DNA from: Xestospongia bergquistia
Taxonomy: Eukaryota; Porifera; Demospongiae; Haplosclerida; Petrosiidae
Direction: 5' to 3'
NCBI GenBank assembly: GCA_963965975.1
Contig: OZ014422.1
Span: forward strand, 1,922,001 to 1,986,000
Length of the DNA: 64,000 bases
A program made the translations under genes and the position numbers. This document shows positions 1 to 64,000 of the stretch, piece by piece. Within the stretch, counting starts at the first letter, position 1. Each line of letters starts with the position of its first letter. Below the pieces are notes generated by a model. The model was not told the origin of the DNA. It worked only from the letters and a program-made list of their open reading frames with translations, and ran no database searches.

Positions 1-416
1 CTTCTCAGAAATGTAATGAGAGATCTTACAAGGTTGTTGTACATGATAAACAAAAAACCTGACAATGTTCGTATACCACCTGATGGCGTTCAATTATTAA
101 CTTGGTCTGAACAAATCCTTAATCGTTATCTTTCAGCACAAGTGAGCCACTCTACACATAACACACACTAAAATCAGCATATCTTAGCAGCTGTATCATT
201 AACAGCCTTTCTCAAGTATTAAGTGAATCTACATGTTAAGATCTTATCATTTTCATCTCTTTGTTAACAAACCATTTGGTTTCTGTTTGTTTCATTGTGC
301 TGTCTCCCTTTCAGGGCAAACCCACGGTATCCTATACTCCAGTTCGTAGTTTATCTCCAACTGAGGATACTCAAAGATTTAGTGTAATAGGAGAAGCAGT
401 GGAGACAGATTTCTAG
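1..416 (+). CDS. 3' end of an unrecognised gene (last two exons)
   Basis: Two exons read in one frame. Positions 1-141 end at a GTGAGC donor, and 315-416 follow a pyrimidine-rich TTTCAG acceptor and end in TAG at 414-416. The 81 visible residues are helix-prone at first (LLRNVMRDLTRLLYMINKKP), then contain VRIPPDGVQLLTW, and finish with a polar Ser/Thr-Pro tail ending EAVETDF. The exon boundaries keep the frame open, which supports real coding sequence. I do not recognise the family from this fragment; a C-terminal helical-repeat segment of a larger protein is possible. The 5' part lies outside the window. The gene converges on VPS16, with 476 bp between the two stop codons. Confidence 0.75.
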
Positions 417-892
417 TAGCATATACCATATAAGGAAAGCAATCTGTTCTATTACTCAACCACCAAGCACTTCAACAATTTTTATGCCTCGTTTAATTTC
501 TTACACAGATGTTAGAAAATAAACAGATTTTAATATATTATATTTTAATTATAGAATGCCCTTGATAACTATTAATACTTTATTATTTCATCCTCAACTT
601 CATTAAAATACACAATTTTCTATTATGCCTTATCTATTTCATCTCTATAATTGTCATTTATTTATTTTTATATCTCAGCTATATGTTACAATACATGGAC
701 ACAAAATTATATATTGCATCAAATTTTGTTTCATGGAAAATTTTAATGCATTATCTATTAAAATTTAAGTAGCTATTTAAAAAAAGACAAAAAATTAGTT
801 CAATAAAACACACAAAATACAATCTGGCTGACAGTATGAATTACCAAAAGATTGCTAAGAGAACAATATTACTTGCTCTACTACACATACTA
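417..892. other. Convergent intergenic region with candidate poly(A) signal
   Basis: This AT-rich gap lies between two convergent stop codons. A canonical AATAAA sits at 518-523 on the + strand, about 100 bp after the stop of the upstream gene, and is a plausible polyadenylation signal for it. TTTATT runs around 656-670 could serve VPS16 on the - strand. No ORF or RNA gene is visible. Confidence 0.5.
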
Positions 893-3800
893 CTATTGTA
901 CACCGAGTTTTATTTTCATTAGTTCAATTGTTTTAACTAATTCAGGATCATTGCGACCTTGTCTTGTTAACACTTCATCTAAAGCAGCGATGTTTCTCTC
1001 ACTAAATGCTGCCTCAGCTGCTTTGTGAAAATCTCTATACAAAAGAGAATGCAATATTATTAGTTGATATTAAATACTCTGTTTGATAATGGAGTCCTAT
1101 AACACAAGAATAATTGCTGAGTCAGCCTTAGTTATTTAGCATGACAACAACATGACCAACTTTCTTTATTTACACATCAACTTGTGAGCTAGTGCACAAG
1201 TATGTGTTAAGTTACTATAGTATATATATTATTAGTAGGCCATTGTTCCCTATTATATTAAGTATAATGTACATACTGGTAGGATGACTTACCCAGCTAA
1301 CATAAACAGTTTAAATCTTCTTTCAGGTGGACAGCGCGGTATATATTTGAGAGCTTCTCTGAATCGATTTCTCTTCATACATATATTGACAAATGGCTAT
1401 TAAAATTTAATTAATTATAATTGAAATTATCATATCCTCAAGTTAAACACTATACCTCATATCCAATAGGAGATTTCTTTTGCTTAGAGAAACGTTCCAG
1501 TTCCTCAAAGTTAGCAACATCAGCTAATCCTCTCAACTTAGCCCACCAGAAACTGTGTATGTGTGTGTGTGAGAGAGAGTGGACATAAAAGCACTTAGAA
1601 TACACCTACGTTGTGTCCGTCATTGCAAATTTTTTCTTCAAGTTATCAGCAATCTTGAGATGACCTCGACGAACGCACTACACATGGACACAAACAGAGT
1701 AACTATTCTAACACATTTATGACATTACCTTTACAATTGTATCAAACAATGTACACCCAACAACATCAAAGCCTAGATCTCGTTGCATACTTTCTTGATC
1801 CACCACTAACTTGTCCTGATCCTCAACAGCCTGAGGGAGAAAGTACAAATACTTCTTGACCAAGAAAGGATTTAATTGACCTTAATATGAAATGCCAATT
1901 GACCATCAATAAACTCTTTATATGCTTCCTTTATGACCTCACGATTGGGTAACACATGACCTCTGGAATCAGGCTGAAAAGACATCAATAGAGTCAACAA
2001 ATCTATGATTCAGCTGGTTTACCTTGCCAGAGTAGCTCTGTGCTAATAAGTGAACTCCAGCTCCTAAAGAATCACTCTCTTGACGATATAAATTGACCAG
2101 ACCTTTGAAATTGTTTTCTTTACAATACTAAAATATATAATCTAATGAATGTGCTCAGTTAGTACTGACTTTCTTGTAGAGGGCAGCTGCCAATGGACGA
2201 TGATTGAACACCTTCATATAGTCAGCAGTTGTTTGATGATCCTTTATCTTCTCCAATACCTCATAAACTGAGAGAGAGAGAGAGAGATTTATTAAAAAAT
2301 ACAATACCCTTACCTAACTGAGCATCCCAGCTACCAATAGCTTTGTCTAAAGCTTTATCAGCCTCGTTCATTTCCATTAACATTTGTACTTGATCACTGA
2401 CTAACACTTCATGTTCTAATAGATGAGTAGCTAAGATAGTTCTCTTCTCCTGTTTAGCCACACGGGCTATCTCAGCAAATGAAACGACTACTCCACTCTC
2501 TTTGAATCGTTGGAGGATAATTTTAGCAATGTCTATTTCTGACAGTGAGAGATCTCGTACCTATTCGTGCATATGAGTGAGAGAGAGTCCCAACTGACCA
2601 ATTTCTTTACTAATACCTTGTGCATAGCCCATTGTCGCAATACTTTCACTTCACCAGAGTTTTGTGCAATTTTCAAATAGGAACAGATTTCTAAAGCCAA
2701 AGGATAGAGGCCATTATTCACTAGTCTATCAATAAGCACTCCAGGAGTTAGACGAACAAATCTAAGATAACCAATTAAGGAAGATTAGATCAACAAAGTT
2801 ATGAATATTCATAATAATAATTTAACTCTCACTGTCTATAAGTCAATGGAATGCCAATTTCTTTACTGCGTATAAAGTTAAGGACTCTCAGATAACGACA
2901 GGTCTCAACAAAAAGCTGTACTACACTATCGGGTACTTCAGGACCTAAGAAACCTTTCCCAAAATTTGCAGACTAAATATATATATAATATTGCCTTTAG
3001 ATAACTCAGGGACACTACCATTAGCAAAGCTTGTTGGACAATTGGATCAAACTCTTCTGATGCAGCAAAAAGACACTGTTTGATAGCCTCAGGGAGCTTA
3101 TCCTTAATATAACGTATATATTCATCAGCCTTATGGCTTTCGTCTCCCTAGAAGAGAGAGAGAGAGCTATAAAAAGAACTAACATAGACTTACTCTGTAC
3201 TCTTTGTATGCATCATTTAGGATAGCTCCTGGCTGTAAGGATGCTACCTTTAACACAGCTAAAGACCATGCTATATAGCACAGAACAATAGTACATTACA
3301 TAATACATTAATAATTACTAACATGTTACTCTGTGTACAAATTGACAGCCTTGATCTGATACTATTCTGACACCGTCTACTTCAGGTTGAAGAATTGTGG
3401 TGCCAATGACGGGTAATCTGAAAAGAGTGCTAAGGAACCATTATCAGTACACAATCATGTCATGTGACAATCATATGTTGATGATGAACACTATAAGGAT
3501 ACTTGCACCAATGCTTGCCAAGACCTTTAAGAAAGAGGAACTTGTCCAAATATATCACCACAAAATCATTGCCAGCCCTACAAAGGTATCTGGTGTGTGA
3601 AAGAAAACTGTAAAGAAAGTTTACCATTCCATTTGCAATACTTTGGCTGAGCTCTGTGTATCAAACTCTGTCTCTTGAGTCTGGAGAGGGAGGGAAAGGA
3701 GAGCAAAAGAGGCAGGAAGGACAGAGAGAGGGAGATGTATATAGCTATAAATGTAGATCTTACCTTGAAGTCTGAAGAACCAGCCCAGATATACCCATCC

Positions 3801-5045
3801 TTATCAATAAGAGCTGCTGCTTTACCATTTAAAGAAAAAGTTATCGATGTCCAAAAACGAGACGGCTCTTTACATGCTACAGTCTGTTTTTAGAGATAAA
3901 TTTACTACTGACAAACACATCATTTGACTTACAAGAGGGACTGTCTCAAATTGCTGCACAAAATAGAGTCTGTCTTCAATAACTGCAACCACGCTCACAT
4001 TATTCCCAACTGGTATAACAGACCAACAAGAAGGACAAGTACTAGTAGCTAGAGAGAGAGAAAGGAAGAAACAGAGACCAGTGGCATAACTTTATACCAA
4101 AATATAACAAATACCAATTACATTATTGTTTAATTTTTTATTTTGTAATTATCATGTATTAAATGGATCCTGGTTCACTTACAAGGTAATGGAGCGAGAG
4201 CCTTTGGACGCATTTCATCTATATTTTTATCAGAGTCAGGAATAACAAAAAAATTATAATTGTATGTCATAACTGCAAAACCAGCAAATCCTTCTACTGT
4301 GAAAAAGAATTTACATTCCAAAACTCTTTCATCTCGTGTTTCCTAAAAAAAGAGTGTAAACAGATAAACAAACTGACGGACAGAAAGACAGTTAAACAAA
4401 ACTCAAACAGATGGACAAGGAAACAAAGTTGAAAAAACACATACAAATAGTTAAAAGTAAGTGAAATCACTTACTCGACAGATTAATTTTTGATATAGTC
4501 GTGTTCCCAAAGCATTATAAAATATCATTGTACCATCATCATATATTGTAATGAGGTTTGACGATGCTGTCCATCCAAGTCCTACTATTTTACCTCCCTC
4601 AAGCTATAGGACAAATAAAATAAACATGTAAAACATTTATCCCAGCTGACCTTGATAGTCCCTATGAGTTTCGCTGCTAATGTGTATATGCGAATGAAAG
4701 AACTTCTATTATTCTGAGTGTGAAGAACAGCTAGAGGGTGTGATAATGTAATACATGTCTGCTATTTTTCCATGCAATATCTAACATATGCTCATCAATT
4801 TACCTACTGGTCCACCATAAGGAGCAACAGCTGCTTTCTGTTTGGAGAAGTCTACTTCCCATTTGTTTTCATAGTTCGTGTAACATCTTCAAAGAAAAAG
4901 GGGTGTGGGTTATCATATGTAACAATGATAATAAATTGATATATTTTGATTCATCTCACTTTACAAAGCCATCTCCTAATGGAGTCCAGTCCATATTAGC
5001 GCCAGAAAGCGCTTCACTAATATCTCGAAACTCTAGTTCAGCCAT
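893..5045 (-). CDS. VPS16: VPS16, core subunit of HOPS/CORVET tethering complexes
   Basis: This is a many-exon gene read on the - strand from ATG at 5045 to TAG at 893-895. Reverse-strand exons match the animal VPS16 pattern throughout. The N-terminus contains [10 protein letters not shown] and then [12 protein letters not shown] (near 4800-4860), typical of the Vps16_N beta-propeller. The middle contains [20 protein letters not shown] (near 2680-2740). The C-terminal alpha-solenoid contains [22 protein letters not shown] (near 1450-1560) and [13 protein letters not shown] (near 1300-1370). The protein ends KIKLGVQ. In other eukaryotes VPS16 binds VPS33 and tethers late endosomes and lysosomes (HOPS) or early endosomes (CORVET). 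Introns are mostly short; several hold GA microsatellites (e.g. 2270-2287, 3155-3170). The start codon is followed by an open exon and a GTGAGA donor. The gene is divergent from the RS-rich gene, with 331 bp between start codons. Confidence 0.93.
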
Positions 5046-5376
5046 TGGATCAGCTAAAGTAGGCGTGGCCACAAATGTGGGTGTGGCTGGTCAGTTGTAA
5101 GACGTATAGGTGTGGTTTTAATCCGCGTTGATAGAGAAAAGGAAGTTTAAGTGTTTGTATTTGTCGAGCTCTGATTGATCTACTGATATAAGAGACATTT
5201 GTATCCCGGGAATTTGTCGTAGTAATACTTTAGTGACCATTGTGAAGCTGCTATTCATAGTTTTATGTAAGTATGGTTGACAAAATGGCTGCCAATTAAT
5301 ACGTCAAATAATTATTTTTTAATTTTTATTGCTTTCTATGAAGTTGTGTTTTTTATATAGAGGTCCCCTGTTCAAG
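5046..5376. promoter_or_regulatory. Divergent promoter region between VPS16 and RS-rich gene
   Basis: This 331-bp interval separates two divergent start codons. Its VPS16-proximal end has three closely spaced GT/CACCC-type motifs (ggcgtggcc, gggtgtggc, aggtgtgg between about 5060 and 5115) that resemble KLF/SP binding sites. No TATA box at a persuasive spacing is evident for either gene. Function is inferred from position and motif only. Confidence 0.45.
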
Positions 5377-8300
5377 ATGAGTGGCGGCGGAGGAGGAGGA
5401 GGGGATGATCTGGAAGAGATAGAGTTGAAGTTCTTAAGAGAGAAAGCATTGGAGTCAAGGCATTCACAGGTGACTATGACATGATTGATGTAATGTAATG
5501 AAATATTACAAAGAGTTAAAGTAATATGTTATAATTATAGGCGAATAGATATGTGTGATAGGCATATGATTAACATATGATATACAGCTTTGAAGTCTTA
5601 TAATGATATGAGAAATAGAATCTTTATTATACAAAGTTGAATTGACATGTTACTACAGTTGTCGTTGCTAAAATATGCCAGTTTGAATAATAACTCAATC
5701 TATTTATAAATCATCTCATTATTACTAACTTTGTGTATATCACTATGTTCAATAACTTAATATTATTGTTTTCACAGTATTCATCATCATATTCTCTTCC
5801 TGGAACAGCTGTAAGTTGTAATAATGTAATAATTATACATGTATCACACATGTATTGTATTATAGGAAATGGAAGTCGGTCTTGATCATGCCTTTAGCTT
5901 AACATCTGCCACTAGACCATCTGAACCCAAACTTAATACTCGACGAACTCTTCGTAAATCTACTCCCGAGATTGCTCAGGAAGTTTTCAAATCTTTTGAT
6001 ATAAAATCTTCATCTACCGCATCTAGTCATAAGCCTACTCTCTCTACTAATGTGCCACCTACACGATCAAGTGGCTCTTCTACTCGTAGCACATCTCCTA
6101 GCTCATCTTCCTCATCATACACGTCTCGTTCTCGATCTGTCTCAAGTCGATCATCACGATCACATTCTCGTTCACCTTCAACTCAAAGTGTATCAAGCTA
6201 TTCTTCTGGTAGTCGCCGATCTCTGCCAAGAGTACGATCACGTTCTCCTGTTCGTCACTGGCATAGCAGTCTATCTCCTCCTCGACATAACCGTCCTATG
6301 GCCCATCATCAACAACATCACAGTAGACGCCCACCTCAAACTAGATCACCTGGTAAATTAGTCGGACAACCTGTGCATTATATGGAACACACACATTATC
6401 ATCATTCTAGTCGAACACGACCTCATTCTCCACCTCGAGGTCACCGAGGGCATCCAACTCATTTTCCTCACTCTCCTCCTCCTCCTCCTCTTCCTCTTCC
6501 TGGTACAAGGAGGAGATCACCATATTATCCTCAAGACAGAGCTCCAAAGTACAGTGAAAGGAATGAAGGATGGCACAACTCTTCTCATTCCAGACCTAGA
6601 CCTCCCTCAAGAACTCCTCCGCCTCCAAGTCAACCTAGGAATCAAAGATGGAAACGTAGTCCTTCCCCACATAGACCACGTCATTCGCGATCACCTCCTA
6701 GAGGTCCACGTGATGAACGAAGAATCATTGTTCACGAGAGATCAGCACCTGATTGGAATAGTAGACAAGGTCACAATCAAAGACCCTCAAAAGAAAGATT
6801 AAATGCTCAGAGGAGAATTAGAGACAAGCCTCAGTCATTACGCAATGAAAGAAGAGATAGGGATCTTCATAGCAATAGGAAAGACCTTTATAATCAGAGG
6901 AGAGAGAGAGATAATAGAAGAGATACAAACATCCACAATGAGAGGAGAGAAAGGAAAGAATATCATCCTGTCCACAACGATAGAAGAGACAAACAAGAAA
7001 TGGCTCCTCCTCCACATACTGAGAGAAGAGAGAGAGTCCAACCTTCTCAAGGAGATCAGGAGAGGCGCAGAGATGAACGTAAAAGAAGACATGATGACAA
7101 CAAAGCAATTGAGCCTAACAAAATAGCTAAACCAGAAGAACACACCATGTAAGGCAGTGTACATGTATACATGTGTACATGTGTATATATGTACATTGCA
7201 TATCAACAAATTGAAAGTATTTTGATAATAGTTAATGAGGTTTCATAATTTTCCAAAGTTTTCCTTTGTGAATAAGTACAAAAAGAATACTTACTATCTA
7301 TATTGTATGATGTGTATTTTTATTGTATAGAGCTTTAGGTTCTAGTAACAATGTGATAGAGGCATTGCCATCTGATAAGTCTCATGTGAAAACAAGCAGT
7401 GGTATTTCAGGACTTGATGCTCTTGATGAAGAGTTAGATTATGATGAAAGCATGGATGACATTGAACGTTATTTACAAGAGGAAGAAGAAAATCAACCTG
7501 AGAGTAAGCCCCTTGTGTTAGTTGATGTGATTTTATTTTTGTCATTGCAGCTACACTCAAATCTGAAGTGAGAGTGCGTCCTTCTCTGGAAGAGGTGGTA
7601 TGTTTATAGATACATTAAAATCTGATCTTTGTTTTTGTCTTAGAAACCTTCTGCTGTCAGTACTGAGGAAGATCATGAAGAACCTACCAACAAAGAAGAA
7701 GGCATAATACAAGAAGATGAAGAAGGACAACTTACGATCTCTGATTCTGAGCAAGAAGAACGAACAGTCATACTGGATCAACCACAAGAAGCCATGCATA
7801 ACCAACTTTCTGAGGATGAAGGTAGGTGTAGTTACTAGAAGGTTTATGGTATGTTTGTAATAGATCCATATGTACCTGCCAATCAATGGATATTGTTTTG
7901 TCTAGGTGGGGAAGTTCCTCCTTCTCCTCATGAGAGTGGCAGTGATAATGATCACCAATCAGTACCTGTTATTAGCTCTCCTATTCGTCTCACTCCAGAA
8001 CCTAAGGATGTTGTAGGACGAGGCCAACGTTCTCAACAACCAGGGAAGGGTACTCAAGATCCTAGAAAAGAATCTCATAAATTGCCAGTGAAGGAGAGGC
8101 TCTACCTATCGAAGAGAGATATTGGTACGTGGTGTAAACCAGTTGGACAGCTGTATATATTTGGTTGACCTGAGCCATTAAACGTTGTTTATTAAAAAAA
8201 TTATATATGATCGCCTAAAAAATTGTATCTTATCTCTCACTACGTACTACGTCCTCACCTCTCGATATTTCCCTCTATGATCCCTGTTGCTGTTTGGACT

Positions 8301-8871
8301 CCCCCTCCTCTCTCTCTCTCTGTTATTCCTGAATGGTGAGTAGACCTTAAGACACGCAAGAAGGAGATGTCAGAGTATCGTGAACAACACAGGCTGAGCA
8401 GCAATTTAGAAAGTCGTTTGGGACCCTCACCAAATGAAAAAGGACGTGGTGACCTTGCATTCAACACAGTGTATGTGAGAGATATAAAGTATGTTGCTAT
8501 GTTAATCTTTGCTTTAGGAATAGAAAGAAAACAAAATATGGTAAAGGAGATGCTATAGCTATTGCTGAGGCATACAGGTATGTGTATATGATTGTAATTG
8601 AGTGATTTCTGGATTTAAAATATTGCAGACGTCAAAAGAGAAAAGGTGAATTGTTACAACATGACCACCAAGAAATAAAGAAAGGACAGCGTTTAGCAAA
8701 ATTGGTGAATGAACACCAAACAAGGGGAGTGGCAGAAGGTGAAGTAAGTAATACTGGTTGTCTCAAATCATTCTCTCTGTCTCTCTCTGTCTCTCTCTCT
8801 CTGTCTCTCTCTCTCTGTCTCTCTCTGTGTCTCTCTCTGTCTCTCTCTCTGTCTCTCTCTGTCTCTCTCTC

Positions 8872-8937
<66 letters not shown>

Positions 8938-9056
8938 AGAGACTACCTAGAAAAGAAGAAGATGTTGACAAACGGATTAGTATGATTCGTAGCAATAACA
9001 TGAAGCGTCTTGAGCGAGATGCAGAAGTTCGTAAGGACAGACAACTATATGGCTAG
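5377..9056 (+). CDS. RS- and ERRR-rich putative nuclear/RNA-processing protein
   Basis: I parse eleven exons: 5377-5469, 5778-5810, 5866-7148, 7331-7503, 7551-7597, 7644-7821, 7906-8124, 8344-8470, 8518-8577, 8629-8743 and 8940-9056. They sum to 2445 nt with compatible phases, giving 814 aa. The protein starts MSGGGGGGDDLEEIELKFLR. Exon 3 encodes a Ser/Arg domain (SRSRSVSSRSSRSHSRS), a His/Pro/Arg-rich stretch, and repeats of the type NERRERK. Acidic exons follow (DELDYDESMDD). The C-terminal quarter is less biased (KTKYGKGDAIAIAEAYRRQK, LAKLVNEHQ) and ends KDRQLYG. RS domains usually belong to splicing or mRNA-processing factors in nuclear speckles, so that role is inferred from composition. 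I see no RRM or CCCH finger and cannot name the orthologue. The 8344 acceptor is the least certain junction: it is chosen because it alone keeps the frame, with its pyrimidine tract some 20 bp upstream. Confidence 0.8.
8771..8938 (+). repeat. (CT)n-rich microsatellite forming a giant polypyrimidine tract
   Basis: About 165 bp of CTCTGT/CTCT repeats end directly in the TTTAG acceptor of the last exon of the RS-rich gene, so the simple repeat acts as its polypyrimidine tract. Short plus-strand reading frames here are compositional artefacts (Ser/Leu repeats). Confidence 0.9.
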
Positions 9057-9949
9057 ATGCATTATTATCAAATTTACATGTTCTATTATTAACACATTTA
9101 TACACAGTTGTGTGTACTTAATATTTTGACTACACTCTTTGAAGTCAATCATTTATTGAGCAATATAATTTCACATTGTTTTTTTGTGATTTTCTTTGTT
9201 TTGAATGACTGCTATGTACCACAACAATAATGTATACACTAATAGAACGTTTGTGTTATTTTTGTTATAATTTTTCTGCAATGTTGATAAAAGCTAAAAC
9301 ATAGTCTTAAAATTATACCAATAACATTAGATAAACTTATATTTTCTTGACACACACCACTATATCAGAAGAAACGTACTAAACAATAAACTATGTAGAG
9401 CTGTTTGTTAACTAATTGTCAAATGAGTATAAAGAAATTGAATATATACACTTTTTTAGTCCATTAAATGGTGTATAAAGTGAATACAACTTAATTAAAG
9501 CAATAGTTTTTTTAATAACATTATTTCTAAATATTTAACCTAAAGAACCAAACTAGTCTGGTACTGTCACGAAAAATTTGGTAATGGTGCAAAATTTGGA
9601 CCTAGATCCAAATTTTGCAACGAAAAGGCTGCAAAATTAATTCTATCTTGGACCCAAGGGTATCAGACTTGGTGAAGAGAAATGGAACTCGACACATACA
9701 AATCATTAAATGGAGAGTTTTAGCCACCTGGGCCGACTTTTCAAGTGTCAAAAAGACAATGTCACAGTAAAGAGAAGATGGGAGCCTGACTAATGAAGAA
9801 AACGGCTGACAAACTAGTAATGAGAGAAGGAGAAATGTGTTATGAGAAGAAGTCGGGACAACTTTGTAATATTTTTTCAGTTTCTTTTTACTGTCTTACA
9901 AAAAGTTATAATAGTATTTCTATTTTCAGTGGGTGAGGTATGTACAATT
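9057..9949. other. 3' flank of RS-rich gene, AT-rich, no gene seen
   Basis: An AATAAA within aaacaataaac near 9384 could be a distal poly(A) site for the RS-rich gene. A perfect 13-bp inverted repeat (9588-9619) is listed separately. I see no other supportable feature. Confidence 0.5.
9588..9619. repeat. Perfect 13-bp inverted repeat, possible dispersed element
   Basis: Left arm tgcaaaatttgga (9588-9600) and right arm tccaaattttgca (9607-9619) are perfect reverse complements around a 6-nt loop (cctaga). Similar vocabulary (cctaggtccaaatt, ttttgcag) recurs at 15040-15180, suggesting a decayed repeat family. Confidence 0.6.
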
Positions 9950-11060
9950 GTTTCTTATAACAACACTAAAGAAATAAATGATGCATAATGTTATGTTGTA
10001 ATAACAATCAGTATAATTATAATAATACAAAAGCACTGATAAGTAAACTGATTGTAGTTGCTTATTAAAGAAGTAATATTGAAGATAAAAAGTATTACAG
10101 TTTCAATTAAAGATGTATTATAGTTTGAAAAAGTTACAGTTTCAAAAGAAATTGAATTCTAAACTTATTCACTTTGAAAGAACAAACTATATTTTAGTGA
10201 AAACTGTTTTTTAGAACAAACTATAAAAGATTAAAGACAAAAATAGTTTAAAAGAATTAAACTATATAAAAAATGTTTTTTTAAAAAACAATTAATATAA
10301 AAGATAAAAGAAAATAACAAACTAAAAAACAAGCTATAAAAGAAAAGAAAATAACAAACTAAAAAACAAGCTATAAAAGAAATAAATAACAAAAAGAAAA
10401 TGTATAAACCATAAAAGAGAAAATTGAGGATAAAAAACTAAAGATTTTTTTAAAAAATAACATTTGAAACTAAAGTTAATATTGAAAATAACAAACTAAA
10501 AAACAAGCTATAAAAGAAATAAATAACAAAAAGAAAATGTATAAACCATAAAAGAGAAAATTGAGGATAAAAAACTAAAGATTTTTAAAAAAATGTATAA
10601 ACCATAAAAGAGAAAATTGAGGATAAAAAACTAAAGATTTTTAAAAAAATAACATTTGAAACTAAAGTTAATATTGAAAATAACAAACTAAAAAACAAGC
10701 TATAAAAGAAATAAATAACAAAAAGAAAATGTATAAACCATAAAAGAGAAAATTGAGGATAAAAAACTAAAGATTTTTAAAAAAATAACATTTGAAACTA
10801 AAGTTAATATTGACTTTAATCTTTAGAACAAACTATAAAAGATTAAAGACAATTTTTGTTTAAAGGAATTAAACAACAATTTTTAAAAGAATTAAACTAT
10901 AAGAATAACCTTCTAAAGTTAAGATTGACTTATTTTAGTGAAAACTGTTTTTTTAGAACAAAGTATTTAAAAGAATTAAACTATTTCTTAAAGAAAAAAA
11001 TATAGAAAACTATAAAAAATTTACAGAAAAAATACAAATGAAAAATTAAAAATAAAACTT
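9950..11060. repeat. AT-rich imperfect tandem duplications
   Basis: Over 1 kb of A-rich DNA is built from re-used segments. One block containing actaaaaaacaagctataa, aatgtataaaccataaaag and ttgaggataaaaaac recurs near 10350-10450, 10490-10590, 10590-10650 and 10680-10790. A shorter block with aactataaaagattaaagac occurs near 10215 and 10830. No coding potential is visible. Confidence 0.75.
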
Positions 11061-11124
11061 AAATAATTAAAATATATATATAAAAATAAAATAAAAACAA
11101 AAAAATAAAACTGTCTCTGTAGTT

Positions 11125-11230
11125 GAAGAGTTCCCAAGAAGTCCAGTGAAGGTCTCTAATCCACCAAGAAGTCCAGTGAAGGTCTGTAGGAAAGAGAAGA
11201 TGGAGAGTTCCCAAGAGTCCAGTCAGTCCG
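11125..11230. repeat. Short tandem duplication (ccaagaagtccagtgaagg)
   Basis: The segment ccaagaagtccagtgaagg appears at about 11133 and 11163, and a partial third copy (cccaagagtccagt) lies near 11210. No coding function is evident. Confidence 0.6.
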
Positions 11231-11490
11231 CAAGTTGAGAACATAGAGGAAGAAAGAGAAGAATAACAACTGAATACCAAAGAGTGGATGAAAAGTGGAT
11301 GGATGGATGGAAAGACAGCTCACCTTTTTCACCAGTGCTGCTCCTGCAGGGAAAGAAAAAGAGAGTAGTCATGAACTGATGGTGAGAATGAGTGGATAGA
11401 GAGTGAAGAGAGACAGAGGAAGTGAAAAAGGACCACCAACACACACACACACACACAGCACACACACACGCACCCTAGAAGATCAGAGCT

Positions 11491-11560
11491 TCCCCCCGCC
11501 ACCTGGCGGCCTTGGATATTAAAAAAAAATTTTTTTTAGGCCACCAGGTGGCAAGGGGGA
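11491..11560. repeat. 70-bp hairpin with GC-rich arms and poly-A/poly-T core
   Basis: Left arm 11491-11513 (core gccacctggcggcct) and right arm 11538-11560 (core aggccaccaggtggc) are near-perfect reverse complements extending into C-run/G-run ends. The spacer includes nine A followed by eight T, so the foldback extends inward. Each arm carries an E-box (CACCTG/CAGGTG). The GC-rich arms stand out against the AT-rich surroundings. It could be a foldback mobile element or a structured RNA/DNA site. Confidence 0.75.
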
Positions 11561-11745
11561 AGATGATTAATAGAGTTTGTATGAGTGTGTGTATAGTGTA
11601 TGGGCTGAATGGCCCAAAAAAAAATAAAAAAAAAATTAAAAGAAGAGGAAAGAAGGCTTGAAGGAAGACAGAAGAGACAAGGCAGGAGAGCGACTCATCT
11701 TTTTCATCCAGAGAACATCAGAGAATTGAGAACAATCAATCCATT

Positions 11746-12287
11746 AGAGAACTGCCAACCAATAAAATGTCTGAGAACTGCCAACCAATAAAATATCAGA
11801 GAACTGCCAACCAATAAAATGTCTGAGAACTGCCAACCAATAAAATATCAGAGAACTGCCAACCAATAAAATGTCTGAGAACTGCCAACCAATAAAATGT
11901 CTGAGAACTGCCAACCAATAAAAATATCGGAGAACTGCCAACCAATAAAAATATGAGAAAACTGCCAACCAATAAAATGTCTGAGAACTGCCAACCAATA
12001 AAATGTCTGAGAACTGCCAACCAATAAAAATATCAGAGAACTGCCAACCAATAAAATATCAGAGAACTGCCAACCAATAAAATGTCTGAGAACTGCCAAC
12101 CAATAAAATATCAGAGAACTGCCAACCAATAAAATGTCTGAGAACTGCCAACCAATAAAAATATCGGAGAACTGCCAACCAATAAAAATATGAGAAAACT
12201 GCCAACCAATAAAATGTCTGAGAACTGCCAACCAATAAAATGTCTGAGAACTGCCAACCAATAAAAATATCAGAGAACTGCCAACCA
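11746..12287. repeat. CCAAT-containing minisatellite, 21 copies of about 25 bp
   Basis: The core ctgccaaccaataaaa occurs 21 times, separated by two alternative linkers (tgtctgagaa and atatcagagaa plus variants). Runs of linker types repeat in order, for example atatcgg then atatgag then tgtctg twice occurs in both halves, so a higher-order duplication is present. Each unit has CCAAT. Open frames on the - strand here (Trp/Phe/Leu repeats) are shadows of the repeat. Confidence 0.95.
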
Positions 12288-14067
12288 AGAACTGAGAACC
12301 ATCAACGACGAGTCGTTGCGACGAAGACCCACGGGGGTCTGTAGAGCTAGTATAAGGTTGTAACATGAAGTTCTTATATGTTTTCAAGACATCTCTTTCA
12401 TGCTTCATTTTGGCAAACACATGGCACAAACTCGTGAAAAACTCTAATTAAAAATTTTTGGCTCGTTAGGCGTGTCCAAAATATGGATATTTTCCCGCCA
12501 TAATTGTTGTCACGCGTTTCCTTGCTAGGTGTGTACATGTGCTCAAGATATTTTCCCGCCCAGACAACGTGGTTTAATTTATGTTTAATAATTAATTCTA
12601 TATTAAGTTTTTACAACAGACATATATATAGAACATTTCAAGACAAACATAAAGGGAACATTTCAGGATTACCATGATACACACATACCCTCAAAGCGTT
12701 TGAAGGATGATGAAGGGGTTAATATGTATGAAAGGGTCGACATCATCTTTAGTATCAAGACAATGGGTAACTTTTATAGGAAGTTATACTGGTGCAATTT
12801 GTATATAGCTATAAAAAAGACAAAGATATCGATGAATAAAATGTGAGGTAACACAAGACAAGGAGGATTACGTGATTATTAGAAAGTAATGACAAGACAA
12901 TACACAACCTGTTGTTTCATGTCCAAATTCGCCATTGATGTCTCAGACTAGCGAACCATTTATAATCACATTACAATGTCCATATGCACAACCCACAAAC
13001 TGATCCTCGACCACTCACAAGACACAAGCAAAGCCAATCAACCTCATGATTCTAAGCAAAACAACAACCAGTGATCAATGTTGAATAATTCTCCAGATCC
13101 TTAAGACACAAGCAGTTATTAATGTCCAGCATTATAGAAAACCTATTAATGATCATTAGACAAAAAATAGTTATTAGTATTGTATATATATATAGTACAT
13201 GATATCATCCCCAACAATTAAAGAACACTCAATTAGAATAACTACAGAATAAGATGATAAATTAGATAACAATTATTAATTATATAAAAGATCTATCTTA
13301 TATTGAGTAGTCATTAGAGATCCTCACTAAAAGATTTATATACACAAAGGTACATCTGATTCAATGAGATGCCAGAGAGAATTAATGTGTTATAATTATT
13401 AGTATCATTATAGTTGATCATTATCAGTCTAAGAACATCCAGAAGTATGGATTTTACTCAAAGACATCATTCACAACTAATACTTAACACTTCATAATAT
13501 TAACACAACAAAACAATATAATTTTAATATGTAAAAACAAATAAAGTAATGAGTGTACCAACCAAATTTAACCCCATTTGAACTTAGTTTTATTTCTCCT
13601 TCACAAAAGTGAACTAGGAATATCACATAAAATTAAAAGATGATAGAGAGAGAGATCAATAAAAAACTCCTTAAATATCTTACTGTAATTTCATCATTAG
13701 CATTAGGTACAAATGGAGGAGGTGGTATATACTGTGCTTTGCCTCATAAATTAATTAGAGGACACAACAACAAATTAATAATAAAGTATTGTCCTGATAA
13801 TGATTACCATAAAATGGCAGAGGTCCTGGATCTATTGCTTCATACTATGGAGTAGTACAAATCAGATGATAACTTTTATCACCAAATTAAATTAATGATG
13901 ATATTTGAAATGTGCATTATCAACAGCTCACTTGTGGTAATGGTGGTGATACTCTAGCTAGATGACAGAAAAGGAGTTTGGTCCACTATCCTTGTTGTAA
14001 TATCCCTCTAAGTCTCTGTATGACTAGCTCTAAAGAATATAATGTTTTTATTCATAGAAAATCTGCT
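12288..14067. other. Intergenic region without a supportable gene
   Basis: A small hairpin (agaccc-acgg-gggtct) lies near 12324-12339. Two identical gatattttcccgcc motifs end at 12499 and 12560. The rest is AT-rich, with a 71-residue frame at 13640-13855 that has no recognisable domain or splice context. I make no gene call. Confidence 0.5.
12486..12560. promoter_or_regulatory. Paired E2F-like sites (ttttcccgcc)
   Basis: ttttcccgcc occurs at 12490-12499 and 12551-12560, both preceded by gata. TTTCCCGC is the classical E2F/DP consensus. No transcript start is identifiable nearby, so the regulatory role is only suggested by the motif. Confidence 0.3.
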
Positions 14068-14155
14068 TATTCCAGGAGTAGTCTGACATTGCCAACCCTT
14101 TGCTAATAGAGGAAGGTCTCAAAGGGTTGGCAATACCAGACTATTCCAGGAGTGG
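14068..14155. mobile_element. Small foldback (MITE-like or miRNA-like) hairpin with flanking direct repeats
   Basis: Arms 14079-14102 and 14120-14143 are 24 nt each and match at 22 of 24 positions as reverse complements around a 17-nt loop. Core arm: attgccaaccctttg. Both sides carry the direct repeat tattccaggagt (left copy about 14069-14079, right copy from 14142), which could be a target-site duplication. A pre-miRNA hairpin is an alternative. Confidence 0.5.
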
Positions 14156-14442
14156 GTAGATAAAGTAAACTAGGGTGGAACTGAGGACAAATTTGTCTTT
14201 CACTGTTTACTAGTACTATTGTTTTACAATAGTGTAGTATGATATACACCATAACAATGTGATTTAAAAGACAACACTGCATCAGCAAATTAGGGTGCAC
14301 AATAAGATACAAACTATTAGAAATAGCATAAGGATATAGCTACATGTAACAGAAGGAAATCTCATAAGTTATCTGTGTAATTCAAGGCAACAAACCACAT
14401 TATGATATAATTATATCATAATGTTAGCTCTTTTCCAATAGA

Positions 14443-14646
14443 GTGTATGGACCCAACAAACAAGAAAGATGTCCCAACCATATATTGGATATAAGAATTA
14501 ACACATTGTTTCTGTCAGACAGAAAATCATTGATCAATGATAGGTTGCTGAGTAACACAGTCATTACTGCTGCACAGAAGTTTCTGAAAGATCCCTATCC
14601 AAACATTGGTGGACGTTTTGCAAATGTTTGTGGGGTTTTTCGTTAG
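14443..14646 (+). pseudogene. Fragment resembling transposon-type Ulp1-like protein
   Basis: The 67-codon open segment contains DRLLSNTVITAAQKFLKDPY followed by PNIGG. This resembles the start of Ulp1-type cysteine-peptidase domains found in repetitive-element proteins of cnidarians, sponges and fish (general form W-L-x-D-x-x-I-x-x-A-Q-x-L-L-K-x-x-x-P-x-x-G-G). The catalytic core that should follow is absent; after GGRFAN the frame soon stops. Assignment is from memory of the family pattern and is tentative. It lies 160 bp upstream of a decayed PHD finger, the usual C-terminal partner. Confidence 0.45.
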
Positions 14647-14809
14647 CTTTTGCCACATCTCTTTGTGGTGGGCAAACCCCAACACAAATAATCTATATTC
14701 AACATCAATTAAGGGACCACTTTTGTCACTGTCTTGAAAATAAGACAATTAACCCATTCCCCTGCCAGTGGTGAAAAAAGAAGCAAAACAACATGTTGCT
14801 GATATTAAA

Positions 14810-14977
14810 TTCAGAGTATACTACAAGTGTTGTCAAGCAGAAGGAGGTAGAATGATTAAGTGCAAAGGCTGCAAAGACTGATATTATGAAGATTGTGTTG
14901 AAATCTCAAGAGCCATTTGGCAGACCAAGAGGCACATATCATGGATATGTGGCACTTTTGTAAAAACTCTTAATTAA
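14810..14977 (+). pseudogene. Decayed PHD-finger fragment
   Basis: One frame reads YYKCCQAEGGRMIKCKGCKD, an in-frame TGA at 14879-14881, then YYEDCVEISRAIWQ and a terminal WICGTF. The spacing fits a PHD zinc finger (C-x-C, M-I-x-C-x-x-C, W-Y-H-x-x-C-V, W-x-C-x-x-C). The stop stands where the invariant Trp codon (TGG) is expected, the His ligand is Tyr, and the last Cys is Phe. It is therefore a relic, probably from the same element as the Ulp1-like fragment upstream. Confidence 0.6.
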
Positions 14978-15039
14978 TTACCTATATTATTATAATTGCA
15001 TAACATATGCTGTCTTTATTTAGATTATATGCTAATATC

Positions 15040-15185
15040 TAGGACTAAATTTTGCTGCCAAAAGTGGACCTATCTCTGGGTAAAAATTTTGCAGTATAGG
15101 TCCAAAATAGGCAGCAAGATTGAGTCCTAGGTCCAAATTGAACTTGCATAAATTGGACCTTTTTAACTTTGCCATGACAGATCAA
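15040..15185. repeat. Decayed dispersed repeat related to 9588-9619
   Basis: Repeated use of gtggacct, ataggtccaaaa, cctaggtccaaatt and ttttgcag in both orientations gives a foldback-like texture similar to the palindrome at 9588-9619. Boundaries are uncertain. Confidence 0.4.
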
Positions 15186-15349
15186 TTTTCAAACAAATTA
15201 AAATTATTTTGGGGGAACAAACAGGACTTTCCTCTTTATTATTGTTTGGTTCCAGTTCTTAACTAGAGCTCTTGCTTTGATGTTTGGGAAATAAATGTAT
15301 ATGAGTTGCTCTCCTACTTACACTATCTTCTGTCTTCTGAACAAAGTTG

Positions 15350-15442
15350 ACATCAAAAAGAGAAGGTTGCAACATGACTACCAAGAAATAAATTAAAGAA
15401 AGGACAACATTTAGTAAAGTTGGTGAATAAACAACAAAACAG
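15350..15442 (+). pseudogene. Decayed copy of exon 10 of the RS-rich gene
   Basis: This about 93-bp stretch closely matches 8630-8722 in the RS-rich gene: both share caacatgac-accaagaaataaa and gttggtgaat/attggtgaat segments in the same order and orientation. The copy carries a 4-nt insertion (aattaaag for aaag) that shifts the frame, plus several substitutions. Flanks do not match the parent intron obviously. It is a partial duplication, probably non-functional. Confidence 0.75.
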
Positions 15443-15732
15443 AAAGAATTATAAACTGTAATTGTTACAGGGGATAATAAAAGTCAGTATCCAAATTTTT
15501 CATTGAGTTTAGTTCGTCCATCACCAGTTTGATCTGAGGAGAAATATTTGAAGGAATTTTTTTAAAATTTTACTATCTAATTTTTTACTAGTACTTTAAT
15601 TCTGATCATGTTGAGTAATGACTACTTTCATTCCCAATGTTACAGGTGAGTTTGGAAATGAGACTAGGCAATGATTACAATTCAATCCTCAACAAAGTTG
15701 CTACTACTAGTATTCCATTAAAAAGAAAAAAA

Positions 15733-16590
15733 TTATGAACCTTCAGGAGGCAGCCATGAGGCATACTCCTTATCACCTTCTCCTTCCAATGATAATTCCT
15801 ACAATTAAATAATAATATTGTCTCAGTATTAATAAAATCACTCACTTCATTTTTTTCTTCAGTTGACTTATTTCTTCTTCCTCTAGCAGGTAATGTGGGA
15901 CCAATCACTTTCCTTTTCTTTAGCTCAGGTTGATTCTTTTCTAATGTACTATAACCTGTTCTATCAGGAGAGAGGTGAGGAGACAAGAGATTTGGAGAGG
16001 ATAATGGAGGAGGAGAAGATACAGTACCAATCATAGAAGATGAAGAGCAGGAAACAGAAGGTAGCTTGTCTTCATATTGTCTATGTATAATACTGGACTC
16101 AGTTGATGTTGAATGTAATATTGATGGTTCATCATTAATCAATGTATTAGAGTCTTTCTTTTCTGATGTTGAACTGATTGTAGATTGTGACTTCTTGTCT
16201 GTATTATGTAGTACAGAGGAACCTGGTAATCGATATGGCTCAGCCACTTTGATTAATTTCCTTAAGTTGGTTTCTTCCTATAGAAATTGCAATAATGACA
16301 ATAGTATTATTACTGACTTCACTGACTTTGTTTAGTTGATGTATACGTAATTTGATTTCTGATTGCTTTTGTTTGTCTAATCGACCACTAATACTTTTCA
16401 TGAAAGTGTCCAATGAGTCTTCAGCTCCTCCAGATATACTTGACACTGAAAAGTATAAAATCAATCAACATTTAATTCATCAATATAATGAGTAGTTAGT
16501 TTTACCTTGTTTTGATTTAGTTAATTTTTTGTGTAATTCTTTCAGTTCTTCTTTTATTGTTTTCAACTTTAATTGCTAGAAAGCAGTGTC

Positions 16591-16627
<37 letters not shown>

Positions 16628-18762
16628 GAGACAGAGACAGAGAGAGACAGAGACAGAGAGTGAACATATAACCTAACCAATCAAAATCTTACAAGTGATT
16701 CAAATGTCTCAACTGATTCTTCAATTTTTCCTGCTTTTCTCATTCTAACTTTTCTTTTTCTATCAACTAGACACACAACAATGACAAACAAGATATAAAA
16801 ACAACATATCTACCATCTCCAGTTCTATCCAGAAAATTGTCTTCATCACTGTCGTAATAATCATTCTCCTCCCAGTCCCTTTGTTTTCGTTTGTAACCTA
16901 TAGTATTGTAAATATACTTCTCTCTCACTCTGTGTCTCTCTGTTTCTGTCTCTCTCCCTCTCCAGTATTACTTTTCATGGAGTGTCTGAGAACACCTTCC
17001 GCATCCAACATACGACATGCTTCAAGAGCACATTGAACAACAGCCTCTTTCTTTTTCCCTTGTACTGTGGCTTGAGCATAGATAGATTCACCTGAGAGTG
17101 TCTCTATGGGTAGTCTAGCAATAAAGAAGAAAGTTATGTAGTAGAGAATATACAATATTTGTTGAAAGCTGCTAATACCAGTCTAGTTTATAAATAGTCA
17201 TTTATAACACAGGTATAAAGATCTCTATAATATCAGTGTACATCAGCACAGTGACTTGATGTACTAGACATAGTTAGAATCTCAATAAAACTGGCTATTA
17301 AATACCAAATGACCAGTACTTTGTATTATAATTATGACAAAATCTACTAACTAACCTGACTTTGACAATTTGTGTCTTTGAATCAGATTCTTCTGTCTCA
17401 TACTCTAATTCTAAACCTATTATGTACCATAGTACGCTCTCTAAGTGTTTGAATTGTTACTGCTTACCTTCTCTGTCAAAGAACTTTTTTAGTGCTTTCT
17501 TAGGATCACTAATGTAATAAGCCTCCTGTTCTGGATCAATCTCCATCTCTCCTACAACTTCTGTACCTTCTACTATATCATCCATCACTATGGCAACAGC
17601 AAAAACAAACAGGTAAAAAGCTCAAGATCAATGAATTGGAAGTAACAATGAAGGAATGTAGTGTAGTTAGAAATAATGATAAAAAGTGACTCAAGTAACT
17701 AATAATACTTCATATTTCCTCATAAAGTAACTAGTATTAACATGTATCTGATGTACTTGTACATTGCTGGTTATAATGTTTTACTTACTCATGCCCCAGG
17801 TGACACCCATAGCTTCTTTTTCCTGTTCTTGTCTCTTTCTCTCAGCTTCAGCTCGGGCTACCATCTTTTGATATTCTTCTTGTTTCAATTGGATCTCTTG
17901 TCTCTCAGCTTCTGCTTCTGCTTCTACTATTTCTTGACCAGAGTCAAGTGATTGCTGAGTTAAAAGAGAGAGAGAGAGAGAGCAATACATCAATAATTTG
18001 TAAATATCACTTTCCATTCGTACTTACATCCAAAACAAAAATTCTGGAACTGCCACCAAATCGAATTGTTTGACCAATCCTTACACGATAATAACAACGA
18101 GATTGTATTTTGTTTTTGTTCAAAAATGTCCCATGGGTACTGCCAAGATCATATACATAAAATCCAGCTTCATGAGGATTTGTTGAAAACAAAGTTGACT
18201 CGGGGACATTGCTTGCACTTGTAGGACGGTACTGAAGAATGGCATGATAACGAGAAATGGAAGGATGTTCCAAGTGTACATGACAGGTTGGGAGACGCCC
18301 AAAGATGCAGAACGACAGATCAGATATGTTTACTGAGTCAATTTCAACACCATTTTTAATAATGGAAAGATGGTGTGGGGTCAAAGGTTGGCCCGACCAT
18401 GTAGGCTCATGATAGGGTAATTCAGGATGTGGAGTTTCTTGATAATTCTGTTTGTCATGCGATTGATCATGTGATTTTTCAGGCTCTGCATACTGTGAGG
18501 ATAAATCAGATGCATCACCATGTTTGGTAGTGGCATCATTCACAATGTTCATTTTTGTATCACCATGTTCACTGCTATCAGCTGCCATTTCTTCATTTTT
18601 GTTACTTGTATCTTTTTCATCACTGATTTTTGTAGAATCTGTGGAGAAATCATTCACTGAAAGAAGATTGGTCAATGGTGCAGTATCTTCTGGCTCTTGA
18701 TCGAGTGTAGGTTTGCTGTTGTGAGCTCTGACTGGTAATTTAGGTACCTTGAAATCTGACAT
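15733..18762 (-). CDS. SLC4A1AP: Kanadaptin (SLC4A1AP-like), FHA plus dsRNA-binding-like domain
   Basis: The gene is read on the - strand from ATG at 18762 to TAA at 15733-15735. Exon 1 (18762-18028) begins MSDFKVPKLPVRAHNSKP, has an acidic/polar N-terminal third, then an FHA domain with the phospho-Thr-binding signature: FGRLPTCHVHLEHPSISRYH and DLGSTHGTFLNK. Exon 2 is a Glu/Gln/Arg coiled coil ending MGVTWGMS, a strongly conserved kanadaptin motif. Later exons contain YYISDPKKALKKFF (near 17480-17520), the dsRBD-like AQATVQGKKKEAVVQCALEA (near 17010-17080), DDSDEDNFLDRTG (near 16815-16850), and the C-terminal YASWLPPEGS just before the stop. Human kanadaptin has the same order of domains. 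It is a nuclear/cytoplasmic protein first described as an anion-exchanger-binding factor; its core role is unsettled. Introns hold GA repeats (16590-16660, 17965-17985). Confidence 0.92.
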
Positions 18763-18836
18763 TTTGCACTTGGGGTTAAAAACTAGTACAGCATTCTAAT
18801 TAAAGCTCACTTGTTACTTTTCATTTTATTGGCAAC
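18763..18836. promoter_or_regulatory. 74-bp bidirectional promoter between kanadaptin and ALG1 start codons
   Basis: Two conserved genes start in opposite directions with only 74 bp between their ATGs, so their 5' UTRs are very short or their transcripts overlap. An inverted CCAAT box (attgg, 18828-18832) lies close to the ALG1 ATG. No TATA box is evident. Confidence 0.7.
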
Positions 18837-21800
18837 ATGCTTTCTCTAATTTTTGCTGTAGTATTTATTCTTCTGGTGATCTTACTTTCTCTAATTATTC
18901 TGGCCAGTCTAAGATGGCGGTCAGAAACGGGAGAAGGTCAAGTCCAGGTGGTAGTACTTGGTGATGTGGGTCGTAGTCCTCGTATGCAGTATCATTGTCT
19001 GTCATTAGTACAGCAGGATTACAAAGTAGAATTGGTAGGATATGGAGGTAATTAAATTACATTTTAAGTGTCTTCTTTAATGCATATATCTATGTAATGT
19101 GTTAGCCCCTACTAATTACTGTAATTAAGACCTTCAGTGTTATAGAGGTATGTATAATATATATATATATATCAATGGATTAGCCCCTATTAATTAGGGC
19201 ATTTAGTTGTACATGTACATGGGTTATTTCCTATTAATCTCATTAGTACATGTATATGTTCATATACGTGTACATGTATATATATATATGTGTACATTAC
19301 ATGTATATAATAAGTTAGTTTGTCTCCTAGTAAATACCTTTATTAATACATGTATATGTACATGTATATTATTAGTTAGTTACTTTCCTAGTAATTAATG
19401 CCTATTATATTACATGTACATGTAATATGATAGGTATTACATGATTATTAAGGATCCTCTCTCTTATCGTTTTCAATAAAGGTTCTCAACTTATTCAAGA
19501 TTTAGTAGACAATTCCAAGCTATCATTATATCTATTACCAAATGTTCCAAAGATTGTTAACTGTGAGTTAGTTAAGTAGTATCTTATAACTCATGATATC
19601 ATATCTATATAGCATTACCTGGTCTATTACGTTACATTGTGAAGGTATTATTTCAAATAGTAACTTTATTTTGGGTTGTTTTGAACAAGACCAACAAACC
19701 ATCTCATGTTCTTTTACAGGTGAATGGGTTAAGATGGATGAATGAATGGATAGGTGATTAATGAATGGATGGATGGATATATGAAAAGACAGAGAAATAA
19801 ATAGACTAATAAGATCATGGATTCTCAATGATGTGCATTGAATGTAATTAAACACACGTTGTTGTTGTTAATTTCTCTCATAATTAAATTGTCTAGTAGT
19901 TATAATTTATTTTTTCATTTAGACGCCACCTGCAATACCTAGTCAATTTGTTATGATTATCATATGTTTATTAAAGGGCAGTAAACTTATCATTGACTAT
20001 CACAATTATTCTTATACTCTCATGGCATTGTCTCTAGGAGAAAAACATCCATTGGTTCAAATAACTCAACTGTAAGTGAGCAAAAAATGTAAAAAGAACC
20101 AAACCTTTATTAACTTTGCCACTCACTGTGTGGGCGAGGGTTACAGTACTTGTTTTGTGTGTGTGTATGTCTGTCTGTCTGTCTTGTTACTGTTAGCTGG
20201 TAATCCACTTTGAACTGCTCTAACTTGGCAATGACAAAACTTAGCAGAGAAATGGCAAAAGTAAAGTACTAACAGGTTGTTCTAAATAAGAGGCTGTCAA
20301 TGGAAGACAAAGCTTTAAAAGTTGGAAAGACTTTTCAAAAAAAGCACAGGCAAGATGTTTACTCCACTATAGTAGGTACAAAGTTTTAGCACTATTTATC
20401 ACCTGCATTGTTTGCATAAAGTGATAAAGCCTATTTAAGTATATAGTAATTTCTAATGCAGTGGTATGATGACAATTTTAAGCAAACTAACATTACTACT
20501 GAAACAATGCCAAGGATTTGTCACTTTAAATAGTTTTCATTTTGTATTTGTACTTGCTATGACGTGTTGTTCAAGGGAGACAATGATGTCTGCATGAGTT
20601 AGACAGTGATGTCTGTATGAGTTAGACAATGATGTCTGCATGAGTTAGACAGTGATGTCTGTATGAGTTAGACAATGATGTCTGCATGAGTTAGACAGTG
20701 ATGTCTGTATGAGTTAGACAATGATGTCTGCATGAGTTAGACAGTGATGTCTGTATGATTTAGACAATGATGTCTGCATGAGTTAGACAGTGATGTCTGT
20801 ATGAGTTAGACAGTGATGTCTGCATGAGTTAGACAGTGATGTCTGTATGAGTTAGACAGTGATGTCTGCATGAGTTAGACAGTGATGTCTGCATGAGTTA
20901 GACAGTGATGTCTGTATGAGTTAGACAATGATGTCTGCATGAGTTAGACAGTGATGTCTGCATGAGTTAGACAGTGATGTCCCCATGAGTTAGACAGTGA
21001 TGTCTGCATGAGTTAGACAATGATGTCTGCTGAGTTTATTAGTATATCTATCCATAACATCCATCCATTGATCTATAATATGCCATTGATCCATAACATC
21101 CATCCATCCATCCATTGATTCATTCATCCATAAGATCCATCCATCCATCCATTGATTCATTCATCTATCCATCCTTACATTAATCAATCAATTATACATC
21201 CATTCCTGCATTAATTTATCCATTAATCCGTCCTTTCAGTCGTATTTATCCATCATTTCATGCCTTCATTATTAATTAACCATTACCTAATTAATTAACC
21301 ATTAATTAATTCATCTATTAATTTATCTTTCTATAGTTATGAAAAACTACTTAGTCATTTTGTTAATGCTAGACTATGTGTCTCTGATGCTATGAAAAGA
21401 GACCTCCAAAAGAACTGGGGAGTAAGGTCAGTAGCTATTAGTATGCCACACCCAGAAAGACTATAAGAACAAGCCCCACCCACTGATAGTAATTAAAATT
21501 TAATTGCTTATTGTATGGTAATCAAGAACTGTATGAACTTACTAAATTTTGTCTACCTGTTTAGTAAATTTTTACACCCACACTAATATTTATTGCTACA
21601 TATTATACTGATAACATCTCCATCCATATATTTCCAGGTCATACGTAATGTATGACAGACCTCCACATATATTTCAGCTACTCTCTACAGCCAAGAAACA
21701 TGAGGTAATAATTGATGATTTATATCAAATATTTTTTTGTCTTGTAGCTTTTTGTCAAGTTGGCCGAAACAGAACCAGTGTTTAGGAGTTCTGGAAGTAC

Positions 21801-24800
21801 CAATGATTCTCCCACTAAATCAAATATGTACATTACCCTCCACCCTCCCTTAATTTCTCTTCCCTCTCCTCTTCTCTCTCTTCTCCTTCCCTCTCCTCTT
21901 CTCTCTCTTCTCCTTCCCTCTCCTCTTCTCTCTCTTCTCCTTCCCTCTCCTCTTCTCTCTCTTCTCCTTCCCTCTCCTCTTCTCTCTCTTCTCCTTCCCT
22001 CTCCTCTTCTCTCTCTTCTCCTTCCCTCTCCTCTTCTCTCTCTTCTCCTTCCCTCTCCTCTTCTCTCTCTTCTCCTTCCCTCTCCTCTTCTCTCTCTTCT
22101 CCTTCCCTCTCTTCCTTTACTATTTTCTCTGTTTTTGTTTCAGTGTAAGAACTGCATTCAGTGAGAGCACACCTACTGGTATAAGACTAACAGATGATAG
22201 ACCATTCTTACTTGTTAGCAGTACCAGTTGGACAGGTAATAATTATATTGTACACGATCCTTTGTTGTTGTTGTTTGTTAGCTGTTTTATGCACATGTTC
22301 TTCATGTGCATACATAACTGTGGTATTACTATGACATTAGTTTTGGCTTCTTCTGCAGAAGATGAAGACTTTAGTATACTTTTGAAGGCATTAGAAAGTG
22401 AGTAAATAAAGAAATCTAATTTATTATTTCATCTCCCCTTTCCATGAAATATTTGTCTGGTTACCTAATGTTGTTTATCAATCTCTTCAGTGTCTGTCTG
22501 TCTGTCTTGTTGTCTATTTAATTCATTTCACTTATGTCTTCTCCTTTTATAGTTTATGAAGATAAAGCCAAGGATGACAGAAGTAAACTGCCACCTTTAG
22601 TTTGTATCATTACAGGTAAGTTATAATGACACTTATAAATAATAAAACTATTGACAGCATATTTTGTTAAAGGCCTTGTATTAAAGTGTTGTTATGACAC
22701 ACAGTATATAAGATACTTTGAGGACTTTTAGTGATTCACTTTGTCTGTTTGGCATGCTGTACACTTTTTTAAAAGTCTTCTTTGTGTTATTAGAGAGCTG
22801 TATGGTGGCCATATCAACACCTGATAAGTATGAGAGTCAGGCCACCATACAGTGACAGCTTTGAACTCTGAAAGAGGTGTTGATTGAGTTATTAGACAAT
22901 AGTACCTCTGTGGTCTCTGCATGGATAGAAAAATAGTGTTCATATGAAATGACAACTCTGAATATATTATATGTATATATTGTGTTGCTCTTCATCATCA
23001 GATGTCAGAAAAGACTTATAGATTAACACTCACACTATATAATTAGACATCTTCATTAGGACACCTCTGAATGAAAGTGCAATGTGTATTTCCTAACACA
23101 TTCCTCAACAGGGCATTGAAATTTCCTTAGACATGTACCCTTAAAAGACACGTTATTGTATTTATGTACTATTATTAGAAATGATCTGTATTTTATTAGT
23201 TCAACTCCTTCTGTTAGGTAAAGGTCCATTGAGGACTTACTATGAGGACCTTATTAAGAAGAAACAGTTACAGAAGGTGTCTATATGTACAATGTGGCTA
23301 TCTTTTGAAGACTATCCAGCTCTTTTAGGTAAATATAGGATACCTGATTGAGGTTAGGGTGTGGGTCTAATTTGATTAGAAGAGATGGGATGACTTTGGA
23401 TTGTTTGATGATGTTAATATTGTGTTTATGGAGTTATGAATTTCTTCTTAATATCTTGAACGCTATCATTTCTGCTTAAAATAGGAGACTACTTGATATA
23501 CTATTGTGTTGTCATGGCAACGATTACATGTACATGTGGTGTAAAATTATGTAAACATATGATGAAGTAATAACCCTATCACTAATGATGCTAGTGTTGT
23601 TATGGCAACAATTATATTTTGCATGTAGTGTAAACCCGTGTATGATGAAATGATAACACTCTATTATGATAGTAGTATTGTCATGACAATGATTACATGT
23701 AAATGTGGTGTAAAACTACATGTAGATAAAATGAAGTAATAGTGTTATCAGTAATGCTACTAGTGTTGTCATGACAACATTTTCTTGGTAGCCTTAGTTG
23801 CATACCAGTAAATATCCATATGAGGATGCCCCTCTAATTTAAAATAAGCTACTATGGCTTAAAGTTAAGAGAAGTCCCACTTTTATTTGGGGACTCTTTC
23901 TTTGAATAGAAAATGACCTCTAGTATTATTATTAAAAGGTTGACTTGCTGTGTGAGTCTGTTGTCATAGCAACTGTAGAAATGTGTAACCAGTTATCAAT
24001 AAATTGTTATTACTGCTGTTATTTTTGCCACCAAATTCTATAAAACCTAGGCTCTATTGTCATGGCAACATTATGTCTTGTTGTCATGGTAACATTCTTT
24101 ATCATAGTTTGGCTCAATTTAAAATAGAAATAGATCATTGTAATCAATTTTTCAATTAATGAAAAGCTGATTATAATGTAGTAATCTTAATTATAAACAG
24201 TTCTTTCTTATTTGTAGTCTCAATAAGGACACTATCTATTAGCCTTTCTAAGATAACATGTAATGTGAACTAAACCATCTCTTTGATTTTTTTGTCACAA
24301 ACTTTATAGAACCAATTAGAGACTAAAATCAAAATATAGACTCTTAGATGTAACACTTATTTTAAACACAATTGACTCCACCCCGTTCTTATCCAATATT
24401 TTTTATTTATTTATGTTATATTTTAGCTTCAGCTGACTTAGGTGTGTGTCTTCACAAGTCATCATCAGGACTTGATCTTCCTATGAAGGTAATATAAATA
24501 AATTACATTGTTCTTCAATTGTAAAATTTTAACCTATTTTAATTTTAGGACAATAGGATTAAACTAATTAATATCACATGATGATCATTGTATTTTCTAT
24601 TCATACAGATAGTTGATATGTTTGGGTGTGGTCTGCCTGTCTGTGCAATCCATTTTGATTGGTAAATATAATAATAGTAGTAATGAAGCATTAATATTTA
24701 CGTTTTTATTCAATTTATACCTCTTACTAACTTTGCAGTCTTCATGAATTACTGAGAGATGAACATAATGGTGTTGTTTTTAAGGACCACACACAACTTG

Positions 24801-24999
24801 CTGAACAACTTCAGGTAACGTGGATGAGTATAATAACTATTAATAACTAATTGTTTTTTTTCAGAGATTGTGTCGTGGGTTTCCAGTTTCTAATCCTCAT
24901 CTCAATCGTTTTCGAGATAATTTGGTTTCATTTCATAGCCTACGTTGGGATCATTACTGGAAACTCCATGTTTTACCAATATTTACTGGTCATTTATGA
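18837..24999 (+). CDS. ALG1: ALG1, chitobiosyldiphosphodolichol beta-1,4-mannosyltransferase
   Basis: ALG1 adds the first mannose from GDP-Man to dolichol-PP-GlcNAc2 on the cytosolic ER face. Exon 1 (18837-19047) encodes an N-terminal membrane anchor ([20 protein letters not shown]) and the signature [15 protein letters not shown]. Further exons include 19482-19562, 19613-19719, 19923-20071 ([20 protein letters not shown]), 21337-21426 ([11 protein letters not shown]), 21639-21702, 21749 onward, 22144-22235 ([10 protein letters not shown]), then [50 protein letters not shown] and [16 protein letters not shown], ending [18 protein letters not shown] and TGA at 24997-24999. This follows human ALG1 end to end with a similar length (about 440 versus 464 aa). 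It is a GT33 family, GT-B fold enzyme. Large introns hold minisatellites and an X-box-like cluster. Confidence 0.96.
19140..19440. repeat. ACATGT/TA-rich low-complexity repeats in ALG1 intron 1
   Basis: Alternating purine-pyrimidine runs (tgtacatgtacat, tatatatat) are mixed with recurring segments ttagcccctattaatta and ttagttagtt. It includes palindromic acatgtacatgt-type runs. No gene content. Confidence 0.7.
20583..21031. repeat. 23-bp minisatellite in ALG1 intron with dimeric alternation
   Basis: About 19 copies of a 23-bp unit (core gatgtctgcatgagttagac) occur. Early copies alternate tgcatga/tgtatga and cagt/caat in step, so the effective period there is 46 bp; later copies lose the alternation. 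A CCATCCAT-rich tract follows at 21055-21200. Confidence 0.93.
21843..22110. repeat. 24-bp polypyrimidine minisatellite in ALG1 intron
   Basis: About eleven copies of a C/T-only unit (core ccctctcctcttctctctct) fill the intron between the ALG1 exon near 21749 and the exon at 22144. The 134-residue Leu/Pro/Ser frame across it is a read-through artefact. Confidence 0.93.
23508..24093. promoter_or_regulatory. Cluster of seven RFX X-box-like palindromes in ALG1 intron
   Basis: 14-bp palindromic sites occur at 23508-23521 (gttgtcatggcaac), 23596-23609 (gttgttatggcaac), 23677-23690 (attgtcatgacaat), 23765-23778 (gttgtcatgacaac), 23960-23973 (gttgtcatagcaac), 24056-24069 (attgtcatggcaac) and 24080-24093 (gttgtcatggtaac). 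They resemble the RFX consensus GTTGCCATGGCAAC. The first four are spaced 81-88 bp within a decayed tandem repeat. Binding is inferred only from the motif. Confidence 0.6.
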
Positions 25000-25279
25000 G
25001 AATTATGGTAGAAAGACCTCTTATTTTTTTGTGGCTAGTGATTTTTATAATAACATTCCATTTAACCGCAAAATTTAGTGACAGATGTTACCTTTGATCA
25101 TAATAATATCAAAGACGCCTCTAGGCTGTACTATAGAAACCTGCAAACATTCAGTATGTAAAGCTAAGCGACCTGCTTGCTTACCACATCTGAAGGAAAT
25201 GACTCAAAGGAGATAGTTGTAATTGTCTATTACTTTTGTTGAGTAATATAAACATTAATAACAAGAAATAATAGCAGAA
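25000..25279. promoter_or_regulatory. Short intergenic region upstream of the giant gene
   Basis: Only 280 bp separate the ALG1 stop codon from the start codon of the giant gene on the same strand, so this interval must hold the ALG1 3' end and probably the giant gene's promoter. No canonical AATAAA or convincing TATA box stands out. Confidence 0.4.
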
Positions 25280-25682
25280 ATGACTTCGTTTAGGCAACTG
25301 TTGTTGCTAATCATAATTACGACAGCAGGAGCAGTGAGGCCTAGGTGCGCTCCACCATCTCCTGATCAATGCGACGTGTTTTTAACAGCCCAAATCAACT
25401 CTCTAAACTTCAAGAACGTCTCCATTTTGCCCCAGTCTGTTTTGGTAGGTAACTTGAACCAGGTAGCTAAGAGTTGTTGGGGCACCAATAATGATCTTGC
25501 AATCTCTGTGAACTGGAATTCTTCAAGCTGTTTGCAAGATGGCTTGTTGTTAAATAGAATATATGCATTATGTTTAATGCATCATCAAAGAGGTTGTCCT
25601 CTACTTGCAAAAAATCAACGAGCTCTTCTGCTTTCTTCTGATGTCTCACAACATGAGAGAGAAATACGACAAAATCAAGATG
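25280..25682 (+). other. Exon 1 of giant gene: signal peptide and N-terminal region
   Basis: The ATG at 25280 opens MTSFRQLLLLIIITTAGA, a typical signal peptide (short basic start, hydrophobic core, A-x-A-like end). About 115 residues follow with Cys in CAPPSPDQC, KSCWG, SSCLQDG, YALC and RGCPLL. The exon ends in phase 1 at a GTAAGA donor. I do not recognise the N-terminal domain. The choice of start is supported by the signal peptide and by the closeness of the ALG1 stop upstream. Confidence 0.8.
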
Positions 25683-28600
25683 GTAAGACTTCAGTATATG
25701 AATTACATGTATAACACTCTAATGTCTGTAATTGTATATTTACTGTTATATCTTGCAAAATTAAAAAAAAACTTTTCTGTGTATATTACAACAAATATAC
25801 TCAGGGATTAAATTGTTAGATAGATTTCCTTTCTTTTAATAGTAGTAATTGTCATTATGTTTTCTTCTTGTATTGATGTAGCTGTGTCAGCTTGTTGTGA
25901 ACTTGGATATAGAAAAGCATTTGAGACTGGACTAAGTACATTTTGTTTTGGTCTAACATTTTCATCAGAGCCACAATGTAATAATGAAGCTCAGCAATGT
26001 TGTGAATGTTGTCATACTTCTTTACGTAAACTTGATGCTGGACAGATTTGTACAGATGATGGTGTAGCTGGTGCTCAATGCAAAATCATAACCAGAAGAT
26101 GTTGCGAAGACAAAGATAAACAAGGTAATACTACTCTTTCAGATAATAGTAAATATATAATAAACATGTTTACATTATATACACATTTGTCTTTGTTTAT
26201 TACTCTTCCATAGAACCAGCTTATGTTATTAGTATCAGTGATGATCAAACAGCTATTAATGGTAGCACAGTTACAATAGAGTGTATTGCTGGTGGTACTC
26301 CAAGTGTCTTTACCTATGAATGGATGAAAAATGGTATCAATATTTCAGGAGAAGCAAACTCAACATTAACAATATCCAGTGTTACTACCAGTGACATTGG
26401 AGAATATAAATGTACACCTTCTAACTCAAATGGTAACACAAACAGTTCCTCTAGCATTCTTAGTGTCAATGGTAAGTTCACAAATACATTTACTTCATTT
26501 AACAATCTCTGTTGTTTTATAATCCTTTGTTAGTTCCTCTTGCAATCAATGGATTAGTTTCTCAAACAATTTCTGGATTTGTTCCTAGTGCTCCCAATGG
26601 ATACATTATTACTCCATTGAATTCTAAGATCAATTTGACTTTATCTGGTGATTTGATAACTATGGTATTAAGTCCTGTTGACTCAGGAACCTACAATATT
26701 ACATCTCCTGACTTCAATGGAGCTATCATTGTACTTACACTAACAGTTTATGGTTAGTTTCTCTATAACTATGTCTACAATATTGTCAATATTACTATTA
26801 ATTTCATTTTGCTTAGAACCAGCTTATGTTATTAGTATCAGTGATGATCAAACAGCTATTAATGGTAGCACAGTTACAATAGAGTGTATTGCTGGTGGTA
26901 CTCCAAGTGTCTTTACCTATGAATGGATGAAAAATGGTGTAATTATCCCAGGACAAACTGGGTCAACATTAACAATATCCAGTGTTACTACCAGTGACAT
27001 TGGAGAATATAAATGTACACCTTCTAACTCATATGGTAACACAAACAGTTCCTCTAGCATTCTTAGTGTCAATGGTAAGTTCACAAATACATTTACTCCA
27101 TTTAACAATCTCTGTTGTTTTATAATCCTTTGTTAGTTCCTCTTGCAATCAATGGATTAGTTCCTCAAACAATTTCTGGATTTGTTCCTAGTGCTCCCAA
27201 TGGATACAGTATTATTCCATTTAATTCTAAAATCAATTTGACTTTATCTGGTGATTTGATAACAATGATATTAAGTCCTGTTGACTCAGGAACCTACAAT
27301 ATTACATCTCCTGACTTCAATGGAGCTTTTGTTGTACTTACATTAACTGTTTATGGTTAGTTTTGTTAACTTGATATAATGTAATAAGAATAATCTCTAA
27401 ACAATTAAAAATATAAACACGTTAAGGACATGAAGACATAAAATGACATGGTTAAGAAATAGTTTTACTACTGGCAGTATAATTTTTATAATAATTATAG
27501 GTCTTTGCTGCATTGTCAGTTTATTTTATGACTCGTTACTAATCAAATTGGAAATATTATATATTGTACATTATTCTATGCAGATTCTTACCTAGTTCTT
27601 TGTAGTGTTGTTTTTACATTCTTTTCAAACAGTCTTATCAAATAATTATTTGTAATGATTTTCCTATTGAACACACAGTAGCCATGTTTAAGTAAAGATG
27701 ACACAAATTGTCCATAGAAAGTTATAAAACATTAAATAGTTCAGTCAAAATAGATCATAATATCTCAATACTTGGTAGAGTCTCTTTCTACAGTAATTCT
27801 TAAGGAATGAGGGAGTAATGTTAAGTATCTTATTGAGATGTTCATATTTGTATTCCAAATATTGATATATTGCGAGCACATTCCCCAAACAAAATCCTAG
27901 CTAACGTTAGGTCCACTTCTATTTGTAAACTTCATTGGTTGAATAAAATTCTTTTCCCTATAGTAACAACAATAGTACCAACATCAATATCATCAGCTTT
28001 GTGTGTACTTACCGTTTCTGTTCTTCAATCATCAGTTTTAACTGTATCACCCACTCCATTAAGACCTGGTTAGTTTATCTTGTATCATATTCTTGTATCA
28101 TATTGTAATTGTCATTATGTTATTTTCTCGTATTGATGTAGCTGTGTCAGCTTGTTGTGAACTTGGATATAGAAAAGCATTTGAGACTGGACTAAGTACA
28201 TTTTGTTTTGGTCTAACATTTTCATCAGAGCCACAATGTAATAATGAAGCTCAGCAATGTTGTGAATGTTGTCATACTTCATTACGTAAACTTGATGCTG
28301 GACAGATTTGTACAGATGATGGTGTAGCCGGTGCTCAATGCAAAATCATAACCAAAAGATGTTGTGGTGAAGATCCTGAGCCATCAACAACAAAGATATC
28401 TATCACTACCACCAGTTATGAATGTATATTATCTTCAAGTGTGACCGTATCACCTACTCCATTAGGACTTGGTTAGTTTATCTAGTTAAGTAAGCAATGT
28501 GTCTATCTAATAAATATAACTTGAGTTGTTCATTTATTATGGTAAACTTACAAAGAGAATATAAATCAATTGAGCAAACATCTCATGAGGCACTGTAGCA

Positions 28601-31600
28601 ATTATAGTGTACTGTTATTTCAAGATAATAAAATTATAAAGATTTTATTTGTTTCTCCTCTTTTTATTAAAGTTATATAAAAGTGTGTGCCTACTTATGC
28701 CTACAATATTGTCAATATTCCTATAATTTTTAAATATAATCATTGGAATTTAATATATTACAAATAACTGTAGCTATATAAATACAATGTTCACTACTAC
28801 CAATATACATAATAAGAATTTATTATAATAGCCATGCATTGTCGCCATAGCAATAATAAGTCTAATTATAGATAATAGTAATTTTTTATAAAAATATTTA
28901 ATTTTATGTATAATTATCTTTTGTCTTTGTTTATTAATCTTGCTTAGAACCAGCTTATGTTATTAGTATCAGTGATGATCAAACAGCTATTAATGGTAGC
29001 ACAGTTACAATAGAGTGTATTGCTGGTGGTAATCCAAGTGTCTTTACCTATGAATGGATGAAAAATGGTGTAACTATTCCAGGACAAACAGGATCAACAT
29101 TAACAATATCCAGTGTTACTACCAGTGACATTGGAGAATATAAATGTACACCTTCTAACTCAAATGGTAACACAAACAGTTCCTCTAGCATTCTTAGTGT
29201 CAATGGTAAGTTCACAAATACTTTTTACTTCATTTAACAATTTCTGTAATTTTTTTAATCCTTTGTTAGTTTCTCTTGCAATCAATGGATTAGTTCCTCA
29301 AACAATTTCTGGATTTGTTCCTAGTGCTCCCAATGGATATGTTATTATTCCATTTAATTCTAAAATCAATTTGACTTTATCTGGTGATTTGATAACAATG
29401 GTATTAGGTTCTGTTGACTCAGGAACCTACAATATTACATCTCCTGACTTCAATGGAGCTATTGTTGTACTTACACTAACAGTTTATGGTTAGTTTCTCT
29501 ATAACTATGTCTACAATATTATCAATATTACTATTAATTTCATTTTGCTTAGAACCAGCTTATGTTATTAGTATCAGTGATGATCAAACAGCTATTAATG
29601 GTAGCACAGTTACAATAGAGTGTATTGCTGGTGGTACTCCAAGTGTCTTTACCTATGAATGGATGAAAAATGGTGTAATTATCCCAGGACAAACAGGGTC
29701 AACATTAACAATATCCAGTGTTACTACCAGTGACATTGGAGAATATAAATGTACACCTTCTAACTCATATGGTAACACAAACAGTTCCTCTAGCATTCTT
29801 AGTGTCAATGGTAAGTTCACAAATACATTTACTCCATTTAACAATCTCTGTTGTTTTATAATCCTTTGTTAGTTCCTCTTACAATCAATGGATTAGTTCC
29901 TCAAACAATTTCTGGATTTGTTCCTAGTGCTCCCAATGGATATGTTATTATTCCATTTAATTCTAAAATCAATTTGGCTTTATCTGGTGATTTGATAACA
30001 ATGGTATTAGGTCCTGTTGACTCAGGAACCTACAATATTACATCTCCTGACTTCAATGGAGCTATCATTGTACTTACACTAACAGTTTATGGTTAGTTTC
30101 TCTATAATTATGTCTACAATATTATCAATATTACTATTAATTTCATTTTGCTTAGAACCAGCTTATGTTATTAGTATCAGTGATGATCAAACAGCTATTA
30201 ATGGTAGCACAGTTAAAATAGAGTGTATTGCTGGCGGATTTCCAAGTGTTTTTACCTATGAATGGATGAAAAATGGTGTAACTATTCCAGGACAAACAGG
30301 ATCAACATTAACAATATCCAGTGTTACTACCAGTGACATTGGAGAATATAAATGTACACCTTCTAACTCATATGGTAACACAAACAGTTCCTCTAGCATT
30401 CTTAGTGTCAATGGTAAGTTCACAAATACATTTACTCCATTTAACAATCTCTGTTGTTTTATAATCCTTTGTTAGTTCCTCTTGCAATCAATGGATTAGT
30501 TCCTCAAACAATTTCTGGATTTGTTCCTAGTGTTCCCAATGGATATGTTATTATTCCATTTAATTCTAAAATCAATTTGACTTTATCTGGTGATTTGATA
30601 ACAATGGTATTAAGTCCTGTTGACTCAGGAACCTACAATATTACATCTCCTGACTTCAATGGAGCTATTGTTGTACTTACACTAACTGTTTATGGTTAGT
30701 TTTGTTAACTTGATATAATGTAATAAGAATAATCTCTAAACAATTAAAAATATAAACACGTTAAGGACATGAAGACATAAAATGACATGGTTAAGAAATA
30801 GTTTTACTACTGGCAGTATAATTTTTATAATAATTATAGGTCTTTGCTGCATTGTCAGTTTATTTTATGACTCGTTACTAATCAAATTGGAAATATTATA
30901 TATTGTACATTATTCTATGCAGATTCTTACCTAGTTCTTTGTAGTGTTGTTTTTACATTCTTTTCAAACAGTCTTATCAAATAATTATTTGTAATGATTT
31001 TCCTATTGAACACACAGTAGCCATGTTTAAGTAAAGATGACACAAATTGTCCATAGAAAGTTATAAAACATTAAATAGTTCAGTCAAAATAGATCATAAT
31101 ATCTCAATACTTGGTAGAGTCTCTTTCTACAGTAATTCTTAAGGAATGAGGGAGTAATGTTAAGTATCTTATTGAGATGTTCATATTTGTATTCCAAATA
31201 TTGATATATTGCGAGCACATTCCCCAAACAAAATCCTAGCTAACGTTAGGTCCACTTCTATTTGTAAACTTCATTGGTTGAATAAAATTCTTTTCCCTAT
31301 AGTAACAACAATAGTACCAACATCAATATCATCAGCTTTGTGTGTACCTACTGTTTCTGTTGTTCAATCATCAGTTTTAACTGTATCACCCACTCCATTA
31401 AGACCTGGTTAGTTTATCTTGTATTATATTGTAATTGCATTATGTTATTTTCTTGTATTGATGTAGCTGTGTCAGCTTGTTGTGAACTTGGATATAGAAA
31501 AGCATTTGAGACTGGACTAAGTACATTTTGTTTTGGTCTAACATTTTCATCAGAGCCACAATGTAATAATGAAGCTCAGCAATGTTGTGAATGTTGTCAT

Positions 31601-34600
31601 ACTTCATTACGTAAACTTGATGCTGGACAGATTTGTACAGATGATGGTGTAGCCGGTGCTCAATGCAAAATCATAACCAAAAGATGTTGTGGTGAAGATC
31701 CTGAGCCATCAACAACAAAGATATCTATCACTACCACCAGTTATGAATGTATATTATCTTCAAGTGTGACTGTAACACCAACTCCATTAAGACCTGGTTA
31801 GTTTATTTAGTAAAGTAAGCAATGTGTCTATCTAATAAATATAACTTGAGATGTTCATTTATTATGGTAAACTTACAAAGAGAATGTAAATTAATTGAGC
31901 AAACATCTCATGAGGCACTGTAGCATTATAGTGTACTGTTATTTCAAGATGATAAAATTATAAAGATTTTATTTGTTTGTGCTCTTTTTATTAAATTTAT
32001 AATATATACAAGTGTTCCTATAATTTTTAAATATAATCACTGGAATTTAATATATTTGTCCACTAAATAACTGTAGCTATATAAATACAATGTTCACTAC
32101 TACCAATATACATAATAAGAATTTATTATAATAGCCATGCATTGTCTCCATAGCAATAATTAGTCCAATTATAGATAATAGTAATTTTTTATAAATAATT
32201 TTATGTATAATTATCTTTTGTCTTTGTTTATTAATCTTGCTTAGAACCAGCTTATGTTATTAGTATCAGTGATGATCAAACAGCTATTAATGGTAGCACA
32301 GTTACAATAGAGTGTATTGCTGGTGGTATTCCAAGTGTCTTTACTTATGAATGGATGAAAAATGGTGTAACTATCCCAGGACAAACAGGATCAACATTAA
32401 CAATATCCAGTGTTACTACCAGTGACATTGGAGAATATAAATGTACACCTTCTAACTCATATGGTAACACAAACAGTTCCTCTAGCATTCTTAGTGTCAA
32501 TGGTAAGTTCACAAATACATTTACTCCATTTAACATTCTCTGTTGTTTTATAATCCTTTGTTAGTTCCTCTTGAAATCAATGGATTAGTTCCTCAAACAA
32601 TTTCTGGATTTGTTCCTAGTGCTTCCAATGGATACAGTATTATTCCATTTAATTCTAAAATCAATTTGGCTTTATCTGGTGATTTGATAACAATGGTATT
32701 AGGTCCTGTTGACTCAGGAATCTACAATATTACATCTCCTGACTTCAATGGAGCTATCGTTGTACTTACACTAACTGTTTATGGTTAGTTTCTCTATAAT
32801 TATGTCCACAATATTGTCAATATTACTATTAATTTCATTTTGCTTAGAACCAGCTTATGTTATTAGTATCAGTGATGATCAAACAGCTATTAATGGTAGC
32901 ACAGTTACAATAGAGTGTATTGCTGGTGGTACTCCAAGTGTCTATACCTATGAATGGATGAAAAATGGTGTAATTATCCCAGGACAAACAGGGTCAACAT
33001 TAACAATATCCAGTGTTACTACCAGTGACATTGGAGAATATAAATGTACACCTTCTAACTCAAATGGTAACACAAACAGTTCCTCTAGCATTCTTAGTGT
33101 CAATGGTAAGTTCACATATACATTTACTCCATTTAACAATCTCTGTTATTTTTTAATCCTTTGTTAGTTCCTCTTGCAATCAATGGATTAGTTCCTCAAA
33201 CAATTTCTGGATTTGTTCCTAGTGCTCTCAATGGATACATTATTATTCCATTTAATTCTAAAATCAATTTGACTTTATCTGGTGATTTGATAACAATGGT
33301 ATTAAGTCCTGTTGACTCAGGAACCTACAATATTACATCTCCTGACTTCAATGGAGCTATCATTGTACTTACACTAACAGTTTATGGTTAGTTTCTCTAT
33401 AACTATGTCTACAATATTATCAATATTACCATTAATTTCATTTTGCTTAGAACCAGCTTATGTTATTAGTATCAGTGATGATCAAACAGCTATTAATGGT
33501 AGCACAGTTACAATAGAGTGTATTGCTGGTGGTATTCCAAGTGTCTTTACCTATGAATGGATGAAAAATGGTGTAACTATTCCAGGACAAACAGGGTCAA
33601 CATTAACAATATCCAGTGTTACTACCAGTGACATTGGAGAATATAAATGTACACCTTCTAACTCAAATGGTAACACAAACAGTTCCTCTAGCATTCTTAG
33701 TGTCAATGGTAAGTTCACAAATACATTTACTTCATTTAACAATCTCTGTTGTTTTATAATCCTTTATTAGTTCCTCTTGCAATCAATGGATTAGTTCCTC
33801 AAGCAATTTCTGGATTTGTTCCTAGTGCTCTCAATGGATATGTTATATTTCCATTTAATTCTAAAATCAATTTGGCTTTATCTGGTGATTTGATAACAAT
33901 GGTATTAAGTCCTGTTGACTCAGGAATCTACAATATTACATCTCCTGACTTCAATGGAGCTATCGTTGTACTTACACTAACAGTTTATGGTTAGTTTCTC
34001 TATAATTATGTCCACAATATTGTCAATATTACTATTAATTTCATTTTGCTTAGAACCAGCTTATGTTATTAGTATCAGTGATGATCAAACAGCTATTAAT
34101 GGTAGCACAGTTACAATAGAGTGTATTGCTGGTGGTACTCCAAGTGTCTTTACCTATGAATGGATGAAAAATGGTATAATTATCCCAGGACAAACAGGGT
34201 CAACATTAACAATATCCAGTGTTACTACCAGTGACATTGGAGAATATAAATGTACACCTTCTAACTCAAATGGTAACACAAACAGTTCCTCTAGCATTCT
34301 TAGTGTCAATGGTAAGTTCACAAATACATTTACTTCATTTAACAATCTCTGTTGTTTTATAATCCTTTATTAGTTCCTCTTGCAATCAATGGATTAGTTC
34401 CTCAAACAATTTCTGGATTTGTTCCTAGTGCTCCCAATGGATATGTTATTTTTCCATTTAATTCTAAAATCAATTTGACTTTATCTGGTGATTTGATAAC
34501 AATGGTATTAAGTCCTGTTGACTCAGGAACCTACAATATTACATCTCCTGACTTCAATGGAGCTATTGTTGTACTTACACTAACTGTTTATGGTTAGTTT

Positions 34601-37600
34601 CTCTATAACTATGTCTACAATATTGACAATATTACTATTAATTTCATTTTGCTTAGAACCAGCTTATGTTATTAGTATCAGTGATGATCAAACAGCTATT
34701 AATGGTAGCACTGTTACAATAGAGTGTATTGCTGGTGGTATTCCAAGTGTCTTTAACTATCAATGGATGAAAAATGGTGTAACTATTCCAGGACAAACAG
34801 GATCAACATTAACAATATCCAGTGTTACTACCAGTGACATTGGAGAATATAAATGTACACCTTCTAACTCAAATGGTAACACAAACAGTTCCTCTAGCAT
34901 TCTTAGTGTCAATGGTAAGTTCACAAATACATTTACTCCATTTAACAATCTCTGTTGTTTTATAATCCTTTGTTAGTTCCTCTTGCAATCAATGGATTAG
35001 TTCCTCAAACAATTTCTGGATTTGTTCCTAGTGTTCCCAATGGATATGTTATTATTCCATTTAATTCTAAAATCAATTTGACTTTATCTGGTGATTTGAT
35101 AACAATGGTATTAAGTCCTGTTGACTCAGGAACCTACAATATTACATCTCCTGACTTCAATGGAGCTATTGTTGTACTTACACTAACTGTTTATGGTTAG
35201 TTTTGTTAACTTGATATAATGTAATAAGAATAATCTCTAAACAATTAAAAATATAAACATGTTAAGGACATGAAGACATAAAATGACATGGTTAAGAAAT
35301 AGTTTTACTACTGGCAGTATAATTTTATAATAATTATAGGTCTTTGCTGCATTGTCAGTTTATTTTATGACTCGTTACTAATCAAATTGGAAATATTATA
35401 TATTGTACATTATTCTATGCAGATTCTTACCTAGTTCTTTGTAGTATTGTTTTTACATTCTTTTCAAACAGTCTTATCAAATAATTATTTGTAATGATTT
35501 TCCTATTGAACACACAGTAGCCATGTCTAAGTAAAGATGACACAAATTGTCCATAGAAAGTTATAAAACATTAAATAGTTCAGTCAAAATAGATCATAAT
35601 ATCTCAACACTTGGTAGAGTCTCTTTCTACAGTAATTTTTAAGGAATGAGGGAGTAATGTTAAGTATCTTATTGAGATGTTCATATTTGTATTCTAAATA
35701 TTGATATATTGCGAGCACATTCCCCAAACAAAATCCTAGCTAACGTTAGGTCCACTTCTATTTGTAAACTTCATTGGTTGAATAAAATTCTTTTCCCTAT
35801 AGTAACAACTATAGTACCAACATCAATATCATCAGCTTTGTGTGTACCTACTGTTTCTGTTGTTCAATCATCAGTTTTAACTGTATCACCCACTCCATTA
35901 AGACCTGGTTAGTTTATCTTGTATCATATTGTAATTGTCATTATGTTATTTTCTTGTATTGATGTAGCTGTGTCAGCTTGTTGTGAACTTGGATATAGAA
36001 AAGCATTTGAGACTGGACTAAGTACATTTTGTTTTGGTCTAACATTTTCATCAGAGCCACAATGTAATAATGAAGCTCAGCAATGTTGTGAATGTTGTCA
36101 TACTTCATTACGTAAACTTGATGCTGGACAGATTTGTACAGATGATGGTGTAGCCGGTGCTCAATGCAAAATCATAACCAAAAGATGTTGTGGTGAAGAT
36201 CCTGAGCCATCAACAACAAAGATATCTATCACTACCACCAGTTATGAATGTATATTATCTTCAAGTGTGACTGTAACACCAACTCCATTAAGACCTGGTT
36301 AGTTTATTTAGTAAAGTAAGCAATGTGTCTATCTAATAAATATAACTTGAGATGTTCATTTATTATGGTAAACTTACAAAGAGAATGTAAATTAATTGAG
36401 CAAACATCTCATGAGGCACTGTAGCATTATAGTGTACTGTTATTTCAAGATGATAAAATTATAAAGATTTTATTTGTTTGTGCTCTTTTTATTAAATTTA
36501 TAATATATACAAGTGTTCCTATAATTTTTAAATATAATCACTGGAATTTAATATATTTGTCCACTAAATAACTGTAGCTATATAAATACAATGTTCACTA
36601 CTACCAATATACATAATAAGAATTTATTATAATAGCCATGCATTGTCTCCATAGCAATAATTAGTCCAATTATAGATAATAGTAATTTTTTATAAATAAT
36701 TTTATGTATAATTATCTTTTGTCTTTGTTTATTAATCTTGCTTAGAACCAGCTTATGTTATTAGTATCAGTGATGATCAAACAGCTATTAATGGTAGCAC
36801 AGTTACAATAGAGTGTATTGCTGGTGGTATTCCAAGTGTCTTTACTTATGAATGGATGAAAAATGGTGTAACTATCCCAGGACAAACAGGATCAACATTA
36901 ACAATATCCAGTGTTACTACCAGTGACATTGGAGAATATAAATGTACACCTTCTAACTCATATGGTAACACAAACAGTTCCTCTAGCATTCTTAGTGTCA
37001 ATGGTAAGTTCACAAATACATTTACTCCATTTAACAATCTCTGTTGTTTTATTATCTTTTGTTAGTTCCTCTTGAAATCAATGGATTAGTTCCTCAAACA
37101 ATTTCTGGATTTGTTCCTAGTGCTCTCAATGGATATGTTATTATTCCATTTAATTCTAAAATCAATTTGACTTTATCTGGTGATTTGATAACAATGGTAT
37201 TAAGTCCTGTTGACTCAGGAATCTACAATATTACATCTCCTGACTTCAATGGAGCTATCGTTGTACTTACACTAACTGTTTATGGTTAGTTTCTCTATAA
37301 CTATGTCTACAATATTGACAATATTACTATTGATTTCATTTTGCATAGAACCAGCTTATGTTATTAGTATCAGTGATGATCAAACAGCTATTAATGGTAG
37401 CACAGTTACAATAGAGTGTATTGCTGGTGGTATTCCAAGTGTCTTTACCTATGAATGGATGAAAAATGGTGTAACTATTCCAGGACAAACAGGATCAACA
37501 TTAACAATATCCAGTGTTACTACCAGTGACATTGGAGAATATAAATGTACACCTTCTAACTCATATGGTAACACAAACAGTTTCTCTAGCATTCTTAGTG

Positions 37601-40600
37601 TCAATGGTAAGTTCACAAATACATTTACTCCATTTAACAATCTCTGTTGTTTTATAATCCTTTGTTAGTTCCTCTTACAATCAATGGATTAGTTCCTCAA
37701 ACAATTTCTGGATTTGTTCCTAGTGCTCTCAATGGATATGTTATTATTCCATTTAATTCTAAAATCAATTTGACTTTATCTGGTGATTTGATAACAATGG
37801 TATTAAGTCCTGTTGACTCAGGAATCTACAATATTACATCTCCTGACTTCAATGGAGCTATCATTGTACTTACACTAACTGTTTATGGTTAGTTTCTCTA
37901 TAACTATGTCTACAATATTATCAATATTACTATTAATTTCATTTTGCTTAGAACCAGCTTATGTTATTAGTATCAGTGATGATCAAACAGCTATTAATGG
38001 TAGCACAGTTAAAATAGAGTGTATTGCTGGTGGTATTCCAAGTGTCTTTATCTATCAATGGATGAAAAATAGTGTAACTATTCCAGGACAAACAGGATCA
38101 ACATTAACAATATCCAGTGTTACTACCAGTGACATTGGAGAATATAAATGTACACCTTCTAACTCATATGGTAACACAAACAGTTCCTCTAGCATTCTTA
38201 GTGTCAATGGTAAGTTCACAAATACATTTACTTCATTTAACAATCTCTGTTGTTTTATAATCCTTTATTAGTTCCTCTTGCAATCAATGGATTAGTTCCT
38301 CAAGCAATTTCTGGATTTGTTCCTAGTGCTCTCAATGGATATGTTATATTTCCATTTAATTCTAAAATCAATTTGACTTTATCTGGTGATTTGATAACAA
38401 TGGTATTAAGTCCTGTTGATTCAGGAACCTACAATATTACATCTCCTGACTTCAATGGAGCTATCGTTGTACTTACATTAACTGTTTATGGTTAGTTTCT
38501 CTATAACTATGTCTACAATATTGACAATATTACTATTAATTTCATTTTGCTTAGAACCAGCTTATGTTATTAGTATCAGTGATGATCAAACAGCTATTAA
38601 TGGTAGCACAGTTACAATAGAGTGTATTGCTGGTGGTATTCCAAATGTCTTTAACTATCAATGGATGAAAAATGGTGTAACTATTCCAGGACAAACAGGA
38701 TCAACATTAACAATATCCAGTGTTAATACTAGTGACATTGGAGAATATAAATGTACACCTACTAACTCAAATGGTAACACAAACAGTTCCTCTAGCATTC
38801 TTAGTGTCAATGGTAAGTTCACAAATACATTTACTTCATTTAACAATCTCTGTTGTTTTATAATCCTTTATTAGTTCCTCTTGCAATCAATGGATTAGTT
38901 CCTCAAACAATTTCTGGATTTGTTCCTAGTGCTCCCAATGGATATGTTATTTTTCCATTTAATTCTAAAATCAATTTGACTTTATCTGGTGATTTGATAA
39001 CAATGGTATTAAGTCCTGTTGACTCAGGAACCTACAATATTACATCTCCTGACTTCAATGGAGCTATTGTTGTACTTACACTAACTGTTTATGGTTAGTT
39101 TCTCTATAACTATGTCTACAATATTGACAATATTACTATTAATTTCATTTTGCTTAGAACCAGCTTATGTTATTAGTATCAGTGATGATCAAACAGCTAT
39201 TAATGGTAGCACTGTTACAATAGAGTGTATTGCTGGTGGTATTCCAAGTGTCTTTAACTATCAATGGATGAAAAATGGTGTAACTATTCCAGGACAAACA
39301 GGATCAACATTAACAATATCCAGTGTTACTACCAGTGACATTGGAGAATATAAATGTACACCTTCTAACTCAAATGGTAACACAAACAGTTCCTCTAGCA
39401 TTCTTAGTGTCAATGGTAAGTTCACAAATACATTTACTCCATTTAACAATCTCTGTTGTTTTATAATCCTTTGTTAGTTCCTCTTGCAATCAATGGATTA
39501 GTTCCTCAAACAATTTCTGGATTTGTTCCTAGTGTTCCCAATGGATATGTTATTATTCCATTTAATTCTAAAATCAATTTGACTTTATCTGGTGATTTGA
39601 TAACAATGGTATTAAGTCCTGTTGACTCAGGAACCTACAATATTACATCTCCTGACTTCAATGGAGCTATTGTTGTACTTACACTAACTGTTTATGGTTA
39701 GTTTTGTTAACTTGATATAATGTAATAAGAATAATCTCTAAACAATTAAAAATATAAACATGTTAAGGACATGAAGACATAAAATGACATGGTTAAGAAA
39801 TAGTTTTACTACTGGCAGTATAATTTTTAAAATAATTATAGGTCTTTGCTGCATTGTCAGTTTATTTTATGACTCGTTACTAATCAAATTGGAAATATTA
39901 TATATTGTACATTATTCTATGCAGATTCTTACCTAGTTCTTTGTAGTGTTGTTTTTACATTCTTTTCAAACAGTCTTATCAAATAATTATTTGTAATGAT
40001 TTTCCTATTGAACACACAGTAGCCATGTCTAAGTAAAGATGACACAAATTGTCCATAGAAAGTTATAAAACATTAAATAGTTCAGTCAAAATAGATCATA
40101 ATATCTCAATACTTGGTAGAGTCTCTTTCTACAGTAATTTTTAAGGAATGAGGGAGTAATGTTAAGTATCTTATTGAGATGTTCATATTTGTATTCTAAA
40201 TATTGATATATTGCGAGCACATTCCCCAAACAAAATCCTAGCTAACGTTAGGTCCACTTCTATTTGTAAACTTCATTGGTTGAATAAAATTCTTTTCCCT
40301 ATAGTAACAACTATAGTACCAACATCAATATCATCAGCTTTGTGTGTACCTACTGTTTCTGTTGTTCAATCATCAGTTTTAACTGTATCACCCACTCCAT
40401 TAAGACCTGGTTAGTTTATCTTGTATCATATTGTAATTGTCATTATGTTATTTTCTTGTATTGATGTAGCTGTGTCAGCTTGTTGTGAACTTGGATATAG
40501 AAAAGCATTTGAGACTGGACTAAGTACATTTTGTTTTGGTCTAACATTTTCATCAGAGCCACAATGTAATAATGAAGCTCAGCAATGTTGTGAATGTTGT

Positions 40601-43600
40601 CATACTTCATTACGTAAACTTGATGCTGGACAGATTTGTACAGATGATGGTGTAGCCGGTGCTCAATGCAAAATCATAACCAAAAGATGTTGTGGTGAAG
40701 ATCCTGAGCCATCAACAACAAAGATATCTATCACTACCACCAGTTATGAATGTATATTATCTTCAAGTGTGACTGTAACACCAACTCCATTAAGACCTGG
40801 TTAGTTTATTTAGTAAAGTAAGCAATGTGTCTATCTAATAAATATAACTTGAGATGTTCATTTATTATGGTAAACTTACAAAGAGAATGTAAATTAATTG
40901 AGCAAACATCTCATGAGGCACTGTAGCATTATAGTGTACTGTTATTTCAAGATGATAAAATTATAAAGATTTTATTTGTTTGTGCTCTTTTTATTAAATT
41001 TATAATATATACAAGTGTTCCTATAATTTTTAAATATAATCACTGGAATTTAATATATTTGTCCACTAAATAACTGTAGCTATATAAATACAATGTTCAC
41101 TACTACCAATATACATAATAAGAATTTATTATAATAGCCATGCATTGTCTCCATAGCAATAATTAGTCCAATTATAGATAATAGTAATTTTTTATAAATA
41201 ATTTTATGTATAATTATCTTTTGTCTTTGTTTATTAATCTTGCTTAGAACCAGCTTATGTTATTAGTATCAGTGATGATCAAACAGCTATTAATGGTAGC
41301 ACAGTTACAATAGAGTGTATTGCTGGTGGTATTCCAAGTGTCTTTACTTATGAATGGATGAAAAATGGTGTAACTATCCCAGGACAAACAGGATCAACAT
41401 TAACAATATCCAGTGTTACTACCAGTGACATTGGAGAATATAAATGTACACCTTCTAACTCATATGGTAACACAAACAGTTCCTCTAGCATTCTTAGTGT
41501 CAATGGTAAGTTCACAAATACATTTACTCCATTTAACATTCTCTGTTGTTTTATAATCCTTTGTTAGTTCCTCTTGAAATCAATGGATTAGTTCCTCAAA
41601 CAATTTCTGGATTTGTTCCTAGTGCTTCCAATGGATACAGTATTATTCCATTTAATTCTAAAATCAATTTGGCTTTATCTGGTGATTTGATAACAATGGT
41701 ATTAAGTCCTGTTGACTCAGGAATCTACAATATTACATCTCTTGACTTCAATGGAGCTATCATTGTACTTACACTAACTGTTTATGGTTAGTTTCTCTAT
41801 AATTATGTCCACAATATTGTCAATATTACTATTAATTTCATTTTGCTTAGAACCAGCTTATGTTATTAGTATCAGTGATGATCAAACAGCTATTAATGGT
41901 AGCACAGTTACAATAGAGTGTATTGCTGGTGGTACTCCAAGTGTCTTTACCTATGAATGGATGAAAAATGGTGTAATTATCCCAGGACAAACAGGGTCAA
42001 CATTAACAATATCCAGTGTTACTACCAGTGACATTGGAGAATATAAATGTACACCTTCTAACTCAAATGGTAACACAAACAGTTCCTCTAGCATTCTTAG
42101 TGTCAATGGTAAGTTCACAAATACATTTACTCCATTTAACAATCTCTGTTATTTTTTAATCCTTTGTTAGTTCCTCTTGCAATCAATGGATTAGTTCCTC
42201 AAACAATTTCTGGATTTGTTCCTAGTGCTCTCAATGGATACATTATTATTCCATTTAATTCTAAAATCAATTTGACTTTATCTGGTGATTTGATAACAAT
42301 GGTATTAAGTCCTGTTGACTCAGGAACCTACAATATTACATCTCCTGACTTCAATGGAGCTATCATTGTACTTACACTAACAGTTTATGGTTAGTTTCTC
42401 TATAACTATGTCTACAATATTATCAATATTACCATTAATTTCATTTTGCTTAGAACCAGCTTATGTTATTAGTATCAGTGATGATCAAACAGCTATTAAT
42501 GGTAGCACAGTTAAAATAGAGTGTATTGCTGGTGGTATTCCAAGTGTCTTTACCTATGAATGGATGAAAAATGGTGTAACTATTCCAGGACAAACAGGGT
42601 CAACATTAACAATATCCAGTGTTACTACCAGTGACATTGGAGAATATAAATGTACACCTTCTAACTCAAATGGTAACACAAACAGTTCCTCTAGCATTCT
42701 TAGTGTCAATGGTAAGTTCACAAATACATTTACTTCATTTAACAATCTCTGTTGTTTTATAATCCTTTATTAGTTCCTCTTGCAATCAATGGATTAGTTC
42801 CTCAAGCAATTTCTGGATTTGTTCCTAGTGCTCTCAATGGATATGTTATATTTCCATTTAATTCTAAAATCAATTTGACTTTATCTGGTGATTTGATAAC
42901 AATGGTATTAAGTCCTGTTGATTCAGGAACCTACAATATTACATCTCCTGACTTCAATGGAGCTATCGTTGTACTTACATTAACTGTTTATGGTTAGTTT
43001 CTCTATAACTATGTCTACAATATTGACAATATTACTATTAATTTCATTTTGCTTAGAACCAGCTTATGTTATTAGTATCAGTGATGATCAAACAGCTATT
43101 AATGGTAGCACAGTTAAAATAGAGTGTATTGCTGGTGGTATTCCAAGTGTCTTTACCTATGAATGGATGAAAAATGGTGTAATTATCCCAGGACAAACAG
43201 GGTCAACATTAACAATATCCAGTGTTACTACCAGTGACATTGGAGAATATAAATGTACACCTTCTAACTCAAATGGTAACACAAACAGTTCCTCTAGCAT
43301 TCTTAGTGTCAATGGTAAGTTCACAAATACATTTACTTCATTTAACAATCTCTGTTGTTTTATAATCCTTTATTAGTTCCTCTTGCAATCAATGGATTAG
43401 TTCCTCAAACAATTTCTGGATTTGTTCCTAGTGCTCCCAATGGATATGTTATTTTTCCATTTAATTCTAAAATCAATTTGACTTTATCTGGTGATTTGAT
43501 AACAATGGTATTAAGTCCTGTTGACTCAGGAACCTACAATATTACATCTCCTGACTTCAATGGAGCTATTGTTGTACTTACACTAACTGTTTATGGTTAG

Positions 43601-46600
43601 TTTCTCTATAACTATGTCTACAATATTGACAATATTACTATTAATTTCATTTTGCTTAGAACCAGCTTATGTTATTAGTATCAGTGATGATCAAACAGCT
43701 ATTAATGGTAGCACTGTTACAATAGAGTGTATTGCTGGTGGTATTCCAAGTGTCTTTAACTATCAATGGATGAAAAATGGTGTAAATATTCCAGGACAAA
43801 CAGGATCAACATTAACAATATCCAGTGTTACTACCAGTGACATTGGAGAATATAAATGTACACCTTCTAACTCAAATGGTAACACAAACAGTTCCTCTAG
43901 CATTCTTAGTGTCAATGGTAAGTTCACAAATACATTTACTCCATTTAACAATCTCTGTTGTTTTATAATCCTTTGTTAGTTCCTCTTGCAATCAATGGAT
44001 TAGTTCCTCAAACAATTTCTGGATTTGTTCCTAGTGTTCCCAATGGATATGTTATTATTCCATTTAATTCTAAAATCAATTTGACTTTATCTGGTGATTT
44101 GATAACAATGGTATTAAGTCCTGTTGACTCAGGAACCTACAATATTACATCTCCTGACTTCAATGGAGCTATTGTTGTACTTACACTAACTGTTTATGGT
44201 TAGTTTTGTTAACTTGATATAATGTAATAAGAATAATCTCTAAACAATTAAAAATATAAACATGTTAAGGACATGAAGACATAAAATGACATGGTTAAGA
44301 AATAGTTTTACTACTGGCAGTATAATTTTTAAAATAATTATAGGTCTTTGCTGCATTGTCAGTTTATTTTATGACTCGTTACTAATCAAATTGGAAATAT
44401 TATATATTGTACATTATTCTATGCAGATTCTTACCTAGTTCTTTGTAGTGTTGTTTTTACATTCTTTTCAAACAGTCTTATCAAATAATTATTTGTAATG
44501 ATTTTCCTATTGAACACACAGTAGCCATGTCTAAGTAAAGATGACACAAATTGTCCATAGAAAGTTATAAAACATTAAATAGTTCAGTCAAAATAGATCA
44601 TAATATCTCAATACTTGGTAGAGTCTCTTTCTACAGTAATTTTTAAGGAATGAGGGAGTAATGTTAAGTATCTTATTGAGATGTTCATATTTGTATTCTA
44701 AATATTGATATATTGCGAGCACATTCCCCAAACAAAATCCTAGCTAACGTTAGGTCCACTTCTATTTGTAAACTTCATTGGTTGAATAAAATTCTTTTCC
44801 CTATAGTAACAACTATAGTACCAACATCAATATCATCAGCTTTGTGTGTACCTACTGTTTCTGTTGTTCAATCATCAGTTTTAACTGTATCACCCACTCC
44901 ATTAAGACCTGGTTAGTTTATCTTGTATCATATTGTAATTGTCATTATGTTATTTTCTTGTATTGATGTAGCTGTGTCAGCTTGTTGTGAACTTGGATAT
45001 AGAAAAGCATTTGAGACTGGACTAAGTACATTTTGTTTTGGTCTAACATTTTCATCAGAGCCACAATGTAATAATGAAGCTCAGCAATGTTGTGAATGTT
45101 GTCATACTTCATTACGTAAACTTGATGCTGGACAGATTTGTACAGATGATGGTGTAGCCGGTGCTCAATGCAAAATCATAACCAAAAGATGTTGTGGTGA
45201 AGATCCTGAGCCATCAACAACAAAGATATCTATCACTACCACCAGTTATGAATGTATATTATCTTCAAGTGTGACTGTAACACCAACTCCATTAAGACCT
45301 GGTTAGTTTATTTAGTAAAGTAAGCAATGTGTCTATCTAATAAATATAACTTGAGATGTTCATTTATTATGGTAAACTTACAAAGAGAATGTAAATTAAT
45401 TGAGCAAACATCTCATGAGGCACTGTAGCATTATAGTGTACTGTTATTTCAAGATGATAAAATTATAAAGATTTTATTTGTTTGTGCTCTTTTTATTAAA
45501 TTTATAATATATACAAGTGTTCCTATAATTTTTAAATATAATCACTGGAATTTAATATATTTGTCCACTAAATAACTGTAGCTATATAAATACAATGTTC
45601 ACTACTACCAATATACATAATAAGAATTTATTATAATAGCCATGCATTGTCTCCATAGCAATAATTAGTCCAATTATAGATAATAGTAATTTTTTATAAA
45701 TAATTTTATGTATAATTATCTTTTGTCTTTGTTTATTAATCTTGCTTAGAACCAGCTTATGTTATTAGTATCAGTGATGATCAAACAGCTATTAATGGTA
45801 GCACAGTTACAATAGAGTGTATTGCTGGTGGTATTCCAAGTGTCTTTACTTATGAATGGATGAAAAATGGTGTAACTATCCCAGGACAAACAGGATCAAC
45901 ATTAACAATATCCAGTGTTACTACCAGTGACATTGGAGAATATAAATGTACACCTTCTAACTCATATGGTAACACAAACAGTTCCTCTAGCATTCTTAGT
46001 GTCAATGGTAAGTTCACAAATACATTTACTCCATTTAACAATCTCTGTTGTTTTATAATCCTTTGTTAGTTCCTCTTGAAATCAATGGATTAGTTCCTCA
46101 AACAATTTCTGGATTTGTTCCTAGTGCTTCCAATGGATACAGTATTATTCCATTTAATTCTAAAATCAATTTGGCTTTATCTGGTGATTTGATAACAATG
46201 GTATTAAGTCCTGTTGACTCAGGAATCTACAATATTACATCTCTTGACTTCAATGGAGCTATCATTGTACTTACACTAACTGTTTATGGTTAGTTTCTCT
46301 ATAATTATGTCCACAATATTGTCAATATTACTATTAATTTCATTTTGCTTAGAACCAGCTTATGTTATTAGTATCAGTGATGATCAAACAGCTATTAATG
46401 GTAGCACAGTTACAATAGAGTGTATTGCTGGTGGTACTCCAAGTGTCTTTACCTATGAATGGATGAAAAATGGTGTAATTATCCCAGGACAAACAGGGTC
46501 AACATTAACAATATCCAGTGTTACTACCAGTGACATTGGAGAATATAAATGTACACCTTCTAACTCAAATGGTAACACAAACAGTTCCTCTAGCATTCTT

Positions 46601-49600
46601 AGTGTCAATGGTAAGTTCACATATACATTTACTCCATTTAACAATCTCTGTTATTTTTTAATCCTTTGTTAGTTCCTCTTGCAATCAATGGATTAGTTCC
46701 TCAAACAATTTCTGGATTTGTTCCTAGTGCTCTCAATGGATACATTATTATTCCATTTAATTCTAAAATCAATTTGACTTTATCTGGTGATTTGATAACA
46801 ATGGTATTAAGTCCTGTTGACTCAGGAACCTACAATATTACATCTCCTGACTTCAATGGAGCTATCATTGTACTTACACTAACAGTTTATGGTTAGTTTC
46901 TCTATAACTATGTCTACAATATTATCAATATTACCATTAATTTCATTTTGCTTAGAACCAGCTTATGTTATTAGTATCAGTGATGATCAAACAGCTATTA
47001 ATGGTAGCACAGTTAAAATAGAGTGTATTGCTGGTGGTATTCCAAGTGTCTTTACCTATGAATGGATGAAAAATGGTGTAACTATTCCAGGACAAACAGG
47101 GTCAACATTAACAATATCCAGTGTTACTACCAGTGACATTGGAGAATATAAATGTACACCTTCTAACTCAAATGGTAACACAAACAGTTCCTCTAGCATT
47201 CTTAGTGTCAATGGTAAGTTCACAAATACATTTACTTCATTTAACAATCTCTGTTGTTTTATAATCCTTTATTAGTTCCTCTTGCAATCAATGGATTAGT
47301 TCCTCAAGCAATTTCTGGATTTGTTCCTAGTGCTCTCAATGGATATGTTATATTTCCATTTAATTCTAAAATCAATTTGACTTTATCTGGTGATTTGATA
47401 ACAATGGTATTAAGTCCTGTTGATTCAGGAACCTACAATATTACATCTCCTGACTTCAATGGAGCTATCGTTGTACTTACATTAACTGTTTATGGTTAGT
47501 TTCTCTATAACTATGTCTACAATATTGACAATATTACTATTAATTTCATTTTGCTTAGAACCAGCTTATGTTATTAGTATCAGTGATGATCAAACAGCTA
47601 TTAATGGTAGCACAGTTAAAATAGAGTGTATTGCTGGTGGTATTCCAAGTGTCTTTACCTATGAATGGATGAAAAATGGTGTAATTATCCCAGGACAAAC
47701 AGGGTCAACATTAACAATATCCAGTGTTACTACCAGTGACATTGGAGAATATAAATGTACACCTTCTAACTCAAATGGTAACACAAACAGTTCCTCTAGC
47801 ATTCTTAGTGTCAATGGTAAGTTCACAAATACATTTACTTCATTTAACAATCTCTGTTGTTTTATAATCCTTTATTAGTTCCTCTTGCAATCAATGGATT
47901 AGTTCCTCAAACAATTTCTGGATTTGTTCCTAGTGCTCCCAATGGATATGTTATTTTTCCATTTAATTCTAAAATCAATTTGACTTTATCTGGTGATTTG
48001 ATAACAATGGTATTAAGTCCTGTTGACTCAGGAACCTACAATATTACATCTCCTGACTTCAATGGAGCTATTGTTGTACTTACACTAACTGTTTATGGTT
48101 AGTTTCTCTATAACTATGTCTACAATATTGACAATATTACTATTAATTTCATTTTGCTTAGAACCAGCTTATGTTATTAGTATCAGTGATGATCAAACAG
48201 CTATTAATGGTAGCACTGTTACAATAGAGTGTATTGCTGGTGGTATTCCAAGTGTCTTTAACTATCAATGGATGAAAAATGGTGTAAATATTCCAGGACA
48301 AACAGGATCAACATTAACAATATCCAGTGTTACTACCAGTGACATTGGAGAATATAAATGTACACCTTCTAACTCAAATGGTAACACAAACAGTTCCTCT
48401 AGCATTCTTAGTGTCAATGGTAAGTTCACAAATACATTTACTCCATTTAACAATCTCTGTTGTTTTATAATCCTTTGTTAGTTCCTCTTGCAATCAATGG
48501 ATTAGTTCCTCAAACAATTTCTGGATTTGTTCCTAGTGTTCCCAATGGATATGTTATTATTCCATTTAATTCTAAAATCAATTTGACTTTATCTGGTGAT
48601 TTGATAACAATGGTATTAAGTCCTGTTGACTCAGGAACCTACAATATTACATCTCCTGACTTCAATGGAGCTATTGTTGTACTTACACTAACTGTTTATG
48701 GTTAGTTTTGTTAACTTGATATAATGTAATAAGAATAATCTCTAAACAATTAAAAATATAAACATGTTAAGGACATGAAGACATAAAATGACATGGTTAA
48801 GAAATAGTTTTACTACTGGCAGTATAATTTTTAAAATAATTATAGGTCTTTGCTGCATTGTCAGTTTATTTTATGACTCGTTACTAATCAAATTGGAAAT
48901 ATTATATATTGTACATTATTCTATGCAGATTCTTACCTAGTTCTTTGTAGTGTTGTTTTTACATTCTTTTCAAACAGTCTTATCAAATAATTATTTGTAA
49001 TGATTTTCCTATTGAACACACAGTAGCCATGTCTAAGTAAAGATGACACAAATTGTCCATAGAAAGTTATAAAACATTAAATAGTTCAGTCAAAATAGAT
49101 CATAATATCTCAATACTTGGTAGAGTCTCTTTCTACAGTAATTTTTAAGGAATGAGGGAGTAATGTTAAGTATCTTATTGAGATGTTCATATTTGTATTC
49201 TAAATATTGATATATTGCGAGCACATTCCCCAAACAAAATCCTAGCTAACGTTAGGTCCACTTCTATTTGTAAACTTCATTGGTTGAATAAAATTCTTTT
49301 CCCTATAGTAACAACTATAGTACCAACATCAATATCATCAGCTTTGTGTGTACCTACTGTTTCTGTTGTTCAATCATCAGTTTTAACTGTATCACCCACT
49401 CCATTAAGACCTGGTTAGTTTATCTTGTATCATATTGTAATTGTCATTATGTTATTTTCTTGTATTGATGTAGCTGTGTCAGCTTGTTGTGAACTTGGAT
49501 ATAGAAAAGCATTTGAGACTGGACTAAGTACATTTTGTTTTGGTCTAACATTTTCATCAGAGCCACAATGTAATAATGAAGCTCAGCAATGTTGTGAATG

Positions 49601-52600
49601 TTGTCATACTTCATTACGTAAACTTGATGCTGGACAGATTTGTACAGATGATGGTGTAGCCGGTGCTCAATGCAAAATCATAACCAAAAGATGTTGTGGT
49701 GAAGATCCTGAGCCATCAACAACAAAGATATCTATCACTACCACCAGTTATGAATGTATATTATCTTCAAGTGTGACTGTATCACCAACTCCATTAAGAC
49801 CTGGTTAGTTTATTTAGTAAAGTAAGCAATGTGTCTATCTAATAAATATAACTTGAGATGTTCATTTATTATGGTAATCTTACAAAGAGAATGTAAATTA
49901 ATTGAGCAAACATCTCATGAGGCACTGTAGCATTATAGTGTACTGTTATTTCAAGATGATAAAATTATAAAGATTTTATTTGTTTGTGCTCTTTTTTATT
50001 AAAGTTATATAAAAATATATGTCTACTTATGCCTACAATATTGTCAATATTCCTATAATTTTTAATATAATCATTGGAATTTAATATATTTGTCAACTAA
50101 ATAACTGTAGCAATATAAATACAATGTTCACTACTACCAATATACATAATAAGAATTTATTATAATAGCCATGCATTGTCTCCATAGCAATAATAAGTCC
50201 AATTATAGATAATAGTAATTTTTTATAAATAATTTTATGTATAATTATCTTTTGTCTTTGTTTATTAATCTTGCTTAGAACCAGCTTATGTTATTAGTAT
50301 CAGTGATGATCAAACAGCTATTAATGGTAGCACAGTTACAATAGAGTGTATTGCTGGTGGTATTCCAAGTGTCTTTACCTATGAATGGAAGAAAAATGGT
50401 GTAACTATTCCAGGACAAACAGGATCAACATTGACAATATCCAGTGTTACTACCAGTGACATTGGAGAATATAAATGTACACCTTCTAACTCATATGGTA
50501 ACACAAACAGTTCCTCTAGCATTCTTAGTGTCAATGGTAAGTTCACAAATACATTTACTCCATTTAACAATCTCTGTTGTTTTATAATCTTTTGTTAGTT
50601 CCTCTTGCAATCAATGGATTAGTTCCTCAAACAATTTCTGGATTTGTTCCTAGTGCTTCCAATGGATATATTATTATTCCATCTAATTCTAAAATCAATT
50701 TGACTTTATCTGGTGATTTGATAACAATGGTATTAAGTCCTGTTGACTCAGGAATCTACAATATTACATCTCCTGACTTCAATGGAGCTATCGTTGTACT
50801 TACACTAACTGTTTATGGTTAGTTTCTCTATAACTATGTCTACAATATTGTCAATATTACTATTGATTTCATTTTGCTTAGAACCAGCTTATGTTATTAG
50901 TATCAGTGATGATCAAACAGCTATTAATGGTAGCACAGTTAAAATAGAGTGTATTGCTGGTGGTATTCCAAGTGTCTTTACCTATGAATGGATGAAAAAT
51001 GGTGTAACTATCCCAGGACAAACAGGATCAACATTAACAATATCCAGTGTTACTACCAGTGACATTGGAGAATATAAATGTACACCTTCTAACTCATATG
51101 GTAACACAAACAGTTCCTCTAGCATTCTTAGTGTCAATGGTAAGTTCACAAATACATTTACTCCATTTAACAATCTCTGTTGTTTTATAATCCTTTGTTA
51201 GTTCCTCTTGCAATCAATGGATTAGTTCCTCAAACAATTTCTGGATTTGTTCCTAGTGCTTCCAATGGATATGTTATTATTCCATTTAATTCTAAAATCA
51301 ATTTGACTTTATCTGGTGATTTGATAACAATGGTATTAAGTCCTGTTGACTCAGGAACCTACAATATTACATCTCCTGATTTCAATGGAGCTATCGTTGT
51401 ACTTACACTAACTGTTTATGGTTAGTTTCTCTATAACTATGTCTACAATATTGTAAATTTACTATTGATTTCATTTTGCTTAGAACCAGCTTATGTTATT
51501 AGTATCAGTGATGATCAAACAGCTATTAATGGTAGCACAGTTACAATAGAGTGTATTGCTGGTGGTATTCCAAGTGTCTTTACTTATGAATGGATGAAAA
51601 ATGGTGTAACTATTCCAGGACAAACAGGATCATCATTAACAATATCCAGTGTTACTACCAGTGACATTGGAGAATATAAATGTACACCTTCTAACTCATA
51701 TGGTAACACAAACAGTTCCTCTAGCATTCTTAGTGTCAATGGTAAGTTCACAAATACATTTACTTCATTTAACAATCTCTGTTGTTTTATAATCCTTTGT
51801 TAGTTTCTCTTGCAATCAATGGATTAGTTCCTCAAACAATTTCTGGATTTGTTCCTAGTGCTTCCAATGGATATGTTATTATTCCATTTAATTCTAAAAT
51901 CAATTTGACTTTATCTGGTGATTTGATAACAATGGTATTAAGTCCTGACGACTCAGGAACCTACAATATTACATCTCCTGACTTCAATGGAGCTATCATT
52001 GTACTTACACTAACTGTTTATGGTTAGTTTCTCTATAACTATGTCTACAATATTGTCAATATTACTATTGATTTCATTTTGCTTAGAACCAGCTTATGTT
52101 ATTAGTATCAGTGATGATCAAACAGCTATTAATGGTAGCACAGTTACAATAGAGTGTATTGCTGGTGGTATTCCAAGTGTCTTTACCTATGAATGGATGA
52201 AAAATGGTGTAACTATTCCAGGACAAACAGGATCAACATTAACAATATCCAGTGTTACTACCAGTGACATTGGAGAATATAAATGTACACCTTCTAACTC
52301 ATATGGTAACACAAACAGTTCCTCTAGCATTCTTAGTGTCAATGGTAAGTTCACAAATACATTTACTCCATTTAACAATCTCTGTTGTTTTATAATCCTT
52401 TGTTAGTTCCTCTTGCAATCAATGGATTAGTTCCTCAAACAATTTCTGGATTTGTTCCTAGTGCTTCCAATGGATATGTTATTATTCCATTTAATTCTAA
52501 AATCAATTTGACTTTATCTGGTGATTTGATAACAATGGTATTAAGTCCTGTTGACTCAGGAACCTACAATATTACATCTCCTGATTTCAATGGAGCTATC

Positions 52601-55600
52601 GTTGTACTTACACTAACTGTTTATGGTTAGTTTCTCTATAACTATGTCTACAATATTGTAAATTTACTATTGATTTCATTTTGCTTAGAACCAGCTTATG
52701 TTATTAGTATCAGTGATGATCAAACAGCTATTAATGGTAGCACAGTTACAATAGAGTGTATTGCTGGTGGTATTCCAAGTGTCTTTACTTATGAATGGAT
52801 GAAAAATGGTGTAACTATTCCAGGACAAACAGGATCATCATTAACAATATCCAGTGTTACTACCAGTGACATTGGAGAATATAAATGTACACCTTCTAAC
52901 TCATATGGTAACACAAACAGTTCCTCTAGCATTCTTAGTGTCAATGGTAAGTTCACAAATACATTTACTTCATTTAACAATCTCTGTTGTTTTATAATCC
53001 TTTGTTAGTTCCTCTTGCAATCAATGGATTAGTTCCTCAAACAATTTCTGGATTTGTTCCTAGTGCTTCCAATGGATATGTTATTATTCCATTTAATTCT
53101 AAAATCAATTTGACTTTATCTGGTGATTTGATAACAATGGTATTAAGTCCTGACGACTCAGGAACCTACAATATTACATCTCCTGACTTCAATGGAGCTA
53201 TCATTGTACTTACACTAACTGTTTATGGTTAGTTTCTCTATAACTATGTCTACAATATTGTCAATATTACTATTGATTTCATTTTGCTTAGAACCAGCTT
53301 ATGTTATTAGTATCAGTGATGATCAAACAGCTATTAATGGTAGCACAGTTAAAATAGAGTGTATTGCTGGTGGTATTCCAAGTGTCTTTACCTATGAATG
53401 GATGAAAAATGGTGTAACTATCCCAGGACAAACAGGATCAACATTAACAATATCCAGTGTTACTACCAGTGACATTGGAGAATATAAATGTACACCTTCT
53501 AACTCATATGGTAACACAAACAGTTCCTCTAGCATTCTTAGTGTCAATGGTAAGTTCACAAATACATTTACTCCATTTAACAATCTCTGTTGTTTTATAA
53601 TCCTTTGTTAGTTCCTCTTGCAATCAATGGATTAGTTCCTCAAACAATTTCTGGATTTGTTCCTAGTGCTTCCAATGGATATGTTATTATTCCATTTAAT
53701 TCTAAAATCAATTTGACTTTATCTGGTGATTTGATAACAATGGTATTAAGTCCTGTTGACTCAGGAACCTACAATATTACATCTCCTGATTTCAATGGAG
53801 CTATCGTTGTACTTACACTAACTGTTTATGGTTAGTTTCTCTATAACTATGTCTACAATATTGTAAATTTACTATTGATTTCATTTTGCTTAGAACCAGC
53901 TTATGTTATTAGTATCAGTGATGATCAAACAGCTATTAATGGTAGCACAGTTACAATAGAGTGTATTGCTGGTGGTATTCCAAGTGTCTTTACTTATGAA
54001 TGGATGAAAAATGGTGTAACTATTCCAGGACAAACAGGATCATCATTAACAATATCCAGTGTTACTACCAGTGACATTGGAGAATATAAATGTACACCTT
54101 CTAACTCATATGGTAACACAAACAGTTCCTCTAGCATTCTTAGTGTCAATGGTAAGTTCACAAATACATTTACTTCATTTAACAATCTCTGTTGTTTTAT
54201 AATCCTTTGTTAGTTCCTCTTGCAATCAATGGATTAGTTCCTCAAACAATTTCTGGATTTGTTCCTAGTGCTTCCAATGGATATGTTATTATTCCATTTA
54301 ATTCTAAAATCAATTTGACTTTATCTGGTGATTTGATAACAATGGTATTAAGTCCTGTTGACTCAGGAACCTACAATATTACATCTCCTGACTTCAATGG
54401 AGCTATCGTTGTACTTACACTAACTGTTTATGGTTAGTTTCTCTATAACTATGTCTACAATATTGTAAATTTACTATTGATTTCATTTTGCTTAGAACCA
54501 GCTTATGTTATTAGTATCAGTGATGATCAAACAGCTATTAATGGTAGCACAGTTACAATAGAGTGTATTGCTGGTGGTATTCCAAGTGTCTTTACTTATG
54601 AATGGATGAAAAATGGTGTAACTATTCCAGGACAAACAGGATCATCATTAACAATATCCAGTGTTACTACCAGTGACATTGGAGAATATAAATGTACACC
54701 TTCTAACTCATATGGTAACACAAACAGTTCCTCTAGCATTCTTAGTGTCAATGGTAAGTTCACAAATACATTTACTTCATTTAACAATCTCTGTTGTTTT
54801 ATAATCCTTTGTTAGTTTCTCTTGCAATCAATGGATTAGTTCCTCAAACAATTTCTGGATTTGTTCCTAGTGCTTCCAATGGATATGTTATTATTCCATT
54901 TAATTCTAAAATCAATTTGACTTTATCTGGTGATTTGATAACAATGGTATTAGGTCCTGTTGATTCAGGAACCTACAATATTACATCTCCTGACTTCAAT
55001 GAAGCTATTGTTGTACTTACACTAACTGTTTATGGTTAGTTGAGTTATCTGGGGTACCATATTGAAAATGAAAATAATATTAGGATCATAAATATCTATA
55101 CATAGTTTCATATAATACTATCATACTGAGATATTAAGCTAAATTTTGACTGATTTGGTGATGCTAGGTCGAAATGATACCTGATTTGAACCACTCAAGT
55201 CAGGTATTACTTGACTCTAACTAGAGTGTCACTAATGTAAAAAATTAGTAGCATATATTGGTTGTACTTCACTAAAGACAAGTATGTTCATAATACAACT
55301 TATTGAGTTATACACTAAAGTATTTGCGTCAGTGTAAGTGTATTACTGTAAATATAGTTACATGTTGGTATGCCTATTAGTTATATACATGGAAATATAT
55401 ATCATAGTGTGAAGGAAGTAACTTAGTCTTGTACAAAATAAGTTGTTTTATTAACTAACTGTTAGTCTTGATGCTATGATATTTGTTGTTTTATTAATTT
55501 TTGTAGTCCCAAATATTAAAATGGTTAATCCTATTATAACAACTACTGAGGATGTTGGGACTGTTGGTGTTTGTGTTGAGCTGACTGGAAATGGCTATCA

Positions 55601-58600
55601 GTTAGGTAGTAATCTGACTGTTACTTTAACAGACATTGGAACTCCAAATACAGCATGTATGTTAACCATCTGTTTAAACTTTCTAATAAATCTATCTTTT
55701 CTCTATAGTTGGTTCTGACTACATCTTTACTAGACCACTTATAGTGACATTTGTCTCTGGTGCTGTACCAGGCAATAATATATCATGCACTAATATTACA
55801 ATCATTAACGATAGTGCATTAGAGGGCACACACAATTTTACTATTGCAATTGATCTGAACACTACTCTTTACAATATTTCCTCACCTAGTGAATCCATTA
55901 TTTCAATTACTGACAATGAAGGTCAGTTCAAAGCTTCTTTAGAACAAAAAATGATTTACAACTTTTTAATTTATTTTTTAGATGTCAATGTAACTTTACA
56001 GCCCTTTACTGCAGTAATAGAGAGTTCACCATATATTAATGTGTGTGTGGAGTTAAGTAATGTTCCTGCTGATGGATTGGAAGTAGACATTATTGTGGAT
56101 ATATCTACAAAAGACAATACAGCTAAAAGTAATAACTCTAACACTAAACAATATAATTAATGTGACATTATAATGATTAGTATATAGTAGATGTTTGTCA
56201 CACTACATTACAGGACTTATATTTATTATAAAGAACTAAATTACTATCATTTCTGCATATTATCATTATGATTATTTTATAGGTACACCTCCAGCTGACT
56301 ATATCCCATTTTCAACTCAAATCATATTTCCTAGTGGGGTCTTTTCTGGTGAAGTTCGTTGCAAAAATGTTTCCACAATTGTTGATGACATGATTTTTGA
56401 ATATAATGAAACATTTATAGTAGAAATAACTAATGTCTCTCCATCAGTCACCATAGGAAGTCCTTCTTCTGCTCTGTTGACAATTATTGACAATGAAAGT
56501 AAGTTATATTAATCTATACACAACCTGCAGTTAGTATAGTTTTACTTATATAGATAATAATTGTTAATAATGTAAATGTTGCTGACAATTTTTTCCAAAA
56601 TAATATGTTAATAGTATTTCATTGCAATATTCAAACTTGTAAGCTATATATTATATATATATGCGTGTGTGTGTGTGTATTGTGAGCGCATTTCTCAAGC
56701 AAAATCCTAACTAACATTATGTCCACTTCTATTTTGGAACTTCTTATGGTGCTGGTTGCCAGAAAATTATTCCTATTTTGAAAAATACACAATATGCCAT
56801 ACAGTAGATACTATGTTTGTTTTGTTTTTAGTATTTTATTGTTATTTATTGTTTTTTATTTGTTTATATAGTAAACAGTACTACCATCAGCAGTATTAGT
56901 GTACTAACTGAAGCAATGAAGACAACTGCTACATATATGACATCACAATTTATAACAACTATAGTACCAACATCAATATCATTAGCTTTGTGTGTACCTA
57001 CTGTTTCTGTTGTTAAATCATCAGTTTTAACTGTATCACCCACTCCATTAAGACCTGGTTAGTTTATCTTATATTATATTGTAATTGTCATTATGTTTTC
57101 TTCTTGTATTGATGTAGCTGTGTCAGCTTGTTGTGAGCTTGGATATAGAAAAGCATTTGAGACTGGACTAAGTACATTTTGTTTTGGTCTAACATTTTCA
57201 TCAGAGCCACAATGTAATAATGAAGCTCAGCAATGTTGTGAATGTTGTCATACTTCATTACGTAAACTTGATGCTGGACAGATTTGTACAGATGATGGTG
57301 TAGCCGGTGCTCAATGCAAAATTATAACCAAAAGATGTTGTGGTGAAGATCCTGAGCCATCAACAACAAAAATATCTATTACTACCACCAGTTATGAATG
57401 TATATTGTTGACAAGTGTAGAGGCTACAATAACTAAACCAGTAATAGCAACTACTGAACCAGTGGATACTACAACTTTAGCTCCAATACCAACAGTACCT
57501 GATACTCTACCTACTACAGCTACTGAACCAATGGATACTACAACTTTAGCTCCAAAATCAACAGTACCTGATACCATCACTTTAGCTCCATCATTAACAG
57601 AAAGTGTAACAAAAATTGTTTCTGCTCCTGAAACAGTGACTATATCAAGTGAACTAGTTGACCCTAGTGTAATAGAGATTGAAACCATGAGGCCAGGTAT
57701 TATAGTTTCTACTTCTCTCTCAGCTGTTGAAGGACAGATTACAACTGTAACTAAACCAGTGGATACTACAACTTTAGCTCCAACACCAACAGTACCTGAT
57801 ACTTTAACTACTACAGCTACTGAACCAGTGGATACTACAACTTTAGCTCCAAGACCAACAGTACCTGATACTTTAACTACTACAGATACTGAACCAGTCG
57901 ATACTACAACTTTAGCTCCAACACCAATAGTACCTGATACTCTAACTACTACAGCTACTGAACCAGTGGATACTACAACCTTAGCTCCAACACCAACAGT
58001 ACCTAATACTCTAACTACTACTGTTACTGAACCAGTGGATACTACAACCTTAGCTCCAACACCAACAGTACCTGATACTCTAACTACTACAGCTACTGAA
58101 CCAGTGGATACTACAACTTTAGCTCCAAAATCAACAGTACCTGATACCATCACTTTAGCTCCATCATTAACAGACAGTGTGTCAAAAATTGTTTCTGCTC
58201 CTGAAACAGTGACTATATCAAGTGAACTAGTTGACACTAGTGTAATAGAGATTGAAACCATGAGGCCAGGTATTATAGTTTCTACTTCTCTCTCAGCTGT
58301 TGAAGGACAGATTACAACTTTAACTAAACCAGTGGATGCTACAACTTTAGCTCCAAGACCAACAGCACCTGATACTCTAACTACTACAGCTACTGAACCA
58401 GTGGATACTACAACTTTAGCTCCAACACCAACAGTACCTGATACTCTAACTACTACAGCTACTGAACCAGTGGATACAACAACTTTAGCTCCAACACCAA
58501 CAGTACCTGATACTCTAACTACTACAGCTACTGAACCAGTGGATACTAAAACCTTAGCTCCAATATCAACAGTACCTGATACTCTAACTACTACAGCTAC

Positions 58601-61600
58601 TGAGCCAGTGGATACTACAACTTTAGCTACATTTATGACATCACAATTTATAACAACTATAGTACCAACATCAATATCATTAGCTTTGTGTGTACCTACT
58701 GTTTCTGTTGTTAAATCATCAGTTTTAACTGTATCACCCACTCCATTAAGACCTGGTTAGTTTATCTTGTATTATATTGTAATTGTCATTATGTTATCTT
58801 CTTGTATTGATGTAGCTGTGTCAGCTTGTTGTGAACTTGGATATAGAAAAGCATTTGAGACTGGACTAAGTACATTTTGTTTTGGTCTAACATTTTCATC
58901 AGAGCCACAATGTAATAATGAAGCTCAGCAATGTTGTGAATGTTGTCATACTTCATTACGTAAACTTGATGCTGGACAGATTTGTACAGATGATGGTGTA
59001 GCCGGTGCTCAATGCAAAATCATAACCAAAAGATGTTGTGGTGAAGATTCTGAGCCACCAACAACAAAGATATCTATCACTACCACCAGTTATGAATGTA
59101 TATTGTTGACAAGTGTAGAGGCTACAATGACTAAACCAGTAACAGCAACTACTGAACCAATGGATACTACAACTTTAGCTCCAATACCAACAGTACCTGA
59201 TACTCTACCTACTACAGCTACTGAACTAGTGGACATTACAACTTTAGCTCCAACACCAACAGTACCTGATACTCTAACTACTATAGCTACTGAACCAGTG
59301 GATACAACAACTTTAGCTCCAAGACCAACAGCACCTGATACTTTAACTACTACAGCTACTGAACCAGTGGATACAACAACTTTAGCTCCAACACCAACAG
59401 TACCTGATAGTCTAACTACTACAGCTACTGAACTAGTGGATACTACAACTTTAGCTCCAACACCAACAGTACCTGATACTCTAACTACTACAGCTACTGA
59501 ACCAGTGGATACAACAACTTTAGCTCCAACACCAACAGTACCTGATACTCTAACTACTACAGCTACTGAACCAGTGGATACTACAACTTTAGCTCCAAAA
59601 TCAACAGTACCTGATACCATCACTTTAGCTCCATCATTAACAGACAGTGTGTCAAAAATTGTTTCTGCTCCTGAAACAGTGACTATATCAAGTGAACTAG
59701 TTGACACTAGTGTAATAGAGATTGAAACCATGAGGCCAGGTATTATAGTTTCTACTTCTCTCTCAGCTGTAGGAGGACAGATTATAACTGTAACTAAACC
59801 AGTGGATACTACAACTTTAGCTCCAACACCAACAGTACTTGATACTCTAACTACTACAGCTACTGAACCAGTGGATACAACAACTTTAGCTCCGACACCA
59901 ACAGTACCTGATACTCTAACTACTACAGCTACTGAAACAGTCGATACTAAAACTTTAGCTCCAACACCAACAGTACCTGATACTCTAACTACTACAGCTA
60001 CTGAACCAGTCGATACTAAAACTTTAGCTCCAACACCAACAGTACCTGATACTCTAACTACTACAGCTACTGAACCAGTGGATGCTACAACTTTAGCTCC
60101 AACACCAACAGTACCTGATACTCTAACTACTACAGCTACTGAACCAGTGGATACAACAACTTTAGCTCCAAGACCAACAGTACCTGATACTCTAACTACT
60201 ACAGCTACTGAACCAGTGGATGCTACAACTTTAGCTCCAACACCAACAGTACCTGATACTCTAACTACTACACCTACTGAACCAGTTGATACTACAACTT
60301 TAGCTCCAACACTAACAGTACCTGATACTCTAACTACTACAGCTACTGAACCAGTGGATACTACAACTTTAGCTCCAACACCAACAGATACTCTAACTAC
60401 TACAGCTACTGAACCAGTGAATACAACAACTTTAGCTCCAACACCAACAGTACCTGATACTACAACTACTGAACCAGTAGATACTACAACTTTAGCTCCA
60501 ACACCAACAGTACCTGATACTCTAACTACTACAGCTACTGAACCAGTGGATACCACAACTTTAGCTCCAACACCAACAGTACCTGATACTCTAACTACTA
60601 CAGCTACTGATTCAGTCGATACTAAAACTTTAGCTCCAACACCAACAGTACCTGATACTCAAACTACTACAGCTACTGAACCAGTGGATACTACAACTTT
60701 AGCTCCAACACCAACAGTACCTGATACTCTAACTACTACAGCTACTGAACCAGTTGATACTACAACTTTAGCTCCAACACCAACAGATACTCTAACTACT
60801 ACAGCTACTGAACCAGTGGATGCTACAACTTTAGCTCCAACACCAACAGTACCTGATACTCTAACTACTACAGCTACTGAACCAGTTGATACTACAACTT
60901 TAGCTCCAACACCAACAGTACCTGATACTCTAACTACTACAGCTACTGAACCAGTTGATACTACAACTTTAGCTCCAACACCAACAGATACTCTAACTAC
61001 TACAGCTACTGAACCAGTGAATACAACAACTTTAGCTCCAACACCAACAGTACCTGATACTACAACTACTGAACCAGTAGATACTACAACTTTAGCTCCA
61101 ACACCAACAGTACCTGATACTCTAACAACTACAGCTACTGAACCAGTGGATACAACAACTTTAGCTCCGACACCAACAGTACCTGATACTACAACTACTG
61201 AACCAGTAGATACTACAACTTTAGCTCCAACACCAACAGTACCTGATACTCTAACTACTATAACTACTGAACCAGTGGATACTACAACCTTATCTCCAAC
61301 ACCAACAGTACCTGATACTTTAACTACCACAGCTACTGAACCAGTGGATACAACAACTTTAGCTCCGACACCAACAGTACCTGATACTTTAACTACCACA
61401 GCTACTGAACCAGTGGATACAACAACTTTAGCTCCGACACCAACAGTACCTGATACTTTAACTACCACAGCTACTGAATCAGTGGATACAACAACTTTAG
61501 CTCCGACACCAACAGTACCTTATACTTTAACTACCACAGCTACTGAACCAGTGGATACAACTTTAGCTCCAAGACCAACAGTATCTGATACTTTAACTAC

Positions 61601-64000
61601 CACAACTACTGAACCAGTGGATACAACTTTAGCTCCAAGACGAACAGTACCTGATACTTTAACTACCACAGCTACTGAACCAGTGGATACAACTTTAGCT
61701 CCAAGACCAACAGTACCTGATACTTTAACTACCACAGCTACTGAACCAGTGGATACAACTTTAGCTCCAAGACCAACAGTACCTGATACGTTAACTACCA
61801 CAACTACTGAACCAGTGGATACAACTTTAGCTCCAAGACCAACAGTACCTGATACTTTAACTACTACAACTAATGAACCAGTGGATACAACTTTAGCTCC
61901 AAAACCAACAGTACCTGATACTACAGCTACTGAACCAGTAGATACTACAACATTAGCTCCAAAATCAACAGTACCTGATACCATCACTTTAGTTCCATCA
62001 TTAACAGAAAATGTGTCAAAAAATGTTTCGGCTACTGAAACAGTGACTATATCAAGTGAACTAGTTGACACTAGTGTAGTAAAGATTGAAACCATGAGGC
62101 CAGGTATTATAGTTTCTACTTCTCTCTCAGCTGTTGAAGGACAGATTACAACTGTAACTAAACCAGTGGGTACTACAACTTTAGCTCCAACACCAACAGT
62201 ACCTGATACTTTAACCACCACAGCTACTGAACCAGTGGATACAACTTTAGCTCCAAGACCAACAGTACCTGATACTTTAACTACCACAGCTACTGAACCA
62301 GTGGATACAACTTTAGCTTCAAGACCAACAATACCTGATACTCTAACTACCACAGCTACTGAACCAGTGGATACAACTTTAGCTCCAAGACCAACAGTAC
62401 CTGATACTTTAACTACTACAACTAATGAACCAGTGGATACAACTTTAGCTCCAAAACCAACAGTACCTGATACTACAGCTACTGAACCAGTAGATACTAC
62501 AACATTAGCTCCAAAATCAACAGTACCTGATACCATCACTTTAGCTCCATCATTAACAGAAAGTGTGTCAAAAAATGTTTCGGCTACTGAAACAGTGACT
62601 ATATCAAGTGAACTAGTTGACACTAGTGTAGTAAAGATTGAAACCATGAGGCCAGGTATTATAGTTTCTACTTCTCTCTCAGCTGTTGAAGGACAGATTA
62701 CAACTGTAACTAAACCAGTGGGTACTACAACTTTAGCTCCAACACCAACAGTACCTGATACTTTAACCACCACAGCTACTGAACCAGTGGATACAACTTT
62801 AGCTCCAAGACCAACAATACCTGATACTCTAACTACCACAGCTACTGAACCAGTGGATACAACTTTAGCTCCAAGACCAACAGTACCTGATACTTTAACT
62901 ACTACAACTACTGAACCAGTGGATACAACTTTAGCTCCAAAACCAACAGTACCTGATACTACAGCTACTGAACCAGTAGATACTACAACATTAGCTCCAA
63001 AATCAACAGTACCTGATACCATCACTTTAGCTCCATCATTAACAGAAAGTGTGTCAAAAAATGTTTCGGCTACTGAAACAGTGACTATATCAAGTGAACT
63101 AGTTGACACTAGTGTAGTAAAGATTGAAACCATGAGGCCAGGTATTATAGTTTCTACTTCTCTCTCAGCTGTTGAAGGACAGATTACAACTGTAACTAAA
63201 CCAGTGGATACTACAACTTTAGCTCCAACACCAACAGTACCTGATACTTTAACTACTACAACTTTAGGTCTGAAACCAACAGTACCTGATACTCTAACTA
63301 CTACAACTACTGAACCAGTGGATACAACTTTAGCTCCAAGACCAACAGTACCTGATACTTTAACTACCACAGCAACTGAACCAGTGGATACAACTTTAGC
63401 TCCAAGACCAACAATACCTGATACTTTAACTACCACAGCAACTGAGCCAGTGGATACAACTTTAGCTCCAAGACCAACAGTACCTGATACTTTAACTACT
63501 ACAGCTACTGAACCAGTGGATACAACTTTAGCTCCAAGACCAACAATACCTGATACTTTAACTACCACAGCTACTGAACCAGTGGATACAACTTTAGCTC
63601 CAAGACCAACAGTACCTGATACTTTAACTACCACAGCTACTGAACCAGTGGATACAACTTTAGCTCCAAGACCAACAGTACCTGATACTTTAACTACCAC
63701 AGCTACTGAACCAGTGGATACAACTTTAGCTCCAAGACCAACAATACCTGATACTTTAACTACCACAGCTACTGAACCAGTTGATACAACTTTAGCTCCA
63801 AGACCAACAGTACCTGATACTTTAACTACCACAGCTACTGAACCAGTGGATACAACTTTAGCTTCAAGACCAACAATACCTGATACTCTAACTACCACAG
63901 CTACTGAACCAGTGGATACAACTTTAGCTCCAAGACCAACAGTACCTGATACTTTAACTACTACAACTAATGAACCAGTGGATACAACTTTAGCTCCAAA
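25280..64000 (+). CDS. Giant modular Ig / fibulin-like / Calx-beta / mucin-like extracellular protein (3' end outside window)
   Basis: I parse 87 exons, about 26.7 kb of coding sequence or roughly 8,900 aa, all joined in phase 1 at the junctions checked. Order: signal peptide plus N-terminal region; seven blocks of one 12-Cys fibulin/anaphylatoxin-like exon (FLD), 2-8 Ig exon pairs and a T/S/P linker exon; four exons encoding two Calx-beta-like repeats; a longer linker; then two FLD modules fused to Thr/Pro arrays, the last open at the window edge. No transmembrane segment or stop is reached. No internal first exon or terminal exon was found, which favours a single gene. About four N-glycosylation sequons per Ig pair and dense Thr/Pro tracts predict heavy glycosylation. 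Extracellular location is well supported by the signal peptide and domains. The function is unknown; Calx-beta repeats also occur in sponge aggregation factors, but the rest of the architecture differs. Confidence 0.8.
25882..28068 (+). repeat. Block 1: FLD1, two Ig exon pairs, linker
   Basis: FLD1 is 25882-26124 and carries 12 Cys in a fibulin/anaphylatoxin-like pattern (ACCELGYRKAFE, QQCCECC, CKIITRRCC). Pair exons are A1 26214-26471, B1 26534-26752, A2 26817-27074 and B2 27137-27355. Linker L1 is 27964-28068 (TTIVPTSISSALCV, SPTPLRP). A exons encode an Ig domain (IECIAGG, YEWMKNG, DIGEYKC). B exons (219 bp) encode a Cys-less Ig-like partner (INLTLSGD, DSGTYNITS). FLD1 lacks the SYECIL tail found in later FLD exons and has RRCCED in place of KRCCGED. 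The 608-bp intron before L1 is almost identical to that of block 2. Confidence 0.88.
28142..31407 (+). repeat. Block 2: FLD2, three Ig exon pairs, linker
   Basis: FLD2 is 28142-28471 and ends SPTPLGL. A exons start at 28948, 29553 and 30156 (258 bp each); B exons start at 29270, 29873 and 30476 (219 bp each). Linker L2 is 31303-31407. The shift from block 1 linker to block 2 linker is 3339 bp. The intron between FLD2 and the first A exon is about 476 bp and AT-rich. A sequence variant GGFPSVF occurs in the third A exon. Confidence 0.88.
31467..35907 (+). repeat. Block 3: FLD3, five Ig exon pairs, linker
   Basis: FLD3 is 31467-31796. A exons start at 32245, 32848, 33451, 34054 and 34657; B exons at 32565, 33168, 33771, 34374 and 34977. 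Linker L3 is 35803-35907. Pairs are spaced exactly 603 bp. This block introduces the five-pair organisation kept in blocks 4-6. The second A exon has the unique residue change SVYTYEW. Confidence 0.9.
35968..40409 (+). repeat. Block 4: FLD4, five Ig exon pairs, linker
   Basis: FLD4 is 35968-36297. A exons start at 36746, 37349, 37952, 38555 and 39158; B exons follow 320 bp after each A start. Linker L4 is 40305-40409. The first pairs differ from blocks 3, 5 and 6 (B with SALNGYVII; upstream acceptor gcatag at 37344-37348; A13 with a KNSVTIP change), while FLD, linker and spacer match them, so the block is a mosaic. Confidence 0.9.
40470..44911 (+). repeat. Block 5: FLD5, five Ig exon pairs, linker
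   Basis: All exon positions equal those of block 4 plus 4502 bp: FLD5 40470-40799, A starts 41248, 41851, 42454, 43057 and 43660, L5 44807-44911. The first B exon reads TSLDFNG in place of TSPDFNG, a variant shared with block 6. Confidence 0.9.
44972..49413 (+). repeat. Block 6: FLD6, five Ig exon pairs, linker
   Basis: Positions equal block 5 plus 4502 bp: FLD6 44972-45301, A starts 45750, 46353, 46956, 47559 and 48162, L6 49309-49413. It differs from block 5 at only a handful of bases that I can find, introns included, making it the youngest-looking copy. Confidence 0.9.
49474..55034 (+). repeat. Block 7: FLD7 and eight Ig exon pairs with a 1205-bp dimer repeat
   Basis: FLD7 is 49474-49803. 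A exons start at 50279, 50882, 51484, 52087, 52689, 53292, 53894 and 54496; B exons at 50599, 51202, 51804, 52407, 53009, 53612, 54214 and 54816. From 50882 the spacing alternates 602 and 603 bp, giving 1205-bp dimers because alternate B-A introns lack one base (tgtaaattta for tgtcaatatta). The first A exon has EWKKNG where all others have EWMKNG. No linker follows; the array runs into Calx-beta exons. Confidence 0.9.
55507..56498 (+). other. Four exons encoding two Calx-beta-like repeats
   Basis: Exons 55507-55656, 55709-55921, 55982-56128 and 56283-56498 join in phase 1 or in frame. Repeat 1 has VCVELTGNG, GSDYIFTRPLIVTFVSGAVP, ITIINDSALEGTHNFTIAID and SIISITDNE. Repeat 2 has VCVELSNVPADG, PPADYIPFSTQIIFPSG, DDMIFEYNETFIVEI and ALLTIIDNE. 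The pattern (D-Y, V-F-x-x-G, D-x-x-x-E-x-x-E-x-F, DNE end) fits Calx-beta repeats of Na/Ca exchangers, integrin beta-4 and sponge aggregation factors, which are Ca-binding beta-sandwiches. Each repeat is split over two exons. Confidence 0.82.
56872..57057 (+). other. Long linker exon L7
   Basis: This 186-bp exon begins with a Ser/Thr-rich extension (STTISSISVLTEAMKTTATY) and then carries the same linker as L1-L6 (TTIVPTSIS, TVSPTPLRP). It is 81 bp longer at its 5' end than the other linkers. The preceding intron holds a diverged copy (56684-56745) of the segment found just upstream of L1-L6. Confidence 0.8.
57118..58755 (+). repeat. FLD8 - mucin-like array - linker fused in one 546-codon exon
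   Basis: The exon opens with the 12-Cys FLD, continues through TTTSYECILLTSVEATITKP into about 17 Thr/Pro repeats (EPVDTTTLAPTPTVPDTL, 69 bp period), and ends with the linker sequence (TTIVPTSISLALCV, TVSPTPLRP) that elsewhere is a separate exon. Two copies of a distinct module (APETVTISSELVD, IETMRPGIIVSTSLSAVEGQ) interrupt the array. Thr/Pro density predicts O-glycosylated, extended stalk structure. Confidence 0.85.
58816..64000 (+). repeat. FLD9 plus very long mucin-like array, open at window edge
   Basis: A single exon of at least 5.2 kb starts with the 12-Cys FLD (KRCCGEDSEPPTTK) and then Thr/Pro repeats. The first part uses a 69-bp unit (EPVDTTTLAPTPTVPDTL); from about 61540 most units are 66 bp with one Thr fewer (EPVDTTLAPRPTVPDTL). 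Shorter variants lacking VPD or TLTTTA segments also occur. The TMRPG-type module recurs near 59600, 61960, 62510 and 63000. I find no in-frame stop up to 64000. Long antisense open frames across this region are shadows of the biased codons. Confidence 0.85.

Follow-up and report, generated by a model that had tools for sequence, protein, structure and literature searches.

Growth of a gene by multiplication of its coding units is already known from titin, NBPF and LPA. Titin is an intracellular muscle protein not known to have FLD (putative fibulin anaphylatoxin-like), Calx-beta, mucin-like or laminin-G parts. Hemicentin has an N-terminal VWA domain and a C-terminal nidogen-G2F/EGF/fibulin end, perlecan carries SEA and LDLa domains before its Ig array, and the specific core domain of the sponge aggregation factor is the Wreath domain. 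According to the parts of the sources available to us, every Ig domain in the middle-Ig segment of titin is encoded by an exon of its own, and sets of 6 or 10 such domains have been multiplied (PMC12241362), the NBPF/Olduvai genes of primates have coding tandem units of ∼1.6 kb arranged in 3mer higher-order repeats (PMC11675761), and human LPA has a protein-coding kringle IV type 2 (KIV-2) unit of 5.6 kb that is present in 1–40 repeats per allele (PMC11462820). A further source, likewise seen in part, gives the order LDLa, Ig, laminin, EGF for perlecan and describes for Amphimedon queenslandica clusters of Ig modules (37 predicted in close proximity) and no perlecan-like gene (PMC4398486). An earlier sequence-only reading of the DNA studied here knew of no described gene with this exact arrangement; any wider suggestion that the kind itself is undescribed is not supported in view of the coding higher-order repeats of NBPF and the Ig super-repeats of titin. 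It is the domain combination, the recency and the depth of nesting that are unusual, and our literature search recognised no paper describing this gene in the portions of text that it covered.

In this study we analysed a 64-kb stretch of DNA (the window). We consider it likely that the locus holds a single intact gene, and that its product, as predicted from the sequence, is a giant glycoprotein secreted for the extracellular matrix or for adhesion by a sponge that would be related to Amphimedon. The gene model, whose splice joins were picked by reading the sequence, comprises 92 exons in a single open frame of 9,818 aa with no inner stop, corresponding to a predicted protein of ∼1.02 MDa before sugars, and runs 3.4 kb beyond the window end (Table 1). 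The array of A and B exons at 25882–55034 is one part of this larger gene, with more exons on both sides; among the parts outside it are two further FLD exons, Calx-beta, mucin-like stretches, laminin-EGF and laminin-G. FLD exon 9 has a total length of 7,274 nt and is followed by the laminin-G exons, the stop lying 3,447 bases past the window end. The hydropathy of the signal-like start peaks at 1.57, just below the usual mark of 1.6, and 34 stretches lie above that mark; signal peptide and membrane calls were made from hydropathy and reading. The N-terminal domain (115 residues after the signal-like start) had no Pfam match up to E 10. The N-terminal exon is found once on this contig (C12) and in two copies on contig C4, and the laminin-G end occurs a single time on C12. 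Since both terminal parts are present once each on C12 and the 92 exons form one frame, the view of a single gene with nested levels, as first proposed from the sequence, is strengthened. Scans of the window with Rfam (gathering threshold) and for tRNAs found nothing.

Table 1. Parts of the predicted gene in window positions
Feature	Position	Strand	Evidence
Exon 1 (134 aa, phase-1 donor): ATG with signal-peptide-like start, then N-terminal domain	25280..25682	+	gene model
FLD exon 1 (fibulin anaphylatoxin-like cysteine-rich module, putative)	25882..26124	+	gene model; fold comparison
Block 1: 2 Ig-A/Ig-B exon pairs and introns	26214..27355	+	
Linker exon 1, S/T/P-rich	27964..28068	+	
FLD exon 2	28142..28471	+	
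Block 2: 3 AB pairs	28948..30694	+	
Linker exon 2	31303..31407	+	
FLD exon 3	31467..31796	+	
Block 3: 5 AB pairs	32245..35195	+	
Linker exon 3	35803..35907	+	
FLD exon 4	35968..36297	+	
Block 4: 5 AB pairs	36746..39696	+	
Linker exon 4	40305..40409	+	
FLD exon 5	40470..40799	+	
Block 5: 5 AB pairs	41248..44198	+	
Linker exon 5	44807..44911	+	
FLD exon 6	44972..45301	+	
Block 6: 5 AB pairs	45750..48700	+	
Linker exon 6	49309..49413	+	
FLD exon 7	49474..49803	+	
Block 7: 8 AB pairs, of which monomers 2-7 show a partial dimer pattern	50279..55034	+	
Four exons, two Calx-beta domains: 55507-55656, 55709-55921, 55982-56128, 56283-56498	55507..56498	+	Pfam
Linker-type exon after Calx-beta domains	56872..57057	+	
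FLD exon 8, continuous with a mucin-like, T/P-rich stretch made up of 69-bp repeats	57118..58755	+	
FLD exon 9 fused to long mucin-like stretch, laminin-EGF at its end	58816..64000, continues past window	+	

The sequence-only reading had described a 603-bp monomer (A exon 258 bp, intron 62, B exon 219, intron 64) in 33 copies, with every unit coding, phase 1 and open and with introns duplicated along with the exons. Exon and intron lengths bear this out with few exceptions. A and B exons alternate across the array, and all 66 of them (33/33 A, 33/33 B) are open, have an AG acceptor and a GT donor and are phase 1-1. Of the 33 A–B introns, 32 measure 62 bp and one measures 64 bp; the B–A intron inside blocks measures 64 bp in 22/26 and 63 bp in 4/26, the other 6 of the 32 gaps crossing blocks. 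Inside blocks the period is 603 bp in 21 of 26 cases, 602 in four (all in block 7) and 605 in one (block 2). The introns are nearly as alike as the exons, with mean pairwise identities of 97.3% for A–B (32/33 of equal length) and 96.5% for B–A introns (22/26 of equal length) compared to 97.8% for A and 96.7% for B exons (33 copies each). The 33 A exons encode 19 different proteins and the 33 B exons 18, with few variable sites. Within the array pN/pS is 0.52 (A) and 0.71 (B), and the 70 distinct exon changes include no stop, an outcome with a probability of 0.075 if there were no constraint; selection inside the array is weak. The A exon has the Ig domain with Cys-Cys pair of the Ig superfamily: the one copy tested matched Pfam Ig_3 (E 8.7e-16), and both cysteines are present in all 33 A copies on C12. 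The B exon was modelled as Ig-like (one B with 26 relatives), mean pLDDT being 69–74 in four of five B models. When 27 B members were searched against Pfam the first had no match, Sp38 Ig was the commonest weak match (in 4 members, with E 0.048 at best) and the others were meaningless.

These monomers are organised in seven FLD-(AB)n blocks with n = 2, 3, 5, 5, 5, 5 and 8, and the linker spacings of 3339, 4500, 4502, 4502 and 4502 bp are identical to the block lengths proposed before. In blocks 3–6 exon differences average 4.63 in register vs 13.5 off register, with 0/20,000 permutations as low, and the result holds when block 6 is dropped (6.0 vs 13.5, again 0/20,000). Among lags 1–11 the profile of the 20 monomers in these blocks dips at 5 and 10 only. 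Because the monomers match by position, the higher-order repeat is real. A 1205-bp dimer had also been proposed for block 7, where the periods run 603/602/603/602/603/602/602. Monomers 2–7 do pair by parity (2.0 vs 6.7 differences), but a shuffle over all 8 monomers reached the lag-2 value in 1,257/20,000 cases; the dimer is weaker than the repeat of blocks 3–6. Compared FLD-to-FLD, blocks 5 and 6 differ at 2/4,502 positions (99.96% identity), and the first 1,069 positions are identical in blocks 3–6, so turnover is very recent. Blocks 3, 4 and 5 show 21, 46 and 59 pairwise aligned differences in mosaic patterns, besides a gap in two of the three pairs. As can be read from the sequence, both monomers and whole blocks, introns along, were multiplied and homogenised recently. 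The proposed likeness to satellite DNA goes no further than the pattern: the locus codes for a protein, and related genes exist at other places in this genome.

As expected of nested coding repeat genes such as titin and NBPF, exons and introns belong to the unit, monomers are alike by position and the frame is kept. Unlike intracellular titin, the gene described here is predicted to be secreted and has FLD, Calx-beta, mucin-like and laminin-G parts. The domain differs from that of NBPF, and in this gene, which is of matrix type, the higher unit combines five AB pairs with one FLD and one linker. Ig-exon super-repeats are shared with titin, as far as the available part of the source describes them (PMC12241362). 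The class of hemicentin, fibulin and perlecan resembles our gene in having long Ig arrays (here 33 A exons, one tested by Pfam, and 33 B exons, one modelled), a fibulin-like module (putative here), laminin-EGF and laminin-G. Our gene differs from that class in its laminin-G C-terminus and in the added Calx-beta and mucin-like parts. At its N-terminus neither VWA nor SEA or LDLa is seen, the domain there being without a Pfam match. Its ends are thus not those of hemicentin, the C-terminus here being laminin-EGF plus laminin-G, and the modules before the first Ig, which here are only the N-terminal domain and the FLD core, are not those of perlecan. Tandem Calx-beta domains (Pfam E 6.2e-25) are a likeness to the sponge aggregation factor, although the two stretches here are a minor part of the protein. 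Eight of the nine FLD cores are identical as protein. Their assignment to the fibulin anaphylatoxin-like (ANATO) module is putative and comes from a fold comparison (model pLDDT 65, Foldseek E 1.3). The FLD core had no Pfam match; DUF5948 was sub-threshold for the full exon (E 0.0013, score 19.2 against a cut-off of 23.7) and was not used. For residues 1–90 of the FLD-9 frame none of 39 scored candidates, limited to proteins of ∼950–3,020 aa, had E ≤1, and a PDB sequence search brought up 7 matches, every one of them an unrelated enzyme (E 0.093 for the best).

Arrays of the same Ig-A/Ig-B pair exist in Amphimedon proteins as well as in a receptor-like gene that lies on a different contig. Copy numbers of the pair across related loci are 33 here, 3 at locus C4a and 30 A plus 31 B in the receptor-like array C2a. 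Both shorter relatives on contig C4 are damaged, C4a by an in-frame TAG in one FLD and C4b by split N-terminal and A exons. In C2a, dN/dS is 0.99 for A and no higher-order pattern was found, the B-exon lag profile being flat (15.6–18.2) over lags 1–11. In trees that rest on few columns and leave many forks unresolved, copies of C2a, C2b and C2c interleave and some cross-locus pairs are strong (one C2a A with one C2c A, 100/100); such interleaving would speak against the simple view that every array was homogenised independently. Among named proteins, those of A. queenslandica come closest, with 44 and 53% identity. Protein P0008 reaches 60% identity to this genome at the best-scoring place and at most 66% among the matches listed, so that A. 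queenslandica itself is an improbable source of the DNA; the organism would probably be a haplosclerid sponge. The trees contain a 100/99 branch that separates the P0007 and P0008 copies from all those of this genome. P0007 (named hemicentin-2-like) and P0008 have, as our gene does, an alternating Ig pair in tandem. However, by reading they are putative membrane receptors with a hydrophobic stretch and an acidic tail, and FLD, mucin-like and laminin-G parts are not seen in either sequence. Residues 1000–1233 of P0008 match the FN3-bearing C2a frame at 42%; FN3 is absent from the precomputed Pfam domains of both proteins.

It is possible, if somewhat doubtful, that the copy number of this coding array is polymorphic, as in LPA KIV-2, with block and AB number specific to the individual and serving as a determinant of adhesion or allorecognition. 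The very recent turnover, the great differences in AB number among related loci and an Ig module common to receptor-like genes would agree with this. Yet the domains are strikingly uniform, unlike hypervariable recognition domains, and in the main text of an Amphimedon grafting transcriptome study (PMC5450542) the terms immunoglobulin, Ig domain, hemicentin and fibulin do not occur. Moreover, individual variation is known for LPA, whereas here we have one assembly. We think it unlikely that the repeats are a splicing cassette giving isoforms with different AB numbers from one gene, similar to the choice made in Dscam or titin. As 85 of the 92 exons are phase 1-1, any subset of these symmetric exons would be in frame, but near-identical exons would create little diversity except in length, and symmetric phase-1 exons are expected from tandem duplication alone. 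An assembly expansion that inflated the number of 4.5-kb blocks, as the near identity of blocks 5 and 6 might suggest, is improbable given the mosaic differences among blocks 3, 4 and 5, the distinct block sizes (2, 3, 5 and 8 AB) and the AB arrays at other loci; since blocks 5 and 6 differ at so few positions, the concern is mainly about the exact block number. That the locus is a set of short independent genes, or a pseudogene array in decay, as the damaged C4 relatives could bring to mind, is highly improbable in the face of terminal parts that occur once each on C12 and one frame without inner stop.

In a single giant matrix or adhesion protein, Ig-A and Ig-B would alternate along stiff rods that are separated by FLD modules and S/T/P linkers. 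The Calx-beta domains may bind calcium, the mucin-like stretches would be extended glycosylated spacers, and the laminin-G end might anchor the protein to further partners in the matrix or on the cell surface. The protein may have been lengthened by unequal exchange, and gene conversion may swap whole domains: with symmetric exons and near-identical introns, both processes could add, remove or swap domains with the frame unbroken, and therefore rod length and the number of sticky modules could change fast in evolution. Because receptor-like genes of this genome have arrays of the same Ig pair, we infer that the pair may be a module for adhesion, employed in one case in a secreted scaffold and in the other on cells. 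It is a rather remote speculation that secreted and receptor-like arrays form a matched, length-tunable adhesion system with pair-to-pair binding of scaffold and cell, in which copy number is in rapid concerted turnover and differs between individuals and repeat length itself is a cue for self/non-self or tissue cohesion.

In conclusion, the locus offers a clean snapshot, and a very recent one, of the way in which a giant matrix gene would grow, by an exon pair and then by a block of pairs, and the steps of exchange are directly readable because the introns have stayed so similar. In an animal lineage that branched early, a scaffold predicted to be secreted and receptor-like genes have this Ig pair in common, which makes them a candidate scaffold–receptor pair for adhesion. 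Should individuals differ in block number, the length of a coding repeat could be connected with tissue properties or with the acceptance of grafts.

The nested higher-order repeat of coding exons proposed in the sequence-only reading is real, and it forms only the middle of a larger gene, which extends upstream and 3.4 kb past the end of the window (into L009, the sequence read further along contig C12). The dominant k-mer distances in the window are 603 and 4,502 bases. A pattern search found starts of 33 Ig-A exons (A), 33 Ig-B exons (B), nine exons of a putative fibulin anaphylatoxin-like cysteine-rich module (FLD) and eight linker-like exons, giving 2, 3, 5, 5, 5, 5 and 8 AB pairs in the successive FLD blocks. 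Every A exon (258 bp, 33/33) and every B exon (219 bp, 33/33) has an open phase-1 frame, an AG acceptor and a GT donor; the earlier count of 33 open monomers held. Compared pairwise, A exons are on average 97.8% identical and B exons 96.7%; for introns of equal length the averages are 97.3% (A-B, 32 of 33) and 96.5% (B-A, 22 of 26). These intron values lie near those of the exons, so introns travel with exons, as had been claimed.

In blocks 3-6 monomers at matching positions are the most alike: they differ at a mean of 4.63 exon sites versus 13.5 off-position, and none of 20,000 permutations made within blocks gave so low a value; without block 6 the means are 6.0 and 13.5 (again 0/20,000). 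The lag profile of these 20 monomers dips at 5 and 10 only (lags 1-11). Blocks 5 and 6 are the same at all but 2 of 4,502 positions; there are 21 differences and one gap between blocks 3 and 5, 46 differences between blocks 4 and 5, and 59 differences and one gap between blocks 3 and 4. Because the differences fall in clusters and all four blocks begin with the same 1,069 positions, we read the pattern as repeated exchange rather than a single duplication. The dimer proposed for block 7 is a weaker claim than the rest of the nested pattern: the period does alternate between 603 and 602 and monomers 2-7 pair by parity (2.0 versus 6.7 differences), but shuffling all eight monomers matched the lag-2 value in 1,257 of 20,000 cases.

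In the predicted model, whose exon joins were chosen by reading, the gene has 92 exons over 42,168 bases, of which 29,457 code for 9,818 amino acids, and a single stop closes the frame; each of the 91 introns has GT-AG borders, and 85 of the 92 exons are phase 1-1. The protein would run from a signal-peptide-like start and an N-terminal domain through seven FLD-(A-B)n units (an S/T/P-rich linker after six of seven), two Calx-beta domains (6.2e-25), another linker, one FLD exon and a 7,274-base FLD exon, each leading into T/P-rich 69-bp repeats, to laminin-EGF (1.2e-14) and laminin-G (1.6e-7) domains. We predict a mass of 1.02 MDa; the sequence holds 159 N-glycosylation sequons, and Ser+Thr make up 28.5% of it. 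In a simple scan hydropathy exceeded 1.6 in 34 stretches, all at the Ig-B end or in linkers, and in none of the last 300 residues (peak 1.06); from these positions we read the predicted protein as free of a membrane anchor. Since many stretches pass the usual hydropathy mark, the word 'secreted' rests on reading their positions, which slightly lowers our confidence in the best explanation; that this is one giant gene for a secreted matrix or adhesion protein seems fairly likely.

The 69-bp units belong to another nested repeat, independent of the first; they are broken up by a larger unit that recurs nine times on C12 and twice on contig C4 (89-100% identity); a twelfth match, weak and partial, was excluded from the count. 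Both neighbours of the gene are ordinary.

Coordinates of the array, its neighbours and related features
Feature	Location	Strand	Details
Minisatellites upstream	window 10282-10786, 11747-12288, 20578-21036, 21855-22111		37/137/192-bp, 26-bp x 20.6, 23-bp x 20, 27-bp x 9.6
FHA-domain frame (upstream neighbour)	window 18010-18795	(-)	6.2e-18
FLD-(AB)n blocks 1-7	window 25882-55034		
69-bp repeat	window 57438-64000 and L009 1-2850		23-aa T/P-rich units
Tam41-type mitochondrial enzyme (downstream neighbour)	L009 5039-6570	(+)	8.7e-29 for one exon frame
C2a array	C2:6394877-6413706 (L017-L019)		
Lone B exon in C4b	C4:2301677-2301895 (L015 1677-1895)		62% identity

We searched the genome (146,460,797 bases, 21 contigs; window at C12:1922001-1986000) for relatives. 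The 16 FLD matches lie in three places only, nine in this gene and four and three in two C4 loci (C4a, C4b), and the N-terminal domain was found at the same three places; the laminin-G end belongs to this gene only, apart from 27-28% matches on C5. C4a runs N-terminal domain, FLD, linker, FLD, three AB, linker, FLD, linker, FLD, and one of these FLDs holds an in-frame TAG; in C4b the N-terminal and A exons are split. The predicted long gene is thus open throughout, whereas its shorter relatives are damaged, C4a on the evidence of one stop. C4b also holds a diverged B exon with no A partner detected.

AB arrays occur on contig C2 as well (C2a, C2b, C2c). In C2a, 30 A and 31 B copies recur at a spacing of mostly 572 bp; Ig domains come before them, and after them, in order, an Ig domain, an FN3 domain, a hydrophobic stretch and an acidic tail. 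By reading of the unspliced sequence C2a is a putative membrane receptor. The Amphimedon queenslandica proteins P0007 (named hemicentin-2-like) and P0008 have, by reading, a similar layout. Trees were built from 87 A and 92 B copies, including 7 A and 6 B from Amphimedon that were picked by pattern; a 100/99 branch parts the Amphimedon copies from all copies of this genome. C12 and C4 copies group in the A tree (99/96) and weakly in the B tree (91/68, one C4b copy outside), and C2 copies interleave between loci. By these groupings, the copies were homogenised within each genome, though not cleanly by locus. The first Ig cysteine is missing and the second kept in 28 of 30 A domains of C2a, 3 of 9 in C2c and all seven Amphimedon copies counted; both are kept on C12 (33/33), C2b (4/4) and C4 (4/4). 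Left unpaired, the second cysteine might form links between domains.

Within the array pN/pS is 0.52 for A and 0.71 for B, and zero stops in 70 distinct exon changes have a probability of 0.075 without constraint. Against the C2 loci, using full-length copies only (A: 28/30 C2a, 4/4 C2b, 7/9 C2c; B: 31/31, 4/5, 9/11), B gives dN/dS values of 0.30-0.35 and A values of 0.44-0.70. The comparison with C4a gives 0.35 for A and 0.64 for B, that with damaged C4b 0.92 for A (one copy) and 1.17 for B, and copies within C2a give 0.99 for A and 0.60 for B. These values support constraint on the protein over longer times; among the youngest copies it is weak. Between C12 and the C2 loci pS is 0.19-0.22 for A, much below the 0.42-0.46 for B, although A and B travel paired; the cause might be constraint on codons, or A exons having been exchanged from contig to contig.

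Tandem and nested repeats of coding units are already known, judging from the parts of the sources consulted: Ig super-repeats in titin with a single Ig domain on each exon (PMC12241362), its A-band super-repeats (PMC10665226), coding higher-order repeats in NBPF (PMC11675761) and the coding VNTR of LPA (PMC11462820). The part consulted of a perlecan evolution study reports no more than scattered perlecan-like motifs in A. queenslandica (PMC4398486). The suggestion that nothing of the kind had been described is not supported for nested coding repeats, given titin and NBPF; the domain combination we did not find described. What this gene adds is that combination, the great recency and the further repeat system in mucin-like exons.

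Judged by its modules, the gene probably encodes a secreted matrix or adhesion protein, in which Ig rods, calcium-type domains and mucin-like spacers would be joined to a laminin-G end. The sequence itself implies that any exchange between near-identical introns would add or remove whole domains with the frame kept. We infer an adhesive role for the protein, and its pairing with receptors.
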